Assembly: GCF_007753265.1 (NCBI RefSeq)
Contig: NZ_CP036349.1
Span: forward strand, 5,454,862 to 5,518,861
Length of the DNA stretch: 64,000 nt
Source: Botrimarina mediterranea
GTDB lineage: Bacteria; Planctomycetota; Planctomycetia; Pirellulales; Lacipirellulaceae
Direction: 5' to 3'
In this document: positions 1-64,000 of the stretch, piece after piece
How the letters are laid out: each line of letters starts with the position of its first letter
Position numbering within the stretch: the stretch's first letter is position 1
Notes under the pieces: generated by a model
Databases searched by the model: none
The model's input: only the letters and a program-made list of their open reading frames with translations
What the model was told of the DNA's origin: nothing
Program-made: the position numbers and the translations under genes

Positions 1-1105
1 GCAGCGGGACGTGCTGCTCGTAGATGTCAGCAGTAACCCAGACGGTGGAGAGGTCGGCGATGCTAAAGATCTGCGTATCGGGCCGCACCTGCTCCTTGAG
101 AGTTACGTCTTTGGCGACCACCGTCCCGTCGAAGGGCGCTCGGATGGAGTAGTGAGAGACGGTTTCGCCCTGTTGCTCCGGGTCAATCGATGCGATGTCC
201 TCCTCGTCGCAACCGAGGATCCGCAGGTTCGTCGTCGCGACGGCAACGCGGGTCGCCGCCTCTTTGACGGCTTGCGACGAGCTCAGCAGTGAGGTCTGCA
301 ACTCGTAGTCGATCTGTTCGATCCGGGCTTGGAACGTCGCTTGGTCCGAGCTCTTGCTCGACTGGGCTGCGTAGAGTTGCTTGGCGGAGATCGCTCCGGA
401 CTGTGCGGGGCCCTCCAGACGCTCGACGTCGGCTTCGGACTTTAAGAAGCCCGCGTACGCAAGCAGCAGGCGCTCGCGGTAGTCCCCCATGCTCCGATTA
501 CGGAAGCGGCCCTCGATGGCGTCGATTGATTCGCCGTTACGCAGCGCGTTGAGCAGCTCGCGCGCATTGTTGGCTACTCCTTCTTGCAGGTTCTGTTTGA
601 CGACAGCCATCTCGTGCTGCTGCCGCGCCTGGTAGAGCTCGAGCTTCGCCTTGCCGACTTCGCGGCTGTGGACGACGACGAGAAGATCGTTTGCCTTAAC
701 CACTTGGCCCAGACCAACGAGGACCTCATCAACAGTTCCTTCGACGAGGGGATAAATGTGGGCGACCTTGTCCTCGTTGAGTGACACCTTGCCGGTAAGC
801 CGGATCGAAGTGGCAAGGGTCTGTAGCGACGCTCGCTCAAGCCGGATGCCGCAGGACTCCCACTGGCTGGTCGGCATTTCGACAACGCCCAGAGGGGACG
901 AGTCGGCGCCCCGGCTGATGTCGTTCGCTGCTCGCGGTGGGTCGAGATTTTGCGGCGGAGATTTTGTCTCTGCTCTTGTAGACAACGAGATCACATAGGG
1001 GGTTGTAGCGGCGCCGGCAGCAGCCAGCAGCGAAACTACAACGTAGGGCATCCAAGGGCGCGAAGCGGCCTTCGCGCCGTGCGGGGCGCCGACTGCTTGG
1101 TTCAT
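1..1105 (-). CDS. HlyD-family efflux RND periplasmic adaptor, C-terminal part outside window
   Basis: The reading frame is open from an ATG at 1105 to the window edge, so the 3' end is missing. The protein starts with a short basic segment and a membrane anchor (WMPYVVVSLLAAAG, about residues 18-31). A lipoyl-like half (VEGTVDEVLVGLGQVVKANDLLVVV), a long helical hairpin rich in Glu, Gln and Arg, and the second lipoyl half (SIRAPFDGTVVAKDV) follow. This order is typical of CusB/CzcB-like membrane-fusion proteins that link an inner-membrane RND pump to an outer-membrane channel. The pump gene would be expected to the left, outside the window. The substrate cannot be read from this part, but the His-rich exported protein just upstream makes a metal plausible (inference). 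Confidence 0.88.
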   Translation of the reverse strand, partial: MNQAVGAPHGAKAASRPWMPYVVVSLLAAAGAATTPYVISLSTRAETKSPPQNLDPPRAANDISRGADSSPLGVVEMPTSQWESCGIRLERASLQTLATSIRLTGKVSLNEDKVAHIYPLVEGTVDEVLVGLGQVVKANDLLVVVHSREVGKAKLELYQARQQHEMAVVKQNLQEGVANNARELLNALRNGESIDAIEGRFRNRSMGDYRERLLLAYAGFLKSEADVERLEGPAQSGAISAKQLYAAQSSKSSDQATFQARIEQIDYELQTSLLSSSQAVKEAATRVAVATTNLRILGCDEEDIASIDPEQQGETVSHYSIRAPFDGTVVAKDVTLKEQVRPDTQIFSIADLSTVWVTADIYEQHVPL

Positions 1106-1240
1106 ACAAATACCTGGGGAGGACGCGAGCCAATGCCCGCGGTCGCTGCCGCGCATCACGTCAGCCGATTAGGCCTAGCGAAGCGGCAAGCCGCCACGGG
1201 GGCGCACGGAGGCGTTAGAGAGGGGCCTGCGCTGAGAGAA

Positions 1241-1687
1241 TCAGCAGGTCCAAACGCAGAAAAGTCGATGGAAGGTCAGCCCGCAGGGTTCGGGCCGATC
1301 GGCATCGTATTCGCTGTCGAGGCGCATTCGCCCCCGGTCGAGGACGACATCGCTTTCAAACCACGCCAGCAAAGGGACGAGCGTACGGGGAAGCAAGTCG
1401 TCCGCTGGAGCAAAGCGTCCCACGGTTCCTTCCTCCGCATCAAGCGGCGCCGCCTGCATGGGAGCGTCGAGTCCCGCCCACACGAAGAACCAATGACAGT
1501 GGGGTTCGTCGGGATCGACGGAAGACGGCTCCTGCGACTCGTGGTGGAGCGCTACATGCTCAGCAAGCAGACGCATGCTACTCGGCTGGCTCAAGTAGTC
1601 CAAATGCGTATGGACCACCGGCAGCGGAGCCGGCCAGCTAAGGAGCAGGACCAGTGCATAGTGCAGATAGGTCTTGGAACGCACCAT
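1241..1687 (-). CDS. small exported His-rich hypothetical protein upstream of RND adaptor
   Basis: I do not recognise the family. The ATG at 1687 gives a 148-residue protein whose N-terminus looks like a signal peptide (basic MVRSK, then YALVLLLSWPAPLPV). The frame also opens with a TTG at 1753, but that adds a non-signal stretch and is less likely. The mature part has many His residues (HTHLDYL, EHVALHH, HCHWFFVW) and many acidic residues, which suggests metal binding (inference). It lies on the same strand 135 bases upstream of the HlyD-type adaptor, so the two probably belong to one efflux locus. Confidence 0.6.
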   Translation of the reverse strand: MVRSKTYLHYALVLLLSWPAPLPVVHTHLDYLSQPSSMRLLAEHVALHHESQEPSSVDPDEPHCHWFFVWAGLDAPMQAAPLDAEEGTVGRFAPADDLLPRTLVPLLAWFESDVVLDRGRMRLDSEYDADRPEPCGLTFHRLFCVWTC

Positions 1688-1910
1688 GCTCTGCCGCAGA
1701 CGAACGCTTCGAGGTGATAGGGGCTCTTCAGAGACGCCAATCAACTTTGCCAACCAATTACCATGTGTACTCTATACCGGACTGTCAGAATACCGTAGTG
1801 GCGAGGCCGCGGGGAGTCAATTTTGACCGCCGCCCAGCGGGATTCCGCAGCCAAGGCTTCGGCGTTTGGGGACGATTTGCCGTTGCTACTCGATCCTTGC
1901 GAGAGGCCTC
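1688..1910. promoter_or_regulatory. probable promoter region of the efflux locus
   Basis: This non-coding stretch lies before the His-rich protein gene on the minus strand. It contains a 12-base palindrome GTCAATTTTGAC at 1816-1827 that could be an operator. No convincing -10/-35 pair was seen. The role is inferred from position only. Confidence 0.25.
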
Positions 1911-2774
1911 TTAAGCCGCCATTTGGGTGTCCTCGACCAGCGAATGAGAATTGTCGTCTGGTCTTAGGCGTCTTCCGAGGGGGCCGTACACAATCAAGGG
2001 ATAGCCCGGCACGCGGCGCTGGTAGTCGCGGTAGGCGTCTCCGACAAAGAACTCCAATCGACGATCCTTAAGCCAGCTCCCTACGAACAAGTAGACGGTC
2101 CAAATAACAGTCAGCACCGCGTGATCGAGGGTCATGGTAGGAGTAAACCAAACCAGTCCCATAAAGCTGAGGTAGACCGGATGGCGAACGAAACGATACG
2201 CACCACGCGGCTTGAACTCGCGGCGGGGCGCCGGTTTGCCGCGCACCCAAGCGAGCCACGGCGTGAGTCCCGTTTGATGGCCCATGCCCGTCAGGTGCAG
2301 GCTGTAGCAGAGCGCAAGCCACGATAGATAGAACGCGACTAGGCAAACGGTCTGGGTAACTCCCGTCGTCTTCCAAAGGATCGGTTCCACCGTTTGCCAG
2401 CACATGACGACCGCCAGTAGCGAGAGGCAAGACGCCGTCGTGTAGAACAAGCCGTAAAACGCCGGCGGGATCCATTGGGTGATCCCCCGACGAACACTGG
2501 GGTGCAGCAACGCGCTATGAGGAACCGCAAACTGCAACGCGAGCGCGGCATCAATGAGAAGCGAGCCGTCCGCTGTCGGGCCGGCGCCTTCCTTAAGGAA
2601 CCAGAAGAGTCGCCAGACGGTGTAAGCGAACAGCAAGTGAACAGCGACTCCGACGGCGAGGCCCAGGGGGCGCCGGACGGTCCACAGTGTAAGAACGCGG
2701 TGCGGAATCGTGGTTGCGACTTCCATGTCGGCACTCGAAGCAGTTGGCGGGTTATTTCGCAACGATGCAGCCAT
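1911..2774 (-). CDS. isoprenylcysteine/NnrU-type membrane methyltransferase family protein
   Basis: This is a polytopic membrane protein with several hydrophobic segments. Its C-terminal signature is that of the ICMT/PEMT-like fold: RGAYRFVRHPVYLSFMGLVW, then a hydrophobic stretch, then the acidic/basic tail LEFFVGDAYRDYQRRVPGY. In this family the Arg-His-Pro and Glu motifs bind SAM and methylate small or lipid substrates at the membrane; members include methanethiol S-methyltransferase and isoprenylcysteine carboxyl methyltransferase. ATGs at 2774 and 2726 are both possible; the frame extends to a TTG at 2822. The gene follows YceI by a few tens of bases on the same strand, so co-transcription is likely. 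The exact substrate is unknown. Confidence 0.75.
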   Translation of the reverse strand: MAASLRNNPPTASSADMEVATTIPHRVLTLWTVRRPLGLAVGVAVHLLFAYTVWRLFWFLKEGAGPTADGSLLIDAALALQFAVPHSALLHPSVRRGITQWIPPAFYGLFYTTASCLSLLAVVMCWQTVEPILWKTTGVTQTVCLVAFYLSWLALCYSLHLTGMGHQTGLTPWLAWVRGKPAPRREFKPRGAYRFVRHPVYLSFMGLVWFTPTMTLDHAVLTVIWTVYLFVGSWLKDRRLEFFVGDAYRDYQRRVPGYPLIVYGPLGRRLRPDDNSHSLVEDTQMAA

Positions 2775-2828
2775 GCTGCATGGCGCCGTTGCGGTAGGGA
2801 CCTGGGTGAGCAGCAAACGCAACGTGTT

Positions 2829-3539
2829 CTACTGAGCGGCGCCGACGGAAGGAGCTACCCACAACTCGCCCCTCACGATCAATTCATCAGCCACACCCAC
2901 GGCGCCCAGGGCCTTGGTGTAGGGCTTCATCCCGAAGTCGGTGTGCTTGAGCCTGAAAGCGCCGCGAACTCGGTTCCACCCGTTCTTGACATCGACCTCC
3001 GCCATGAACGTCACGGGACGCGTCTGCGATTGGAGAGTTAGATTGCCACTGATGCGATAACGCCTGACGCCGGACGGATCAGGCAGCGGGTCCTCGGTTG
3101 CTGAATCAATCACGAACCTCGCCGTCGGGAATGCGGCCACGTTGAGCACTTCCGTGCCCCGCATATTGGCGTTCACTTGCTGGCGAGTTGACTCCGAGCT
3201 GGTGCCCTCAAGCCCCACCGCTCGCCGGGCGGCGTCGGTATCCGCCACAAAGCTCGTCATGTCGAAGACCAGCTCACCGGCGTCGTGCGTCGCTCCGAGT
3301 AGCAGGCGACCTTGACTCAACGCGCCGATCACGCCGTGCTCGTGACCGAAGCCCGTCTTTCCTACGTGGACGAATACTTTGCTCGTGGGTAGGTAGAGGT
3401 CCCCGGCTTCGTAGGTTTCGCCAGGCGTGGCTGCTGTCCTGTCCTGCTGAATGGCAGGAACCTGGGCGGCGGCCGGCGCTGCTAGCAAGCAAGACAAGAG
3501 CAGCATCGGTACGATGGTGGGGAGCGACAGCCGTGTCAT
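2829..3539 (-). CDS. YceI family periplasmic lipid-binding-like protein
   Basis: The 236-residue protein has a clear signal peptide (MTRLSLPTIVPMLLLSCLLAAPAAA, cleaved near AQ). The mature part shows YceI features: SKVFVHVGKTGFGHEHGV, a segment with FPTARFVI, then ISGNLTLQSQTRPVTFMAEV and FGMKPYTKALGAVGVADELIV. YceI proteins form a lipocalin-like barrel that binds polyprenoid or other amphipathic lipids in the periplasm. It is divergent from the polyketide operon and shares its promoter region. It could bind the lipid product of that operon, but this is inference from position. Confidence 0.85.
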   Translation of the reverse strand: MTRLSLPTIVPMLLLSCLLAAPAAAQVPAIQQDRTAATPGETYEAGDLYLPTSKVFVHVGKTGFGHEHGVIGALSQGRLLLGATHDAGELVFDMTSFVADTDAARRAVGLEGTSSESTRQQVNANMRGTEVLNVAAFPTARFVIDSATEDPLPDPSGVRRYRISGNLTLQSQTRPVTFMAEVDVKNGWNRVRGAFRLKHTDFGMKPYTKALGAVGVADELIVRGELWVAPSVGAAQ

Positions 3540-3667
3540 CCGAATCCCGGCGGTAACGAGGTCTGGGCGAGGTTTGGGGTAGTGCTTGGGGCCCGCAGGC
3601 CCATACTATTAAGCTTTTAGTAATTCGGTCTACCCCGAAAATCGCAGCGGGCGACCTACGAGTTTTG
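3540..3667. promoter_or_regulatory. divergent promoter region with degenerate BlaI-type dyad
   Basis: This is the intergenic region between yceI (minus) and the methyltransferase-PKS operon (plus). Around 3604-3623 lies TACTATTAAGCTTTTAGTAA. Its right half TTAGTAA is identical to the half-site of the two perfect dyads at 9202-9219 and 11733-11750, while the left half is imperfect and the TACTA/TAGTA spacing differs. An operator role is inference. Confidence 0.4.
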
Positions 3668-4375
3668 ATGCTTGAACGACAACTACGACCCGAACTCATG
3701 GACGCCCCCGATCTCGACCCGATCGAGCATCAGGCGGCGCTGCGGGGGCTGCGCCGGATCAACCAAGTGAGCGGCGTCTCTCGGTGCGTGTGGAACGCCA
3801 TCCGTCGGATCGCAGGCCGTCGCGGGCTATCGGAGTTCAGCGTCCTCGATGTCGCGTCAGGTGGCGGCGATTTGGTTAAGGAGCTGGCAAAACGCTCACG
3901 GCGTGCTGGAGTTCGCGCTTCCTTTGCCGGGTGCGATCTGAGCCCAACGGCCGTCCGACTCGCGAACGAATCGCGTAACTCGAGCGACGACATCGATTTC
4001 TTCGTTGCCGACGCCGTCAACGATCCCTTGCCGCAGCGCTACGACATCGTGATCTCGACGCTCTTCTTGCACCATCTGGACGAAGCGTCGTCGGTGCAGT
4101 TGCTGAGCAACCTCCGCGGTGCCGCGCGTCACGCAGTGCTGCTTGATGACCTTGAACGGTCTCACATGGGCCATTGGCTTGCGTGGGCTGGATGTCGAGT
4201 TCTGACAAGTTCACCGGTTGTTCACTATGACGGACCCGTGTCGGTGTTGGGCGCCTACACTGTCGAAGAGGCCCGCGGTCTCGCGGTGAAGTCTGGTCTC
4301 GATGGCGCAAGGATCACGCGGCACTGGCCTTATCGGTTCCTGATGGAGTGGGAGCGCCCTGATGAACAGCACTGA
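3668..4375 (+). CDS. class I SAM-dependent methyltransferase of the type III PKS operon
   Basis: The 235-residue protein has a Rossmann methyltransferase core: motif I VLDVASGGGDLV near residue 58, the acidic strand end GCDLSP, motif II FVADAVNDPLP, and motif III-like DIVISTLFLHHL. The ATG at 3668 is preferred over the TTG one codon upstream. The next gene starts 14 bases before this stop, so the two are translationally coupled. Equivalent methyltransferases beside type III polyketide synthases usually O- or C-methylate the resorcinol or pyrone product; that assignment is inferred from context. Confidence 0.85.
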   Translation: MLERQLRPELMDAPDLDPIEHQAALRGLRRINQVSGVSRCVWNAIRRIAGRRGLSEFSVLDVASGGGDLVKELAKRSRRAGVRASFAGCDLSPTAVRLANESRNSSDDIDFFVADAVNDPLPQRYDIVISTLFLHHLDEASSVQLLSNLRGAARHAVLLDDLERSHMGHWLAWAGCRVLTSSPVVHYDGPVSVLGAYTVEEARGLAVKSGLDGARITRHWPYRFLMEWERPDEQH

Positions 4376-5549
4376 TCGCAGGGCAGAAAGATTCGCTGCT
4401 GACCGTGTCCAAGCGCTCGTCATTGGGGCCGGGCCAGGCGGCGTGGTCGCGGCTAAATTGCTGGCCGACGCGGGAGTGCAAACGCTGCTTGTCGAGGCGA
4501 AACGCTTTCCCCGCGAGAAAGTCTGCGGGGGATGCCTCAACCAGCGAGCGGTAATGAACCTTCGCGCAGCGGGCTTCACCAAGGCGTTAGAGCGCTGCGG
4601 CGGGATCACCACCGATGGTCTTGAGTTGAGGACTGCTGGCCGATCACTCAGTCTCCGCATCCCTGGTGGTCTCGCCATTACGCGGCGAACGCTTGACGAC
4701 CACCTAACTCAAGCGGCCGGCGCCGCAGGTGTCGAGGTTCGCTTCGGCACCAGCGCCACCGTGCTGCCCTCAGCCTCCGATGCGTTGCGACGCGTACAAT
4801 TGACCGATGATCGCAGCCAGTCGATCGTGGTCGAAGCGGAGGTTGTCGTTGCCGCTGATGGACTTGGGGCGCCGTCGCTTGCGCGACTGCCGGAATTCAG
4901 GTCGGCTGTTCGGCCTGGGTCACTCGTTGGCGTCGGGGCTGTACTGCGGACGGGTGCGTCGCACACACTGACGCCGGGCGCCATCCACATGGCGATTGGT
5001 GAGCATGGCTATGTGGGCGCGGTTCGCTGTGAAGAGGGTAGCGTCAACTTAGCGGCAGCGTTCTCACCCGCCGCGATCTCGCGACGTGGCGTCATTCCAC
5101 TCCTCGTTCGAGAGACTCTCGACCGGACGGGTATTGGACTACAAGACGACCTCACGCAAGCCGATTGGCGGGCAACGCGGCAGCTCACACGCTCGGCGGG
5201 TCGGCTCGCCGCACGACGACTCTTCGTCATCGGCGACGCCGGCGGTTACGTCGAACCATTTACCGGCGAAGGCATGGCCGCGGCGATTGAGGACGCGATC
5301 GTTGTAACGCCCTTTGTCATCCAGGCTGCCCGCGATTGGGACAACGCTTTGTCCGAGCGGTGGGAAACAGAGCAGCGCGGGCGCCAGCGCAACCGCCAGG
5401 CGGCGTGCCGAAAGCTGGCGTGGATGCTCCAGCGACCCTGGGCGACACGTCTCGGGTTGCGATTGGCGGCGACGTGGCCAACGCTGGGTCAGAAGATTGC
5501 GCAGCGCATCAGCGCCGTCGATACGAACGAACTCCAAGGGGTAGCATGA
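4362..5549 (+). CDS. FAD-dependent oxidoreductase, geranylgeranyl-reductase-like
   Basis: The 395-residue flavoprotein begins with the ADP-binding motif VIGAGPGGVVAAKLLADAG (residues 20-38), followed by the ARG-like VEAKRFPREKVCGGCLN typical of geranylgeranyl reductase and halogenase-type monooxygenases. The second FAD motif is RLFVIGDAGGYVEPFTGEGM near residue 288. These enzymes hydroxylate or reduce aromatic and isoprenoid substrates using FAD and NAD(P)H. The gene overlaps the methyltransferase gene before it and the PKS gene after it (ATGA at 5546-5549), so all three form one operon. It may tailor the polyketide; whether it reduces or oxidises cannot be decided from sequence. Confidence 0.87.
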   Translation: MNSTDRRAERFAADRVQALVIGAGPGGVVAAKLLADAGVQTLLVEAKRFPREKVCGGCLNQRAVMNLRAAGFTKALERCGGITTDGLELRTAGRSLSLRIPGGLAITRRTLDDHLTQAAGAAGVEVRFGTSATVLPSASDALRRVQLTDDRSQSIVVEAEVVVAADGLGAPSLARLPEFRSAVRPGSLVGVGAVLRTGASHTLTPGAIHMAIGEHGYVGAVRCEEGSVNLAAAFSPAAISRRGVIPLLVRETLDRTGIGLQDDLTQADWRATRQLTRSAGRLAARRLFVIGDAGGYVEPFTGEGMAAAIEDAIVVTPFVIQAARDWDNALSERWETEQRGRQRNRQAACRKLAWMLQRPWATRLGLRLAATWPTLGQKIAQRISAVDTNELQGVA

Positions 5550-6631
5550 CGGCAGTTGTCCAAGGTATCGGTGTTGCAAAGCCTGAGAGTTCTATTTCGC
5601 AGGAGGACGCCATTGATCGCTCATTGCAGTTTTGTGTGGCGACGGATCAGGGTCGGCGTCTGGCGCCAGCCATTTACGCCCGATCGGGCGTAAAGAAGCG
5701 ACACAGCGTTTTACTAGAATCTTCTACGAACGGAGAACCCGCGCAGCAGTCCTTTTACTCGCTCCCCTCCTCGTCCCGGCCCTTTGGTCCCACCACAGGC
5801 GAGCGCATGGCCGCTTACCAGATGTCGGCCAGCGACCTCGCCGAGAAGGCGGCGCTTGCCGCGTTGGAGGAGTCGGCGATCCCTCGAGATCGCGTCTCGC
5901 ACATCGTGTTGGTGACGTGCAGCGGTTTCGATGCGCCGGGGGTGGATGTCGCGCTAATTCAGCGTCTCGGCTTACGCCCCACCACTTCGCGCACGAGCGT
6001 TGGGTTCATGGGTTGTCATGGCGCCATCAATGGCATGCGTGTCGCCAAGGCTTATAGCGACGCCGACCCCGCCGCTGTTGTTCTACTGGTGGCGGTTGAG
6101 CTTTGCAGTTTGCACTACCAGTACGATTGGACCCCGGAACGGATCATCGCCAACGCCTTGTTCTCTGATGGCGCCGCGGCCGCGGTGATCTCCGCGGGTC
6201 CTTCCGATGGCCCCCGAATCGCCAGCACGTTCTCGGAGATCGTTCCCGATTCACAAGACGCTATGTCTTGGAAGATTGGCGATCACGGCTTCACGATGAC
6301 ACTCGCGCCGCGGGTGCCCGAGCTTATCGAATCGTCAACTCGCGCACCGATTGAACTGTGGCTGGCTGGAGAGGGATTGAGTCTAAGCGACGTCGCCGAT
6401 TGGGCCGTGCATCCCGGTGGGCCGCGCATCCTCGACGCCGCAGGGACGGCGCTCGGGCTCTTGCCCGCTGATCTCGATGTCTCTCGGCAAGTGCTCGCCG
6501 AGTGCGGCAACATGTCGTCGCCAACGGTGCTATTTATACTAGGGCAGCAACGAAGAGCAGGCCGTCGAGGGCCTTGTGTCGTCCTCGGATTTGGGCCGGG
6601 GTTGGCTGTTGAAGCGGCGCTGTTGGTTTGA
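5546..6631 (+). CDS. type III polyketide synthase (chalcone/stilbene synthase family)
   Basis: The ATG at 5546 overlaps the previous stop (ATGA) and gives 361 residues, normal for the family. The frame is open further upstream, but that part is only an alternative frame of the FAD enzyme gene. The catalytic triad is complete: Cys157 in GFMGCHGAING, His289 in WAVHPGGPRIL and Asn322 in CGNMSSPTVLF. The C-terminal GFGPGLAVEAALL loop is also present. Such enzymes condense an acyl starter with malonyl-CoA units to form pyrones or resorcinols. Together with the upstream methyltransferase and flavoprotein this is a complete small biosynthetic operon, perhaps for an alkylresorcinol-type lipid (inference). 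No terminator was recognised downstream. Confidence 0.93.
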   Translation: MTAVVQGIGVAKPESSISQEDAIDRSLQFCVATDQGRRLAPAIYARSGVKKRHSVLLESSTNGEPAQQSFYSLPSSSRPFGPTTGERMAAYQMSASDLAEKAALAALEESAIPRDRVSHIVLVTCSGFDAPGVDVALIQRLGLRPTTSRTSVGFMGCHGAINGMRVAKAYSDADPAAVVLLVAVELCSLHYQYDWTPERIIANALFSDGAAAAVISAGPSDGPRIASTFSEIVPDSQDAMSWKIGDHGFTMTLAPRVPELIESSTRAPIELWLAGEGLSLSDVADWAVHPGGPRILDAAGTALGLLPADLDVSRQVLAECGNMSSPTVLFILGQQRRAGRRGPCVVLGFGPGLAVEAALLV

Positions 6632-6708
6632 CAGCCTGAGAACTCTCGCGTCCTCGACGGCAACCGTGAACGATAGCGACGGTCTCGAATCGGTTCGATC
6701 TGCCGTCG

Positions 6709-9132
6709 TCAGTATTGAGTTGGAGGTGTTGTCGGCCTACCGGCGACGGACGCCACCGATGTGAGTTCGTAAACCAAGCCACGTCCGCGCTGACCTAGGA
6801 GGCGTGACGTTGTCTCTACCGGCAGCCCGTCCGTAAAGTCGCTTAAGTGGTCATTGCTACGCATGACAAGAACGACTCGCCCGGATGTCTCCAGCGCTCC
6901 CGCGACCGTCAGGGTGTCGTTTCGATCGGTGTTCTTGATGTCCACTCGATCGAGGTAGAAAGGCGCTTCGGACCATTCGTGCGAGAGCGTTACGATTGGC
7001 GTTGAACTGCTTTTGAGTTCGGCGGAGGCGAGCGTCGAACCCGGGCCGAAAAGCGTGTGCTGGTAGGCATAGAGCGGAATCTCGCGGTGGGTGACCAGGA
7101 CGCCGAGCGCCGACGCCATCGCCAGAGTTACTCCCCAGCCAACCGTTTGACTGTGGCAAGAGCGACGGAACCATAGGACGGCGACCCCTAGGACGCTCCA
7201 GCCAACGGCGAGTCCCGTCGCGGCCGTGAAGTTCTCACTGCCATCGATAGCGCAGAACATTGCAAACCCCACGCCGCCCATCGCGGTCATCAGCGTCGCG
7301 TTCCAGGGAGCAATCCGCTCCAGCCACTTAAGGTCGACGTTAGGCAGCGCTAGAACCCGTCGGTGAAGGTACTGACCCATCATCATCGCCAGCGCCGGAA
7401 ACGCCGGCATGACATAAGACGGCAGCTTGCATCGCGATAGGGAGAAGAACAGGACGCACCACCCAGCCCACAGCACGAGGAACCCTAACTCGCGGGGACG
7501 GCTACGCCGGCACGCGGCGTCGCGGCTCCCCAGGTATCTTGCGAGCGAGATGCTGAGAAAGGACCACGGATGCCCCGCGATCAGTAGGACCGGCAGGAAA
7601 TACCACACGGGCTGAGCATGAAAGGCGCCGCCAAACCGCGTGACGTTATGCTTGTAAAAGAATTCGTAAGCGAAGGAGGGCGCCTGCTCTGCAACCGCGA
7701 CGAACCAAGGCGTCGCCATTGCGGCGACGACCGCGATAAGCAAAAGCCAATCGAAGAGACGCGGCCGCGAAACGCCCTGCGAGAGCGCCGCGTAGGCAAG
7801 CAGCGGCGGCGCGAAGAGGACCAGCGCGACGGGACCCTTGGCGAGGAAGGCCAGTCCGCACGCGAATGCCGCTAGTAGCCACCAGCCACGACGGAACGTC
7901 CCGCTCCGGATCGCCTCCATTCCCGAGCAAAGCGCGAGCGTCATCAACAGCATCAAGAGTCCGTCGATTAACAAGACACGGCTTGATCCGAGAAAGCCCA
8001 CCGAGAGCAAGAGCACCAGCGTTGAGAGAAGCGCGGCTTCCGCACCGAACCATCGCCTAGCAAAGAAGAAAGTGAGGCATAGCGCGCCGAAGCACGAGGC
8101 GGCGTGCGGCAGGCGAGCGGCGAACTCTGAAACGCCTAGCAACGAATAGCTCGCCGCGGTCGCCCAGTACATCAGCGGCGGCTTGTCGTAGTAGGGTCGG
8201 AAGTTGAGTTGCGGCAGCACCCAGTTCCCGGTGACGACCATCTCTCGCGGGGTCTCGGCGTAGCGCGTCTCGTCGCGATCGATGAGAGGATACCCAAGGC
8301 CGCTGAACAGGACAGCCGCGGCAACCGCCAGCAACAGTGCGGCGGCCCACTCCGCTCGCCGCGTCGGCGCCCCGTCGTCGTGAGGCTGCCCAGCGAATTG
8401 CACCTGGTTCCACCAAAACCGGGACAGATCTCGCAACACCCCCGGGATATGCCACTGCGAAACAGTGCTCGTCCCTTCTTCGCGTGCGCGGTGGGTGACT
8501 CCGACTTCGACAATCGAGCAGCCTAGCTGCGACACGCGGGTGAGGATTTCCGAGTTGACGAGGAAACCGTCCGTGGTGATTTCCACCTGCTGGATCACCT
8601 CGCGATGAAACATCTTGAAAGCACAATCGATGTCGCGGACCTTCATTCCGAGCAGCGTCCGAGCCACCAAGTTGTAGCCGCGAGAGTAAAGCTTCCGCAG
8701 AGCGGTGTCCTGACGGTCGATCCGGTACCCGCAAACCACCGGATGGCTTTGAGCGAGCAGCACGAAGCGATCCAACTCACGCAAGTCGAACTGGTTATCG
8801 GCGTCGGTGAACGTGACGAGGTCCATTGTCGCGGCGGCGAATCCACTCCGCAGGGCGGCGCCGTAGCCGACATTAGTTTCGTGCCGGATCAGCCGCACAT
8901 TCGGCACTGTCTCCGACAGTTGGAGCACAAGCTGAGCGGTCGCGTCGGTGCTGCCGTCATCGACAACGATGATCTCGTAGTCATCGGCAACCAGGCTCAA
9001 AGCCATGTCTGCTTCAGCTAGAGCCCGCGGAAGTGCTGCTTCTTCATTCCAAGCGGGTAGAACCAGCGAGATTGACATAAATCGCCTGTTATTGATTGCC
9101 GGCGCGTGAGTTCGACGTGGAAGGGGCGTCAT
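6709..9132 (-). CDS. GT2 polyprenyl-phosphate glycosyltransferase fused to ArnT/PMT-like membrane glycosyltransferase
   Basis: The first ~230 residues are a family 2 glycosyltransferase like DPM1/ArnC: SLVLPAWNEE, IIVVDDGSTDAT, FTDADNQFDL. The rest is a polytopic GT-C enzyme with the N-terminal periplasmic Asp motif IDRDETRYAETPREM, then YYDKPPLMYW and about ten hydrophobic segments, as in ArnT/PMT. One polypeptide can thus load a sugar on polyprenyl phosphate and transfer it across the membrane. The ATG at 9132 has AAGGA just upstream; an ATG at 9078 would give a tighter GT2 start. The perfect dyad at 9202-9219 precedes it, so repressor control is plausible. The acceptor is unknown. Confidence 0.85.
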   Translation of the reverse strand: MTPLPRRTHAPAINNRRFMSISLVLPAWNEEAALPRALAEADMALSLVADDYEIIVVDDGSTDATAQLVLQLSETVPNVRLIRHETNVGYGAALRSGFAAATMDLVTFTDADNQFDLRELDRFVLLAQSHPVVCGYRIDRQDTALRKLYSRGYNLVARTLLGMKVRDIDCAFKMFHREVIQQVEITTDGFLVNSEILTRVSQLGCSIVEVGVTHRAREEGTSTVSQWHIPGVLRDLSRFWWNQVQFAGQPHDDGAPTRRAEWAAALLLAVAAAVLFSGLGYPLIDRDETRYAETPREMVVTGNWVLPQLNFRPYYDKPPLMYWATAASYSLLGVSEFAARLPHAASCFGALCLTFFFARRWFGAEAALLSTLVLLLSVGFLGSSRVLLIDGLLMLLMTLALCSGMEAIRSGTFRRGWWLLAAFACGLAFLAKGPVALVLFAPPLLAYAALSQGVSRPRLFDWLLLIAVVAAMATPWFVAVAEQAPSFAYEFFYKHNVTRFGGAFHAQPVWYFLPVLLIAGHPWSFLSISLARYLGSRDAACRRSRPRELGFLVLWAGWCVLFFSLSRCKLPSYVMPAFPALAMMMGQYLHRRVLALPNVDLKWLERIAPWNATLMTAMGGVGFAMFCAIDGSENFTAATGLAVGWSVLGVAVLWFRRSCHSQTVGWGVTLAMASALGVLVTHREIPLYAYQHTLFGPGSTLASAELKSSSTPIVTLSHEWSEAPFYLDRVDIKNTDRNDTLTVAGALETSGRVVLVMRSNDHLSDFTDGLPVETTSRLLGQRGRGLVYELTSVASVAGRPTTPPTQY

Positions 9133-9201
9133 CGCATCCTTGCGAGGGTTGTTGAACCGGCAGCTTCCCGCCGAGGCTTCCTGCCTCAGCCGCCGGACGT
9201 G

Positions 9202-9219
9202 TTACTAAAAAGTTAGTAG
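9202..9219. promoter_or_regulatory. perfect dyad TACTAA-N4-TTAGTA, proposed BlaI operator
   Basis: The sequence is TTACTAAAAAGTTAGTAG, with perfect 6-base arms and a 4-base spacer. It lies about 70 bases upstream of the glycosyltransferase start, between it and the M56 gene. It matches the dyad at 11733-11750. The operator role is inferred from recurrence and from the linked BlaI gene. Confidence 0.6.
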
Positions 9220-9247
9220 AGTGGTGTAAATAGAAATGAGCAGCCAA

Positions 9248-10339
9248 TCACCTGGATAGTGGAGCGTCTTCCAGGAGTTCGTGAGTTCGGTAGCGTTGGT
9301 GGAAGGTTTGAAAGTCCCGGACCGGTAAGTCGAGGGCGTGTAGCGTTGCCGCCGACCAAGTTGGCCAGGGCGAAAGGATACTGCGGCTGGAGGTAAAAGG
9401 ATCGATCGGCAACCAAAGGAGAGATGCGGCCAGTGCGGCGAGCATTGTTGGCGCGACGACTGGAAGGCGGAGATCGGGGCTCACCCCCTTGTGCTGCGCC
9501 ACCAGTCGGGCTGCTCGAACTCGGACTTCGCTTACCGATCGGCCGAGGGCGAGTCCGCTAAGCTTGAATTGCCGCTGACGCTCCACAATCGCGAGCAAGG
9601 TTCGTAAGTACGCGGCGGTCGCAGCCCCGCCGTTGGAAGCCGCATCATCACAGACAAACTCTCGGATAAGATTCGCCCGGTTGCTCGCGACCCACACCAG
9701 GGGATGGAACCAGAGGACGCATTGCGTCGTCTTCTGCAAGAACAGCTGAAGCGGGTGCTCGGTGCGCAGGTGGGTTAGCTCGTGCTCGAGCACGTGGCGC
9801 AGCTCTTGTGAGTCCGATTCGAGAAGCGAGGCCGGGATAAACACATGCGGCCGATGGAACTGGTAACAAAAGGGACCGATCTCTTCGGGACCGATGCGGA
9901 ACTCCACGGGCTTGCCAGCCGCGACAAGGGTTTCGGGGGTGACCATCTCGCGAAGATGGCGATCAACTTCTGTAGGCACTCGCGGCTGGCGGTTGATGAA
10001 CCACTGCACCAGAACGAAGTGGATCGCCAGCCGAGCAACCATCACCACGACCCCAAAGAGCCACACCCACAGCACGAGCGTTCCGAGTTCTTTCTCAGCT
10101 CCTGCCGCTGCGAGAACCGTTGCCGAGGACGCCGTCGTCCAAGGGCTGCTTAACTGCAGATGCGGCAGCAGTAGCCCGACCGCCAATAAGCCCAAGAGGC
10201 TAACAAAGCATGCGGTCCAGACCCGTGTCTTGGTCGTTGAGGCGCTGGACCAACGTTCGAGGCCCGCAGCGACGCCGATTACGAGCGCTGACTGAATCGC
10301 ATAGGAGGCAATCCACTGCAGGAACTGGATCGCGCTCAT
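9248..10339 (-). CDS. M56 family (BlaR1-like) membrane metallopeptidase
   Basis: The 363-residue protein has N-terminal hydrophobic helices (residues 13-25, 43-58, 86-112), then a zinc peptidase core with HELTH at residues 186-190 and the downstream REFVCDDAA motif, as in BlaR1/MecR1. A further helix (about 285-305) and a short outer tail follow. The beta-lactam-binding sensor domain of true BlaR1 is absent, so the signal is something else. The gene overlaps the BlaI gene by four bases (10336-10339). In this family the activated peptidase triggers cleavage or release of the cognate repressor; that mechanism is assumed here. Confidence 0.88.
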   Translation of the reverse strand: MSAIQFLQWIASYAIQSALVIGVAAGLERWSSASTTKTRVWTACFVSLLGLLAVGLLLPHLQLSSPWTTASSATVLAAAGAEKELGTLVLWVWLFGVVVMVARLAIHFVLVQWFINRQPRVPTEVDRHLREMVTPETLVAAGKPVEFRIGPEEIGPFCYQFHRPHVFIPASLLESDSQELRHVLEHELTHLRTEHPLQLFLQKTTQCVLWFHPLVWVASNRANLIREFVCDDAASNGGAATAAYLRTLLAIVERQRQFKLSGLALGRSVSEVRVRAARLVAQHKGVSPDLRLPVVAPTMLAALAASLLWLPIDPFTSSRSILSPWPTWSAATLHALDLPVRDFQTFHQRYRTHELLEDAPLSR

Positions 10340-10722
10340 TTGGACGCCTCCAGGTCTTCGATCATCTTCTTGACTTCGCTGAGGTCCTCAGCGCTGATGG
10401 CGTCGTCGCGCACGAGATTCAACACTAGCGACTTGACAGACCCCCGAAAGAGTCGGCGGGCTACTTCGTGAGACATGACGCCGCGGGCGTCGTCGCGAGA
10501 GATGAGCGGCTGGTAGAGAAACGCTCTACCGCGCTTACCGGCTTTCTTGACGCAGCCCTTCTCTTCGAGGATGCCGCACGTGGTCATCACGGTCGTGTAC
10601 GCCAACTCGCGTGGCAATCGCTCGACGATGTCGGACACCGTGACCTCGTCGTGGTCCCAGATGACATTCATCACCTCCGCCTCAGCGGCCGTAAGCATCC
10701 CGGGTTCTTTGTCGCTATTCAT
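10336..10722 (-). CDS. BlaI/MecI/CopY family transcriptional repressor
   Basis: At 128 residues it has the standard length. The N-terminal winged helix has the family pattern: LTAAEAEVMNVIWDHDEVTVSDIV, then LAYTTVMTTCGILEEKG and the wing KKAGKRGRAFLYQPL. The C-terminal part is the dimerisation region. It is transcribed after the DUF1559 gene and overlaps the M56 gene, a normal repressor-protease pair. A perfect dyad lies before the DUF1559 gene, so the unit is probably autoregulated. The repressor likely also acts at 9202-9219 and perhaps at the 3604 region (inference). Confidence 0.93.
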   Translation of the reverse strand: MNSDKEPGMLTAAEAEVMNVIWDHDEVTVSDIVERLPRELAYTTVMTTCGILEEKGCVKKAGKRGRAFLYQPLISRDDARGVMSHEVARRLFRGSVKSLVLNLVRDDAISAEDLSEVKKMIEDLEASK

Positions 10723-10768
10723 GACACTTCTTTCAGAACGGATCGTTCCAGCGGCGCTGGCGGCTTAA

Positions 10769-11722
10769 TTAAGGGGCGGACCGGCGTGCCAACTCGCGGT
10801 AGGCATTCGGATCAATGGTTTCCGCCACGAGTGAGACGTGGCCGTCCGCCCAAAGGAAGTAGCTCCCTCCCGCGTGCCGGCTGGTGAACTCGCACTCGTC
10901 GCAGGTGTCGCAGTTGGGATGCGTCATGGCGGACCCGGTGAGACGGCACTCGGCGTCTTCTCCTCGCAGATCGACGCCTAGCCAAGTCGAGGGAACCGTC
11001 GCCATCGTCCTTTCGCCGACCAGCAGAGTTTTGCTGAGGCCCCGGGTGAGGTCGGCAAACCGTACGACACGATCAAAAACAATCGCGCCATCGGAGCGCT
11101 CGGGCGTCCCTTCCCGCAGCTCGGTGTAATACTCATCGGCTTCGACCGTTCCATAAACGCCGACGTAGCTAGCCGTGGGCAACCGGATCAACACCTCGCC
11201 CATACGGTCATCCTTTGAACCCTCGCTGGAATCCTCTTCCTCCTCCGGCTCTGGGGTTGATTCATAGAGATCGAAGCTCGGCTCGATGAGGTCGGATGGG
11301 CAATTCATTAAGGCAAGACCGAGATCGCCAACACCCGCCGCGTTTGGCGCTTGATTGAAATCGAGACGCGGCATTACCGAAGCTTCTTCCATCCCAGGCA
11401 GCAGAAAAGCGGCCCATCCATAAGCGAACTCGGGGCGATCCGTGGCGACACGCCATGCCGGCGGCAGCCGCTCTCTCCAGTTGTGATGCTGGTGCATCGC
11501 CAAGCCAATCTGATGGAGCTGGTTCGAGCAAATCGTTTTCCGGCCCGACTCACGAGCATGCATGACAGCAGGGAGTAACAGGCTCACCAGCACGCCGACG
11601 ACGCCGATGGCCACGAGCAATTCCAGAACCGTAAATGCGCCGACACAGCGCGGACGAAACTGGCGCCAAGGGCGGAGTGATCGTCGCGGGCGAACTGTCG
11701 GCAGCATCTGGTCGAGCAGCAT
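10769..11722 (-). CDS. DUF1559 prepilin-like protein heading the BlaI-M56 operon
   Basis: The ATG at 11722 is preferred to a TTG nine bases upstream. The N-terminus has a type IV prepilin-like cleavage and helix motif (GAFTVLELLVAIGVVGVLVSLLLPAV). A DUF1559 body follows, with KTICSNQLHQIGLAMHQHHN and the C-terminal display motif GGSYFLWADGHVSLVAETID. Planctomycetes carry dozens of such proteins, thought to be processed by prepilin peptidase and exported; their roles are mostly unknown. An acidic Glu-rich insert (PEPEEEEDSSEG) lies mid-protein. Its position directly before the repressor-protease pair, with an operator ten bases before its start, suggests that it belongs to that sensory unit. 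Confidence 0.85.
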   Translation of the reverse strand: MLLDQMLPTVRPRRSLRPWRQFRPRCVGAFTVLELLVAIGVVGVLVSLLLPAVMHARESGRKTICSNQLHQIGLAMHQHHNWRERLPPAWRVATDRPEFAYGWAAFLLPGMEEASVMPRLDFNQAPNAAGVGDLGLALMNCPSDLIEPSFDLYESTPEPEEEEDSSEGSKDDRMGEVLIRLPTASYVGVYGTVEADEYYTELREGTPERSDGAIVFDRVVRFADLTRGLSKTLLVGERTMATVPSTWLGVDLRGEDAECRLTGSAMTHPNCDTCDECEFTSRHAGGSYFLWADGHVSLVAETIDPNAYRELARRSAP

Positions 11723-11732
11723 TACTCGCAAT

Positions 11733-11750
11733 TTACTAAATCGTTAGTAA
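11733..11750. promoter_or_regulatory. perfect dyad TTACTAA-N4-TTAGTAA, proposed BlaI operator
   Basis: TTACTAAATCGTTAGTAA has 7-base perfect arms and lies ten bases before the DUF1559 ATG. Its size and spacing suit a BlaI-type winged-helix dimer. It would allow autoregulation of the DUF1559-BlaI-M56 unit. No binding evidence is available. Confidence 0.62.
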
Positions 11751-11854
11751 TGCAGGCAAGGCCACTCGTGGATTCCCAACAACGGCTGCTGGAAGTAGCT
11801 TCCCGAACCTGCAAACGACCGACACTTGAATGGCGCTTAGTTGACGACAGCTCC

Positions 11855-12345
11855 TTTGGCATCAGGGCTCTAAGCACGTGGCGAGGTCGGGTGAGGAGGT
11901 CGTAGCGTTCTTGCGTCGCTTGAGGTTGGGCGAGCGCCTCTTCCGGGTAGCGTTTCGCGTCGAGCAGCGTTGTCGCGAGCACGAGCGTCTGGGAGCGGAG
12001 GCCGGGCTGGGCGATCGACACGCGGCACTCGCGAACCGGGATCGACGCGGGCATCGCCATGAACTGCTTCCAAGCAAACAGCCGATTCGTCGTCGGCCGA
12101 GGCCAGACCACGATGTGGTCGCTCGGGCCGAGCCGCTCCCCTAGACGGAAGTCGATGTTACGGTTCGACGTGAAGCGGAAGACGGCATCGACGCCACGCT
12201 CTCGCAGCAAAACGAAGTTGTTCCACGAATAGATCAATCGATCGCCGAGCAAGACGCTCCCGTAACGGAAGACATCCAACATCGGCAGCAGTAGATTCAA
12301 TTCACTCTGCCCCTTGCCGGCGAGCCGGCGACGCCCTTCAACCAA
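11855..12345 (-). pseudogene. decayed IS4-type transposase remnant
   Basis: The minus strand encodes a recognisable DDE transposase middle segment: LLLPMLDVFRYGSVLLGDRLIYSWNNFVLLRERGVDA, then FRLGERLGPSDHIVVWPRP and IPVRECRVSIAQPGLRSQTLVLATTLLDAKRYPEEALAQ. The N-terminal part with the first Asp and the C-terminal part with the catalytic Glu are missing or scrambled. After ALAQ the reading frame no longer resembles the family, which suggests frameshifts. No terminal inverted repeats or target duplications were found. It is a dead insertion sequence next to the hybrid kinase gene. Confidence 0.75.
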
Positions 12346-12378
12346 ATAGTGTCGTCGGAGTGCGCCGCAATAACACCG

Positions 12379-14568
<2,190 letters not shown>

Positions 14569-14631
14569 GGGTCGTTCGTCAAAGTCGCCGCAGGGAGTCG
14601 TGCCGCGAGGCGTAGTCTTTCTTGCGTGGCG

Positions 14632-15342
14632 TCAGTCTTCTCGGCACAGCCGGCAACCGAGCGCCGGCGCGGTAACGGGAGCGCCTTCTTTGGGGTTCTG
14701 GATTTGCTTACGCAGCTGTTCGGCGCCGAGGCTTTCGCCGTCGTGCCCGCGCGAGACGGTGACGCCCCCCGCGAACAAGAGCCGGCCATCGGCGGCGTAC
14801 AGCGCGACCGAGCCGCTGGCTTGCGCGCCGAAGCTCTGCGCCCTAACGCCACCCTCGTCGTAATGAACCGTTGCGTTGGGCAGGTCCGCCGCTTGGCGTA
14901 ACGTCTCCGATTGTCGCCAAGTGTCGTCGTCCTCGGCGACGCCAACGGGGATCGTGGCGACGACTGACACTTCAGGAAGCTCAGACCGATCGAGGCCCGA
15001 GCTTGCCAGCACGCGCTGCAGCTGCGTGACTGTCGCCCGCGTACACGGGCAACGCGGGTGCATGAAGAGATAGAGCGTCGGCCGCGTGATCCCTATTCCG
15101 TCCACGATCGGCGCCGGATCGGCCAACGCTAGGTGCGTAGGCTGGGCCGTCGTGGTCCCATAGGCCACGGTCCACGCCCACACGCCCGCGCTTGCGGCAA
15201 ACCAAGCCGCCACCAGCGCCGTCGTTCGCCAACTTCGGAAGGAAACCACGCTGCCAATCAATGGTGAAGCCTCCGCGGCCCGCGGCAGATCGCCACGTAC
15301 GAGAACCGCCGATTCCACCAAACGTAGGGCATAAAACGGCAC
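14632..15342 (-). CDS. membrane-anchored thioredoxin-fold protein, RedB-like
   Basis: The protein has a single N-terminal membrane helix (TTALVAAWFAASAGVWAWTV, about residues 40-59) and a thioredoxin-like domain. The motif LYLFMHPRCPCTRATV carries a CPC pair in place of the usual CxxC. Later segments (FGAQASGSVALYAADGRLLFAGGVTVSRGH) match the substrate-facing half of the fold. It resembles proteins annotated RedB in planctomycetes and verrucomicrobia. The tail CRLCRED holds two further Cys residues. The ATG at 15342 is used; the start could lie further in, nearer the helix. It is next to the hybrid kinase, but no functional link is evident. Confidence 0.6.
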   Translation of the reverse strand: MPFYALRLVESAVLVRGDLPRAAEASPLIGSVVSFRSWRTTALVAAWFAASAGVWAWTVAYGTTTAQPTHLALADPAPIVDGIGITRPTLYLFMHPRCPCTRATVTQLQRVLASSGLDRSELPEVSVVATIPVGVAEDDDTWRQSETLRQAADLPNATVHYDEGGVRAQSFGAQASGSVALYAADGRLLFAGGVTVSRGHDGESLGAEQLRKQIQNPKEGAPVTAPALGCRLCRED

Positions 15343-15740
15343 GGCTTCGGCAAGCCGAACCGTTCCGTTACGGAGTTCACTCAGAGGTTCGGGCCGGCGC
15401 CAATTGTGCCGATGATGCGGACACGCTGTGTATCGGCGACTGCCAACATGATTTGAGAAGAGCCACCGAGAACACCCCGCGCCGCTGGCCCGTTGGTGTG
15501 ACGTAGGGCTGCGGTCGCAGAGCCTCCCCTATCGCGGCCGCCGATTCAAACAACCTCGATCGCTGTGGGTGCTTGTCGCAGAACACCGGCACGAACAGCG
15601 CTCATCGTTGCTCGGCGTGCCGTGTGGCCGTACTGGCGGAAACAACAATTAACACCACCATCACTGCTTTTTAACTTCGCATCGATAGGTTGCGGGCCGT
15701 TGGCCTTACTGTCCCGCCTTCTTGCTTAGGATCGCATCGC
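15343..15740. other. gene-free stretch between divergent genes
   Basis: These ~400 bases separate the thioredoxin-like gene (minus) from the PEP-CTERM gene (plus) and must hold both promoters. I see a small hairpin CGGCTTCGGCAAGCCG near 15344-15359 and an AT-richer patch at 15640-15685, but no clear promoter hexamers and no long inverted repeat. Confidence 0.4.
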
Positions 15741-17396
15741 ATGCGGACTCCCATCAAAGTTACGGCCCTATTAGTTCTTGCTGCCCTCTCGCCTACCGGC
15801 AGGTCTCAGGCGCAGAATACCTGGACGGGTGGCTTGGGCAACTGGAACGACGGCGCCAACTGGTCACTCGGCACGCCTATCGACGGGGACACCGTCAACA
15901 TCGACAACGGAGGGACAGCCCAAGTCGACGCCCTGATTCTCCCCTTCTTCCAAGACCTCGATCTCGCTACAACGCCCAGCGCAACCGGCCGCCTCGAGGT
16001 TCTTCCGGGAGGCAACCTCGTTAGTTCTCGGGTCCGCATTGGCAACCAGGGCGTCGCCTCCGCCTCCGTTGCCGGCGGTTTGCTGATCACCGGGAACGGC
16101 AGTATCTACGTCGGTAGCAGCGAACAGTCCACGATCGGTCTTACCGGCAACGGCGAGTTAACGGTCGGCCAGGGCGGCGCCATCGTCTCTGCCGACGACA
16201 TTCAAGTTGCTTCGCAAGGGACGGCCGTCCTCAACCTCCAGACCGGTGGCTACGGGCTTGGCGGTTATAGCGTCGTCGGCAAGTTCGGCACGGGGGTGTG
16301 GAATCAATCCGGCGGCCTCTACGTGGCGGCGAACGACTTCGAGATCGGCGACGGCGGCAGGCCCAATCAGGCCGGCACCCCAGGACCACGGGAGGGGACC
16401 ATCAACCTGTCCGGCGGAACCATCTTCGCACGCGACCGTATGGCGATCAGCAATCGGATCGGGACGGGCGAAGTCAACATCCGCGGCGGCGGGCTAGCGA
16501 TCACCGGCGACGCCGATAACGAGATTGGCGACGGTCGTGAAAACTCCCTCGATATCGGCCGCGGCGCCGATTGGACCGCTGCGGATGTCTTGGCCAACGG
16601 CGTCTCGGGCAACACCTCGACGTTCCGTGTGGTTGGCGACCAGTCCGTCATCGCGGTCGGCCTTGACGTGACGATGGACGTCAAGAACGTCATGGAGTCG
16701 TCGAATCTCGTCGCCACGGTTACCGGGCCTTCGCACACACCGATCCTGGCGGGACGCAACGCCTTGATCAAGAACGGCAACTTCCTCGTCGAACTCGACG
16801 GCTATAGCCCAGTGCTTGGCGACGAGTGGTCGATCATCCAGACGAATGTTGACCTGACCGACGCCCTCCTCGCTTTCGACGCGATCGCCGCCGCCGAAGA
16901 CATCACCACCTACGATCGGAACGGCGTCGAGGCAGCCTACGGCGATATCGTCACGCACAACAACAACGCCTTCACCAACAACGCTTCCGACCCCAATTAC
17001 CTCGGCGTCGATGGCCCCTTCAAGTCACTCGACTTCTCGGCGGCGCCGTTGTCACCGGGGCTGGAGTTCGAGGTCGAGTACTTCCAAGACGAGGTGCTCT
17101 TGAAGGTCGTGGCCGCAAGCACCGGTCTGGCGGGCGACTTCAACAACGACGGCTTCGTTAACGCCGCCGATTACACCGTCTGGCGTGACAACGAGAACAC
17201 CTCGAACGACCTCGGCGGCAATGGCGATGAGACGGGCAGCAGCGCGGGCGTCGTCGATGCCGCCGACTACCAGCTATGGAGGAATAGCTATGGATCGAGT
17301 GTCGCCATGTCGGCGGCGGTGATCCCCGAACCGACGACCCTCGTCGCCACGCTGGCCGGCCTCGCCGCCTGCGCCACCGCAAAGCGTCGTCGTTGA
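15741..17396 (+). CDS. secreted PEP-CTERM protein with dockerin-like C-terminal repeats
   Basis: The ATG at 15741 gives 551 residues with a signal peptide ([20 protein letters not shown], cut near SQAQ). The body is Gly- and Asn-rich beta structure similar to pectate-lyase or autotransporter-like helices ([26 protein letters not shown]). Near the end is a pair of Asp/Asn calcium-type repeats ([19 protein letters not shown] and [12 protein letters not shown]), as in dockerin type I. The C-terminus is a PEP-CTERM sorting signal: PEPTT, hydrophobic segment, KRRR. It is probably exported and anchored by an exosortase; no enzymatic motif was seen. Confidence 0.85.
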
Positions 17397-17506
17397 TTCC
17401 CCTCCCTTCGAAGCCGCAGCGGGGTGGCAAAATCTCGTGGCGGGCCCGTGACCCTTATCGGGCTCGCTACGAGAACGCCGCGCTCGCGCCGCTGCAATGA
17501 GCCAAC

Positions 17507-18595
17507 ATGAACTCTGTCTCGCGCCGACGCATCGCTTTCACGCTCGTCGAACTGTTGGTGGTCATCGCGATCATCGGCGTCCTGGTCGCGTTGCTCCTCC
17601 CCGCTGTGCAAGCGGCGCGCGAATCGGCGCGACGCACGCAATGCATCAACCAACTCCGCCAGATGACCCTGGCGATGACGAGTCACGTCGATACGTTCAA
17701 GGTCTTTCCGACCGGCGGGAACAGCATCTGGCCGAAGATCGAAGACTACTCAACCAATGGCAAGCCCAATGGACCAGCGACCCAAGGCCTAGGCTGGGCT
17801 TTTCAGATCCTCCCCTTCTTGGAAGAGGGGGCGGTCCATGGGATCGCGACGACCGACGAACTCGACAAAGTCTCGATTGGGCTCTTCAGTTGTCCCTCGC
17901 GACGCCCCCCGACCCAGCATCCCGAGTCGGGTCGCTATTTGTCCGATTACGGCGCCGCCAACCCCGGCGAGCTCCCCTTAACCCCAGGCGACCCCAGCTC
18001 TGGCGGCAGCTTCTGCCATCAGGGCGAGTTCTGGGGCGCCAAGAGCGCCTGCGACAATTACAACTGCATCGGCAGGATCGGCCGCGGTTGGAAGTATTGG
18101 GGCGTCATCGTCCGGACGAACTTGTCGATCCCCGCCCCCGGCGTCGCCGGAAGGCCGGCCACCACGCCAGAACCGCTCGGCAATACCCCGCCTGTCGCGC
18201 CTCGACGCATCACCGACGGCCTCAGCAAGTCGATGGTCGTCTCTGAGAAGCGGATCTTCAGCGACCATTACGATCGGGGCTACTGGTTCGATGACCGCGG
18301 TTGGTCCGACGGTTGGGACCCGGACCAGATGCGTTCAACAATGTTCCCGGTTGGCCCCGACACGACTTTGGCGAAGGTCCAAGCGAATTCCGAAAGCGCG
18401 ACCTGGAACGGGACTACCATCATTCTCGACGACCGCAGCTACGGCTTCAGCTTCGGCTCGGCTCACCCGAACGGAATCAACACGGCCTACGCCGACGGCT
18501 CGGTCCACATGATCTCCTTCGGTGTCGATCAAGAAATGTTCAACCGGCTCGGCCATCGCTCCGACGGCGAAACGATCGACGAAAGCTCACTCTGA
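17507..18595 (+). CDS. DUF1559 prepilin-like protein
   Basis: The 362-residue protein begins with a canonical type IV prepilin N-terminus (RRRIAFTLVELLVVIAIIGVLVALLLPAV). The DUF1559 body follows with RRTQCINQLRQMTLAMTSH and a C-terminal NTAYADGSVHMISFGVD motif. The segment FSCPSRRPPT is also typical. It is a second, unlinked paralogue of the DUF1559 protein at 10769-11722 and lacks the acidic insert. It follows the PEP-CTERM gene by 110 bases on the same strand and could be co-transcribed. Its role in the cell envelope is unknown. Confidence 0.9.
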   Translation: MNSVSRRRIAFTLVELLVVIAIIGVLVALLLPAVQAARESARRTQCINQLRQMTLAMTSHVDTFKVFPTGGNSIWPKIEDYSTNGKPNGPATQGLGWAFQILPFLEEGAVHGIATTDELDKVSIGLFSCPSRRPPTQHPESGRYLSDYGAANPGELPLTPGDPSSGGSFCHQGEFWGAKSACDNYNCIGRIGRGWKYWGVIVRTNLSIPAPGVAGRPATTPEPLGNTPPVAPRRITDGLSKSMVVSEKRIFSDHYDRGYWFDDRGWSDGWDPDQMRSTMFPVGPDTTLAKVQANSESATWNGTTIILDDRSYGFSFGSAHPNGINTAYADGSVHMISFGVDQEMFNRLGHRSDGETIDESSL

Positions 18596-18724
18596 GCAGC
18601 GCCCAGCTCTTGAGCCGCGCTTACCTCTTGAGTCGTGCAGGTGAGGAGGACGTGGTTCATGTGGGGGAGAGTACAAAAGCGGCGATGGTGTACGCAAGTA
18701 TACATCTGGCTTTTCTTGCGAGTG

Positions 18725-18802
18725 CTCCGCTTCCTTACCGGCGCGGCTCAAACGCACTTGACCTTGCAAGTCTTCTTGAGCCGCGCCCGTTAGGAAGCGG
18801 AG
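18725..18802. repeat. inverted repeat, P family copy 1
   Basis: A 27-base segment at 18776-18802 beginning TTGAGCCGCGCC pairs imperfectly with 18725-18751 to form a long hairpin. The right arm is identical to 31275-31301. A partial copy (TTGAGCCGCGCTTACC) lies near 18612. It sits in the gap before the next plus-strand gene and just upstream of its putative promoter. Confidence 0.8.
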
Positions 18803-18812
18803 CCCCAACCGC

Positions 18813-18818
18813 TATACT
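18813..18818 (+). promoter_or_regulatory. putative -10 element TATACT
   Basis: TATACT lies 41 bases before the GTG at 18859, a suitable distance for a short leader. No good -35 hexamer is present at the standard spacing. It helps to place the start of the next gene after 18818. Confidence 0.35.
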
Positions 18819-18858
18819 CGAGATTCCCCCTCCAACTCCCGACCACCCCCGCCACTCC

Positions 18859-19398
18859 GTGGACGACCTCGCCCAACGTCTCGCCGTTCAGGTCCGCAAT
18901 AAGCAGATCTTCATCCTGGCGATGATCGTCGTGCCGCTGATCTTTGCCGGTGTCGTCTACGCGATCGGCTCGCAGGCGCCGCAGAACCCCGCGCCGATCC
19001 GCGGCCAGATGGTCGACCGCCAAGACGCGATGGTCGTCATTGAACGGCTCGCCTTGGTGGTGGGGTTGTTGATCCTCGTGGTGCACCCGTGGATCGGCAG
19101 CTTCGTCACCGGCCAGTCGATCCGCGTGCTGGTGCGCGAAGGGACCGCCGACCCGGAGCACATCGCCGAGGCTTACCTCATCGGGACGCTCGTCGCCTGT
19201 GGGATGAACGAGGCCGCCGCGTTCCTCAACCTGATCGCGTTCATGCCGACGCAGTCGCTGTGGAACCTCGGCATGGCCCTGCTGCTGATCCTCTCCAGCG
19301 CGTTCAAGATGCCCACGGCGAAGCGAGTAGCGGCGTGGGCGCGCAACATGGCGCAGCGTTTGGCGGAGAAGCGGATGACGGGCGTCGGGGGTCAGTAG
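18859..19398 (+). CDS. small hypothetical multi-pass membrane protein
   Basis: The GTG at 18859 gives 179 residues. The frame stays open far upstream, but that part covers a repeat element and the end of the DUF1559 gene in another frame. The protein has hydrophobic segments at about residues 18-36 (ILAMIVVPLIFAGVVYAI), 59-75 and 110-150 (LIGTLVACGMNEAAAFLNLIAF, NLGMALLLILSSAF). I do not recognise the family. The last residues (GVGGQ) and the stop come from the start of the following repeat element, so the original C-terminus may have been changed. Confidence 0.6.
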   Translation: MDDLAQRLAVQVRNKQIFILAMIVVPLIFAGVVYAIGSQAPQNPAPIRGQMVDRQDAMVVIERLALVVGLLILVVHPWIGSFVTGQSIRVLVREGTADPEHIAEAYLIGTLVACGMNEAAAFLNLIAFMPTQSLWNLGMALLLILSSAFKMPTAKRVAAWARNMAQRLAEKRMTGVGGQ

Positions 19399-19662
19399 TC
19401 AGTAGTCTTGCGGCGGATGCTGCTCAATGGCTTGCATTTCTCGCCCGCCGCCCGGTCGATACATCTGTCCACCCAGATCGCAAAAGCCCCTCAGAACGCA
19501 TCCTGGGCGATCTGGCGCGGGTCTGGCGCGAAGCGTCGGCGAACCGGAAGCGTGAGCGCCCGGAGTTGCAGCGCGAACACGTTGTCAATCCGAGTACCCA
19601 CTTCACTCCGGTCGTTCACGCTTCCGGCTCGTCTGACTACTGATCTGATCCCTGACTACTCA
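19388..19662. repeat. long inverted repeat with GTCAGTAGTCAG ends, Q family copy 1
   Basis: The left end at about 19390-19408 (GGTCAGTAGTCAGTAGTC) is complementary to the right end at about 19634-19662 (GACTACTGATCTGATCCCTG). The ~225-base interior has a segment at 19572-19633 (GAACACG, GAGTACCC, CTCCGGTCG, CACGCTTCCGG in order) that recurs at 61556-61616. No gene is seen inside. The right end overlaps the last codons of the GTPase gene that follows. Confidence 0.7.
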
Positions 19663-20999
19663 CGACTGTCTCCGCTGTGCCGATTCCGCGCCAGCTTCTT
19701 ACTGATCTCGCCCTTCAGCCGCTCGATGATCGACGCCTTGTCGGTGTTCTCGAGGATCCGCTGGACGACGCGCTTCGGGCCGCGGTCGCCCCAGCTGGCG
19801 CCGTGCTCGAAGTAGTACCGCGCCGCTTGGCCGACGAGGTAACTGCCGTAGCCCGCCGCCGCGCCTTGCGGCAGCGCCGTTAGCAGCGTGCTGCCGCCGA
19901 AGGTCAGGCCCTTGAAGAAGCTGCTGCTAAAGCTGACGACCGCTTCGCTGAGCATCATCCAGCCCGCCGCTTGGAGGATCGCCATCACCAGGCGCCGAGC
20001 GTTGTCGGTCGTCATCTCGATGCCGTAGACGCTGGCGAGCGTCAGCACCATCGCCACGTCCACCGCGACGCCGCCGGCCACGTCGGCCGCGGGCCAGGGG
20101 TTCATCGACACGGCCAGCGCCTTCGCCGCGGCGTAGCTCCACACCACCGTGTCGGCCTTGTTGCTACGCATCCGCACCCGCAGCGCCGCGACGCGGTCGC
20201 TGCGATCGGCGGCGTACATTGCCGCGTTCAGAGCCACCAGCGCCTTGCCCTCGTCAACGAGCATCTCGAGGATCCGCCCGCGGACCCCTTCGATGTCGGG
20301 CTTCGGCTTCCTCCATTCGCTGCGAGTGGAGCCGTCAGCCTTCTCGATCACGTACTCGACCTCGCGCGGGTCCGCCGAGGCAAAGACCACATTCTCGGCG
20401 CCGCCGATAAGCTTCACGACGCGTGGCGAGGTCAGCGACTCCCGCAGGTCGGCAAGCTGCTCGGGCGTGTAGAGGTCCTGCTTGTTGAGCACCAGCAGCA
20501 CCGGCTTGTGCATCGCGGCGATCTGTTCGAGCGCCGAGAACTCGGTCTCGTTGAGGTCGCTGTCGGTAACGAGCAGCACAACGTCCGCGCGCTCGGCCGC
20601 GTCGCGCGCCATGTCGGCCCGGGCGGCGCCATCGACCTCGTTGAGGCCCGGCGTATCGACCAGCACCAGCTCCGACTCTTCGAGCCCCTTCACCACCGCC
20701 GCGGGCGCGGTCCACCCGAGCCGCCACACCTCGCGCGTCCAACCGCCACGCACGTTGACGCTCGCCACCTCGGAACCCGCCAACGCATTGATCAACGCGC
20801 TCTTCCCGGTGCTGATCTCGCCAAAGACCGCGATCTCCACCCGCTCGTGCCGCAGCTTGTCGGCGAGGTCGCGCAGCTCCCGCAACTCGGCCACCAGCGC
20901 CTCACGCTCCGCCGGGTCACACCCCTCAATCTGCGCAATCGCCCGCTCCACCCCAGCCAGGGCGTCGTCCAAATCGGCGGCAGGCGTTTGTTGTGACAC
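19656..20999 (-). CDS. GTPase with P-loop G domain and DUF697-like membrane-associated C-terminus
   Basis: The G domain has G1 GEISTGKSALIN (about 59 residues from the chosen start), G3 LVDTPGLNE and G4 LVLNKQDLY; the N-terminal helix is rich in Glu and Arg. The C-terminal half has hydrophobic helices (AGGVAVDVAMVLTLASVYGI, LVMAILQAAGWMM) and the Gly-rich region of DUF697/YcjF-like proteins. Dynamin-like or Era-like action at the inner membrane is plausible. The GTG at 20999 is chosen. A TTG start at 21032 would add MFLRSFVVSLL, which is only the translated repeat element upstream. A second GTPase of the same kind lies immediately upstream on the same strand. Confidence 0.8.
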   Translation of the reverse strand: MSQQTPAADLDDALAGVERAIAQIEGCDPAEREALVAELRELRDLADKLRHERVEIAVFGEISTGKSALINALAGSEVASVNVRGGWTREVWRLGWTAPAAVVKGLEESELVLVDTPGLNEVDGAARADMARDAAERADVVLLVTDSDLNETEFSALEQIAAMHKPVLLVLNKQDLYTPEQLADLRESLTSPRVVKLIGGAENVVFASADPREVEYVIEKADGSTRSEWRKPKPDIEGVRGRILEMLVDEGKALVALNAAMYAADRSDRVAALRVRMRSNKADTVVWSYAAAKALAVSMNPWPAADVAGGVAVDVAMVLTLASVYGIEMTTDNARRLVMAILQAAGWMMLSEAVVSFSSSFFKGLTFGGSTLLTALPQGAAAGYGSYLVGQAARYYFEHGASWGDRGPKRVVQRILENTDKASIIERLKGEISKKLARNRHSGDSRE

Positions 21000-21008
21000 T
21001 AGAAGGGA

Positions 21009-21088
21009 AACCACAAAGGAACGAAGGAACAAAGAAAGTATGCCGCCAAATCCATCGTCTTACTTCGTTCCTTGGTTCCTTTGTGGTT
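21009..21088. repeat. inverted repeat between the two GTPase genes, C family copy 1
   Basis: Left arm 21009-21034 begins AACCACAAAGGAACGAAGGA; right arm 21062-21088 is its near-perfect complement. The same arms recur at 40484-40568 and 62764-62906. The right arm encodes the last residues (EPQRNQGTK) and stop of the upstream GTPase, and the left arm borders the start of the downstream one. Confidence 0.85.
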
Positions 21089-22658
21089 CATTTTTTGAAC
21101 CCGCAACCGGGTCGCCGATCTTTTCTCGCCCGCGGGTCACCAGCTTACGCAGTTCGTCCGCCGACGTGACGTGCTTCCATTCTTCGCGGGCTAGCTCCGC
21201 GAGTCCGCCCGGTGGGGGCTGCATCTCGGCCCGGTAGTACCGTTTGAAGACGCGGCCGATCCAACGGGCCACTAGCGCTTGCACGACGCCTTGCAACAAG
21301 CCGCCCGCGATCCAGCCGATGCCCGGCACAGTTTTGAGCAGCGAGCCAATCGCCGACCCCAAGGCCGGCGCCGCCGCCGAGGCGCCGAGCATCGCCACCA
21401 GGTTCTTGCCGAGCTGCGCGAGCATCTCGACGACGGTCTCGGCGTCGACGCGCTGCTTGTAGACCCCGGCGAGGTCGAGCGACATCTTCACCAAGATGCC
21501 GCTGCCGATCGCTAGGTCCAAGAGCGGCACCGGGTTCGCCGCCGCGGCGCCGCCGGCGGCCCACATGTAGCGGTCGATGACCCGGTCGGCCTCGGCGTCG
21601 AGCGTCGCCAGGACGCGTTCCTTCGCCTCGTCGACGAGGCCGCGCGACTGCATCAACAGGTTCGCCAACAGCAAATCGCCCCCTTCGCGATCGACGATCG
21701 CCATCAGCCGATCGGCGAGCGGCGAGATGTCGGGCGGCACGACCGCCTCGCCCTGGGTCTCGACGCCGTCAGCGCCGACGCGCACCACCGGCCGCGTTGT
21801 TTCGCGCGAGCGCACCGCGACCACGTCGGCCGCTTTCGCCAAGCCGCTCGTCTGCTCTTGCAGTTGACGGATCAGGTCTTCGCGCTGCCGCGCGTCGTAC
21901 CAGTCCTCTTTGTTGAGGCAGACGACGAGCCGCTTCTCCATCACCGCGAGCCGTTCGAGCAAGTCGTGCTCGTACGCCTTGATCGGACCATCGACGACGA
22001 ACAGCACAAGGTCCGCGTCCTTGGCGGCTTCGGCGGCGATCGCCGCCCGGCCTTCACCGCGCACCTCGGCGAGCCCCGGCGTATCGACGAGCGTCACCCG
22101 ATCGGAGTCGGGCCACGGCACGCTCTGCTCGGCGGTCGTCGTCCCGCCAACGACGTTCGACGCAAACGCCTCGCGCCCGCACAGCGCATTGAGCAGCGAG
22201 CTCTTGCCGCTTGAGATCGTGCCAAAGGCGACGATCTCTAACTTGCGGGCCTCGCGCTTTGCTTCGAGTTCGGTGATCGCCCGTTCGACTTCCGATCGCA
22301 GCGCCGACTTCGAGTCGAGTCCCCAAGCGTAGTCACGGCTTTGCTTCAGATTGTCGCCGAGCTCGGCCGACAGGTCGTGCTTCGTCAGCTGGCTGGGGTT
22401 CTTCGCACGGCGCTCGGTGACGCGGCGGTTCCACGCCGTGTTCCCCCACAACCGCCACGCGCCCCACGCCGCGAGTCCCACCAAGAGCGCCACGCCGACG
22501 GCGACGACCAGCACATACAACTTGCCCGCCCAACTCGCCCAGCCGCCGGCCGCCTCATAACCCTCCGCCAACTGCGGCGGCACGGTCACGAGCAAATACC
22601 CCGCAGCCGCAAGGGCGACGAGGATCAGAATGCCTTGGCTGGGTTTCTTGGGGAACAA
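21060..22658 (-). CDS. membrane GTPase with DUF697-like C-terminus
   Basis: The 532-residue protein has two N-terminal membrane helices (ILILVALAAAGYLLVTV and LYVLVVAVGVALLVGLAAWG). A G domain follows with G1 GTISSGKSSLLN, G3 LVDTPGLAE and G4 VCLNKEDWYD. The C-terminal helical region has the GIGWIAGGLLQGVVQALVARWIG segment seen in DUF697/YcjF proteins. The best start I find is a TTG at 22658; no ATG or GTG lies nearby. It is probably co-transcribed with the GTPase gene downstream. The C-terminal tail is repeat-derived, so the ancestral end was perhaps around VAGSK. Cellular role: membrane remodelling or stress response, inferred from family only. Confidence 0.78.
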   Translation of the reverse strand: MFPKKPSQGILILVALAAAGYLLVTVPPQLAEGYEAAGGWASWAGKLYVLVVAVGVALLVGLAAWGAWRLWGNTAWNRRVTERRAKNPSQLTKHDLSAELGDNLKQSRDYAWGLDSKSALRSEVERAITELEAKREARKLEIVAFGTISSGKSSLLNALCGREAFASNVVGGTTTAEQSVPWPDSDRVTLVDTPGLAEVRGEGRAAIAAEAAKDADLVLFVVDGPIKAYEHDLLERLAVMEKRLVVCLNKEDWYDARQREDLIRQLQEQTSGLAKAADVVAVRSRETTRPVVRVGADGVETQGEAVVPPDISPLADRLMAIVDREGGDLLLANLLMQSRGLVDEAKERVLATLDAEADRVIDRYMWAAGGAAAANPVPLLDLAIGSGILVKMSLDLAGVYKQRVDAETVVEMLAQLGKNLVAMLGASAAAPALGSAIGSLLKTVPGIGWIAGGLLQGVVQALVARWIGRVFKRYYRAEMQPPPGGLAELAREEWKHVTSADELRKLVTRGREKIGDPVAGSKNEPQRNQGTK

Positions 22659-22706
22659 GTCGTGCTGCGAGAGTGAGTGTCGGTAGGGGAGCGGCTGGTG
22701 GTTTCC

Positions 22707-22771
22707 TCCGGTCGCTAACGCTCCCGGCTCGCCTACAATTGGCTGGCGAGCCGGGAGCGTAAGTGACCGGA
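22707..22771. repeat. inverted repeat, H family
   Basis: Arms 22707-22732 (TCCGGTCGCTAACGCTCCCG...) and 22746-22771 are complementary. The core CTCCGGTCGCTCACGCTCCCGG recurs singly at about 59140, 61590 and, degenerate, 19603. It lies between a minus-strand and a plus-strand gene start. Confidence 0.75.
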
Positions 22772-22855
22772 GTGAACACAGCAGTCTCCCCCACTACGTG
22801 TTCGTCGCCTAATCGTCGTCCTTGCCAGTCTACTTGATACCAGCCGGAAGAGACC

Positions 22856-23848
22856 ATGCGTGCCGCCTATGTCCACCAGCCCGGCCCCGCCGACACGATC
22901 GTCATCGGCGACATGCCCACGCCTGATGCAGGCGTGGGCCAGTGCCTCGTCCGGGTCACCGTCTCCGCCGTCAACCCGATCGACACGTATGTCCGCGGCG
23001 GACTGGTGGCGATGAACCTGCCGCTCCCCTACATCCCGGGCAGTGACTTGGCGGGCGTCGTCGAAGCCGTCGGCGAGGGCGTCACGGGCTTTGCGGTCGG
23101 CGACCGCGTCTGGGGCTCGAACCAGGGCCTCCTCGGCCGCCAAGGAACGCTCGCCGAGTACGCCGCCGTTGACGCCGACCTGCTGTATCCCATCCCCGAA
23201 GGCGTCAGCGACGAGATCGCCGCCGCCGGGGCGCTCGTGGGCGTCACCGCGCACCTGGGCCTCGTGCGGGAGGCGCAGCTCAAGGCCGGCGAAACGATTC
23301 TCGTGGTCGGCGGTTCGGGCGGCGTCGGCTCAACGGTTGTGCAACTCGCCAAGGCCCTCGGCGCCCACGTCATCGCCACCGCCGGCTGCGACGACCGCGC
23401 CGAGATCGCCCGCGACGCCGGCGCCGACGAACTCATCGACTACACGATCGAAGACATCGGCGAAGCGGCCAAGCGGCTTGCCCCCAGTGGAGTCAACGTC
23501 TGGTGGGACACCCGCCGCGAGCCCGACCTTATCCAAGCCGTCGGCGCCGCGGCCGAGCGCGGGCGGATCGTCGTCATGGCGGGCCGTGACGCGAAGCCCG
23601 CGCTGCCGATCGGTCCGTTCTACGTGAAGGGCTGCCACCTGCTCGGCTTCGCCATGTTCAAAGCCACCGCAGAAGAACAACGCGCCGCCGCCGAAGACCT
23701 CAATCGCTGGCTCGTCAGCGGCGAGTACCACCCAAGGATCGCGAAGACGTTCGCCCTCAAAGAGGCCGCCATCGCCCACACGTTGCAAGAAGCGGCAACG
23801 ATCGACCGCAGCGCAACGCTCGCAGGAAAGATCATCGTCAAACCGTAG
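22856..23848 (+). CDS. NADPH:quinone reductase-like MDR family oxidoreductase
   Basis: The 330-residue protein has the zinc-free medium-chain dehydrogenase pattern: a GroES-like N-terminal domain (VSAVNPIDTYVRGG, PYIPGSDLAGVVEAVGEGV) and a Rossmann domain with VVGGSGGVGSTVVQLAKALGAHVIATA, the AxxGxxG-type nucleotide motif of quinone oxidoreductases. The zinc-binding Cys cluster of alcohol dehydrogenases is absent. It should reduce quinones or enones with NADPH in the cytosol. It is a single gene: inverted repeats flank it on both sides (22707-22771 and 23857-23948), which sets it apart as its own transcription unit. Confidence 0.9.
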   Translation: MRAAYVHQPGPADTIVIGDMPTPDAGVGQCLVRVTVSAVNPIDTYVRGGLVAMNLPLPYIPGSDLAGVVEAVGEGVTGFAVGDRVWGSNQGLLGRQGTLAEYAAVDADLLYPIPEGVSDEIAAAGALVGVTAHLGLVREAQLKAGETILVVGGSGGVGSTVVQLAKALGAHVIATAGCDDRAEIARDAGADELIDYTIEDIGEAAKRLAPSGVNVWWDTRREPDLIQAVGAAAERGRIVVMAGRDAKPALPIGPFYVKGCHLLGFAMFKATAEEQRAAAEDLNRWLVSGEYHPRIAKTFALKEAAIAHTLQEAATIDRSATLAGKIIVKP

Positions 23849-23856
23849 CAACAGAC

Positions 23857-23948
23857 GGCGAGCCGGCGACGTTAGTCGTCGGTGTGAAGTGCGATCCAAT
23901 TGAATGCGAAAACCGGCGCACACCGACGACTAACGTCGCCGGCTCGCC
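23857..23948. repeat. inverted repeat with perfect 30-base arms, L family
   Basis: Arms 23857-23886 and 23919-23948 are perfectly complementary and begin GGCGAGCCGGCGACGTTAGT; the spacer is 32 bases. It lies between convergent genes, so it may act as a bidirectional terminator, though no clear T-run follows. Confidence 0.85.
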
Positions 23949-23972
23949 ACAACTCTGTCTTTGAATCTTCCA

Positions 23973-26243
23973 CTAAGGCATCCCCACCCCGCGCCGCACC
24001 AACCACTCCGAAGTCATCAGCCCCGCGAAAATCAAAAGCAGCGGCCACTTGTCGTAAAGCGTCGTCCTCGCGACGACCTCGCGGCGCTCGTCGAGTTCTT
24101 TCGCGGCGAGTTCCGCCAATAGCGTCGGCAGCTCTTCGAGCGCCAGCGTGCGGCCGCCATCGGCTTCGGTCGCTTGAGCGAGCCGTGCGAGCGTGTCGGG
24201 CTCGGCGCCGGGGCGTTCGAGCTCAAGGTCACGTTTTGGCACGTTGAACCGCGACTGCGCGTCGCCGAGCTTTGCATCACCTCGGAAGGCGCTGACCGCC
24301 ATGCGGTAGTCGCCCGCTATGGACGTATCCGTGTAGACGCCCGTCGTGCGAACGCCGCCGCTCGGCAAGGGCAGCTCGACGACGCGTCCATCGGGCCGTG
24401 TGACAGAGGCTTCGTAACGGATCGGATTAGCGGCGTTGTTCTCTTCGTTCTCCTCAACGGCACGAACGCCGGCCACAAGGTCGAGGCGCGAACCCGCCGG
24501 CACGCGTCGCGAAGCGAGATCGATGTAGACCGAGGCGTTCGGGTCGTCGTCCTTCTTCGACAGCCACAGCACGGCCTGTCGCCAGAACCGCTGGTGCGCC
24601 TCGCGATGCCCCGTCAGCACCCACTGCCATGTCGAGTCGCCCGCGAACGCCAGCACGCGTCCGAGACCCGGCTGACCGATCACCAGCAGCGGCTGCGACC
24701 GCGCGCCGTCGGTGGTCGCGATCACCTGTGCGTTCGGCTTGAGGTCATCGCCGATGCGGTTGGCGCCCTTCAGCGGCGGCAGTTCTGACCACACGTCGTC
24801 GCCCAGCTCGACAATCGGATGCCGTGCGCTGGGAACCATCTTCAGCGGCCCCGGCAGATGAACGTCCTCCCGCAGCGCGGCGCCGAGCGTTTGCCGTTCG
24901 GCGCGACCGGGCGTCACGGGCAGGATGTCGCCGAGCGTCTCACGGTGCCCGCCCGGCCCGAAACTCTGCCGACCGCCGATCATCGCCAGCCCCGCGCCCG
25001 ACTCGATCAGCTCCGCCATCCGCCGCCACGTCGTGCGACTCAAGCCGCCGGCGTCGACGTTGTCGATAAACACCACGTCCACGTCGCCGGGCTGCAACCG
25101 ACTCGTCAGGTCGCGGCGGGGCTCGCGATAGTTGATCAGCTCCCAATCGATAACGATGTCGGGCGAAGCCGCCAGCGACCGGCGGATAAACTGCTGCTCA
25201 ACACCCGGCGCAGCGCCGCCGACCTGATCGGTCCCGGCGAGATAGAGCACGCGTATGCCCCCTTCGCGGACCGTGACGAACGTGCTGGCCTCGTTGTTGT
25301 CGGCGACCGTCTCGCCCTCGATCGTGTCGGCCACGACCGACAGCTTCCACTCGCCCGGCGTCGGCGGCGCATAGCGCAGCGCGACCGGATACGAATCGAC
25401 GCCCTGCCGCACGGTGATCTGCTTGGCGTCCACCGCCTCGAGTTTCCCCTCGGCGTTCTCCCACAAGAGCCGCACGACGACCGTCCGATTCGGAAATCCT
25501 GTGACGCGCATCGTGGCGCCCACGTCGAGCGGCGCGCCAGCGAACGCGGCGTCGCTCACTAGTAGATCGTCGATCGCCACGTCGGGCCGGTCCCCCGTGG
25601 CCCGATCGCCAACCGGCACGGCATATAGCGGCGCCCCCTCGGCAGCCAGCCGAGACACCGCCGCCAACGGCGCCGCGTCGCGCGGCGGTCTCGCGCGCTG
25701 CGCGCCATCGCTAACCACGATGACTCCCGAAAGCACGTCGCCCCCTTCGCCCCGCGCCGCGTCGAGCGCGTCGGCGAGAGACGAGCCGATCGCCGTTTCC
25801 TCGCCCTCTGGAGTAGTGGGGAGCGCGAGCTGACCGCCCTTCAACTCCACCGGCGTCAAACCACGGTCGAACGTAAACGCCCGCACGTCCTGCTTCTCGC
25901 TGAGTCGCAACAGCGCCGAGCTGCTGACGTCCAAGAGCCTTCGCGTCGCGTCCCAGCGCGAATCGCCGTCGAGCGCGTCCTCGACCGTCATGCTCCGCGA
26001 AGCATCGAGCAGCATCACCAGCGTCGGCCGCAACGACTCGGTCTTTACCCGCACCAGCGTCGGCCGCGCCCAAGCGAACAGCAGCGCGAGCGTCGCCAAC
26101 GTCCGCAGCACCTGGATCGTCCGCCGCTTCGAAGGCTGTAGCCCCACCGCGCGCGGCGGAACCACCCACGGCGCCGCCAACAGCAGCGCAGCGATAACGT
26201 AGCCAAGCCACGCGCCGCCAACGGGGTCGAAGGTGAGTTCCAT
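23973..26243 (-). CDS. large membrane protein with VWA and glutamine-amidotransferase-like domains
   Basis: The 756-residue protein has two N-terminal membrane helices (YVIAALLLAAPWVV, VLRTLATLALLFAWA). A von Willebrand A domain with a MIDAS site (MLLDASRSM, GSSLADAL, VVSDGAQRARP) and a CARDB-like beta region follow. The late domain (VLYLAGTDQ, DVVFIDNVDAGGL, LAMIGGRQSFGPGG) is like the class I amidotransferase fold but has no catalytic Cys that I can see. A C-terminal membrane helix closes it. It is the last gene of the MoxR-DUF58-BatA-VWA cluster, a widespread unit for MoxR-chaperoned envelope complexes. Confidence 0.82.
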   Translation of the reverse strand: MELTFDPVGGAWLGYVIAALLLAAPWVVPPRAVGLQPSKRRTIQVLRTLATLALLFAWARPTLVRVKTESLRPTLVMLLDASRSMTVEDALDGDSRWDATRRLLDVSSSALLRLSEKQDVRAFTFDRGLTPVELKGGQLALPTTPEGEETAIGSSLADALDAARGEGGDVLSGVIVVSDGAQRARPPRDAAPLAAVSRLAAEGAPLYAVPVGDRATGDRPDVAIDDLLVSDAAFAGAPLDVGATMRVTGFPNRTVVVRLLWENAEGKLEAVDAKQITVRQGVDSYPVALRYAPPTPGEWKLSVVADTIEGETVADNNEASTFVTVREGGIRVLYLAGTDQVGGAAPGVEQQFIRRSLAASPDIVIDWELINYREPRRDLTSRLQPGDVDVVFIDNVDAGGLSRTTWRRMAELIESGAGLAMIGGRQSFGPGGHRETLGDILPVTPGRAERQTLGAALREDVHLPGPLKMVPSARHPIVELGDDVWSELPPLKGANRIGDDLKPNAQVIATTDGARSQPLLVIGQPGLGRVLAFAGDSTWQWVLTGHREAHQRFWRQAVLWLSKKDDDPNASVYIDLASRRVPAGSRLDLVAGVRAVEENEENNAANPIRYEASVTRPDGRVVELPLPSGGVRTTGVYTDTSIAGDYRMAVSAFRGDAKLGDAQSRFNVPKRDLELERPGAEPDTLARLAQATEADGGRTLALEELPTLLAELAAKELDERREVVARTTLYDKWPLLLIFAGLMTSEWLVRRGVGMP

Positions 26244-26271
26244 GAAAACGCTGCGGCTCTACTCTTTCTGC

Positions 26272-26358
26272 TTGTAGGAGGCGTCTCCGACGCCGATTAC
26301 GCGCACCACACCGATTCGGAATGGAGGCCGTGATCGGCGTCGGAGACGCCTCCTACAA
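26272..26358. repeat. inverted repeat with perfect 26-base arms, A family copy 1
   Basis: Arms 26272-26297 and 26333-26358 are exactly complementary (TTGTAGGAGGCGTCTCCGAC...), with a 35-base spacer. Related copies are at 43145-43225 and 63754-63840. The right arm supplies the stop codon of the BatA-like gene (TAG at 26353-26355). Confidence 0.9.
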
Positions 26359-28518
26359 TGGTTTGTTTTCCTTCGTCTGTCGGTAGTAACGATTCCCCAC
26401 CCACTGCTCGCCCACCAGCGTCGCCGCCACGAGCGCCAGCACCCAACCGTACAACTCACGGCCGACACGGCCCAGGTCGATCGACGCGGTCAACTCTTCC
26501 TCATTGCGGATCAACTCAACGCGGTCTTTGCCGAGCGAGGTTTGCAACTCGCTGAACGCGACGCGTTCGACGTGGCCCGCGCGCGGGTCGAGGTTCACCA
26601 CGAAGCGGCGGTCGAGGTCGGCGCCCGCTTCGAGGCGGTAGGGGCCGGGCTCGGTGGCGGCGGGGATCGCCAGCTCGCTTCGCCCCGGCGGGACCGACTG
26701 GCGCACCGCTTCGCCGCCGGGCGTGCGGAGCACGTAGCCGGGGAGTTCAACGCCCGTCGGCAGCGGCGCCGAGACCGTCTCGCCCGCGATGTAGCTCAGC
26801 TGCGTCTCGGCGGCGCCGGTGAGGTAGTCCGCCAGCGACCGCGCCAGCAATACGAACGGCCACGGGTCGTCGCCTGTCGGTAAGCGATTCCACTCGTAGC
26901 CACCGTCAACGGCGGGGTTGTAGCGGTCGTTGACGCTGGTCGTCATCATCAGCACACGCCCGCGGCCCACCGACTGCTCGACGATCGCTGGCCCGCCATC
27001 GGCGTAGCGCGCCACGACCGCGGCCCCTTCGCGCAAGTCGCCGAGCTCCCACCGCTGATAAACCGGAAAGGTCTGCCAGAGGATCGCGTCGGCGTACGGC
27101 GCGAGCGGCTTGATCGCTGGATGCGCAAAGGACGTAGGCCGTAAGTAAGTCGAATCGCGCGAACGCCACTCGAGCGGCGCCGGCAACAAGGCTTGGGCGT
27201 CGGGCGAATTAAAATCGTCGAGCGTCGCCTCGCCGCCGAGGAACACGCCAACGCCCGCGCCGCCGATCGCCGCGTCGTACAGCCGTCGCCAGCCGCGGCC
27301 GCGTTCGACCGTCGGCGACGGGTCGATCATCACGACCGCGTCGTAGCCGGCAAGCGACTGCCGCGGCCACGCGTCGAACGCGATGACGCCCGTTTCAAAC
27401 CGCGGCGCCACACTCGGGTCCATGACCGACGGGTCGATCGCCGCGCGGAAGAAGACGGCGTCCCGCTCTTCGGGCGCGACGATCAGCATCGATCGCGGCC
27501 GCCGCACCTCGACGGCGAAGTACCGCGCGTCGTCATCGGGCGCCGCGTCACCGGCGACGACGCGCACGAAGCCCGTCGTAAAGCCTTCGCTCAAACCCGA
27601 CAACGTAAACTCGACCGGCACGCTCTTGCCCTTCGGATCGACCAGCCGCTCGTCTCGCTTCACAGGCCCCTTCTCGCCATCGACCCACAACTGCACCGCG
27701 AGCGGTTCACGCCACTCACCGACAAGATGAATCGACGCCGAGAGCGCCAGCGCCTCGCCAACGGCGAGCGACTCGCTCGGCATCCGCAGGTCATCGATCG
27801 CGGCGTTACGCGGCTCAGCCACGCCCACGTCGACCAGCCGCAGCGCAACGCCCGGGTGTTCTTCCAGCACCGCGGCGACCGTGCGCTGTGACGCCTCGTC
27901 CCAAGCCCCCGCCGACAGATCGGTAAAGACATAAGCCTCGCGCCGCGCCGCCGGCGTCTCCGCCAGCCTCACAACCGCGTCGCGCACCGCCGCCGCTAGT
28001 GGCTTGGCGGCGCCCCCCACCCGCAGCCGATCCACCCGCGCCGCCGCGGCCGCGGGCTCCAACATCGAAGCCCCGCCCCCGGCCGCCCGGTCCGCCAGCA
28101 CCACCGGCGTATCCCCGGGCAAACCTGAGAGCAACTTCGACGCCAGCTCTTGCGCCGCTTCGAGCCGCGTTTCGTTGAGGCTCTGATAAGCCGCGTTCGG
28201 CCCGTTGTCGATCACGAGCGCCAGCCCCACGCCCTCACCCGCCGGCCCGTCCGCCGCCGCCCCGCTGTCCGCCGACGGCGGCTTGAGCAAGGGTCGCGCG
28301 AGCGCTGCCGCCAACAGCGCCAGCAAACAGCAACGCAGCGCCAGCAGCACCCACCGCCGCAGCCGCAGTTGCGTCTCCGTGCGATGCCGATTCCGCTTCA
28401 GCAGCCGCAACGCCGGAAACTCCACCCGCACCGGATCACGCCGACGGCGCAAGTGCAGCGCGATCGGAATCCCGATCAAAAGAACGCCGGCGAGTAAGGC
28501 TGGTGCTAGAAAGGCCAT
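26353..28518 (-). CDS. BatA-type membrane protein with N-terminal BatA domain
   Basis: The ATG at 28518 gives about 721 residues and starts directly with the BatA N-terminal signature: membrane helix FLAPALLAGVLLIGIPIALHL, then RRRRDPVRVEFPALRLL, a second helix and ALARPLL. The middle has VWA-like strands (GLALVIDNGPNAAY) and a long periplasmic part with an amidotransferase-like fold (GAGVGVFLGGEATL). A final helix (GWVLALVAATLVGEQWVG) closes it. It lies between the DUF58 and VWA genes in the same orientation, so it belongs to the MoxR cluster. Its last three residues and stop fall in the A-family repeat. Confidence 0.84.
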   Translation of the reverse strand: MAFLAPALLAGVLLIGIPIALHLRRRRDPVRVEFPALRLLKRNRHRTETQLRLRRWVLLALRCCLLALLAAALARPLLKPPSADSGAAADGPAGEGVGLALVIDNGPNAAYQSLNETRLEAAQELASKLLSGLPGDTPVVLADRAAGGGASMLEPAAAAARVDRLRVGGAAKPLAAAVRDAVVRLAETPAARREAYVFTDLSAGAWDEASQRTVAAVLEEHPGVALRLVDVGVAEPRNAAIDDLRMPSESLAVGEALALSASIHLVGEWREPLAVQLWVDGEKGPVKRDERLVDPKGKSVPVEFTLSGLSEGFTTGFVRVVAGDAAPDDDARYFAVEVRRPRSMLIVAPEERDAVFFRAAIDPSVMDPSVAPRFETGVIAFDAWPRQSLAGYDAVVMIDPSPTVERGRGWRRLYDAAIGGAGVGVFLGGEATLDDFNSPDAQALLPAPLEWRSRDSTYLRPTSFAHPAIKPLAPYADAILWQTFPVYQRWELGDLREGAAVVARYADGGPAIVEQSVGRGRVLMMTTSVNDRYNPAVDGGYEWNRLPTGDDPWPFVLLARSLADYLTGAAETQLSYIAGETVSAPLPTGVELPGYVLRTPGGEAVRQSVPPGRSELAIPAATEPGPYRLEAGADLDRRFVVNLDPRAGHVERVAFSELQTSLGKDRVELIRNEEELTASIDLGRVGRELYGWVLALVAATLVGEQWVGNRYYRQTKENKPL

Positions 28519-28528
28519 AGCCAAGAGA

Positions 28529-28619
28529 AATGACGAATGACGAAGCACGAATGACGAACCTGTCGGAGCCGCTAGAGCCCTCCGGCAGGTTCGTCATTCG
28601 TCATTCGTGCTTCGTCATT
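28529..28619. repeat. inverted repeat of 7-base units, B family copy 1
   Basis: Arms 28529-28567 and 28581-28619 are built of ATGACGA, AGCACGA and related 7-mers; the order of units differs between the arms, so pairing is by unit. A second copy is at 51380-51472. Confidence 0.85.
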
Positions 28620-28625
28620 CAATCA

Positions 28626-29540
28626 TCATCCCCTCCTGCGCCGCTGAACAAGGTACTCCGTCAGCGCCCGATCAAACGGCATCCCCGTATCGAGCGGCAC
28701 ATAGTCCACGCCCGACTCCAGGCACTCGCGGCGGTAGGTTTCTCGGAACTCTTCGACGCTCGCGCGGTACTCGGCGCGGAAGCCGTCGGCGTCGAGTTCT
28801 AAGCGCTCGCCGGTCTCCGGCTCCTCAAAGTCGGTGAGGCCGCGGAAGGGGAACTTGACTTCGGCTTCGTCGAGCACGTGAAACAAGATCACGTCGTGCC
28901 CGCCGTGGCGGAGGCGACGCAACGCCTTCAGCACCGGCTCTTCGTCCGTCAGCAGGTCGCTAAAGATCATCACCAGACTTGAGTGCCGGAGCATCGCGGC
29001 GAGCTGCGTGAGGCTGCCGCCGATGTCGGTCTCACCGGTCGGCTGAAGCCTCGCCAGGAGCGCCAGGAGCGTCGCTAGCTGCGTCCTTTTGCTCTTCGGT
29101 GGTAACGAGTGTCTAATCTTCTGATCGAACGCCGCCAGCCCCACGGGGTCCTGTTGGCCGATCATCAAGTACGCCAGCGCCGCGGCGATGCAGATCGAGT
29201 AATCGAACTTCGTCAGCCCCAGCTTGCCGCGTTGAGTCGGGCCGTGCGAGTACGCCATCGACCGGCTCAAATCCATCGCCAGCCACCCGGTGATGTTGGT
29301 CTCGGCCTCGAACTTCTTGACGTAGTACCGATCGGTCTTCGCGTAAGCGAGCCAGTCGATGTCCTTCGGATCGTCCCCCTGCGTGTACTTACGGTGCTCG
29401 GAGAACTCGACCGAGTACCCATGAAACGGGCTAGCGTGCAGACCCTGCAGATACCCCTTCACAATGAACTGCGCGCGCAGATCGAGCCGCTTAATCTGGC
29501 GGATAACTTCGGGCTTAAGGTACTGCTCGACAGCGGGCAC
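28626..29540 (-). CDS. DUF58 domain protein of the MoxR cluster
   Basis: The 304-residue protein has the DUF58 core: QFIVKGYLQGLHASPFHGYSVEFSEHRKYTQGDDPKDIDWLAYAKTDRYYVKKFEAETN, here covering about residues 24-82, then a VWA-like fold with LAMDLSRSM and VMIFSDLLTDEEP. It is soluble. In the known cluster, MoxR ATPases act on DUF58/VWA partners to assemble or activate envelope proteins. The gene is separated from the MoxR gene upstream by a 600-base insert holding an inverted-repeat element and a small gene, whereas such genes usually lie side by side. Confidence 0.9.
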   Translation of the reverse strand: MPAVEQYLKPEVIRQIKRLDLRAQFIVKGYLQGLHASPFHGYSVEFSEHRKYTQGDDPKDIDWLAYAKTDRYYVKKFEAETNITGWLAMDLSRSMAYSHGPTQRGKLGLTKFDYSICIAAALAYLMIGQQDPVGLAAFDQKIRHSLPPKSKRTQLATLLALLARLQPTGETDIGGSLTQLAAMLRHSSLVMIFSDLLTDEEPVLKALRRLRHGGHDVILFHVLDEAEVKFPFRGLTDFEEPETGERLELDADGFRAEYRASVEEFRETYRRECLESGVDYVPLDTGMPFDRALTEYLVQRRRRG

Positions 29541-29608
29541 GTTGTTCTTCTTTCACCGCGGAGACGCGGAGGACGCAGAGAAAGCGAGTCGCGTCGTGTC
29601 GACGCGGG

Positions 29609-30142
29609 GAAGAATGGGACGCGGATGACGCGGATTAAGGGGATGTTCGCGGATGTCTTGTAGGCCGCAACAAGCGTAGCGCAGTTGTGGCAACGAATCA
29701 CGTAAGCAGCAAAAGTATCAACGCTCAACTACCGAATGACGGGGCGATCGGGCTGAGGAGCATAGTCACCGATCACAGCATCTCCGCATCTCTCGCACAC
29801 AAACCCCCGTTCGCTACCAGTCCAATGATTGTCCCAAAGATGATCGACGACACATGGATCGAACCTCATTCGTTGACGAATCGAATCCAGTTCCAAGTAG
29901 CACGCATACCGAGTCCATCTGCGACAGTTTTTCGACCACGGCTTCTCATCTCGATAGATGACATCCATTCCAGCAACGGTAAGCTCGCAGTCGAGTTGTC
30001 GGAGATGTTCGCAAACCATCGCTCTTCGCCGGAGACTTACTCATCGATCATTACCGGAACATCGCTTCGCTTGTTCCGGGCTACAAAATCTGCGTCCATC
30101 CTCTTCAATCCGCGTTCATCCGCGTCCCATTCTTCCTTCAAT
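29609..30142. repeat. inverted repeat pair bracketing a small gene, O family
   Basis: Left end 29609-29645 (GAAGAATGGGACGCGGATGA...) and right end 30107-30142 (...TCATCCGCGTCCCATTCTTC) are complementary over about 30 bases. The ~460 bases between them hold the 96-residue gene 29729-30019. Just outside the left end is a CACCGCGGAGACGCGGAGG-type repeat. The unit looks like a cargo-carrying insertion in the MoxR-DUF58 operon. Confidence 0.75.
29729..30019 (-). CDS. small Cys/Trp-rich hypothetical protein within an inverted-repeat element
   Basis: The ATG at 30019 gives 96 residues. The composition is protein-like with spaced Cys (CEH, NCRRW, ACYLELD, PCVVDH, CERCGD) and conserved-looking Trp (KPWSKNC, NHWTGSERGF). 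The pattern W-x-x-NCR-W ... CY-x-D ... CVxDH ... GSExGFxC is one I associate with a small planctomycete-specific family of unknown function (from memory). The Cys/His spacing could bind zinc. It is on the same strand as its neighbours but bracketed by inverted repeats, so it may have arrived with them. Confidence 0.6.
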   Translation of the reverse strand: MVCEHLRQLDCELTVAGMDVIYRDEKPWSKNCRRWTRYACYLELDSIRQRMRFDPCVVDHLWDNHWTGSERGFVCERCGDAVIGDYAPQPDRPVIR

Positions 30143-30150
30143 ACGCTGAA

Positions 30151-31227
30151 TCAACTGAACTTCGGTATCTCCGGCTGTGGCACATGCTTTAGCAGCCGCG
30201 CGATGATGTCCTCGGTCGTCATCCCCTCCGCCTGCGCCTGGAAGTTCGCCGCGACGCGGTGACGCAGCACCGGTAGCGCGATCTTTTGGATGTCCTCGAC
30301 CGCGACGCTGAAGCGGCCGTCCATTGCGGCGATCGCCTTGCCGCCCTGGATGAGGAACTGCCCCGCGCGCGGGCCAGCGCCCCAGTCGACTAGCTCTTTG
30401 ACGAAGTCGGGCGCCGAGTCGTCCTTGGGACGCGTCGCGCGGACCAGCGCGGCCGCGTACTTGATGACGTACTCGCTCACCGCCACCGAGGTGACGAGCC
30501 GCTGCACGTTGAGGATCGCCTTGGCGCTGAGGACCTTGTTGACCTCCGGCTTCTCGCCGCGCGTCGTGGCGGTAAGGATCTTTTCTTCCTCGTCCTTGGT
30601 CGGGTAGTCGACCTTGATGTTGAACATGAAGCGGTCGAGTTGCGCCTCAGGGAGCGGGTAGGTCCCCTCCTGCTCGATCGGGTTCTGCGTTGCGATCGTG
30701 AAGAACGGGTTCGGCAGTTCGTACGTCGTCTGACCGACGGTGACCTCGCGCTCCTGCATCGCCTGCAACAGCGCGGCCTGCGTCTTCGGCGGTGTGCGAT
30801 TGATCTCGTCCGCCAGCAGGATGTTGGTGAACAGCGGGCCTTCGACGAAGCGGAACGACCGCCGGCCGTGCTCGTCTTCGTCCAGCACGTTAGTGCCGGT
30901 GATGTCCGACGGCATCAGGTCGGGCGTGAACTGGATCCGCTTGAACCCCAGGTCCAGAATCCGCGCAAGCGTCGAGACCATCAGCGTCTTCGCCAGCCCC
31001 GGCACGCCCTCCAGCAAGCAGTGGCCGCGCGTAAAGATGGCGGCGAAGACCTGCTCGATCACCTCGTCCTGCCCGACGATGACCTTCTGCAACTCCTGCT
31101 GCATCACCCAGCGATGCTGGGCAAACTCCTGCAGCACATCCCCCAGATTGCGTGTCTTACCCGCCTGGGAAACGGGGCCACCCTGAGAAGCTGGGCCAGG
31201 AGATGTCGTGGGGTCGGCTGTGCTCAT
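30151..31227 (-). CDS. MoxR family AAA+ ATPase
   Basis: The 358-residue protein has Walker A GVPGLAKT (residues 74-81), Walker B LLADEINR, sensor 1 [26 protein letters not shown] and the C-terminal lid, all typical of MoxR. MoxR proteins act as ATP-driven chaperones for partner proteins with VWA domains. The gene is first in the minus-strand series MoxR, DUF58, BatA-like, VWA. The N-terminal ~25 residues are Pro-, Ser- and Gly-rich and likely disordered. The DUF4159 gene starts divergently about 390 bases upstream. Confidence 0.95.
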
Positions 31228-31274
31228 GCGAGGATTCTACGCTGTTCAGTTGAATCGCGTCAGCAAGGGACTCT

Positions 31275-31301
31275 TTGAGCCGCGCCCGTTAGGAAGCGGA
31301 G
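31275..31301. repeat. P family copy 2
   Basis: These 27 bases are identical to 18776-18802 (TTGAGCCGCGCC...AAGCGGAG). No complementary arm lies nearby, unlike copy 1. It is part of the divergent gap between the MoxR and DUF4159 genes. Confidence 0.8.
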
Positions 31302-31311
31302 TACTTTAGAA

Positions 31312-31563
31312 GGAGATAAGGGGGATGTTGGTGATAGGGGGGATCGCAGGCGGGCGAGTTGCCGCTTTGTTGTTCGAGCCGTATCGACGTAATTAGTCTC
31401 TCCCTTGTTCATTTTGGGGATAAGCCGCCAGCCGCTCCGCGGCTGCCCGCTATATCCCCCAGGCAGCACGTTAGACACTCGGCGTCGATCACAGTCCGCG
31501 GCGAAAGGCGCTACGCCCGCTCGCTTGCGATCCCCCCCTATCACCAACATCCCCCTATCTCCC
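31312..31563. repeat. long inverted repeat with ~45-base arms, N family, containing a nested hairpin
   Basis: Arms 31312-31357 (GGAGATAAGGGGGATGTTGG...) and 31514-31563 are complementary with few mismatches. The ~155-base interior holds a nested stem: GGGGATA 31416-31422 pairs with TATCCCC 31453-31459, and AGCCGC 31430-31435 pairs with GCGGCT 31439-31444. No gene lies inside. It occupies most of the divergent promoter gap. Confidence 0.8.
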
Positions 31564-31620
31564 TTTCCTAACGCAGACCCGCAATAAAGGTAGGATGCCC
31601 TGCTCCCTTTCTCGACTCAG

Positions 31621-33999
31621 GTGAACGCCAGGATGCCACGGGGCTGGATTGTCACGGTTGTAGCGGTTGCGCTGGCGGCGAGCGCCGTGGCGCCGGCGGC
31701 TGCGCAGCGGCGGGGCTTGGACGACCCGATCGACCCCGCGCGGGTGCTGGCGTCGATCGATCGGGCCGTGAGCTACCTGAAGCGTCAGCAGAAGCCTAGC
31801 GGCGGTTGGGACGACGGCGTCGCCAACCCCGGCGGCATCTCCTCGCTGGCGACCCTCGCCCTCCTCGAGGCGGGCATCGAGCCGGACGACTCAACGGTCT
31901 CGAAAGGCCTCGAATACATCCGCCGGTTCCCGCCCGAGAAGACCTACGTCGTCGCGCTGCAGACGATGGCCCTCCAAGCGGCGACGCCGCGACGCGACCG
32001 GTTGCAGATCGAGAAGAACGCCCGCTGGCTCGAGAAGGCCCAAGCCAAGGACGGCGAGTTCTCCGGCGGCTGGTCGTACAGCGAAGCCCGCGGCATGGCC
32101 GACCCGAGCAACTCGCAGTTCGCCGTGCTGGGGCTCTACGCCGCTCAGGAAGCGGGCGTGAAGATCGACCCCGAGGTCTGGCGCCGCGCCGGCGCGTACT
32201 GGCGCAAACGTCAGAACCGCGACGGCTCGTGGCACTACACGTCGAGCGACCGCGCTAGCGGTAGCATGACCTGCGCCGGCGTCGGCGCGATGGTCATCAT
32301 CGGCATGGCGGCCGGCGAAGCCGACGCCACCGTCGATGACAATGGCGCCGTGCTCTGCTGCCAACCGCAGAAAGAAGACGAGTCCGTCGAGCGCGGCCTG
32401 GCGTGGCTCGGCCGCAACTTCGCCGTCCGTGGCAACCCCGTCGGCCGCAAGATCAGCGAGAACTGGCACTACTACTACCTCTACGCACTCGAGCGGGCGG
32501 GCCGACTCACGGCGCAACGGTTCATTGACCAGCACGACTGGTACCGCGAAGGGACCGAGTACCTGGTGCGTGAGCAAGACCCGCTCACCGACGCCTGGCG
32601 TGGCGGCGTTAGCGAACCGGACGCCACGATCACGACTTCGTTCTCGTTGCTGTTCCTCGCCAAAGGCCGGCGGCCCGTGGTGATGGCGAAGGCCAAGGCG
32701 CCCGAGGGCGAAGACCTCCGCGCGTGGGCGCAGCACCGTCGCGACGCTGCGCACCTGGTCGCCGCCGCCGAAACGGCTTGGGACCTCCCCATGACGTGGC
32801 AGGCGATCGATGCGTCGAAGGCGAACGTCGAAGACCTGTCGATGGCCCCGGTGCTCTACGCCAGCGGCGCCGCGGCGACGGCGGGCCTCACGGCTCAAGG
32901 CAAGAAGCTCCGCGACTACATCGACAAAGGGGGCTTCGTCTTCGTCGAGTCCCCCTGCGACAGCGGCCGGTCGGCGTCGCGCGCCGACATCGAGCGTCTC
33001 GTCGTCGCCATGTTCCCCGAACCCGACTACCGCCTGCGGCAGATCGAACCTTCGCACCCGCTCTGGCGGATGGAGCGGCTTGTGCGGCCCGACTCGCCCT
33101 ACGTCGGCAGCCTGTGGGGAGTCGAGTACGGCTGCCGGACGTGCGTTGTGTTTTGCGACCGCGACCTGTCGTGCTACTGGGAGCTCGACGCCAAGCCCCG
33201 TGCTGGCGACTACCCGGACGATGTGAAGCGCCGCATCGACGATGCCCGCACTGTCGGTCTCAACGTGTTGGCCTACGCCTCGAACCGTGAACCCCGGGGC
33301 AAAGAACAGCAGTTCGTCGAACAGGCCACACGACTCGAGTTCGACGCGGCAGGCCAGCGCGGCCTGATCGAGATCGCCAAGCTCCGCCACGCCGGCGGCT
33401 GCAACGACGCCCCCGGCGCGCTGGCGAACCTGCTCCGCGCCGCTAGCGAGAGCGACGCCAAGCTCTCCGTGGCGCCGACGCCCGTCGAAGTCGCTGCGGA
33501 CGACCCGGCCCTGCCGCTGCGGCACTTCGCCTTCACCCACGGCCGCCGCGACTTCCGCCTTTCAGCCGAGGAACGCGCGGCGCTGGGCGAGTACCTCACC
33601 AACGGCGGCACGCTGCTCGCCGACGCTATCTGCGCCAGCAGCGAGTTCCAAAAAGCGTTCCGGCGCGAAGTCGCCGCCGCCCTGCCCGGCGCGCGGTTTG
33701 AGCAGATTCCGGCCGACGATCCGCTGCTATCGCCCGCGTTCGGCGGCTACGACGTCCGCCTCGTCAGCATCCGCGACCCGCAACCGACCGCCGACGACCA
33801 ACCGCTAGCAGCCCGCACCCGCCGCCGGGCGCCGGTGCTCGAAGGCATCCAGATCGATGGCCGCTGGGCCGTGGTGTTCAGCCCCTACGACCTCAGTTGC
33901 GCGCTGGAGCAGCACGAAGCGGTACAGTGCCGCGGATACTCGAAGGAAGACGCGGCGCGGATCGGGCTGAATGTGCTGCTGTATTCGATCAATCAGTGA
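31621..33999 (+). CDS. exported DUF4159 protein with terpenoid-cyclase-like repeats
   Basis: The protein has a signal peptide (WIVTVVAVALAASAVAPAAAQ) after a GTG at 31621 or ATG at 31633. The first ~400 residues show alpha/alpha-toroid repeats like squalene cyclase or prenyltransferase (AVSYLKRQQKPSGGWDDG, NARWLEKAQAKDGEFSGGWSY, YWRKRQNRDGSWHY). The second half is DUF4159 (YIDKGGFVFVESPCDSG, FAFTHGRRDFRLS, YLTNGGTLLADAICAS), duplicated. Such proteins accompany MoxR clusters in planctomycetes, which fits the divergent neighbour. It probably acts in the periplasm; no enzymatic activity can be assigned. Confidence 0.88.
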   Translation: MNARMPRGWIVTVVAVALAASAVAPAAAQRRGLDDPIDPARVLASIDRAVSYLKRQQKPSGGWDDGVANPGGISSLATLALLEAGIEPDDSTVSKGLEYIRRFPPEKTYVVALQTMALQAATPRRDRLQIEKNARWLEKAQAKDGEFSGGWSYSEARGMADPSNSQFAVLGLYAAQEAGVKIDPEVWRRAGAYWRKRQNRDGSWHYTSSDRASGSMTCAGVGAMVIIGMAAGEADATVDDNGAVLCCQPQKEDESVERGLAWLGRNFAVRGNPVGRKISENWHYYYLYALERAGRLTAQRFIDQHDWYREGTEYLVREQDPLTDAWRGGVSEPDATITTSFSLLFLAKGRRPVVMAKAKAPEGEDLRAWAQHRRDAAHLVAAAETAWDLPMTWQAIDASKANVEDLSMAPVLYASGAAATAGLTAQGKKLRDYIDKGGFVFVESPCDSGRSASRADIERLVVAMFPEPDYRLRQIEPSHPLWRMERLVRPDSPYVGSLWGVEYGCRTCVVFCDRDLSCYWELDAKPRAGDYPDDVKRRIDDARTVGLNVLAYASNREPRGKEQQFVEQATRLEFDAAGQRGLIEIAKLRHAGGCNDAPGALANLLRAASESDAKLSVAPTPVEVAADDPALPLRHFAFTHGRRDFRLSAEERAALGEYLTNGGTLLADAICASSEFQKAFRREVAAALPGARFEQIPADDPLLSPAFGGYDVRLVSIRDPQPTADDQPLAARTRRRAPVLEGIQIDGRWAVVFSPYDLSCALEQHEAVQCRGYSKEDAARIGLNVLLYSINQ

Positions 34000-34005
34000 A
34001 CGTGC

Positions 34006-34104
34006 GCTTTGTAGGGTCCGCTGTGCGGACCGTAGCTAGCGGTTTGGAGCGCGATGCGAGCTAGGGAACCGAACGGACGGTTCGCACAGCGGACCCTACA
34101 AAGC
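34006..34104. repeat. inverted repeat, K family
   Basis: Arms 34006-34033 (GCTTTGTAGGGTCCGCTGTG...) and 34077-34104 are complementary with a single mismatch; the spacer is 43 bases. It separates two plus-strand genes and might act as a terminator for the first. Confidence 0.85.
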
Positions 34105-34304
34105 TATCTCCTTCTCGCCCCACGGTTTGCGGTCGGCGCCAGCACTGCGCGTTTGGGTTGACCCCCGGGGGGGCGACTCCTACGATCCGCCCGATTTTCC
34201 ACGCCCCCGGTTCGCGCGTCGCGCGGCGCCGGTCGGCTGACATTCAGGCAAGGACGCCTCCCATCACCCCGCTGCGCGCCGCCAAGTCGACGCCCCGCCC
34301 CATC

Positions 34305-37300
34305 GTGCGCACGGTCTGCGCGCTGATGATGTGGCTCTGCGTTTGCTTCGCGCCCGCGCAGGTCGAGCTGCAGCAGCCCGATCTCGACGACCCCATCACC
34401 GTGACGGCGAGCGAGGCGTCGCAGTGGACGCAGGGCGCCTACCAGATGTGGCGGCTCAGGGGGGGCGTCTCGCTCACGCAGGGCAAGAACGTCTGGCGCG
34501 CCGCCGAAGCCATCCTATGGGTCGATAAGTCGACCAACTTCGACGAGCCCACCAAGCTGATCGCCTACCTCGAAGCGGGCGGCGGCGAGCCCGTTTGGCT
34601 CGACCTGTACGACAAGACGCCCGACCCCGCCGTCACGCCGATCGCCCGACAGCAGTCGCCCGATTGGTTCGGGCGTTTGCGTTCGGTCGGCGGCGTCGAG
34701 TGGAAGACGCCCCCGCCCGCGACCGCCTCTGCTGAGAAGCCCGCCATCTACGTCCGCGCGCTATCGCGCTTCAACGCCGAGTGGGACCCACTCGCAGGCG
34801 ACGTTCCGGTTGGCGCCGATAACGACACTACCGACGGACCGATACGCGACGATGCGGTGACCCCCGCGCAGTTCCTCGGCGATCCATTCGCCATCACCGC
34901 GCCGACGCCGCAACCATCCGGCGCCGGACAGCCGAGCTTCCGCAGCGTCCAGCTCTTCCCGCGCTATGGCGCCGGTTTGAACTTCGAATCCAGGACCGAC
35001 ACCGATGGCCAGCCGATCGGCGTCCTCATGGGCGGCGCGACGATCGTCATCTCGGGCGTCGATGTCCCAGGCATGCCAGCAGCGGCAGGTCCCATCGATC
35101 GTGTGGACCTCAGTGCGGACCGGGCGGTGATCTGGACTTCGGGCGTCCTCGGCGTCGGCAGCGGGGTCAATCAGACCGGCGACACGCCGATCGAGATCTA
35201 CCTCGAAGGGAACATTGAGGTCCGCCAGGGCGACCGCACCATCTACGCGCAGCGGATGTTCTACGACGCCCGTCGCAAGACCGGCGTCATCCTCGACGCC
35301 GAGCTGCTCACGCCCGTCCCCGACCTTGACTACCGTGGGCTGGTAAGGCTCAAAGCAGACAAGCTGCGTCAGCTTGAAGACTCGCGGTTTGTCGCCGAGA
35401 ACGCGCTGTTCACCACCAGCCGACTCGAAGTGCCGACCTACAGCCTCAAGTCGGACCGGATGACCTTTGAGGACTTTGAGCAGCCGATCATCGATCCACT
35501 TACCGGTCAGCCTGCGGCAGACCCGTTCACCGGCGCGCCGATCAGCGATCGCCAGCAGTTCGCCACGGCCGAGGGGAACCGCGTCGAGTTCGGCGGCGTC
35601 CCGCTGTTCTACTGGCCGACGCTGGAGACCGACCTCAGCGAGCCGCGTTATTACATCGACGACTTCCGCATCAGCAACGATTCGGTCTTCGGTTTCCAAG
35701 TCCTTACCGACTGGGACGTCTACCAGCTGCTGGGCTCAAGACGTCCGCCGGGCACGAAGTGGACGGTCGCCGGCGACTTCCTCAGCGAACGCGGCATTGG
35801 CGTCGGCACGCACTACGAGTACGGCGTCGATCGCTTCTTCGGCGTGAACGGCCCGGCCTTCGGTCAGTTCGACGGCTGGGTCATCAACGACGACGGCCGC
35901 GACAACCTCGGCTTCGGGCGCCGCGACATCGTCCCCGAGGAAGAGTTCCGCGGCCGGGCCTTCTGGAACCACCGCCAGCACGTCCGCGGCGGCTTGCTCG
36001 ACGCCTGGACCGTGCAGGGGCAGGTCGGCTGGATCAGTGACCGCACATTCCTCGAGCAGTATTACGAGCAAGAGTACGACGAACGCGCCGACCAACCCAC
36101 CGGCCTGCGGCTGCGGCGGATCATCGACAACCAGTCCCTGTCGATCGAAGCCAACGGCCAGCTCAACGAGTTCTATAGCGAGACGCAGTGGCTGCCGCGG
36201 CTCGACCACTGGTTGATGGGCCAAGAGCTCGGCGGGCAGCGGCTCACTTGGTTCGCCCACTCACAAGCGGCGTACGCGAACTCAAACGTCGCCACAACGC
36301 CCAGCAACCCGACCCTCGCCAACCAGTTCTTCCTCTTCCCGTGGGAAGCGCCGATGGAAGGCGAGCGCTTCGTGACACGGCAAGAGATCGACCTGCCAAT
36401 CGACCTAGAAGACTACGGCATGCCGATGAAGGTGGCGCCCTATTTCCTCGGCGAGGCTGCGCACTGGGGCGACTCGCTCGCCGGCGGCGACGTCCAGCGG
36501 CTCTACATGCAGACCGGCGTCCGCGCTAGCGCCCCGTTCTGGGCCGTCAACCCGAACGTCCGCGACCCGCTGTTCAACCTCGACGGCCTCGCCCACAAGG
36601 TCGTGTTTGACGGCGAAGTCTCCTACGCCGACGCGTCGCGCGACATCAACGAGTTCGCCCTTTGGGATGAGGTCGAAGACAACACGCTCGAAGACATCCG
36701 CCGTCGTCAGTTCTTCCCCACCATCCCGGCGCTGCAAGACCCGCGGTTCTACATGGTCCGTAGCGGCATGCAGAGCTGGGTCGCCGCCCCCACGACCGAA
36801 GTGGTGGACGACCTCTCCGTTGGCCGCGTCGGCATGCGCCACCGTTTGCAGACCAAACGCGGCGCGCCGGGTCAGCAGCACGTTGTCGACTGGCTCACGT
36901 TCGATACAAACGCCAGCCTCTTTCCCGACACGACACAGAACTTTGGCGAAACGGTCGGCCTCCTCGACTACGATCTCGCTTGGCACCTCGGGGACCGGTT
37001 CACGTTCCTCTCCGACGGCTTCGCCGATTTGTTCACCGACGGCCTGCAAACTTGGTCGGCTGGCGTCGCCCTCAACCGCCCAGCGCGCGGCAACGCCTAC
37101 ATCGGCTACCGCTCGATCCGCGGGCCGTTCGATTCGGACCTCGTCTCGCTGCGGCTCAACTACCGCTTGAACGAGAAGTGGGTCGGCTCGGCCTCGACCG
37201 TCATCGACTTCGGCGAGGCGGGCAACATCGGTCAGACGTTCTCGTTGTCGCGGATCGGCGAGTCGTTGCTGTTCACGCTTGGCATGAACGTCGATGAGTC

Positions 37301-37415
37301 GAAGAATAACGTCGGCTTCAGCTTCCTCGTGGAGCCCCGCTTCCTCCCCCGCACCAGCCTCACCCGCCGCACCGGCATCGACATCCCACCCGCGGGAGCC
37401 TACGGGCTAGAGTAG
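34305..37415 (+). CDS. lptD: LptD/OstA-like outer-membrane protein
   Basis: The GTG at 34305 gives about 1036 residues and starts at a signal peptide (RTVCALMMWLCVCFAPAQ). The frame opens earlier at a TTG (34158), but that would add a non-signal, Pro-rich stretch. The N-terminal part has OstA-like strands (ITVTASEASQWTQGAYQMWRL, GNIEVRQGDRTIYAQRMFYDAR, VPTYSLKSDRMTF). The C-terminal ~550 residues are Tyr/Trp/Asp-rich alternating strands typical of the LptD barrel (EFGGVPLFYWPTLETDL is the usual junction). It should insert LPS-like lipids in the outer membrane. It is longer than the E. coli protein because of an expanded N-terminal domain. Confidence 0.8.
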   Translation: MRTVCALMMWLCVCFAPAQVELQQPDLDDPITVTASEASQWTQGAYQMWRLRGGVSLTQGKNVWRAAEAILWVDKSTNFDEPTKLIAYLEAGGGEPVWLDLYDKTPDPAVTPIARQQSPDWFGRLRSVGGVEWKTPPPATASAEKPAIYVRALSRFNAEWDPLAGDVPVGADNDTTDGPIRDDAVTPAQFLGDPFAITAPTPQPSGAGQPSFRSVQLFPRYGAGLNFESRTDTDGQPIGVLMGGATIVISGVDVPGMPAAAGPIDRVDLSADRAVIWTSGVLGVGSGVNQTGDTPIEIYLEGNIEVRQGDRTIYAQRMFYDARRKTGVILDAELLTPVPDLDYRGLVRLKADKLRQLEDSRFVAENALFTTSRLEVPTYSLKSDRMTFEDFEQPIIDPLTGQPAADPFTGAPISDRQQFATAEGNRVEFGGVPLFYWPTLETDLSEPRYYIDDFRISNDSVFGFQVLTDWDVYQLLGSRRPPGTKWTVAGDFLSERGIGVGTHYEYGVDRFFGVNGPAFGQFDGWVINDDGRDNLGFGRRDIVPEEEFRGRAFWNHRQHVRGGLLDAWTVQGQVGWISDRTFLEQYYEQEYDERADQPTGLRLRRIIDNQSLSIEANGQLNEFYSETQWLPRLDHWLMGQELGGQRLTWFAHSQAAYANSNVATTPSNPTLANQFFLFPWEAPMEGERFVTRQEIDLPIDLEDYGMPMKVAPYFLGEAAHWGDSLAGGDVQRLYMQTGVRASAPFWAVNPNVRDPLFNLDGLAHKVVFDGEVSYADASRDINEFALWDEVEDNTLEDIRRRQFFPTIPALQDPRFYMVRSGMQSWVAAPTTEVVDDLSVGRVGMRHRLQTKRGAPGQQHVVDWLTFDTNASLFPDTTQNFGETVGLLDYDLAWHLGDRFTFLSDGFADLFTDGLQTWSAGVALNRPARGNAYIGYRSIRGPFDSDLVSLRLNYRLNEKWVGSASTVIDFGEAGNIGQTFSLSRIGESLLFTLGMNVDESKNNVGFSFLVEPRFLPRTSLTRRTGIDIPPAGAYGLE

Positions 37416-37521
37416 GATTGAGACTTGAGTGCTGAGGGGTGTGGTGCAAGCTGCTAAGATTCACCGTAACAGCCCTCACGTCTCAAGCCCCAAGCCTCAC
37501 AGCGGCCCGCCGCGCCATTCC

Positions 37522-37893
37522 ATGGCAGAAATCGAAAAGGCCTTCCTCCCCAAGACCTGGCTCGGCAAGTTCGGCTGCGCGTTCCGCGGCGTACGCGTCG
37601 GCATCGGCGCCTACGGCGCGGCGAGCTTCGCCGTGCACCTCCCCGTCATGGCGGGCGTGCTCGCCTTCGCGGTCTGGGACGGCGTCACGTGGCCCGAGTG
37701 GTACCTGCTGATCGTCTGCATCACGATCGTCCTCGCGGCCGAGATGTTCAACTCATCGATCGAAGCGCTCGCCAAGGCCGTAACGAAAGAGTACGACCCC
37801 CACATCCGCGACGCGCTCGACATCGCCAGCGGCGCCGTCTTCACCGCGGTGATCGGCGCGGCGACGGTGGGGGTGCTGATTCTCGTCGGCTGA
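37522..37893 (+). CDS. dgkA: diacylglycerol kinase, DgkA type
   Basis: The ATG at 37522 gives 123 residues, the normal size of the small prokaryotic enzyme; upstream codons in the frame belong to a repeat-like gap. Three membrane helices and the active-site motif EMFNSSIEALAKAVTKEYDPHIRDALDIASGAV are present; the Glu and Asp residues in it bind ATP-Mg. The enzyme phosphorylates diacylglycerol or undecaprenol at the inner membrane. It follows the LptD-like gene after about 100 bases that contain a GAGACTTGAG-type inverted repeat (37425-37500). Confidence 0.88.
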   Translation: MAEIEKAFLPKTWLGKFGCAFRGVRVGIGAYGAASFAVHLPVMAGVLAFAVWDGVTWPEWYLLIVCITIVLAAEMFNSSIEALAKAVTKEYDPHIRDALDIASGAVFTAVIGAATVGVLILVG

Positions 37894-37914
37894 CCGTTCA
37901 CGTTGAGGCGATAA

Positions 37915-39069
37915 TCAATCCAACCAGTCCTTCGCCGCCAGTCGCTCCGGCACGTACGTCTCCGTCACGTAACTGATGTCCTTCGACATCAGGGATTCGA
38001 CTTCGAGCTTGAAGTCGTTCTTGAGCATCCGCTCGATCTCGCGCTGCCAATCCCGCTTCTTCTCGAACCACGGGTACTTGGCGACCTGCTTGGCGCGTTT
38101 ACGGTCGGTGTCGGAGAGGCCGATGATCACGTCGTCCGAAAGCTCGCAGCGGTCGAAGTCGAGGCTCCGCAGGCCGAGGTACTTTGCCTCGGGGATCGCC
38201 ATCCGCTGCGATTCAAACGCCAAGTTGATCGAGCCCTGCTTGATGACGCTGTAGATGTAGTACCCCCACGGGTCGTTATCGAGCACGCAGTAGATCGGCA
38301 GCTTCAACTCGTTATGCATCCGGTGCAACAGCCGACGCACGCCACGTGGCGGCTGCCCGGCGCCGTGCGTGAGGATGCAGTTGTGCTGTTCCCAGAAGCG
38401 GTCCTCGTTGAAGCGCTGCCAGACCGTGCCTTTTTCGACATGAAGGATGAACTTGGCGTCGCACTTCTTTGGGTCGAGCTCGATGATGCCCGGCTCAACG
38501 ATCGAAGGGATCGCGTAGCCGCCCGACCCCATCCGCCGACAGTCGATCGTGTCGCCACGATCCGTCAGCGTGATGCCGCCGACCATCGCGCCGCGATTCT
38601 CGGCGTAGAGGTGTAGTTCTTCGCGGATGCTGGACAGCAGCACTTCCACGTCTTCGATGATCGTGTCGCACTCGTTCTGATCGTCGAACGTGTTCTCCTT
38701 CGTCTCGGCGATCTTGTGCTTGAGCATGTAGTAGAGTCCCCGGAGGCTCGACGACTTGCCCACGTCGAGCAGCTCCTTACACCCCTTCGCGACGAGCATC
38801 GTCCGCATGTACGCCTTCGCCTGCGACAGGTCGAACAGCTGACGGCGGTTCTTACCGCTCCCCATCTCGAGGATCCCCTTCCGTGGGGAGTACTTCACGT
38901 TCGAGAGGGTCCTGCTCGGAATGTCGAGGAACGGGTCCCGCTTCTTCTCCGCGGCCATGACGACCCCGTCGGCCAGCCCCACCAGGGCGGCCATCGTCTT
39001 CTTGTCGCGCTCGGTCAGGACGACGCGCTTCTTCTGGGCGGGCTTGGTGGTCGCGGTCTTCTTCGCCAT
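37915..39069 (-). CDS. top6A: DNA topoisomerase VI subunit A (Spo11/Top6A family)
   Basis: The 384-residue protein has a basic N-terminal tail, then a winged-helix domain with the catalytic Tyr pair in SSSLRGLYYMLKH (Tyr113/114). The Toprim domain has Glu212 (LHVEKGTVWQRF) and Asp264-Asn265-Asp266 (CVLDNDPWGYYIYSV). These are the metal-binding and cleavage residues of Top6A. The enzyme normally forms an A2B2 complex with an ATPase subunit B, which is not in this window. The gene is convergent with dgkA and divergent from the GH43 gene. Top6A is archaeal in origin and scattered in bacteria. Confidence 0.9.
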   Translation of the reverse strand: MAKKTATTKPAQKKRVVLTERDKKTMAALVGLADGVVMAAEKKRDPFLDIPSRTLSNVKYSPRKGILEMGSGKNRRQLFDLSQAKAYMRTMLVAKGCKELLDVGKSSSLRGLYYMLKHKIAETKENTFDDQNECDTIIEDVEVLLSSIREELHLYAENRGAMVGGITLTDRGDTIDCRRMGSGGYAIPSIVEPGIIELDPKKCDAKFILHVEKGTVWQRFNEDRFWEQHNCILTHGAGQPPRGVRRLLHRMHNELKLPIYCVLDNDPWGYYIYSVIKQGSINLAFESQRMAIPEAKYLGLRSLDFDRCELSDDVIIGLSDTDRKRAKQVAKYPWFEKKRDWQREIERMLKNDFKLEVESLMSKDISYVTETYVPERLAAKDWLD

Positions 39070-39157
39070 GGCGGTCGCAGAGAGGTTCGTCGGCGGTCAA
39101 TTCAATGGGAATCCGCAATTCTCTACGCCAAAAGCCTCGGCGACGAGGGGCCTCTTG

Positions 39158-39172
39158 TCTAAACTATTTAGA
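39158..39172. promoter_or_regulatory. short dyad TCTAAACTATTTAGA upstream of GH43 gene
   Basis: Arms TCTAAA and TTTAGA are perfect with a 3-base spacer, 41 bases before the GTG at 39213. An outer CCTCT...AGAGG pair followed by TTTTT could instead make a small terminator or attenuator. The role is open. Confidence 0.35.
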
Positions 39173-39212
39173 GGTTTTTCTCATCTCCCGACAAACTCCT
39201 TTGAAGCCAACC

Positions 39213-40484
39213 GTGACCAAGTGGCTGTTACTTCTGCCGCTCGTTTCCCTGCTGATGGCGGCGATTTCTCCGAGCGTCCAGGGAATCACCCTCACCGGCC
39301 AGCGCGACATCCACGACCCCTCACGGATTCATGAGCTAGACGGTCGCTACTACACCTACGGCACCGGCGGGCCTGGGGGCGCGATCGTTACTCGCTACTC
39401 GGACGACCTCGTCCAATGGTGGAACGGACCGGCCGCCATCGCCGCGGTTCCCGCTTGGGCCCTGCAGATGGTCCCCGAGAACGGCGGCGGCATGTGGGCG
39501 CCCGATGTCGTACAAGTTGGCGACGAGTACCGAATGTACTACTCGGTCTCGTCCTTCGGCAGCCAACGCTCGGTCATCGGGCTCGCGACCAACACGACGC
39601 TCGACTTCAACAGCCCCAACTACCAGTGGGTCGATCAAGGCCTCGTGATCGCCTCGCAACCCGGCTCGCCCTACAACGCGATCGACGCCGGCCTGTTGTA
39701 CGAGGAAGATACGGACCGCCTCTGGCTATCGTTCGGCTCCTACTGGAACGGCCTCTACAGCACGCAGCTCAACGTCGATACCGGCAAGCTGTCGCCACGC
39801 AATCCCGCTCCCGTCAACATCGCGCGCAATCCCGGCAGCCCCGTAAATGCGATCGAAGCGGCCCACATCATGGAGCGCGAGGGCTCGTACTACCTCGTCA
39901 CCAACTGGGACGCCTGCTGCCAAGGCGCCAGCAGCACTTACAATCTTCGAGTCGGCCGCGGCGACAGCCCGCTCGGCCCTTTCTTCGATCGCAACGGCGT
40001 CAACATGCTCCAAGGCGGCGGCGAGTTGTTCCTCGCTACCGAGGGAAACCAGATCGGCCCGGGGCACTTCAGCGACTTTTCCGCAAATGGCCTCGACTAC
40101 TTCGCCTTCCACTATTACGACGGCGCCGCGAATGGCGCCCCACGCTTAGGGATCGAAGAGTTCGGCTGGACCTACGACGGCTGGCCCGTAGCGCTGCGCG
40201 ACCTTCCTGCCGGCGACTACAACCGCGACGGCCGCGTCGACGCCGCCGACTACACCGTCTGGCGAGACACCTTCGGCTCGACAACCGACCTCCGCGCCGA
40301 TGGCAGCAGCGGCCGCGGCAGCGCCGGCCGCATCGACCAATCCGACTACGGCGTCTGGTCGATCAACTACAGCGCCGATTACGCCACGGCAACCACTAGC
40401 ACGACCATCCCCGAGCCAACCGCGTTCAGCCTCACTGCCATCGCCGCCGCGTATCTCTCAGCGTTCCGCCGCCAAGAATCTTGA
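39213..40484 (+). CDS. secreted GH43 arabinanase-like glycosidase with dockerin-like repeats and PEP-CTERM signal
   Basis: The GTG at 39213 starts a signal peptide (TKWLLLLPLVSLLMAA). The five-blade beta-propeller of family 43 shows: nucleophile-side Asp in IHDPSRIHELDGRYYTYGTG, the NAIDAGLLYEEDTDRLWLSFGSYW block with the central Asp, and the catalytic Glu in AIEAAHIMEREGSYYLVTNW. This is closest to endo-1,5-alpha-L-arabinanases. The C-terminus has an Asp-rich repeat pair ([33 protein letters not shown]) and a PEP-CTERM signal (PEPTAF, hydrophobic, RRQES). It is therefore an exported, sorted arabinan hydrolase. The stop codon borders repeat C2. Confidence 0.88.
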   Translation: MTKWLLLLPLVSLLMAAISPSVQGITLTGQRDIHDPSRIHELDGRYYTYGTGGPGGAIVTRYSDDLVQWWNGPAAIAAVPAWALQMVPENGGGMWAPDVVQVGDEYRMYYSVSSFGSQRSVIGLATNTTLDFNSPNYQWVDQGLVIASQPGSPYNAIDAGLLYEEDTDRLWLSFGSYWNGLYSTQLNVDTGKLSPRNPAPVNIARNPGSPVNAIEAAHIMEREGSYYLVTNWDACCQGASSTYNLRVGRGDSPLGPFFDRNGVNMLQGGGELFLATEGNQIGPGHFSDFSANGLDYFAFHYYDGAANGAPRLGIEEFGWTYDGWPVALRDLPAGDYNRDGRVDAADYTVWRDTFGSTTDLRADGSSGRGSAGRIDQSDYGVWSINYSADYATATTSTTIPEPTAFSLTAIAAAYLSAFRRQES

Positions 40485-40568
40485 ACCACAAAGGAACGAA
40501 GGAACAAAGAAGAATCGACGGGGGGTCCAGATCCGTTCTTCCCGTCGTTCCTTAGTTCCTTTGTGGTT
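40484..40568. repeat. inverted repeat, C family copy 2
   Basis: Arms 40484-40514 (AACCACAAAGGAACGAAGGA...) and 40536-40568 are complementary, between convergent genes whose stops lie at 40482-40484 and 40576. It could terminate transcription from both sides. Confidence 0.88.
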
Positions 40569-40575
40569 AACTTCT

Positions 40576-40893
40576 CTAGATCGACACGACCCGCTCGTAA
40601 GGCTGAGCCGGCAGCACGAAGATTTTCCCGTCGCCCATCCGCCCCGTGCGGGCGATCTCCACGAGGCGCTCCAGCACCTCTTCGGCGCGGGCGTCTTCGA
40701 CCATCATCGACAGCTCGACCTTCGGCAAGAACGCCATGGCGCCGTCGTCGCCGGCGTACTGGTCGAGGTAGCTCTTCTGCTTCCCCATCCCCTTCACCTC
40801 GTGGACCCACAACGCCTCCAGCGGCGCCCGCCGCAGGCCTTCGAGGACCCGCTCGGCCAGGTAGGGTTTAACGATGGCGATGATTTGTTTCAT
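40576..40893 (-). CDS. P-II-like signalling protein lacking the uridylylation tyrosine
   Basis: The ATG at 40893 gives 105 residues that align without gaps to GlnB over residues 1-58. Conserved features are the start KQIIAIVKPYL, GMGKQK with Gln39, Tyr46, FLPKVEL with Lys58, and the GDGKIFVLP B-loop (residues 87-95). At position 51, however, where GlnB/GlnK carry the uridylylated Tyr, this protein has Gly (DDGAMAF). It therefore cannot be modified in the usual way but may still bind ATP/ADP and 2-oxoglutarate. No amtB or glnA lies nearby. Confidence 0.85.
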   Translation of the reverse strand: MKQIIAIVKPYLAERVLEGLRRAPLEALWVHEVKGMGKQKSYLDQYAGDDGAMAFLPKVELSMMVEDARAEEVLERLVEIARTGRMGDGKIFVLPAQPYERVVSI

Positions 40894-40986
40894 CGAGGAC
40901 GTACTGAGAGGTTCTCGCCGGTTCGTGAACCCCGGTATCTTACTCGCTGTCCACGGGCAGTGCGATTGCCGCGACGGAGGCTGGAA

Positions 40987-41496
40987 GTGCTTGACGAGAT
41001 TCGGCTGCGCAACGAAGCTCCCGACGACCTCGACGCCATCCGGCGCCTCAACGAAGCGGCGTTCCCCACGCCCGCCGAGGGTCGCCTCGTTGACCTGCTG
41101 CGTGAAGCCGGCCGCCTGACGCTGTCGATCGTCGCCGTCGCGGGCGACCAAATCGTCGGGCACGTCGCCCTCAGCCCCATCACCGTTGATGGCAGCGTAG
41201 CCGGCCTCGGTCTGGCGCCGCTCGCCGTTGACGCCGCCTATCGCCGCCAAGGAATCGGCGGCGCCCTCATCGAGCACTCCCTCGATCGGTGCCGTGAGCT
41301 GCGGACGCCCCTGGTCGTGGTCCTCGGCGAGCCCGCCTACTATCGCCGGTTTGGCTTCGAATCGGCCAGCCGCTACGGCCTCGTGGACGAGTACGGCGGC
41401 GGCGACGCCTTCCAGGCTCTCTGGCTCGGTCCGACCGCACCCCGCCCCAGTGGGACCATAAAATACGCGCCCGAGTTCTCGATTTTCGGGGTGTAG
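40987..41496 (+). CDS. GNAT family N-acetyltransferase
   Basis: The GTG at 40987 gives 169 residues; upstream codons in the frame run into the P-II gene on the other strand and are not coding. Motif A is LGLAPLAVDAAYRRQGIGGALIEHSLDR, with the RRQGIG acetyl-CoA loop, and the family-specific GEPAYYRRFGFESASRYGL is seen in YhbS-like proteins. The substrate is unknown; small amines or protein N-termini are typical. The gene is divergent from the P-II gene across 93 bases. Confidence 0.88.
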   Translation: MLDEIRLRNEAPDDLDAIRRLNEAAFPTPAEGRLVDLLREAGRLTLSIVAVAGDQIVGHVALSPITVDGSVAGLGLAPLAVDAAYRRQGIGGALIEHSLDRCRELRTPLVVVLGEPAYYRRFGFESASRYGLVDEYGGGDAFQALWLGPTAPRPSGTIKYAPEFSIFGV

Positions 41497-41505
41497 CCAT
41501 CACTA

Positions 41506-41665
41506 CCGAATACCATTGCCGCTGCCATCCGCTGCGGGGAGAAATTTGGGCAGCGGCCCCGCCCTGTTGCCGATGATGATCCTTCAGCGGTACGCTCACT
41601 CCCGGCGAAGGAATGCCGAACAGGTAAACTGCGCTGCGGCACACGGCAATCCGCATTCGGTAGGC
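41506..41665. repeat. imperfect inverted repeat in a 277-base gap, R family
   Basis: CTACCGAAT...ATTGCCG near 41506-41528 pairs with CGGCAAT...ATTCGGTAGG near 41640-41665. The interior is GC-rich without a gene. The gap lies between two plus-strand genes. Confidence 0.55.
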
Positions 41666-41773
41666 CTGCGTCGACCCATCGGGCACAATCCTCGTACCGA
41701 TTGACGCGGCTCGGCACACAAGACCAACGGCGTTGCCCCCACGGCTCGCCGCGCACCACAGGCGATCTCACCC

Positions 41774-42037
41774 ATGGCCCAGCAGCATTCCAAGCACGTC
41801 CAAAGCAAGATCAAGAGCTTCTACGACAACCGCGAGGCCTCCGGGCTCCAGCGGCTGCAAGAGCTGGTGACGGACCTCTACCTCGCCGAGGGGAAGAAAC
41901 GCGCGACCACCTGGGGCTACATCGAGAAGGCCCTCGAGAAGGTCGGCGTCAAACCCGATCGCATCGCCCACCTCAAGGCGAAGGACGACCCGCAGCTGCT
42001 CGCAAAAGTTGTCGAAGAGTTGATGGCGAAGGGGTAG
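41774..42037 (+). CDS. small conserved-looking hypothetical protein
   Basis: The 87-residue soluble, highly charged, helical protein has the motif NREASGLQRLQELVTDLYLAEGKKR near the middle. I associate this sequence with a short protein common in planctomycetes, of unknown function (from memory). The ATG at 41774 follows a GGCGATCTCACCC stretch without a strong ribosome site. It precedes the VIT-type transporter gene by 62 bases that hold short CTGTCGGC repeats, and may be co-transcribed with it. Confidence 0.7.
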   Translation: MAQQHSKHVQSKIKSFYDNREASGLQRLQELVTDLYLAEGKKRATTWGYIEKALEKVGVKPDRIAHLKAKDDPQLLAKVVEELMAKG

Positions 42038-42099
42038 AAAGGCTGTCGGCCGTCGCCTGTCGGCTGTCGGCTTTTCGATGACGAGAGAAGGTCGCCGCC

Positions 42100-43134
42100 G
42101 TGCGTTGGGATTCGATCGACGAAAAGACGTGGCGGCGTGGGCTAGCGACGGGCGAGCTGCGCGGCGACAAGTTCGTCATCACCGACTTCGGCGATGACTC
42201 GACGTGGGCCGACGCTCTCGCCGATGTCTACCAGGCCTCGACGCAGTTCCCGCGTTCGACAGTCGCCGTCGCATTGTCGCCCGCCGCGAAGAACCTGCTG
42301 CGTGACCTGCGCTCGCAAGGCCGCCTCAGCTTCCGCGAACACGACGGCCTCGCCGACATCGACAACGTCCTCGACTTCACCGACCAGAGCCTCCGCGCCC
42401 ACATCGACGAGCACAAGCCGTCCGCGATCGCCCAGCGGCTCGAGCTCGGCTTCCGCCATAGCTACCTCAAGGATTTCGTCTACGGCGCCATCGACGGCGC
42501 GGTGACGACATTCGCCGTCGTATCGGGCGTCGCCGGCGCGGGCCTCTCGCCTGGGATCATCATCATCCTCGGCGCGGCCAACCTCGTCGGCGACGGCTTC
42601 AGCATGGCGGCGAGCAACTTCCTCGGCACCCGCGCCGAACAACAGCTCCGCGCCCGCGCCCGCCGGCTCGAAGAAGAGCACATCGCGCGCTACGAAAAGG
42701 GCGAGCGCGAAGAGGTCCGCCAGATCTTCGCCGCCAAGGGTTTTGAGGGGGCCGACCTCGAGAACGCCGTCCGCGTCATCACCAGCGACCGCGACCGCTG
42801 GGTCGACACCATGCTCCAAGAAGAGCACGGCCTCCCCCTCTCCAGCCCCTCCGCCTGGCGGGCGGCGTGGACGACGTTCGTCGCCTTCCTCCTGGTCGGC
42901 CTCATCCCGCTGCTCCCCTTCCTCTGGGAGTTTGCCCGGGGCAACGTCTCCAGCAGCCCCTTCCTCGCCAGCACCATCATGACCGCGGTCGCCTTCGTCG
43001 CCGTCGGCGCCGCCAAGTCCCGCTTCGTCGATCACCACTGGACCGTCAGCGGCGCCGAAACCCTAGCCGTCGGCGGCGCCGCAGCAGCCCTCGCCTACGT
43101 AGCCGGCGTGCTATTGAAGGGCGTCGTAGGATAG
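42100..43134 (+). CDS. VIT1/CCC1 family divalent metal transporter with long N-terminal extension
   Basis: The GTG at 42100 has AGAAGG seven bases upstream. Residues from about 122 on match the Fe/Mn vacuolar-transporter fold: SYLKDFVYGAIDGAVTTFAVVSGVAGAGLSP, then LGAANLVGDGFSMAASNFLGTRAE, and the ERE-rich cytosolic insert. Helices at the end complete five segments. The first ~115 residues (GDKFVITDFGDDSTWADALADVY, LSPAAKNLLRDLRSQGRLSF) are soluble and not part of the usual family; I do not recognise this domain. The protein probably exports Fe2+ or Mn2+ from the cytosol. Confidence 0.85.
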   Translation: MRWDSIDEKTWRRGLATGELRGDKFVITDFGDDSTWADALADVYQASTQFPRSTVAVALSPAAKNLLRDLRSQGRLSFREHDGLADIDNVLDFTDQSLRAHIDEHKPSAIAQRLELGFRHSYLKDFVYGAIDGAVTTFAVVSGVAGAGLSPGIIIILGAANLVGDGFSMAASNFLGTRAEQQLRARARRLEEEHIARYEKGEREEVRQIFAAKGFEGADLENAVRVITSDRDRWVDTMLQEEHGLPLSSPSAWRAAWTTFVAFLLVGLIPLLPFLWEFARGNVSSSPFLASTIMTAVAFVAVGAAKSRFVDHHWTVSGAETLAVGGAAAALAYVAGVLLKGVVG

Positions 43135-43144
43135 AATCCCCTAC

Positions 43145-43290
43145 TGTAGGAGGCGTCTCCAGACGCCGATTACGGTCTCCCAGCCGAATTACGGCATGGT
43201 GCACGTAATCGGGGTCTGGAGGCCCCCCCCCACAGCCATCTTCGATGGCTTCTTCCCTCAGCCCCTAGCCCCTCGTCCCTAACCCCTCGT
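43145..43290. repeat. degenerate A family copy 2 followed by an E-type arm
   Basis: The left arm at 43145-43172 (TGTAGGAGGCGTCTCCAGAC...) pairs with a decayed right arm at 43204-43225. A run of C follows (43223-43231), then a one-sided E-family stretch CCTCAGCCCCTAGCCCCTCG at about 43257-43276. The element lies directly upstream of thyA. Confidence 0.75.
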
Positions 43291-43308
43291 AGCCGTTAGG
43301 CTACCCCC

Positions 43309-44118
43309 ATGCACCAATACCTCGACTTGCTCCGCCGCGTCTACGAGCACGGCGCCCCCAAGGGCGACCGCACCGGCACCGGCACTCGCAGCGTCTTCGG
43401 TCACCAGATGCGGTTCGACCTGTCGCAGGGGTTTCCGCTCGTGACCACCAAGAAGGTGCACCTCAAGTCGATTATCCACGAGTTGCTCTGGTTCATCCGC
43501 GGCGAGACGAGCATCGACTACCTCCGCGACAATGGCGTCACCATCTGGGACGAGTGGGCCGACGAAGACGGCGAGCTCGGCCCCGTCTATGGCAAGCAGT
43601 GGCGTTCGTGGCGAGTCCCCGGCGAAGACGGCCACAGCGAGCGTCACATCGACCAGCTCGCCGAAGTCATCGACGAGATCAAGGGCGACCCCGACAGCCG
43701 CCGGCTGATCGTCAGCGCGTGGAACGTCGCCGACCTCCCCGACATGGCGCTGCCGCCGTGCCACCTCTTGTTCCAGTTCTACGTCGCGGGCGGCAAGCTG
43801 AGCTGCCAGCTCTACCAGCGCTCGGCCGACGTCTTCCTCGGCGTGCCGTTCAACATCGCCAGCTACGCGCTGCTGACGATGATGGTCGCCCAGGTGACCG
43901 GCTTCGAGCCGGGCGAGTTCATCCACACCCTCGGCGACGCCCACCTCTACGACAACCACTTAGAGCAGGCCCAGACGCAACTCGCCCGCGAACCCCGCCC
44001 GCTCCCCCAGATGCGGATCGACCCGTCGGTCACGTCGATCGACGACTTTCGCTTCGAGCACTTCACTCTAGAAGGCTACGACCCGCATCCCCACATCAAA
44101 GCCCAAGTGGCGGTGTAG
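43309..44118 (+). CDS. thyA: thymidylate synthase
   Basis: The 269-residue protein aligns with ThyA across its length: [32 protein letters not shown], the catalytic Cys151 in [33 protein letters not shown] and [12 protein letters not shown]. It converts dUMP to dTMP with methylene-tetrahydrofolate, leaving dihydrofolate, which the adjacent FolA recycles. The ATG at 43309 is the first in frame and fits the family start. The stop and the next start lie two bases apart, so the two genes form one operon. Confidence 0.97.
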
Positions 44119-44119
44119 T

Positions 44120-44704
44120 GTGAGTGGGCAGTCAGCAGTGGGCAGTGGGCAGCAAGAAGACGACGCGCCGCGAGCCGCGTCGTCCCGACCGCGGCTGTCC
44201 CTGGTAGTGGCCGCCTCCTCAAACAACATCATCGGCCGTGGGGGCGAACTCCCCTGGCGCCTCCCCGCCGACCTCGCCCACTTCAAACGCCTCACGATGG
44301 GCGCCGCGATCCTCATGGGTCGCAAGACCTACGACTCGATCGGCCGCCCTCTCCCCGGCCGGAAGTCGATCGTCCTCACCCGCGATGTGAGCTGGCGCGC
44401 CATTCACGACGAAGTCTTGGTAGCAGAGTCTCTCGATCAAGCCATCGCCATCGCGGCTCAAGCCGAAGTCGAGTTGAAAGCCCAAGTCTTCGTCATCGGC
44501 GGCGGCGAGATCTACCGCCTCGCCCTCCCGAAAGCCGACCGCATCTACCTGACGCGTGTCCATACGACTGTTGTTGAGGGTGACGCGACATTCCCTGAAC
44601 TCAACTCCTCCGAGTGGCGCCTAGTCTCATCAGCAGACCATCCGGCCGACGAACGCAACGAGCACGCCTGCACGTTCGAAGTCTGGGAGCGGCGAAGTGT
44701 GTAG
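44120..44704 (+). CDS. folA: dihydrofolate reductase
   Basis: The core (from about residue 24) has the DHFR pattern: [34 protein letters not shown] with the active-site Asp, [29 protein letters not shown], and [24 protein letters not shown]. The annotated GTG at 44120 adds [21 protein letters not shown], largely translated from a GTGGGCAGT-type repeat; the true start may be internal. The enzyme reduces dihydrofolate to tetrahydrofolate for the thyA reaction. At 194 residues the protein is about 30 longer than E. coli FolA, mostly at the N-terminus. Confidence 0.94.
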
Positions 44705-44705
44705 G

Positions 44706-44823
44706 TGTAGGGTGCGATGCAGCGAAGCGCAATCGCACCGTCACGGCATCGGTCGGATAGCCACAAGCCAGCCGATGGACGCCGTGGCGGTGCGATTCCG
44801 CTGACGCTACATCACACCCTACG
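44706..44823. repeat. inverted repeat between convergent genes, M family
   Basis: TGTAGGGTGCGATGCAGC... near 44706-44740 pairs with ...GATTCCGCTGACGCTACATCACACCCTACG near 44788-44823, with some mismatches. The right arm reaches the last codons of the EpmA gene. Confidence 0.65.
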
Positions 44824-45747
44824 ACTCTCAGCAAACGCCCGCACCTCGCCAATGCTCTGCGCCCCGGTCGCAAGCATCACGATCCGGTCGAACCCAATCG
44901 CCACGCCCGCGCACGGCGGCAAGCCGGGATCGACCATTTCGCTCAGCAGCCGTTCCGGCATCGGAACCACCGGCCACCCCGCCGCGACCCGCTGGGTATT
45001 CGCTATTTCCAGTCGCCGTCGCAACGCGACCGCGTCCGTCAGTTCTTCGTACCCATTGGCGAGCTCCATCCCCCGCCAATAGACCTCGAACCGTTGCGCT
45101 ACCTCGGCGCCCTCGCCGTCAACGACCGTCTTCGCCAGCGACGCCTGCGTCGCCGGGTAGTCATACAGCACTTCGGGCGCCTCGACCCCGAGCGTCGGCT
45201 CCACACACAACGCCAGCAGCACGTTCAACCACTCGTCACGATCGTCCGACTCGAACGGTTCCACCGCCGAAGGTGATCTGCTCAGCGCCAACTCGCGCAG
45301 TTCCTCGACCATTGCCGTGTGCGGATCGATCCCCAACGGTCCAAACGCCTCGCGATACGTCGTTCTCCGAAACGGCGGAGCCTTCAACAACGTCTGAAAC
45401 AACGCCTCGGTCAACGCGATCGCGTCATCAAGACCTTTGTCGACCTGATACCACTCCAGAATCGTGAACTCGGGATTATGCAGCCGCCCCACCTCGTAGC
45501 CGCGGAAAGACTTCGTTACTTCGAACAGCGAACCAGCCCCAGCGCACAACAGCCGCTTGTGGTGCATCTCGGGCGACGCCTGCAACACACGCCGGCCATC
45601 GTCGATCGTCGAAAGCTGGATGTGCTGCTCGGGGATCGCCTCGGCCGCGGCGAGCGGCGTCTCGACCTCCAGGAAGCCACGTTGCTTGAAAAACGCGCGA
45701 GTCTTGTCGAGCAAGTCGGCACGCTGGCGGAGCGTTTCCATCTTCAT
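44812..45747 (-). CDS. epmA: EF-P beta-lysine ligase EpmA (GenX/PoxA)
   Basis: The ATG at 45747 overlaps the stop of the M48 gene (TGATG), giving 311 residues, the family length; the frame stays open upstream but overlaps that gene. Class II lysyl-tRNA synthetase motifs are present without an anticodon domain: FLEVETPLAAAEAIPEQHI, ASPEMHHKRLL, FRGYEVGRLHNPEFTILEWY and the motif 3 region CAGVAIGFDRIVMLATG. EpmA attaches beta-lysine to EF-P. EF-P is encoded about 2.8 kb upstream on the same strand and the beta-lysine-making EpmB nearby on the other strand, so the pathway is complete here. Confidence 0.92.
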   Translation of the reverse strand: MKMETLRQRADLLDKTRAFFKQRGFLEVETPLAAAEAIPEQHIQLSTIDDGRRVLQASPEMHHKRLLCAGAGSLFEVTKSFRGYEVGRLHNPEFTILEWYQVDKGLDDAIALTEALFQTLLKAPPFRRTTYREAFGPLGIDPHTAMVEELRELALSRSPSAVEPFESDDRDEWLNVLLALCVEPTLGVEAPEVLYDYPATQASLAKTVVDGEGAEVAQRFEVYWRGMELANGYEELTDAVALRRRLEIANTQRVAAGWPVVPMPERLLSEMVDPGLPPCAGVAIGFDRIVMLATGAQSIGEVRAFAESRRV

Positions 45748-47729
45748 CACGCCGACAACCTCTGCCCCGGCAGCAATGGTGGCATCGGACAATCGAGCAG
45801 GTCCGAAATGCCCCGCAGGAGCTCCGCCTCGGCGACCACCACGTGCTGGTCTGCACAGATCACCGCCGCGGCCGCATCGACGACCCGGCCCCGGTGATGC
45901 TCTTCCGCCAACGCGATCTTCTCCAGCGCCGCCCGCAGCGCGTCGAGGCCGCATTGCGATCGATCGAGCAGGTTGCCCGGCGCCTCTTTCAACTGCGATC
46001 GGCCGATTGCATAACCCGCCGCCGCGTTGCTCTTCTCGCCACACGCATACGCCAACGCCGACAGCAGCACGCCGCACTCGTGCGAAAGCGGATACAGTGA
46101 GCTGTATTGCACCCGCGGCGAACGCACCCGCTCGAACTGCGGCCGCAAGTTTCGCAGCAGCACCTGCGACAGCGTCCACTCGAACAGGCTCAATCGATCG
46201 TCGGCGACCACCAGCGCCCGGAAGCTCCGGCAGAACCGTTGGTACTGCGGGAACGACATCGCCGCCAGCGAAGCCAGACTCAAATCCACCAGCGGCAGCC
46301 GGAGCCGCTCGTCGAGATTGTCGATTGGCTCCAAGAGCCGATTGAAGAGCAGCGCCACCACGGCGGGGTCGGCCGTCTCCTGCAGCGCCTGTCGCTGCTT
46401 CGCCCGCACCTCGGGGTTCTCGTCGAGAAGTAAACCGTAGACGACCGCCCGCGCGCCGCTCGGCTCGCCCGCCGCGTCACGGATCGTGTCGGGAATGGAC
46501 GCGATCAACTCCGCCGCATACAAGCGATGCGCTTCGAGTGGGTCCCCGATCCAGTCCACCGCATGATCCATCGAATCGATGGAGACTTCCTCGTCCGGCC
46601 CGTTCCCGCCGCGTGCAACGCCCGCGGCAAAGCCGACGCCGTCGCCGACGTCCGCCACGCCGCCGGCCACGCCCTGCGGCAGCTTGCCATCCCACTTCGG
46701 CTCGATCGCCTTGATGCGGTCCTTCAGCGGCGGATGCGTCGCCATCAACGACGTGAAGCCCTCCCACACGCCCTGCGAGAAGAACATGTGACTCAGCTCC
46801 GGCGCCCGCGGGTGCGACACCTGGCTGCCGACCGAGCTCGCCAGAATCTTCTTCAGCGCCCCCGCGATGCCTCCCGGGTTGCGCGTGAACTGCACCGCCG
46901 AGGCGTCGGCCAAGTACTCGCGCTGCCGCGACACGGCCGCCTTGATCAGCCCGCCGAGCAAGCTGCCGACCGCCCCCAGCACCACCAGCGCCACGCCGAT
47001 CGCCAACACGGCGAGGACGGCCGTCCCGCCTTTCCCCGTGCCGTCGCTCCCCGATCTCCGCGAGTCGTAGGAATGCGACGAGTGGAAGACAATCCGCAGC
47101 ACCAGCCGCCCAATCAGCCCTAGCAGCAGAATGCCGTGCAGCACGCCGATCAGGCGGATGCTCATCCGCATGTCGCCGTTGAGGATGTGGCTGAACTCGT
47201 GGGCGATGACGCCTTGCAACTCGTCGCGGCTCAGGTTCTTCACACAGCCGCGGGTGACGCCGACCACTGCGTCACTCGGCGTGTAGCCGGCCGCGAAGGC
47301 GTTAATCGAATCGTCGTCGATTAGGAACACGGGCGGCGAGGGCGTCCCCGAGGCGATCGCCATCTCATCGACGACGTTTAGCACCCGCCGCTCGTCCGGG
47401 TCGGTCGTGGTGTCGCGCACGAGCCGGCGCCCGCCAAGGCCTTCCGCGACGCCGCGTCCACCGCCGACGCGGAGCGACGCCACTTTGAACAGCGAACCGC
47501 CCGCGATCAACGCGAGCGCCCCGCCCGCTGCGCCGGCCGGCGCTTGCCAGGGGACGTGATGCGCCGCGCCGTCGAGCGCCCGGACGCGCTCGTTGTCGGC
47601 CACGAGCGCCAGGTAGGTCACCACGAAGACCGTCGCCACCACCGCGATCACGGACAGCGCAAAGACGCCGATCAACCAAACCGTCGACCGCCTCGCCGCC
47701 GCCTGCCGCTGAAAGAAGTCGGTAGCCAT
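45747..47729 (-). CDS. M48 family zinc metalloprotease, HtpX-like, with long C-terminal domain
   Basis: The 660-residue protein has two N-terminal membrane helices and an HtpX-like catalytic domain: VFLIDDDSINAFAAGYTPSDAVVGVTRG, HEFSH at residues 177-181, and SRQREYLADASAVQFTRNP with the third zinc ligand Glu. A further helix pair lies between (ILLLGLIGRLVLRIVF). The ~300-residue C-terminal part (acidic, helical, with PFFQ-like repeats) is not part of classical HtpX. It lies directly downstream of lemA, a common pairing. It may act in envelope protein quality control. Its stop overlaps the EpmA start. Confidence 0.88.
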   Translation of the reverse strand: MATDFFQRQAAARRSTVWLIGVFALSVIAVVATVFVVTYLALVADNERVRALDGAAHHVPWQAPAGAAGGALALIAGGSLFKVASLRVGGGRGVAEGLGGRRLVRDTTTDPDERRVLNVVDEMAIASGTPSPPVFLIDDDSINAFAAGYTPSDAVVGVTRGCVKNLSRDELQGVIAHEFSHILNGDMRMSIRLIGVLHGILLLGLIGRLVLRIVFHSSHSYDSRRSGSDGTGKGGTAVLAVLAIGVALVVLGAVGSLLGGLIKAAVSRQREYLADASAVQFTRNPGGIAGALKKILASSVGSQVSHPRAPELSHMFFSQGVWEGFTSLMATHPPLKDRIKAIEPKWDGKLPQGVAGGVADVGDGVGFAAGVARGGNGPDEEVSIDSMDHAVDWIGDPLEAHRLYAAELIASIPDTIRDAAGEPSGARAVVYGLLLDENPEVRAKQRQALQETADPAVVALLFNRLLEPIDNLDERLRLPLVDLSLASLAAMSFPQYQRFCRSFRALVVADDRLSLFEWTLSQVLLRNLRPQFERVRSPRVQYSSLYPLSHECGVLLSALAYACGEKSNAAAGYAIGRSQLKEAPGNLLDRSQCGLDALRAALEKIALAEEHHRGRVVDAAAAVICADQHVVVAEAELLRGISDLLDCPMPPLLPGQRLSA

Positions 47730-47730
47730 G

Positions 47731-47828
47731 GGGGAGGGGCTAGGGGTTAGGGGCTGAGGGGCTGAGGGAAGGACTGGGGAACGCTTGCGCTTTCCCTTAG
47801 CCCCTTAGCCCCTAACCCCTAGCCCCTT
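47731..47828. repeat. inverted repeat of AGGGGCT-type units, E family copy 1
   Basis: Left arm 47731-47770 (GGGGAGGGGCTAGGGGTTAG...) pairs with right arm 47792-47827. Units vary (GGGGCTA, GGGGTTA, GGGGCTG), giving register freedom. A GCTTGCGC motif in the loop recurs in E copies at 55281, 57483 and 59231. It separates lemA from the M48 gene. Confidence 0.85.
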
Positions 47829-47830
47829 CG

Positions 47831-48436
47831 TCAGAAACTTACCTTCGGCGCTTCGTTGATCTTGGCGTCGTCGAAGTCGAGCAGTTCCGCGTCCTGCGAG
47901 TGGCCCAGGAGGCCCGCGAAGAAGATCGGCGGGAACGTCTGCTTGTACGTGTTGTACTCCGTCACCGCGTCGTTGTAGTGCTGACGGGCGAACGCGACCT
48001 TGTTCTCGGTCGAGGTCAGCTCTTCGGTGAGCTGCGCCATGTTCTGGTTCGCCTTGAGGTCCGGATACGCCTCCGAAACCATCATCAAACGGCCCAGCAC
48101 GCCGCCCAGGCCGTTCTCAGCCGCCGACAAGTTGGCCATCGCCGTCGGGTCGCCGGGGTTGGCCGACGCCGCCTTCAACGCGCCGACGGCTTGGTTCCGC
48201 GCCGCGGTCACCGCTTCGAGCGTCTCGCGCTCGTGGGCCATGTACTTCTTGGCGATCTCGACCAGATTCGGGATCAGGTCATAACGCCGCTGCAGCTGCA
48301 CCTCGATCTGCGAGAACGCGTTCTGGAAACGGTTCTTCAGCGTCACCAGCCGGTTGTAAATCCCGACGACGTAGAGAAAAATGAGGACCGCAATCGCCGC
48401 TAAGACGATCAGCATGATGAGGCCTGGGCCGAGCAT
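47831..48436 (-). CDS. lemA: LemA family protein
   Basis: The 201-residue protein has one N-terminal membrane helix (MLIVLAAIAVLIFLYVVGIYNRLVTLKNRF) and the LemA helical domain: QIEVQLQRRYDLIPNLVEIAKKYMAHERETLEAVTAARNQ, then LMMVSEAYPDLKANQNMAQLTEELTSTENKVAFARQHYNDAVTEYN. The final FPPIFFAGLLGH is also typical. LemA proteins face the periplasm and are often paired with M48 proteases, as here. Function: unknown, possibly in protease regulation. Confidence 0.95.
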   Translation of the reverse strand: MLGPGLIMLIVLAAIAVLIFLYVVGIYNRLVTLKNRFQNAFSQIEVQLQRRYDLIPNLVEIAKKYMAHERETLEAVTAARNQAVGALKAASANPGDPTAMANLSAAENGLGGVLGRLMMVSEAYPDLKANQNMAQLTEELTSTENKVAFARQHYNDAVTEYNTYKQTFPPIFFAGLLGHSQDAELLDFDDAKINEAPKVSF

Positions 48437-48500
48437 CGCATTTCTCTCCGGTCTAAGAAACCTTTAGGTGAAACGCTCACCGATCACTCGGGAGCCCCGC

Positions 48501-49076
48501 TTACTCGGGAGCGTTGGTCCGTTCGATGTACTCGTCCGTCCGCGTATCGACGCGTAGCCAGTCGCCCGTGTTGATGAACGACGGGGCGAGGATCTCGGCG
48601 CCTGTCTCGAGCTTGACGGGCTTTTGCACGCCCGTGGCGGTGTTTCCCTTCGGCGCCGGCTCGGCGAACTCGACTTGCAGGACGACGTGGTTCGGCGCGA
48701 ACACCGAGATCGCGTTGCCGTTGAACGTCATCAACTGGCAGTCCATGTTCTCTTTCAGGTACTTGGCGGCGTCGCCGACCTGGTCGGCCGTCAGCTCGTA
48801 CTGCTCGTAGTCCTGGTTGTTCATGAAGACGAAGCTGTCGCCCTGCTTGTACAGGTACTGGGCGGTGAACTCCATCACGTCGGCCTCTTCCAGCACTTGG
48901 CCGGCGCGGTAGGTCCGATCGACGACGGTGTTACGGAGCAAGTTCTTCATCTTGCACTCGTACAGAGCGGTCCCCTTGCCGGGCTTCCGGAAGTTCATCT
49001 CCACCATTAGGTAGGGGGTGCCATCGATCTGGACCTTCAACCCCTTGCGGAAATCACTCGTGCTGACCGTGCCCAC
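48501..49076 (-). CDS. efp: translation elongation factor P
   Basis: The 191-residue, three-domain protein begins with DFRKGLKVQIDGTPYLMVEMNFRKPGKGTALYECKMKNLLR. The loop Lys34 (KPGKG) matches the residue beta-lysylated by EpmA in enterobacteria. Later parts (GDSFVFMNNQDYEQYELT and GAEILAPSFINTGDWLRVDTRTDEYIERT) fit domains II and III. EF-P rescues ribosomes stalled at polyproline motifs. It is first of the run efp, lemA, M48, epmA on this strand. Confidence 0.97.
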   Translation of the reverse strand: MGTVSTSDFRKGLKVQIDGTPYLMVEMNFRKPGKGTALYECKMKNLLRNTVVDRTYRAGQVLEEADVMEFTAQYLYKQGDSFVFMNNQDYEQYELTADQVGDAAKYLKENMDCQLMTFNGNAISVFAPNHVVLQVEFAEPAPKGNTATGVQKPVKLETGAEILAPSFINTGDWLRVDTRTDEYIERTNAPE

Positions 49077-49187
49077 GCTTCACTCTCTTCCGTCGTTAGT
49101 TGCTGGTAAGATGAGGGGCCCCTCGTGAGTCGCCCCCTGCCCGCGAGTCGCCCTCGGTGAGGGCAGACCCCCTTCCGATGGCGTCGA

Positions 49188-50240
49188 ATGTACGCGATGC
49201 AGAGTTTATCCGACCAACAACCTCCTGTCCGCCCCCAATCCCCCCCCCTCCTCGGACATGAAATCCCTGTGCTCGGAGACTGGCGGCAGGAACTCCAGCA
49301 CGCCATCCGCGACCCCTTCGAGCTTTGCGAACTCCTCGGCCTCCCCGTCTCGGTGGCCCAAGGAGCCCAAGATCACGGCTTCCCGCTGCTCGCCCCCCGG
49401 CCCTTCGTCGCCCGGATGCGGTCCGGTAACCCGAACGACCCCCTGCTGCTCCAGGTCCTCCCCCGGCAAGACGAACGCCGCTCGCCGTCGCTGCCGAGCG
49501 ACGCCGTCGGCGACCTCGCCGCCCAGAAGGCCGACGGGCTGTTGCACAAGTACTTCGGCCGGGCCCTCTTAATCTTGGCGCCAAACTGCGCCGTTAACTG
49601 CCGCTACTGCTTCCGCCGCCACTTCCCCTACGACACGGTCCCCGCCGGCGACGCCGCCTGGGCCCCCGCCCTCGACCAAATCCGCGCCGACGCCACGATC
49701 GCCGAGGTCCTCCTCAGCGGCGGCGACCCGCTGGTGCTCGGCGACAAGCGGCTCTCACGCCTCATTGACTCGCTCGAAGCCATCCCGCACGTCGCCCGGC
49801 TCCGCATCCACACGCGTCTGCCCGTCGTCATCCCGCAGCGAGTAACAACGGCCCTCTGCGACACGCTCGAAGCCTCCCGGCTCCGTACCGTCGTGGTCCT
49901 GCACATCAACCACGCCAACGAGATCGACGACGCCGTCGCCACGGCCGTCGCCAAGCTCCGTGGCGCCGGCGCGATGCTCTTCAACCAGAGCGTTCTGCTG
50001 GGCGGCGTCAACGACTCGGTCGAGGCCCAGGCCGCCCTCTGCGAGCGGCTGGTGGAGGTCGGCGTCACGCCCTACTACCTCCACCAGCTCGACATGGTCG
50101 AGGGCGTGGGGCACTTCGAGACCCCCGTCCCCCGCGGTCTCCAAATTGTCAAAGAACTCCGCCAGCGCCTACCGGGTTACGCCGTCCCGCGCTACGTGCG
50201 CGAGACCGCCGGCGAACCCCACAAGACGCCGCTCGCATGA
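49188..50240 (+). CDS. epmB: EF-P beta-lysylation protein EpmB, radical-SAM lysine 2,3-aminomutase family
   Basis: The 350-residue protein has the radical-SAM Cys motif C134-x3-C138-x2-C141 (NCAVNCRYCFRRHFPY), the SAM-binding GGDPLVLGD, the LRIHTRLPVVIPQRV block, and the PLP region near the end (PYYLHQLDMVEGVGHFE). The N-terminal ~90 residues match EpmB rather than the larger clostridial KamA. It makes (R)-beta-lysine from lysine for EpmA. It is divergent from efp across about 110 bases and overlaps rlmN by four bases (50237-50240). The ATG at 49188 is used; another ATG lies three codons in. Confidence 0.93.
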   Translation: MYAMQSLSDQQPPVRPQSPPLLGHEIPVLGDWRQELQHAIRDPFELCELLGLPVSVAQGAQDHGFPLLAPRPFVARMRSGNPNDPLLLQVLPRQDERRSPSLPSDAVGDLAAQKADGLLHKYFGRALLILAPNCAVNCRYCFRRHFPYDTVPAGDAAWAPALDQIRADATIAEVLLSGGDPLVLGDKRLSRLIDSLEAIPHVARLRIHTRLPVVIPQRVTTALCDTLEASRLRTVVVLHINHANEIDDAVATAVAKLRGAGAMLFNQSVLLGGVNDSVEAQAALCERLVEVGVTPYYLHQLDMVEGVGHFETPVPRGLQIVKELRQRLPGYAVPRYVRETAGEPHKTPLA

Positions 50241-51358
50241 ACGATGCCCCTTTCAACAATAAAGCGGCCTTCTTCGATCTCCCTGCGATCGACGCCCTCG
50301 CGCGCCGCTTGAAGATCGATCCGCACCGCGTCCGCCGCGCGCGCGTCGCTTACTTCAAGAAGTCGCTCAGCGCCGACGCCGCTCTCGCTGAACTGCCGCC
50401 CGAAGTCCGCGACGCCTTCGCCGCCGCCGTTGCGTTCGAAACCCTCACCGACATCCGCCGCTTTGATTCGCAGATCGACGGCGCCAGTAAACTCATCTCG
50501 CGCACCACGGCCGGTTACGCGATCGAAACCGTCATCCTCCGCCCCTCGACCGGTCGCACCGCGCTCTGCGTGTCGAGCCAGGTCGGCTGCGCCGCCGCCT
50601 GCGCTTTCTGCGCCACCGGCCAGATGGGCGTCGCCAAAAGCCTCAGCGCCGCCGAGATCCTCGACCAAGTTGTCCAAGCCAACCGCCTCCTTGCCGCCGA
50701 AGACCGCCGCGTCCGCAACATCGTCTTCATGGGCATGGGCGAACCCCTGCACAATGAAGCCGCCCTCCACGAAACGCTCGCCACACTCGGGGCCTCGCAG
50801 GGCTTCGACCATCCGCCGTCGCGCACCCTCGTCAGCACCGTCGGCGTCCCCGAGCCGCTCCTCCGCACCGCCGAGCGCTTCCCCACCGTTAACTTCGCCC
50901 TCAGCCTCCACGCCGCCTCGCAAGCCACGCGCGAAACGATCATCCCGCTGGCCAAACGCTACTCGCTCGACGTTCTCCGCAGCGCCGTTGAGCAGCTCAA
51001 CGCCATGCAGCCCGAACGCACTTCGGTGATGATCGAGTACCTGATGCTGGACGGCGTCAACGACTCCGACGCCGACGCCGCCCTCCTCCTCGACTGGCTG
51101 CAAGGCCTCCGCGTCCACGTCAACCTCATCCCCTTCAATCCGATCGCTACTGCGCCCCATCTCCAGTCCTCCCCACGCCACACGATCGAAGCCTTCGGCG
51201 TCATCATCCGTAACGCCGGCCACCCCACCACGATCCGCTACTCCCTCGGCCGCGACATCGACGCCGCCTGCGGCCAACTCGTCCGCGACGAGAACCTCGC
51301 CATCGCCAAATCACTCCGCCAGGTCGCTAGCCAAGACCTATCAGCCGCGGGGCCTTAG
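50237..51358 (+). CDS. rlmN: 23S rRNA (adenine2503-C2)-methyltransferase RlmN
   Basis: The 373-residue radical-SAM enzyme has C118-x3-C122-x2-C125 (QVGCAAACAFCATG). The GMGEPLHNE loop, LVSTVGVPE, FALSLHAASQATR and IEYLMLDGVND blocks are present, with the methyl-accepting Cys345 near the end (DIDAACGQL). It methylates A2503 of 23S rRNA and, in E. coli, also tRNA A37. It is translationally coupled to epmB (ATGA overlap), placing two radical-SAM translation-accuracy enzymes in one transcript. At its end begins the phage-derived minus-strand module, separated by repeat B2. Confidence 0.95.
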   Translation: MNDAPFNNKAAFFDLPAIDALARRLKIDPHRVRRARVAYFKKSLSADAALAELPPEVRDAFAAAVAFETLTDIRRFDSQIDGASKLISRTTAGYAIETVILRPSTGRTALCVSSQVGCAAACAFCATGQMGVAKSLSAAEILDQVVQANRLLAAEDRRVRNIVFMGMGEPLHNEAALHETLATLGASQGFDHPPSRTLVSTVGVPEPLLRTAERFPTVNFALSLHAASQATRETIIPLAKRYSLDVLRSAVEQLNAMQPERTSVMIEYLMLDGVNDSDADAALLLDWLQGLRVHVNLIPFNPIATAPHLQSSPRHTIEAFGVIIRNAGHPTTIRYSLGRDIDAACGQLVRDENLAIAKSLRQVASQDLSAAGP

Positions 51359-51379
51359 CCCCCGGTTCCCTTCTTCGGA

Positions 51380-51472
51380 AATGACGAATGACGAAACCCG
51401 AATGACAAACCTACCGGTGACGGTGCGACCCCTCCGATAGGTTCGTCATTCGTCATTCGTGCTTCGTCATTC
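51380..51472. repeat. inverted repeat of 7-base units, B family copy 2
   Basis: Left arm 51380-51416 and right arm 51434-51472 share the ATGACGA/AGCACGA/ATGACAA units of 28529-28619. It marks the boundary between the host operon ending in rlmN and the phage module. The right arm supplies the stop codon of the last phage gene. Confidence 0.88.
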
Positions 51473-52108
51473 CCCCACCTCTTCCGCCGTCACGCGATAA
51501 ACGTCGCCTGCTGTCGCCGGCAGCATCTGATCAACGACCGCATATAAACCCCCGCGATGCCGCCGCACGCGGTCACCCTCTCGAAGGTCGATCGGCGCCA
51601 CCATCGTCACCGTGACGCTCACCGGGTTCACCGCGTCCTGCGGCTGCAGCCCGTCGGCCCTCGCGAAGCATCCCACGAGCCCCGGCCGCACCGTCCGCCA
51701 GCCGACCACCGTCGGCCCTTCCGAGGTCTCTTGGAAGATCGGCCGCTCCCAATCGAAGCGCTCGGCGAACTCCGGCGCGATCGTCGCGCGCACCGACTCG
51801 CACGACCACCGAGTCGCGCCACGCATCCGGTTCACGCTCCGAATCGTCGAGCACCCGCCGGCGCCGTCGACGACCACGTCTCCCGGTTGCGGCGAGACCC
51901 CCTCCACCTCGAGCGGCAACTGCCAAACCACCACCCGCCGCCGCACGGCGCCCTCGGCGTCGTCCGGCGAATCCGTCGCGTCGTCGAACCGCCACGCCAA
52001 CATCTCCACGCCCGCGCCGCCGTGCGGACAGCGATAGAGCGTCACCGGCTCGAGCGTATCGACTACCGCCGCGAAGTCGCCCTCGGCGTTCCACTGGATA
52101 GGCATCAC
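51467..52108 (-). CDS. phage-module hypothetical protein, 213 residues
   Basis: I do not recognise the family. It is a soluble, beta-rich, acidic protein with segments such as VEMLAWRFDDATDSPDD, QPGDVVVDGAGGCSTIRSV and DLREGDRVRRHRGGLYAVVDQMLPATAGDVYRVTAEEV. The size and last position after the capsid genes would fit a head-completion or head-tail joining protein, but this is inference from position. The start overlaps the end of the preceding 71-residue gene (ATGA). The final residue and stop come from repeat B2, so the natural end may have been slightly different. Confidence 0.65.
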   Translation of the reverse strand: MMPIQWNAEGDFAAVVDTLEPVTLYRCPHGGAGVEMLAWRFDDATDSPDDAEGAVRRRVVVWQLPLEVEGVSPQPGDVVVDGAGGCSTIRSVNRMRGATRWSCESVRATIAPEFAERFDWERPIFQETSEGPTVVGWRTVRPGLVGCFARADGLQPQDAVNPVSVTVTMVAPIDLREGDRVRRHRGGLYAVVDQMLPATAGDVYRVTAEEVGE

Positions 52109-52320
52109 GAACCTCCTTCCGAGACGACCTCGTACGGCTCCAACTCAATCAACTTTCGGTCGCACCAATCGACCGTCCGCTGCAACGACTCGACGTACTG
52201 CTCCCAGTGAACCCGCTGCCCGTCGATCCAGTAGGTCGGCTTCAACTCACTCCGCACCTCCTGGATCTGTGCGAGCGTCTGCGCGCGGATGGCGAGGAGT
52301 TGCGTTTGGTCTTGTGTCAT
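52105..52320 (-). CDS. small phage-module protein, 71 residues
   Basis: A short helical protein, MTQDQTQLLAIRAQTLAQI..., with coiled-coil-like heptads and many Gln and Trp (KPTYWIDGQRVHWEQYVESL). The start is a clear ATG and the stop overlaps the next start by four bases, which argues that it is translated. Similar small proteins beside head-tail genes exist in many siphophages; no specific function can be given. Confidence 0.65.
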   Translation of the reverse strand: MTQDQTQLLAIRAQTLAQIQEVRSELKPTYWIDGQRVHWEQYVESLQRTVDWCDRKLIELEPYEVVSEGGS

Positions 52321-52321
52321 C

Positions 52322-52708
52322 TCAGAGCGCCTCGATGAAGAATCGGACCACGATCGGCTGGCCGTCCGTCGGCGTCAGCACGTACTGCACCCGGTAACGC
52401 CGCCCCGCCGTCACAAACGCCGGCGACTCGGTGACGTCCACCTCGTGGCGGAAGTTGAATCCCACCTCGTCCACCTCCCACGGCGGGTTGTCCAGCAACT
52501 CCGTCGACAATACCTGCTCCACGTCGAGCGCGACGCCCGTGTGCCCCGCCACGTCCGTTGGCGGCGCCAACCCGCACGGATCGACTTCCGCAACGGCATA
52601 CGCCGCCGATGCGATCTCCTCCGGCGCCACCAGTGTCCCGTCGGCGTACGCGACCCGCGCCATCAGCACCGCGCTCGCGCCCGCGAAAGTGCTCCCGTAG
52701 ATCTCCAT
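52322..52708 (-). CDS. small phage-module protein, 128 residues
   Basis: A soluble, acidic, beta-rich protein (EIYGSTFAGASAVLMARVAYADGT, NFRHEVDVTESPAFVTAGRRYRVQYVLTPTDGQPI). The segments read like an immunoglobulin-like or tail-tube-type domain, but I cannot place it in a family. It is directly followed by the 71-residue gene (one base gap) and preceded by the LamG gene, all in one transcript. Confidence 0.62.
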   Translation of the reverse strand: MEIYGSTFAGASAVLMARVAYADGTLVAPEEIASAAYAVAEVDPCGLAPPTDVAGHTGVALDVEQVLSTELLDNPPWEVDEVGFNFRHEVDVTESPAFVTAGRRYRVQYVLTPTDGQPIVVRFFIEAL

Positions 52709-52717
52709 TACCCCCTC

Positions 52718-53821
52718 TCATGGTTTGAGCCCACCCAACACCAACCCCGCCTGCGCTCCCGCCGTGGGACAGGCGTCGCCCGCCTCCGCGCCCGACTTCG
52801 CAACGCACTGTGCGACGGCCACGGCCGGCGCCCGTGCCGGCAGCACCTCCATCGCCGCCGAGTACGCCGGCGCGCTCACGCCGCCGAGGTTCGTCGCGAT
52901 TGCCGCGACGCGCGCCCAACGCCCCGCCGAGCCCAGCGGAACCGCGTAGCTCCCCGCCCCCGTGACCGCGGCCGCGTCCACCCAACCGCTCACCGCATCG
53001 GGGCTCAGCTGCACGGCGCCCGCGACCGCCAGCGAACCGTTCGCATGGCTCTCCCACACGCCCGTCGTCACCGCCGCGAACGATCCGGCGCGCAGCGGAC
53101 CCGCCAACGTCGGCGCCGATAGAGTCGTCGGCTCGGGACCGTGATACAGCTCCGCCGCTTCGGCCGCCGTCAACGCCCGATCGAACAGCGCCACACCGGC
53201 GATCGCGCCGTTGAAATGGCGCGCTTGGCCGCTGTCGAGGTAGCCAGTCATCCACCGCCCGCCATCGACCGCGCCGATGGCGCCGGTGGTGTTGCCGCCC
53301 TGCACCCAGGGTTCCGGCGCCGCCGCGACGCCCGCCAGTTCGCCGTCGAGATAGACCTCTAAGCTTGTCGGCTTATGCACGGCGACGAGGTGCCGCCAAC
53401 TACCCCACACCGGCGACGAAGCGCTGACCGGCGTAGCGACGTAGTTCCGTGTGCTGACGAACACGACGTCGCCGTCTACGAGGTAGACCAGCGAACCGTG
53501 TGTCGCGCCCCCCGTCTCCACCAACACCTGCGGCGACCACGGCGGCGGCGCGTCAGGCTTCCACCACAAAGAGTAGGCGTGCTCCTCGCCGAGCCCGAGC
53601 GTCGTCTGCGCGGGGATGTTCGCTAGTTGCGTCGCGCCGTCGAACCGCAATCCCCGCGGCAACCACCCACCAGGCCCCGCCACGGAACCCATCGCGAAGT
53701 CAAACCCTACCACGAGCGCCGCCGGATTCGCCCCCGCCAGATCGGCGCCGCTCGAACCCGAGGTCTCTTGCAGCGGCCAATGAGCCGCCGCGTCGGCGAT
53801 CACGTCCCAGTAACTCGACAT
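52718..53821 (-). CDS. LamG/concanavalin-like lectin domain protein of the phage module
   Basis: The 367-residue protein has a LamG-type fold over the first ~230 residues: AAHWPLQETSGSSGADLAG, GLRFDGATQLANIPA, HAYSLWWKPDA, WRHLVAVHKPTSLEVYLDGELAGV, FNGAIAGVALFDRALTAAEAAELYHG. The last ~100 residues have an Ala/Gly-rich repeat-like beta part. Such proteins decorate capsids or tails and bind glycans. No signal peptide is present, as expected for a virion protein. It lies just after the major capsid gene. Confidence 0.8.
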   Translation of the reverse strand: MSSYWDVIADAAAHWPLQETSGSSGADLAGANPAALVVGFDFAMGSVAGPGGWLPRGLRFDGATQLANIPAQTTLGLGEEHAYSLWWKPDAPPPWSPQVLVETGGATHGSLVYLVDGDVVFVSTRNYVATPVSASSPVWGSWRHLVAVHKPTSLEVYLDGELAGVAAAPEPWVQGGNTTGAIGAVDGGRWMTGYLDSGQARHFNGAIAGVALFDRALTAAEAAELYHGPEPTTLSAPTLAGPLRAGSFAAVTTGVWESHANGSLAVAGAVQLSPDAVSGWVDAAAVTGAGSYAVPLGSAGRWARVAAIATNLGGVSAPAYSAAMEVLPARAPAVAVAQCVAKSGAEAGDACPTAGAQAGLVLGGLKP

Positions 53822-53903
53822 GGCGTGGTTCCCAATCAGGTTCCAAGACTTAGAGAAGCATCAGCGAGCGTCGGGGTTGAAGCGGGCGCCCACAACAACC
53901 ACC

Positions 53904-54020
53904 GGCGAGCCCACGACGTAAGTCGTGGGTGGGAAGCGATTTCCCACTTCCCACCCACGATTCACATCGTGGGCTCGCCGCCCCCCTCGTCCCCCGTCCC
54001 TAACCCCCCGTCCCTCAACT
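53904..54020. repeat. inverted repeat, followed by a one-sided E-type stretch
   Basis: GGCGAGCCCACGACGTAAGT... at 53904-53935 pairs with 53948-53979 with few mismatches. At 53985-54020 a CCCTAACCCCC-type E stretch follows. The element lies between the capsid and LamG genes. Confidence 0.75.
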
Positions 54021-54021
54021 C

Positions 54022-55185
54022 CTACCCCACACACTTCACCACATACCGCGGATTCATCACCGCCGCCGCTCCGCGCTCGCTCGCTTTGAACCGCAGCACG
54101 ATGTCGCTGGTAAAATCCGCCTCGCTCCCCAGCGGCGCCTGCGTCACGGTGATCGGCCAGTTCTCCATGTAGGCGAACGCCTTGCGGAAGTCGCCGAGGA
54201 ACCACCACTTCTTCGCATCCGCCGCCGCCACACCCGACGCCAGGATCCGTCGATACGCCAGCCGGCTCTCTTCGACGCGGTAGTTGCCAAGCGGGTTGGC
54301 CGCCACGGTCGCCGTCCCGCCGCCGCCCGAGGCGTACGTCACCTCCGACGCGTTGAACGTCCGGTGCGCCGCGTGCCGGTAGGCGGGCATCACCAGCGCC
54401 GTCGTCGCCCCCAGCAGCACCGGCTCGCCCGTCGCCGGGTCGAGGATATCGGCGAACAGCTGCTCCGCCGCATCGACGCTCGCCCAATCCTCGAGCTCGT
54501 TCCCCGTCAGCACGTTCTTCCACGGCGCCGAGTCTTGGTACGTATCGTACGCGACGCCCTTGTGCTTGTAGTTGTTCGTCACGCCGATGATCAGGTCCAA
54601 GAGCCGCTTCTCTTTGTTGAGGCCCAGCACCTCGCCCACCTCCGCCGCGCGGCTCAACACCAAGTTCGTGCGGTCGAAGAAGATCGCCTCCTTCGTCACC
54701 GGCACGATGAAGCCGTGCTTCGCCGTCGCCGGGGTCTCGATGTAGTCCTCATCAAACCCCAGACTCGGGAACGGCATCCCCGCGCCGACCTCGTCGATCT
54801 GGTCTGCGATCCGCGACACGCCGGGGATTTTCTCGCCGTCGAGCCGCGTCGGGATCGTCTCCACCAGCCGCGACGCGACGAAGGCCTCTTGCGTGTAGGC
54901 CTCCATCACCTTGGCATGAACGACCTGCGCCGCGACGTTCTGAAACGCCGTGGCGTCCACCCCCTCGCTCGACTCCAGCACCGGCGACACGCCGCCGCTC
55001 CGCGGGTCGAGCCTCCGCACCCACTCACGCCCGTCCGGCACCAGCGCCTCGGCCAAGTCGCGCAGACTAAAGTCCTCCGGCCGCAGCGTCTTCTCCTCGA
55101 GCGCCTCGCTCAGATGCGCGACGGTTTTCGCCGCCCCATCCAGCTCATACCGCCGCCGCAACTCCCGGTAATTCAAAGCACGCAT
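54022..55185 (-). CDS. phage major capsid protein, HK97-like
   Basis: The ATG at 55185 has AAGGAA upstream and gives 387 residues; the longer frame would start in the preceding repeat. The sequence fits a capsid protein: N-terminal charged helical delta-like region (LSEALEEKTLRPEDFSLRDLAEAL), then the E-loop/P-domain-like run FVASRLVETIPTRLDGEKIPG, KHGFIVPVTKEAIFFDRTNLVLSRAAEVGEVLGLNKEKRLLDLIIG, and a C-terminal A-domain (YRRILASGVAAADAKKWWFLGDFRKAF, GSEADFTSDIVLRFKASERGAAAVMNPRYVVKC). This pattern resembles the major-head proteins beside Mu- or lambda-like portals. The cap-protease gene lies upstream. Confidence 0.82.
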   Translation of the reverse strand: MRALNYRELRRRYELDGAAKTVAHLSEALEEKTLRPEDFSLRDLAEALVPDGREWVRRLDPRSGGVSPVLESSEGVDATAFQNVAAQVVHAKVMEAYTQEAFVASRLVETIPTRLDGEKIPGVSRIADQIDEVGAGMPFPSLGFDEDYIETPATAKHGFIVPVTKEAIFFDRTNLVLSRAAEVGEVLGLNKEKRLLDLIIGVTNNYKHKGVAYDTYQDSAPWKNVLTGNELEDWASVDAAEQLFADILDPATGEPVLLGATTALVMPAYRHAAHRTFNASEVTYASGGGGTATVAANPLGNYRVEESRLAYRRILASGVAAADAKKWWFLGDFRKAFAYMENWPITVTQAPLGSEADFTSDIVLRFKASERGAAAVMNPRYVVKCVG

Positions 55186-55217
55186 ATCAAGATTCCTTGT
55201 GTGTTGATTCTCATCCC

Positions 55218-55340
55218 GTAGGGTGGGTTGCAACCCACCGAGGCCAAGTACCCGCTTCGCAGTGGGTCCCGACCCACCCGACGCTTGCGCGTCCCCTCAG
55301 CCCCTCAGCCCCTTAGCCCCTCAGCCCCTAACCCCTCCCC
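55218..55340. repeat. composite element: F-family hairpin plus E-family arm
   Basis: The F part is GGGTGGGTTGCAACCCACC at about 55220-55239, followed by a related GTGGGTCCCGACCCACC at 55262-55278. The E part, starting with GCTTGCGCG at 55283, runs as CCCCTCAGCCCC units to 55340. The same F-then-E order occurs at 59165-59279. Confidence 0.85.
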
Positions 55341-55342
55341 CC

Positions 55343-55816
55343 CTACGCCGCTTCTTGCGGCCCGCCCTTCATCACCGTGCTGACGACGTCCACCAGCACC
55401 CGCGTCGCCGCCACCGTCACTTGCTTGGCGCACCGTCCGATCGCCACGCCGACGCTCGCGGCGTCGGCGACCTTCTGGTCGATCAGTTGATCGCCAGCGA
55501 GGTTGATGCCGACCGAGATGAAGTCGCCCAACCCGTGCGTCGCCGAGTCGCAATCGAACTCAAAGGCGCCCGACGTCGCGATCCGAATCGATGAGGCCGT
55601 CCCCACCGGCGACGCCTGCATCGCGACGCCAACAAAGGCGTCGTGGAACCCTGACAGGTTGAGCACGCTCGACCCCTGGTTCGCCAGAGCCGAAGCCGGC
55701 CGCGCCATCCCCTCGGCCAGATAGACGAGGTCACCAATCTCGACCGCCACGTCCGCCGCCACCGGCAACATCACCGGGTTGGTGTCCCCATACCGCCACC
55801 GCATCGTATTCGCCAT
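55343..55816 (-). CDS. phage capsid-decoration-like protein (DUF2190-like)
   Basis: The ATG at 55816 has GAGGAGCG upstream and gives 157 residues. The fold looks beta-rich, with Gly-rich turns (GDTNPVMLPVAADVAVEIGDLVYLAEGMARPAS, GDFISVGINLAGDQLIDQKVADAASVGVAIGRCAK). DUF2190-type proteins of similar length lie between protease and major capsid genes in many phages and act as head decoration. The assignment is from position and general pattern. It is transcribed before the capsid gene, with composite repeat 55218-55340 between the two. Confidence 0.6.
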   Translation of the reverse strand: MANTMRWRYGDTNPVMLPVAADVAVEIGDLVYLAEGMARPASALANQGSSVLNLSGFHDAFVGVAMQASPVGTASSIRIATSGAFEFDCDSATHGLGDFISVGINLAGDQLIDQKVADAASVGVAIGRCAKQVTVAATRVLVDVVSTVMKGGPQEAA

Positions 55817-55882
55817 CACTCGCTCCTCATGCTTAGTTGATGAATCAACAACCAACGCCCGAAGGGCGCCGACTTATCCCCG

Positions 55883-56026
55883 GGGTTAGGGGAGGGTGAA
55901 ACGTCTCCAGCTACCTAACGCATTGAGTACCGTTGTGTTGCAATTGGTACTCAGAGCGTGAAGAAGCTGGACGCCGCAGACCTCCCCCCGTACTTCTGAA
56001 AAAGGGCCTCCCTTACAGGGAGGGGG
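55883..56026. repeat. G family element copy 1 (~145 bases)
   Basis: It starts GGTTAGGGGAGGGTGAAACG and ends with AGGGAGGGGG; in the middle is a hairpin with GCATTGAGTACCG and GGTACTCAGAGCG (55919-55960). Related elements lie at 58918-59094 and 61396-61540, all within the phage module and all in the same orientation. Confidence 0.8.
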
Positions 56027-56042
56027 AAACAAAAGGCCGCCC

Positions 56043-56909
56043 TCACCGCCGCCGCGTGATCGCCTCCACAAACGCCCCCACGTCCGCACACGTTCGCGCA
56101 TTCGACAGACCCGCCTGCTCGCGCGACCGCGGCTTCCGCGCTTCCATCAGCCGACGCGCCTCGCTCACCTCACGCTCGATGAGCGTATCGACGTCCTCCG
56201 CCGGCGCCGCGACTAGCTCGCGTAACGACGCCTCGCTCACCGCCGCCACGCCGCTCTCGCGAAGGCCCTGCTCGAGCTTCCGCAGCCGTGTCTCGCGCTC
56301 GGTCTGGGCAATGGCTTCTTCGAGCTGCCGCTTGAGGCTCGCGATCTCTTCTTGTAGCGCGACCGTCGGATCGAACTCGTCGAGCGCCGTTTGCTCGAAC
56401 AGCCCCGCAGTCGTCGCCGGGTCGGCCACCAGGTCGACGCTCTGCACGCGGGTGATCGCCTCGACGACGATTCCCGCCCCGTCACGCCGCGTGCGGGCGA
56501 GCACGTTGTGCGACAGCCCGACGTTCTCCGGCGCGTGCTCAGCGTCCCATGCCAATTGCTCGGCCAGCGGATGGCTCGGGTTGTAGTGCAGGTCGCCGAA
56601 CAGCCCCTGCCCCGCTTCGACACGCACGTTGCGCACGATCCCCAGCCGGTCGCGATAATCGCGCGGCGCGAGCGGGTCGCGCTCGGGGTGGTTCACATTG
56701 ACCTTCGACCCCTCGTAGAGCCCGATCGCCTTCCGCAGGCCCGACTCCTCGTAACGCCGCCCATTCCGCGACCGCAGCCCGAGCAGCTTCACGCCCCGCA
56801 GCACCCCGCGCACGGCGTCCACCCGCAACGCCCGCCCCGCCGATTGCACGTATTCCTGCAGCGGCTGCTGCGAGGCCTCAATCGCCACGTCACCCGTTTC
56901 GTTCACCAT
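56043..56909 (-). CDS. phage prohead protease/scaffold-like protein
   Basis: The ATG at 56909 (or 56918) gives about 288 residues. The first ~165 residues show a serine-protease-like prohead fold: VRGVLRGVKLLGLRSRNGRRYEESGLRKAI, KVNVNHPERDPLAPRDY, with His and Ser in NVGLSHNVLARTRR. The rest is a long charged coiled coil (TVALQEEIASLKRQLEEAIAQTERETRLRKLEQGL) as in fused protease-scaffold proteins of Mu- and lambda-like phages. It precedes decoration and capsid genes and follows the portal gene after two hairpins and a small gene. Confidence 0.72.
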   Translation of the reverse strand: MVNETGDVAIEASQQPLQEYVQSAGRALRVDAVRGVLRGVKLLGLRSRNGRRYEESGLRKAIGLYEGSKVNVNHPERDPLAPRDYRDRLGIVRNVRVEAGQGLFGDLHYNPSHPLAEQLAWDAEHAPENVGLSHNVLARTRRDGAGIVVEAITRVQSVDLVADPATTAGLFEQTALDEFDPTVALQEEIASLKRQLEEAIAQTERETRLRKLEQGLRESGVAAVSEASLRELVAAPAEDVDTLIEREVSEARRLMEARKPRSREQAGLSNARTCADVGAFVEAITRRR

Positions 56910-56924
56910 GCCCCCCATGAATGC

Positions 56925-56967
56925 AAAAAGCCCACGACCATGCCTACCAAGAGGCAAAGTCGTGGGC
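56925..56967 (-). terminator. strong stem-loop with T-run upstream of the protease gene
   Basis: On the minus strand GCCCACGAC (56967-56959) pairs with GTCGTGGGC (56938-56930) around a loop with an inner AGGC-type stem, followed by TTTTT (56929-56925). This is the form of a Rho-independent terminator. It lies only about 7-16 bases before the possible protease starts, so it could also act as an attenuator. Confidence 0.7.
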
Positions 56968-57040
56968 TCGAGAAAGGATGCGCCGGTTCTCAAGAACCAA
57001 CGCTCGGCTCGACGCCGTTGTTTGTGTAATAAAGCCTTCT

Positions 57041-57123
57041 GGTGGCGCTGCCCGAGGCTAGCGCCTACGGCTCAAGTCGTGCGTGACTTTTTTGAGCCGT
57101 AGGCGCTAGCCTCGGGCGCCACC
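57041..57123. repeat. inverted repeat with ~32-base arms, J family
   Basis: GGTGGCGCTGCCCGAGGCTA... at 57041-57075 pairs with 57091-57123 with only a few mismatches. The loop holds CTTTTTT. It lies between the small DUF2292-like gene and the protease gene. Confidence 0.85.
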
Positions 57124-57126
57124 GTT

Positions 57127-57150
57127 AAAAGTTCTCACGCAGAGAGAACT
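57127..57150 (-). terminator. small stem-loop after the DUF2292-like gene
   Basis: AGTTCTC (57150-57144 on the minus strand) pairs with GAGAACT (57136-57130), then TTTTAA follows. It lies about 30 bases after the stop of the small gene and could terminate its transcript. Confidence 0.45.
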
Positions 57151-57178
57151 TCTCTTGTCGCCTTCCGCTCTCCCCCTT

Positions 57179-57343
57179 TCACTTCACCAGTCGCTCCGTC
57201 GCCACGCGCACCTGCTGAATAAACCCATCCTGCACGTGCAGCGTTAGCGACACCGAACCGTAGTACCCGCGCTGCGTCGCCTCGCTGAGGAGGTCGACAA
57301 ACGCCGACTCCGCGTCCCGCGCTTTGCCCCGACCATTCATCAT
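57179..57343 (-). CDS. small DUF2292/YezD-like protein
   Basis: The ATG at 57343 has an ideal AGGAG five bases upstream, so it is preferred to the ATG at 57364. It encodes 54 residues. The C-terminal part GYYGSVSLTLHVQDGFIQQVRVATERLV resembles the YezD-type pattern YGSV-x-I-x-VQDG-x-x-VQ-x-x-x-x-E. The family is of unknown function. The gene has its own TATAAT box and two downstream stem-loops, making it a self-contained unit inside the phage head genes, as phage morons are. Confidence 0.68.
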   Translation of the reverse strand: MMNGRGKARDAESAFVDLLSEATQRGYYGSVSLTLHVQDGFIQQVRVATERLVK

Positions 57344-57370
57344 TGATCTCCTGTCGTTTCGCATGGCCGT

Positions 57371-57376
57371 ATTATA
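57371..57376 (-). promoter_or_regulatory. -10 element TATAAT upstream of the small gene
   Basis: On the minus strand TATAAT lies 28-33 bases before the ATG at 57343. The -35 region is poor (ACGTCT-like at 17 bases). It is one of few consensus -10 boxes I noticed in the window. Confidence 0.5.
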
Positions 57377-57431
57377 TGCGACCGACGGTGAACAGACGTA
57401 CCGTAATAGCCACTTTTCCGCACAATCTGAC

Positions 57432-57522
57432 GAGGGGCTAGGGGCTGAGGGGTTGAGGGGCTAAGGGAAGAGACGGGGGATCGCTTGCGCGTCCCCTCAG
57501 CCCCTTAACACCTCAGCCCCTC
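57432..57522. repeat. inverted repeat of AGGGGCT-type units, E family copy 2
   Basis: GAGGGGCTAGGGGCTGAGGG... at 57432-57468 pairs with 57491-57522; the loop has CGCTTGCGCG. It is next to the 3' end of the portal gene. Confidence 0.85.
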
Positions 57523-57524
57523 CG

Positions 57525-58877
57525 TCACTCCATGCACGCGTCGGTTCTTCTGCTCCTGGCGTAATCGAGCCCCAGCCGCTGGCTCCACGTCTGTGTCGAT
57601 AACACGCCGTTGCGGTACGCAATCTCATCCGCCCGCGCTTCGAGCGTGCGGTCGCGTGTGTGTAGCGTCGGCGCGGTGACTTGCAACTCGACGGCCGCCG
57701 CCGCGTCGGCGCTCAAGCGCCCGTAGCGCACCGCGTTGTCGATCACCCGGTGGAAGACCCTTCGGTCTTGCTCGATCATCGCCGCTTGCAGCCGCCCGAA
57801 CATCTTCACGGCCGGGCCCTCGGCCACCATCGTCGAGGCGTAGCTGGCGTTCGACGCGTCCGACGTGAACATGAACTCCGGCATCACCAGCCGCGCGGCG
57901 ATCGCCCGCAGCTCGGCCTGCAGGATCGTCACGTACCCGGCCGCATCGACGCCCGTCGCCGGGAACTCGTACTCGAGCCCCGACGGCGCGTCGAGGATCG
58001 TCCCCGGCCCATACTCGGTAACGCGTCGCGTCCGACCCGCGCCGTCCATCCGCGTGGCGGCCGACCGATCCGCGACGAACTGTTCGACGCCGGTGCGCGT
58101 CGCGCTGCGGTGCTTGCGGATGAGCGCGATCGCCGACTGGATCTCCGCCACGACGCTCATATTCCGCAGCAGCTTCTCGGCGCGCCGCAGGTTGGCCCGC
58201 ACCGCCGTGTAAAGCGGCAGGCCCCGCTTCACATTGCGATCGACGTTCGCCTTGCGGTGCTGGATCTCCCCCGCGTCGATCAAGCGCCCGTCGATGTAGT
58301 AGCCGAGCACCGTCTCGACATCGTCCGCGTCGGTGAGCACGCCATGACTCGAGGGGCTGTCATCGCCCAGTTCCCGCGGCGGCGCCACCTGCTCGGGCTC
58401 GACGAAGCGAATCCGCGTCCCGCCGCGCCCGTCGTCGAAGTACCTGAGGAACACTTCACCGTCGCGATCGAGCCGCCGCACGAGCTCCTGCTGGCGATCG
58501 TGCCAGTCGTTCTCCGCCAGGAACTCGTCAACGACCGCTTGGACCTCAAGGGCCAGCGCGACCGGCGCCTCGACGCCCTTGCGGATCGTCGCTTGGTACA
58601 GGTGCCCCGGCCCGACGATGTAGCTGATCCGGTTCTCGTGCCCGTTGATCGCAAACTCATTCGAAACCGCCAGCCGCCGGCACTCCTGCCGCAAGTCCGC
58701 CAGCTGCGGCAACGAAAACGGCGCCGACGCCGCCGTCGTCCCCACGCCCCCCACCGACGCCCACCACTCTCCATTCTCGCCACGGAACGCGTCCCGCGGG
58801 TCGATGTAGTCGCCCCACATGGCGTCGAAGGCTTCGAGGAGGCGGGTTTCAAGTTGCGTGAGAGAGGCGTGTGACAT
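57525..58877 (-). CDS. phage portal protein
   Basis: The 450-residue protein matches lambda-type portals: QECRRLAVSNEFAINGHENRISYIVGPGHLY, QQELVRRLDRDGEVFLRYFDD, IRFVEPEQVAPPREL, IQHRKANVDRNVKRGLPLYTAVRANLRRAEKLLRNMSVVAEIQSAIALIRKH, and the C-terminal ARLVMPEFMFTSDASNASYASTMVAEGPAVKMF. Portal proteins form the DNA entry ring at one capsid vertex and dock the terminase. The ATG at 58877 has a plausible start context. It lies between the terminase genes and the protease, the normal order. A repeat block of about 340 bases separates it from terminase. Confidence 0.88.
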   Translation of the reverse strand: MSHASLTQLETRLLEAFDAMWGDYIDPRDAFRGENGEWWASVGGVGTTAASAPFSLPQLADLRQECRRLAVSNEFAINGHENRISYIVGPGHLYQATIRKGVEAPVALALEVQAVVDEFLAENDWHDRQQELVRRLDRDGEVFLRYFDDGRGGTRIRFVEPEQVAPPRELGDDSPSSHGVLTDADDVETVLGYYIDGRLIDAGEIQHRKANVDRNVKRGLPLYTAVRANLRRAEKLLRNMSVVAEIQSAIALIRKHRSATRTGVEQFVADRSAATRMDGAGRTRRVTEYGPGTILDAPSGLEYEFPATGVDAAGYVTILQAELRAIAARLVMPEFMFTSDASNASYASTMVAEGPAVKMFGRLQAAMIEQDRRVFHRVIDNAVRYGRLSADAAAAVELQVTAPTLHTRDRTLEARADEIAYRNGVLSTQTWSQRLGLDYARSRRTDACME

Positions 58878-58917
58878 GCTGTACCTATGGATCGAATGTT
58901 GTAGTGCGATGGGTAAT

Positions 58918-59094
58918 CCCCCTCCCTCTTTAAGGAGGGGTTAGGGGAGGGTCTGCGTTCTCCGTTACGAAAAACTCCGTCAGCGATTCGAGCCACGCAC
59001 GTAAATCGGTACTCAATGCGTAAGGACGCTAGTCACCGCAGACCCTCCCCCCCACTTCTCTGAATGACGGGCTCCCTAAAAAGGGAGGGGAGTA
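58918..59094. repeat. G family element copy 2 (~175 bases)
   Basis: It begins CCCCTCCCTCTTTAAGGAGG, then GGTTAGGGGAGGGTCTGCG, and ends with CGCAGACCCTCCCCCC and a terminal AAAAAGGGAGGGG hairpin. GGTACTCAATGCG at about 59008 is shared with copy 1. Inner and outer arms both pair, giving nested hairpins. Confidence 0.82.
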
Positions 59095-59136
59095 GCGCTG
59101 CTTGATCTGTTTAGATAGTGGGTCGTCTGGTGATTC

Positions 59137-59279
59137 ACTCCGGTCGCTCACGCTCCCGGCTCGCCTCATAGGTGGGTTGCAACCCACCGAAGCCGGGCAC
59201 CCACTTCGCGGTGGGTCCCGACCCACCCTACGCTTGCGCGTCCCCTCAGCCCCTTAGCCCCTCAGCCCCTAACCCCTCG
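59137..59279. repeat. composite element: H, F and E family parts in series
   Basis: A single H arm (CTCCGGTCGCTCACGCTCCC) at 59140-59163, an F pair at 59168-59186 and 59210-59226, and an E arm from 59231 to 59279 follow each other. The E part runs into the terminase gene and encodes its last ten residues. Confidence 0.82.
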
Positions 59280-60841
59280 CGCCAAATCTCCTCCGCCAGC
59301 CTCATCGCCATCTCCAGCGCGTCGGGCCCGTCGTCGTGCGCGCCGATCGGGAAGTCGCGCAGCTGGTCCACCAGCAGCGCCGCCCCCGGGCTGCCGCGCT
59401 TGAAGCGCAGCCGCCGTTGCGACAGGTACGGCCCCAGGCGCCGGATACGCATCGCCTTGTTCGTGTGGTTGTGGATCTCGCACGGCGTCATCCCGATCGC
59501 GCCCTGCCGCGCGAACTCCGCGACGAACTCGCCCGCGAGCAGCTGCTGCCACTGGTTCGCCTCGACGCCAAACGCGTCTGGCTTGAACGCCAGGCAGTGC
59601 GCAACGCCGTCCGCCGCCATCTGCGCGGTCGGCCTTCGCGCGAGGTCCGCGTCGATGTGCAGCACGCCGTTTTCATCGACGCCGAGCAGCACGATCGCCG
59701 AGTAATCGCCCGTCCGCGCGTCGCTCCCCTTGCTGGGGTCGATCGCGATCACCCGCAGCTTCAGCCGCTTCGGCCAATCCGCGAACCAGGCGTGCTCGCC
59801 GAAGTACGAATCGGGCCACTCGCACCGCGTCGGGTCGATCGGCGACCCCTGCTTCTCGCGCTCGAACGCCGGATGGCCGCTCTGCACGCGCATCTCCATC
59901 AGCGTGTAGAGGTCCTCCTCCTCGGGCCACAGCACCTCGGCGCCCGCGTGCAGCGCGAAGCGGTTCGCCTCGTAGAACGCCCGCGCGTCGGCGGCGGCGT
60001 GCTTGCGGTCGCTGTCGCAGTAGATCACCTCCCACTCGCGCCACAGCTCCGTGTCGTGCGGCCAGCGGACAATCGCCCGGAAGGTCTTCGAAGCCCAGCC
60101 CGCCGTTTGCCCGAGCCGCATCGCCAGCGCGTCGCGGTGCAGGGCCGTGGCGACGTTGACGAGGTTCGTCTCCTTCGTGCCCGCCTTCATCAGCGTGCCG
60201 TGGAACCACTGGCTCGACGCCTCGCGTTGCAGCGCCGAGGCGATGTGCCGGTCGTTCTGCAGGTCGTCGCACACCACCAGCGTCGGCCGGTGCGACCTTC
60301 GCCGGCGCCCCCGGATCCGCTGCCCCGTGCCGTACGCCTCGATGACGACGCCGTTCCGCAACTCGACGCCCCCCGCCTGCCAGCGCGGCCCGCGGCCGAC
60401 CGCGCTGGGGTAGGCCGCCGCCAGCTCGCGGTTCTCCAGCAGCTCGGTCTTAACGTTCTCGAGATGCGACTGGGCCTGGTCCTTGGTGTCCGACACGATC
60501 CAGATGTAAGGCTCGCTCCCCTCGACCGCCGCCCGCAGCACGCCCGCCAAGGTGGCCACCGTCGACTTCGCCGCCCCACGCGGCCCGATCACGTTCACCT
60601 TCAGCCCCCTGCTCTCGCGCATCAGGTCGAGTTGATCCCCCAACCACCGGTGCAACAACGACGGCGGCTTGGCGAAATGCGCCGGCAGGTAACGCTGCCC
60701 CCAAGCGACGAGCCCCGTGTCGGCCTGCTCGAGCGGTCGCGCTAGCGGCCGCCCGAGGAACGCCGCCGCCAGCGCCCCACGGAACGCGCGGCTCAACCGC
60801 GGCGACGCCCGTCGATCGATCTTCCCCCAGTACGTCGTCAT
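59246..60841 (-). CDS. phage terminase large subunit
   Basis: The 531-residue protein has an ATPase with Walker A GPRGAAKST (residues 86-94), Walker B TLVVCDD (187-193) and a coupling region (NVATALHRDALAM). The C-terminal nuclease starts with VIAIDPSKGSDARTGDYSAIVLLG and ends with HDDGPDALEMAMRLAEEIW, with the metal-binding Asp residues. It packages DNA into the prohead through the portal. The start overlaps the gene before it by four bases. Its last residues (EGLGAEGLRG) are translated from the E-family repeat, so the native end was probably near EEIW. Confidence 0.93.
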   Translation of the reverse strand: MTTYWGKIDRRASPRLSRAFRGALAAAFLGRPLARPLEQADTGLVAWGQRYLPAHFAKPPSLLHRWLGDQLDLMRESRGLKVNVIGPRGAAKSTVATLAGVLRAAVEGSEPYIWIVSDTKDQAQSHLENVKTELLENRELAAAYPSAVGRGPRWQAGGVELRNGVVIEAYGTGQRIRGRRRRSHRPTLVVCDDLQNDRHIASALQREASSQWFHGTLMKAGTKETNLVNVATALHRDALAMRLGQTAGWASKTFRAIVRWPHDTELWREWEVIYCDSDRKHAAADARAFYEANRFALHAGAEVLWPEEEDLYTLMEMRVQSGHPAFEREKQGSPIDPTRCEWPDSYFGEHAWFADWPKRLKLRVIAIDPSKGSDARTGDYSAIVLLGVDENGVLHIDADLARRPTAQMAADGVAHCLAFKPDAFGVEANQWQQLLAGEFVAEFARQGAIGMTPCEIHNHTNKAMRIRRLGPYLSQRRLRFKRGSPGAALLVDQLRDFPIGAHDDGPDALEMAMRLAEEIWREGLGAEGLRG

Positions 60842-61329
60842 GCGTCCTCCCGTGCGTCGCCCGCGCTATCACCCTCAACCGATTCGTCCCAACCGCCGAC
60901 ATACGACAGCGGGTCGATCAGCGACTCGGCAAACTCACTCAGCGCGTCGAGCACGCGCCGCCGGTCCTCCTCACAGCGGATCGCTGGCGCCAGCCCGCCC
61001 GCCACGGCGCCGAGGAACCGCACAAGGTCACGCCGCCCGATCGTCCCCGCGTCGCGTCGGCCGTAGCGTTCCGGGAAGCGCCGTTCGAGCCACCACACAC
61101 TCGCCCGCCACGGCCCCTCCTGCCGCGTCGCCTGCTGCACGCACCGCATGTGCCCCAGCTCACAGGCCGCCTCTGCCCGCCGCACATCGGCCCCAAACCG
61201 CGCGTCGCGCAGCATCTCCTCGCCGATCTGCTCCACCGAACAGTTCACATACTTGGCGGCCGTCTCCTGGTCGCACCCGACGGTGGCGATGAGGATGACT
61301 TCACGTTTTTGTTCGTCGGAGAGGTACAC
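60838..61329 (-). CDS. probable small terminase subunit
   Basis: The 163-residue protein has an N-terminal helix-turn-helix-like region: KREVILIATVGCDQETAAKYVNCSVEQIGEEMLRD. A helical middle (RRAEAACELGHMRCVQQA, WRASVWWLERRFPERYGRRD) and an acidic tail (SVEGDSAGDAREDA) follow. The WWLERRFPERYG block is common in small terminase and transposase-like DNA-binding proteins. Its position directly before, and overlapping, the large terminase supports the call. It would recognise the packaging site. Confidence 0.75.
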   Translation of the reverse strand: MYLSDEQKREVILIATVGCDQETAAKYVNCSVEQIGEEMLRDARFGADVRRAEAACELGHMRCVQQATRQEGPWRASVWWLERRFPERYGRRDAGTIGRRDLVRFLGAVAGGLAPAIRCEEDRRRVLDALSEFAESLIDPLSYVGGWDESVEGDSAGDAREDA

Positions 61330-61660
61330 AGGAGTCAGGGGTCAGGGGTCAGTAATCAGTTAATCAAGAACGGAAGCGAAGCGCCCGCCCGTGTCCCCCT
61401 CCCTTCTAGGGAGGGGCTAGGGGAGGGTGAAACGCGTCTCGTGAATTGCCGCATCGAGTACCGCGACGCCAGAACCAATTGGTACGCACATCAGCCATGC
61501 GCCGGCCGCGGCCCCTCAGGGGGAAGGGGGATTACGCGCCCGGAGTCGAAGAGCGAACACGGATTGAAAGCGAGTACCCGCGTCAACTCCGGTCGCTCAC
61601 GCTCCGGGCTCGCCATCTCTCTCCTCCTGACTACTGACGACTGATCCCTGACGACTGCCC
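61328..61660. repeat. long element: Q family ends around G family copy 3 and an H arm
   Basis: AGTCAGGGGTCAGGGGTCAG at 61334-61353 pairs loosely with CCTGACTACTGACGACTGATCCCTG at 61626-61650. Inside are a G copy (61396-61540, starting CCCTCCCTTCTAGGGAGGGG) and a segment (61556-61616) homologous to 19572-19633. The right end encodes the C-terminal residues of the ATPase-GNAT protein. Confidence 0.75.
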
Positions 61661-62745
61661 ACGTACTCAAACGAAACCACCGCCCGCCCCGCCGAGTTCC
61701 GATACGCCGCGAACGCTGCGCGTTGGTTCGCCACCGATTGCCCTGTCTTCTTCACCGCGACGGTCCGCCAGTTGGGCGAGCGCTGGCAGTGCCGGATCAA
61801 CGCGGGGTGGCTGCTGGTCACATTGATCCGCAAGCCCTCTTCGACGTGCAGCTCGGCGACCGCTTCGACGAAGCGCATCCCGATGCCGATCCCTTGGTAG
61901 TCGGGCAGTGTCACGATCCGTGTGAACCGCCGGCGTCCCTTCTGCGCGATGATCGGCAGCGTCGCCGCGAAGGCCACCGGCTCGCCGTTCCAGGTCGCCA
62001 GGTAGCACCGCGCCTGCTTGGCCAGCGAGCCGCTCAGATAGTGATGCCGCGCAAACAGTCGCCAAGCCTCCAGTCGGCAGCGATGGACCTCCAGCTCGAT
62101 CCGCGGTCGCCGAAGACGCCTCCGGGTTAGCTGACTCGTGGCCATATCCAGCACCCAATCGGGCTCCAACCACTCCGCCACGTCGTAGTGGCAAGTCACC
62201 GCGACGAAGCGAGCCGGGATCACGCCACTGCGGACCTGCTTCGCAATCGCCGCCGAACAAACCCGCGCCACGTTGCGATCGACCACACTCGTGAATTCGT
62301 CAAAGGCGATGACATCTGCAGGGGCGCCGGGTTCCTCACAACTCCTCGCCAGCGCCCGCGCCAGGTCGCAGCGGAACCGCTCGCCGCCACTCAGCACCCG
62401 GTAAGGCTTCACCCAAGAAGGCGGCGAACCAAAGCCCACCGCCGTGAACAACTCGACGACCTTCCGCACCGGCGTCTCGCCGAACCCATCGATCACCGCC
62501 AGCCCGTCGTCCCAAGCCGCCGCCTCGTCCAACGAATCCCCAAACGCGGCCCGGGCCACGGTGCTCTTACCACTCCCCGAGGGCCCCACGATCAAACCGA
62601 TCGACCACGCCTCGTCACGAGCAGGCAGCTCCACCTCAAACCGCTGCGAGACGCGTTCCGCCAGCGGCAAGTCAAACATCCCCGCTGCCTGCTGCACCCG
62701 AAACGACTCCGCCACGGGGCAGTCAACCTCGACAGTTAGATCCAC
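61597..62745 (-). CDS. ABC-type ATPase fused to a GNAT-like acyltransferase domain
   Basis: The GTG at 62745 has AAGGAAG eight bases upstream; the TTG at 62778 lies in a repeat and is rejected. The first ~200 of 382 residues are a complete ABC ATPase without membrane segments: Walker A GPSGSGKST (54-62), signature LSGGE (118-122), Walker B VIAFDE (145-150), H-loop His186. The second half is GNAT-like: HHYLSGSL (234-241), GEPVAFAATLPI and the acetyl-CoA loop LPDYQGIGIGMRFVEA (280-294). It lies between a ParB-like gene and terminase. A Mom-like DNA base modification is one hypothesis. The last ~15 residues are repeat-derived. Confidence 0.8.
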   Translation of the reverse strand: MDLTVEVDCPVAESFRVQQAAGMFDLPLAERVSQRFEVELPARDEAWSIGLIVGPSGSGKSTVARAAFGDSLDEAAAWDDGLAVIDGFGETPVRKVVELFTAVGFGSPPSWVKPYRVLSGGERFRCDLARALARSCEEPGAPADVIAFDEFTSVVDRNVARVCSAAIAKQVRSGVIPARFVAVTCHYDVAEWLEPDWVLDMATSQLTRRRLRRPRIELEVHRCRLEAWRLFARHHYLSGSLAKQARCYLATWNGEPVAFAATLPIIAQKGRRRFTRIVTLPDYQGIGIGMRFVEAVAELHVEEGLRINVTSSHPALIRHCQRSPNWRTVAVKKTGQSVANQRAAFAAYRNSAGRAVVSFEYVGSRQGSVVSSQEERDGEPGA

Positions 62746-62763
62746 GTTGGCTTCCTTTTTTGC

Positions 62764-62906
62764 ACCACTAAGGAACAAAGGAACGAAGTAGGGAAAGAGC
62801 CTGCGAATGACGCAAATGACCGCGGATTTCTTTCATTCGTGCTTATTCGCGTTATTCGCGGGCTTCTCTTTCTTCACCACCTTTGTTCCTTCGTTCCTTT
62901 GTGGTT
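62764..62906. repeat. inverted repeat, C family copy 3, with an inner hairpin
   Basis: ACCACTAAGGAACAAAGGAA... at 62764-62793 pairs with 62872-62906. The inner part has GCCTGCGAATGACGC (about 62799-62813) facing GCGTTATTCGCGGGC (about 62849-62863). It separates the ParB-like and ATPase-GNAT genes. Confidence 0.82.
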
Positions 62907-62915
62907 AACAAATCT

Positions 62916-63467
62916 TCAAAGCGTCAGAACACGGCAGCGAAACCCCGCCGCCCGCATCCGCTCATAAACCTCGCGCTGCTGCGCTTCGCCATCGACTTCG
63001 ACCACCACTTGGTAGCTCGGCGTGATCTCGACATCCGCCGGCGCCGGCAGCGCTTCTTCGCTCTCGATCTCGCGCGCCAACTTCGCCAGCATCTCGCCGA
63101 CCGCCTTGCTCTCGGTCTCGACGGCGCCCAACAGCGCGCCGAGCCGCGTGTCATCGACGCCGGCGAGCGACGCCAGCGGGTCGTGCGTCAACAGAACCTT
63201 CTCCGCCTCGGCGTCGTCGAGGTCGAGCACCAGCACCGGCACCATCATCGAAGGCGTTGTTTCCGCCCGCAGATGCCCGTCCACCAATTGCAGCGACCCG
63301 TCCGGCAACTCCCTAGCGAGCAACGCGCCGGCCATGCCGACCTCGTTGAGCAGCCCTCGCAGCACGTCGCGTTGAAAGCGCGAGTGTGTCCGCCAGTTCT
63401 TCGGGTGCGGCGCAAGATCGCCCGCGCGCACCCGTCGCAACTCTTTCACCCGGTCACGAATCTTCAT
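62916..63467 (-). CDS. ParB N-terminal domain protein of the phage module
   Basis: The ATG at 63467 gives 183 residues; a longer frame upstream overlaps the next gene. The ParB/sulfiredoxin-like core shows DLAPHPKNWRTHSRFQRDVLRGLLNEVGMAGALLARELPDGSLQLVDGHLRAET, with the GHLR nucleotide-binding motif, then VPVLVLDLDDAEAEKVLLTHDPLASLAG. The helix-turn-helix part of true ParB is absent. Such single-domain proteins occur in phages near DNA methylases and modification enzymes. It overlaps the membrane-protein gene before it by four bases and precedes the ATPase-GNAT fusion gene. Confidence 0.87.
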   Translation of the reverse strand: MKIRDRVKELRRVRAGDLAPHPKNWRTHSRFQRDVLRGLLNEVGMAGALLARELPDGSLQLVDGHLRAETTPSMMVPVLVLDLDDAEAEKVLLTHDPLASLAGVDDTRLGALLGAVETESKAVGEMLAKLAREIESEEALPAPADVEITPSYQVVVEVDGEAQQREVYERMRAAGFRCRVLTL

Positions 63468-63706
63468 CGCATGCTCCTTCTTGCCAGATGACGCACGTCT
63501 TGCTGCAACAGCTCGACGTTGTGCTTGAGCCCCGCCAACTCCGCATCCACCGCCGCCAACCGCTCGCGATGCGTCTGCGAGATGTCGTAAAGCTTGTAAA
63601 GCGTCGCCCCACCGAGCGACAGAATCGCCAGCGCCAGCGAACAAAGCCCGCCCCAATCGGCGGGAGCGAGTCGCACGCGATCGGTTGTTTCGGCAACGCG
63701 AACCAT
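63464..63706 (-). CDS. small protein with one membrane helix and a coiled coil
   Basis: The 80-residue protein has a hydrophobic helix GLCSLALAILSLGGATLYKLY (about residues 20-40), then a coiled coil (ERLAAVDAELAGLKHNVELLQQDVRHLARR). The layout is like holin-adjacent or phage-lysis accessory proteins, but also like many unrelated small proteins, so no function is assigned. It is translationally coupled to the ParB-like gene (ATGA overlap). Confidence 0.7.
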   Translation of the reverse strand: MVRVAETTDRVRLAPADWGGLCSLALAILSLGGATLYKLYDISQTHRERLAAVDAELAGLKHNVELLQQDVRHLARRSMR

Positions 63707-63753
63707 GGCGTAGTCGTCAGGGGTCAGAGGTCAGCAATCAGGAAGAACCACGT

Positions 63754-63840
63754 CTGTAGGAGGCGTCTCCGACGCCGATTTCACGCACCATGCGGTTACG
63801 GGGTGGAGACCGAAATCGGCGTCGGAGACGCCTCCTACAG
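63754..63840. repeat. inverted repeat with perfect 28-base arms, A family copy 3
   Basis: Arms 63754-63781 and 63813-63840 are exactly complementary (CTGTAGGAGGCGTCTCCGAC...), with a 31-base spacer. The sequence is nearly identical to the copy at 26272-26358, 37 kb away. A GGGGTCAGAGGTCAGCAATCAGG Q-type fragment lies just left of it (63720-63742). Confidence 0.9.
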
Positions 63841-63872
63841 TTCTCGTTACCTTCGTGGCTCACTTCGTTGAA

Positions 63873-64000
63873 CTACGGCCCCGGCGCCGGCGGGATGATC
63901 GGCCCCACGGCCGCGCTGTTCGTCGCGCCCGCGCCGACGGTCGCCCCCATCGTCGCGTCGCTGCGCGTCGCCCCGTAGAAGCTCGCCAGGTTCGTCGGCC
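63873..64000 (-). CDS. C-terminal end of a Gly/Ala/Pro-rich protein, start outside window
   Basis: The minus strand has an open frame from the window edge to a TAG at 63873-63875. It reads NLASFYGATRSDATMGAT, then a Gly/Ala-rich run and PIIPPAPGP. The low-complexity end and position suggest a further phage-module protein. Only 41 residues are visible. Confidence 0.5.
   Translation of the reverse strand, partial: PTNLASFYGATRSDATMGATVGAGATNSAAVGPIIPPAPGP

Follow-up and report, generated by a model that had tools for sequence, protein, structure and literature searches.

Mobile insertion cassettes (MICs) and cargo MITEs have no transposase. They consist of inverted ends around a passenger gene and are presumably moved in trans, the MIC ends being the ends of a known insertion sequence (IS). 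Integron cassettes carry one gene with a folded recombination site, are exchanged at one place, and are read with the host operon. They have a single attC at the 3' end, form tandem arrays, and depend on an integrase. The intervening sequences of 23S rRNA carry a small gene at the tip of a hairpin. STRRs are intergenic, near-tandem units of 7 nt.

Similar intergenic units are described as the heptamer repeats of Xanthomonas and Nostoc in the available part of that report (PMC4692102). REPINs of Pseudomonas and E. coli, as set out in the accessible portions of two papers, are inverted doublets of REPs with a GTAG or GTGG tag; they are extragenic, occur in many copies, and are accompanied by a REP-flanked RAYT gene (PMC3116915, PMC2817692). 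The accessible text of Di Nocera 2013 covers REPs tagged with GTAG or CGTC, TIRYT/TIRtrons, RAYT-like genes that have REPs or long TIRs on either side, and tagged stem-loops in Planctomycetes (PMC3733652).

Here we analyse inverted repeats in 64,000 nucleotides of Botrimarina mediterranea DNA (the window). Two mobile populations probably share its intergenic gaps. The first comprises REPINs, which RAYTs would spread (class 1). The second comprises hairpins that would be the bare form of one-gene cassettes (class 2).

Inverted repeats in the window and the genome

A sequence-only reading had claimed more than 20 inverted repeats right of 18.6 kb. Scanning for exact arms of at least 12 nt, with a loop of at most 150, we found 25 in positions 18601-64000, compared to 1.2 expected from Markov-1 shuffles. 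The left part (1-18600) had none, with 0.23 expected from such shuffles. Requiring arms of at least 16 nt gave 11 inverted repeats, and 0 in shuffles, while a mismatch-tolerant, non-overlapping scan of the window gave 19. Those of the earlier coordinates that we checked agree, and the perfect arms of 26-30 nt reported then are present at 23857, 26272, 57050, and 63754. Recurrence of families was also confirmed. At least 40 copies of family A, near full length, are spread over the genome of 5.87 Mb, a lower bound with 40 of 208 candidates scored. The arms are not unique to each site; families are dispersed across the whole genome.

A genome sample of 864 kb contained 194 hairpins, 180 of them mostly intergenic. 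The sequence-only reading had called such density unusual. On sampling, twenty 20-kb stretches spanned 0 to 5.5 hairpins per 10 kb, and the view that this density is peculiar to the window was dropped. Gene order in the hairpin-free left 18.6 kb is not common to either of two congener regions compared. Convergent gaps had repeats most often (46 of 73); the counts were 88 of 256 for tandem gaps and 23 of 86 for divergent ones. For REP-class elements, the median distance to the nearest stop codon called was 20 bp. Note that these figures are approximate, because gene edges from the codon-usage caller are rough; the split between REP and class 2 is also coarse.

We compared 33 listed gaps with their orthologues in congeners, and empty sites were found there. 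The family A copies at 26272 and 43145 are common to our genome and G001 but absent in G003. In both G001 and G003, the gaps that correspond to those of E (47735) and B (51380) have no hairpin and are far shorter. The earlier suggestion of non-autonomous mobile elements is supported by genome-wide dispersal, by presence or absence at orthologous gaps, and, in REP-class repeats, by RAYT genes between like arms. The alternatives given with it, RNA-structure modules or bidirectional terminators, are conceivable as roles. That reading had not separated two architectures and had missed arms that enclose genes. The statement that none carries a transposase fits what was seen in the window, but RAYT genes lie between such arms elsewhere in the genome. 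No target duplications were established at the hairpins. An Rfam scan of the window at gathering threshold gave no matches, a tRNA scan found none, and a plasmid search with family A had no match.

Tagged REPINs and RAYT genes

Class 1 elements are built from two facing REPs, each with its tag outward followed by a short hairpin. In A, F, and K a GTAG-type tag stands at the foot of the hairpin, and the tagged arms are GTAGGA-GGCGTC-TCC-GACGCC, GTAGGGTCCGC-TGT-GCGGACC, and GTAGGGTGGGT..ACCCACC, respectively. The A arm is similar to a P. fluorescens REP, GTGGGAGGGGGCTTGCCCCCGAT, tabulated in the accessible part of Nunvar 2010 (PMC2817692). For A and K, two inverted REPs lie within ~70-130 bp. 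Family A arms in the genome sample formed 24 inward pairs and 0 outward, with 10 single (median span 87 bp); those of K formed 6 inward pairs, with 5 single (median span 91 bp). In the window, family A REPINs are at 26272..26358 (GTAG plus GGCGTC-TCC-GACGCC arms; present at the orthologous gap of G001, absent in G003 and G002), 43145..43236 (decayed, with an orthologous copy in G001 and none in G003), and 63754..63840 (perfect 29-nt arms). K is at 34006..34104 (GTAGGGTCCGCTGTGCGGACC); the same gap holds K in G001 and a different hairpin in G003. An F REPIN (GTAGGGTGGGTTGCAACCCACC) adjoins an E arm at 55218..55345.

The RAYT genes lie elsewhere. Six of the eight Y1/RAYT genes in our genome are flanked on both sides by such repeats, and one, L032 (168 aa), sits between 31-bp identical inverted family A arms. 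Orthologues of this RAYT-A (E<1e-40) occur in 5 of 38 relatives (G001, G003, G015, G017, and G030). Four are flanked by paired inverted REPs with the same skeleton and different stems; the fifth, in G030, has one such REP per side and no strong inverted pair. As L032 and these relatives show, family A has a RAYT of its own that lies between such REPs. Among relatives, the presence of A copies does not always coincide with that of RAYT-A: three of the nine relatives with A matches have RAYT-A, G015 and G030 have RAYT-A without A matches, and G002 has neither. RAYT genes and REPINs are associated. RAYT-driven transposition itself we infer; RAYTs, single-copy Y1/HUH transposases whose genes stand between such arms at other places in the genome, would act on the REPINs in trans.

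While H, J, L, and P had been listed as separate families, they belong to one superfamily with the element at 53903 and the repeat at 19540-19631. These have no GTAG tag, and carry [C/T]GAG instead, a tag other than the two given in the available text of Di Nocera 2013 (PMC3733652). Window members are P (18724..18803; [T]GAG tag, TGAGCCGCGCCCGTTAGGAAGCGGAG arms), a single P-type GAG REP (31276..31301, plus strand), H (22701..22777; GGCGAGCCGGGAGCGTNAGNGACCGGAG), L (23857..23948; perfect 30-nt arms), 53903..53980 (CGAGCCCACGACGTAAGTCGTGGG), and J (57050..57117; TGAG tag, perfect 26-nt arms). The GAG-type REPIN at 19540..19631, of the same direct-repeat family as H, lies in a gene gap of 257 bp, compared to 13 bp in G001 and 204 bp in G003. 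Of 2073 [CT]GAGCC sites, 134 fold as such hairpins, chance folds included. Outward pairs also occur among GAG-type arms (one of H, two of J, and one of P). Two RAYT genes, L033 and L034 (Y1_Tnp E values of 1e-8 and 6e-7), have GAG-CC hairpins on both sides, and in two copies flanking L033 the base preceding GAG is A or G. In the wider sense of the term, this set is a REP superfamily with a [C/T]GAG tag and its own RAYTs. A single TCAG-tagged REP (51340..51367, plus strand) includes the stop codon of the upstream ORF.

Families A, F, and K thus match the REPIN/RAYT system in their doublets, tag, flanked RAYT, extragenic location, and copy number. They differ in setting, since the GAG superfamily has another tag and several REP families stand alongside class-2 hairpins. 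This part of our analysis extends RAYT/REPIN biology to a planctomycete, with a second tag and several families side by side.

Tandem-unit hairpins and the search for a mobiliser

Class 2 comprises many hairpins, B, C, E, O, and Q among them. The arms have no tag-plus-internal-hairpin design; in its place are tandem units of 7-10 nt. Unlike heptamer repeats and STRRs, these units face each other in inverted pairs on either side of a loop, and genes can lie between them. Hairpins of C are at 21009..21088 (AACCACAAAGGAACGAAGGAAC; C-like hairpins at the same gap in G001 and G003), 40484..40568, and 62763..62908, where the loop holds a further repeat and the G001 gap holds a K REPIN. B has GAATGAC units at 28529..28619, where G001 and G003 have a family A REPIN, and recurs at 51377..51474, being absent from the G001 and G003 gaps. 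E is at 47735..47827 (AGGGGCTG units; gap 101 bp, compared to 38 bp in G001 and 60 bp in G003) and 57440..57521.

Other elements combine families. A composite of G, H, F, and E (58937..59286) fills a gap of 368 bp that is 55 bp in G001 and 59 bp in G003; G, a G-rich repeat (GGGGTTAGGGGAGGGT), is also at 55882..56025. Q, earlier listed as one family, amounts to an outer pair of weak tandem-unit arms that surround repeats from other families. At 61334..61652 the arms have 7-nt units (GTCAGGGGTCAGGGGTCAGTAATCAG; 61334-61359/61627-61652, score 14) and enclose G and an H-type REP, the G001 gap being 18 bp. At 19392..19643 they are weak (TCAGTAGTCAG; 19392-19402/19633-19643, score 11) and surround the repeat at 19540-19631. 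Membership of Q in the GAG superfamily was considered and dropped on recheck. The ~250-bp element N (31311..31563; GGGATGTTGGTGATAGGGGGGAT arms) has 65 arms genome-wide, and two copies are enlarged by a gene.

Class-2 arms sometimes tightly flank one small gene, encoding SMI1/KNR4, DUF1877, GxxExxY, or unknown proteins. We propose that such arms, with the genes they enclose, are mobile one-gene cassettes. The bare hairpins, which may come and go in the same gaps, would then be empty forms. A broader version, in which class 2 marks the ends of an undescribed system of transposase-less one-gene cassettes, with fixed operon gaps, nesting at the apex, and exchange of cores between shells, falls a little short of probable. 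Like MICs and cargo MITEs, class 2 has inverted ends around a gene and no transposase. It differs in having arms of tandem 7-10-nt units and abundant bare hairpins, and no corresponding IS was identified.

Logically, all hairpins, including class 2, might be mobilised by RAYT/Y1 enzymes, with the cognate RAYT lost and the enclosed genes as hitch-hikers. We give this minority possibility real weight. REPINs and class 2 are alike in gaps, size, and mostly inward arms, and RAYT genes are themselves arranged as arm, gene, arm. In addition, the available text of Bertels and Rainey 2011 mentions REPINs incorporating beneficial DNA (PMC3116915). At two Y1 genes, L099 and our L032, class-2-like arms are found outside REP-type arms. 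Conversely, tandem units replace the tag and internal hairpin in class 2, and none of 39 Y1 loci inspected in relatives (43 were fetched, four being too close to contig ends) has class-2 arms as inner terminal repeats, which also sets class 2 apart from TIRYT/TIRtrons. None of our own Y1 genes has class-2 arms innermost. A candidate, L035, was rejected; the Y1 gene there is decayed, and class-2 hairpins lie to one side of it only. No transposase was found among those enclosed proteins scanned, and no enzyme for class 2 within Y1, the recombinase family searched.

Enclosed genes at site O and in operon gaps

Site O (29541-30150) is a nested cassette-type element with a 96-aa gene. It had been read as a plain hairpin (29608-30136), but the arms are ~500 bp apart and enclose the gene. 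The outer shell has a left CG arm (29551..29580, plus strand; TTTCACCGCGGAGACGCGGAGGACGCAGAG), whose right partner is not seen here and is present in G001. Inside are the left arm (29608..29646, plus strand; matched part 29608-29628, GGAAGAATGGGACGCGGATGA) and the right arm (30098..30136, minus strand; matched part 30116-30136). Next are inner GTAG-REPs on the left (29658..29681, plus strand; TTGTAGGCCGCAACAAGCGTAGCG) and right (30063..30086, minus strand), and then the gene (29729..30019, minus strand), which has no confident family. Homologues occur in 13 of 195 other genomes searched, with none in three congeners, and none of the 13 is inside such arms. G001 has like shells around an unrelated-looking 85-aa gene. 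If class 2 does represent cassettes, the core gene of O would have been swapped between conserved shells, in an integron-like gene-swapping device without an integron. Cassettes would insert at the tip of the hairpin, or one would take another's place when like arms recombine.

Palindromes could also grow by template switching, with an insertion in one arm copied into the other and no transposition needed. We regard this as unlikely. The shells of G001 site O and L181 are concentric, each side having gaps of 1-4 bp, which fits such growth; other nests are looser (10-52 bp). Different arm units in different species at one and the same site (G007 has ACCACAGAG, our genome ACCGCGGAG) fit it as well. 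Against it, whole elements recur at many unrelated places.

The cassette proposal draws on arm pairs across genomes. In our genome, inverted pairs 200-1500 bp apart numbered 36, compared to 1 in a mirror-repeat control, and 20 rows (15 places) were filled by an ORF, compared to 0. Across seven genomes sampled there were 62 inverted and 4 mirror pairs, with 38 ORF-filled rows and 1, respectively; rows include RAYT, IS, and doubtful cases, and one place may yield several nested rows. ORF-filled rows were few in the samples of G007 (1), G017 (3), G013 (1), and G028 (2); the inverted count for G003 (1) was no higher than its mirror count (1). For CG arms, six paired places were found in our genome, and each encloses a single ORF (114-312 aa; edges of 0-51 bp), two of the partners being weak (scores 13 and 15). 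Five of 11 CGCGGAG-type places in our genome have no partner.

Between moxR and DUF58, four species have four genes, each in class-2 arms, with no mutual blastp hits at E<=0.1. In G002 and G017, DUF58 lies within ~100 bp of moxR; G005 and G015 have other sequence and no class-2 arms. The G001 gene here looked SUKH-like by eye, and is called unknown because Pfam gave no family. The pheS|pheT gap is 7 bp in G002, has a bare hairpin in G001 and G017, and an SMI1 gene in our genome and G007; G005 has other repeats, and none scored in G015 and G008. In all 13 cases resolved between co-directed genes, the enclosed gene reads with its neighbours, and may be read together with the host operon. One gene each, exchange at one place, and reading with the operon are shared with integron cassettes. 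In contrast, class 2 has a half-arm at either side of the gene, the two in inverted orientation, rather than one attC, and its insertions are single and scattered, with no arrays seen. Unlike 23S rRNA intervening sequences, these elements occupy gaps between protein genes and the enclosed gene varies.

It is very unlikely that the enclosed genes are ordinary host genes, with arms that arrived separately or act as modules at 3' ends or for stabilising transcripts. Elements do prefer convergent gaps and 3' ends, and some pairs (L135, L161) resemble full hairpins either side of a host gene. Against this are four unrelated genes at moxR|DUF58, with flanks adjoining in two other species, CG arms that are halves, up to 33/33 identical and near ORF ends, and the single ORF-filled row in the mirror control, compared to 38. 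The explanation already fails at compared sites; it could hold for other pairs. Bidirectional intrinsic terminators are also very unlikely as the explanation. Convergent enrichment and closeness to stop codons speak for them; against them are elements in 88 tandem and 23 divergent gaps, hairpins that separate genes of one direction (pheS and pheT, for example), and dispersal and empty sites, which they leave unexplained.

Beyond these genomes, 112 of 130 AACCRCRGAG-type arms in the viral contigs of IMG/VR (at least 120 loci, among matches listed) have no partner within 2.5 kb, which weakens the generality of the cassette proposal; two of six large loops, among matches listed, are ORF-filled. 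A literature search, with most subscription journals outside its coverage, listed no account of single genes enclosed by tandem-unit arms, which is weak evidence. If the proposal is true, single genes, including the SMI1/KNR4 type, move between species in operon gaps with no visible transposase. Cassettes may account for part of the unclassified intergenic hairpins in environmental bacteria, and the proposal gives testable predictions at moxR|DUF58 and pheS|pheT. Finally, the window contains one repeat, M (44726), with arms ~81% complementary, that we place in neither class.

Inverted repeats in the window and the genome

The sequence-only reading held that inverted repeats crowd the right part of the window. 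Our counts agree: 25 exact-arm pairs were found, against 1.2 expected, and none was present in the left 18.6 kb. The genome is one 5.87-Mb contig, on which the window spans 5,454,862–5,518,861, and we sampled 864 kb of it (the window plus forty 20-kb stretches). This sample holds 194 inverted repeats. Hence, the feature is genome-wide. Note that 180 of the repeats lie mostly outside called genes, while the called coding share is ~80%.

From ~18.9 kb to the window end, gene order is conserved in two congeners (genomes G001 and G003) over the stretches compared. The exceptions are an unmatched gene at 39201–40484 and one gene missing in G003. For the left part, which lacks repeats, no genes were found in order in these stretches. 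Possibly, positions 1–18600 are lineage-specific or acquired. The first 12 kb of this stretch have lower GC (0.60–0.62).

We distinguish class 1, REPINs or inverted REP doublets tagged GTAG or [C/T]GAG, from class 2, hairpins of tandem units. A classifier placed 59 repeats in the tandem-unit class, 30 in the REP class, one in both, 14 in coding sequence and 90 in neither, the last group containing many clear short-stem REPs and a few class 2 members.

REP doublets and associated transposases

Family A, with the arm GTAG-GA-GGCGTC-TCC-GACGCC, has at least 40 copies of ~87 bp in the genome. Its arms form 24 inward pairs in the 864-kb sample, no outward pairs, and 10 are single. Between two inverted A arms lies RAYT-A (locus L032), a REP-associated Y1 transposase gene of 168 aa (Y1_Tnp, Pfam E 1.6e-10). 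The nearest named relative found is from Botrimarina colliarenosi (61%), and the RAYT flanks of G001, of the same genus, match those of the B. colliarenosi record (L070, L058). Orthologues at E<1e-40 occur in 5 of 38 relatives. Four lie between paired inverted REPs that keep this skeleton and differ in their stems. The fifth, in G030, has a same-skeleton REP each side, with no strong inverted pair scored. RAYT-A and A copies do not strictly co-occur across relatives. RAYT-A was found in three of the nine with A matches (G001, G003, G004, G006, G007, G014, G017, G022 and G036). It is also present in G015 and G030, where family A gave no match, and neither was found in G002. A gene starting ATGAAAAACGTCG adjoins RAYT-A in three species (L032, L070, L071), which suggests vertical inheritance.

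Families F and K also carry GTAG tags. Families H, J, L and P, site 53903 and the repeat at 19540 have common [C/T]GAG-CC...GG hairpins, with changed stems and loops mostly of four bases; 134 folding sites of this type, chance matches included, were counted. REP-type repeats flank six of eight Y1 or Y1-like genes (L031–L037 and L042) on both sides. They are inverted at L032, L033, L034, L036 and L042, and direct copies at L037. L033 and L034 have [C/T]GAG-type REPs. L042, detected by likeness to RAYT-A (E 1.2e-6), has GTAG REPs. L031 has repeats on one side only and L035 is decayed; Pfam scores of L036 and L037 were under cut-off. We propose that the RAYTs would move class 1 repeats.

Stop codons of neighbouring ORFs fall inside repeats at 51340–51367 and 26353–26358 and, by eye, many REP loops hold TAG or TAA, either on a single strand or on both. 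In relatives, Y1 genes L077, L079, L082 and L083 are bounded by AAAAGGGGACATTCTACTTTT-like inverted repeats, recalling the GGGGWSAS TIRs of TIRYTs described in PMC3733652. IS-like elements with ORFs of 285–287 aa, starting MERELW, lie inside repeat arms (L055:5781–6830, L151:9891–10938, L148:14583–15563). GAG-tagged REPs enclose two copies that share a listed ORF start.

Tandem-unit hairpins and enclosed genes

Arms of families B, C, E and many others show significant 6–12-nt periodicity without an internal hairpin. Family C has 13 inward pairs, no outward pairs and two single arms in the sample. Family Q is a pair of weak class 2 arms enclosing repeats of other families. Palindromes nested in the loop of another family were seen 1–4 bp apart at L181:1987–3094 and more loosely at L032:1308–2022, L035:1293–1475 and L057:2077–2218. 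The RAYT-A element itself sits inside a class 2 shell (L032).

We searched for inverted arms 200–1500 bp apart, with mirror repeats as control. B. mediterranea DNA gave 36 inverted pairs, against one mirror pair, and 20 ORF-filled rows (15 places), against none. Across seven genomes sampled there were 62 pairs against four, and 38 ORF-filled rows against one; these rows take in RAYT genes, three IS copies and doubtful cases. In G003, the inverted pair count equalled the control. Passenger candidates in B. mediterranea are L040, L041, L138, L144 and L146.

Arm family TTCACCGCGGAGTTCGCGGAGGACGCGGAG has 11 CGCGGAG-type places in this genome. No partner was found at five. At six, a partner (weak in L166 and L174) and one ORF are present: one encodes a 133-aa SMI1/KNR4 protein (Pfam E 1.4e-12) and five, of 114, 116, 145, 154 and 312 aa, are without family. 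G001 has three large pairs (ORFs of 85, 128 and 255 aa) and four small pairs without a gene. G003 has one large pair enclosing a GxxExxY-like ORF, named for likeness to the L208 protein, which matched TIGR04256. Family N has 65 arms in the B. mediterranea genome and 22 pairs 155–236 bp long; in two larger pairs the enclosed genes encode a DUF695+RraB protein and a CAAX protease. Class 2 cassettes may enter at the hairpin apex, or swap by recombination between like arms.

Orthologous sites in related species

We listed 33 window gaps against G001 and G003; for some, one species lacks an orthologue, and all edges, taken from protein alignments, are approximate. At C 21009, all three species carry C-like hairpins. 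B. mediterranea and G001 share A 26272 and A 43145, which G003 lacks. K 34006 is likewise present in G001; the G003 gap holds a different hairpin. The gaps corresponding to E 47735 and B 51380 are short and hairpin-free in both congeners. Gap 28529 holds B in B. mediterranea and A in both congeners; gap 62764 holds C in B. mediterranea and K in G001, and is no gap in G003.

Between moxR and DUF58 genes (Pfam AAA_3/bpMoxR and DUF58), class 2 arms enclose different genes, each with the DUF58 gene next: a 154-aa gene in B. mediterranea, a 108-aa gene in G001, GxxExxY in G003 (TIGR04256, E 2.3e-45) and DUF1877 in G007 (E 6e-33). Nine enclosed proteins compared pairwise gave no match at E≤0.1. In G002 and G017, the DUF58 gene begins within ~100 bp of moxR; G005 and G015 have other sequence, and G008 is left out of this comparison. 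Downstream of the moxR-like gene in G005 (L211), two overlapping ORFs of 84 and 133 aa look, by eye, like an antitoxin-toxin pair, and a further ORF lies inside GTAG-type arms.

Between pheS and pheT, identified by Pfam, G002 has a 7-bp gap. Bare hairpins were scored in G001 and G017, and G003 has one seen by eye, under the score cut. B. mediterranea and G007 have SMI1 genes, 58% identical, in arms of different unit type. Their differences by codon position are 46/27/82 and, hence, coding is kept. G005 has other repeats, and no repeat scored in either G015 or G008.

Site O (29541–30150) is a nested element. In G001, CG arms, a GAG-type REP and O arms enclose an 85-aa gene. In B. mediterranea, a left CG arm, O arms and GTAG REPs enclose a 96-aa gene, and a remnant of the second layer looks to be present. 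The G003 gap measures 105 bp and holds another hairpin. The 96-aa gene has homologues in 13 of 195 other genomes searched, none in three congeners, and none of those elsewhere was found inside arms. AACCRCRGAG-type arms in viral contigs were unpaired in 112 of 130 cases among the matches listed, and ORF-filled pairs were few in four other planctomycete genomes sampled. Given these results and the G003 count equal to its control, cassettes of this kind may be peculiar to the genus and its neighbours, or much of what other genomes show may be decayed.

A cassette gene would be read with the host operon. The enclosed gene is co-oriented with both neighbours in all 13 cases where these were resolved as co-directed, cases that are partly dependent on one another and have rough gene calls: site O (two species), the pheS site (two), the moxR site (four), L041, L146, L158, L174 and L217. 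The count leaves out L144, L166, L181, L218 and L219; L138 lies between convergent genes.
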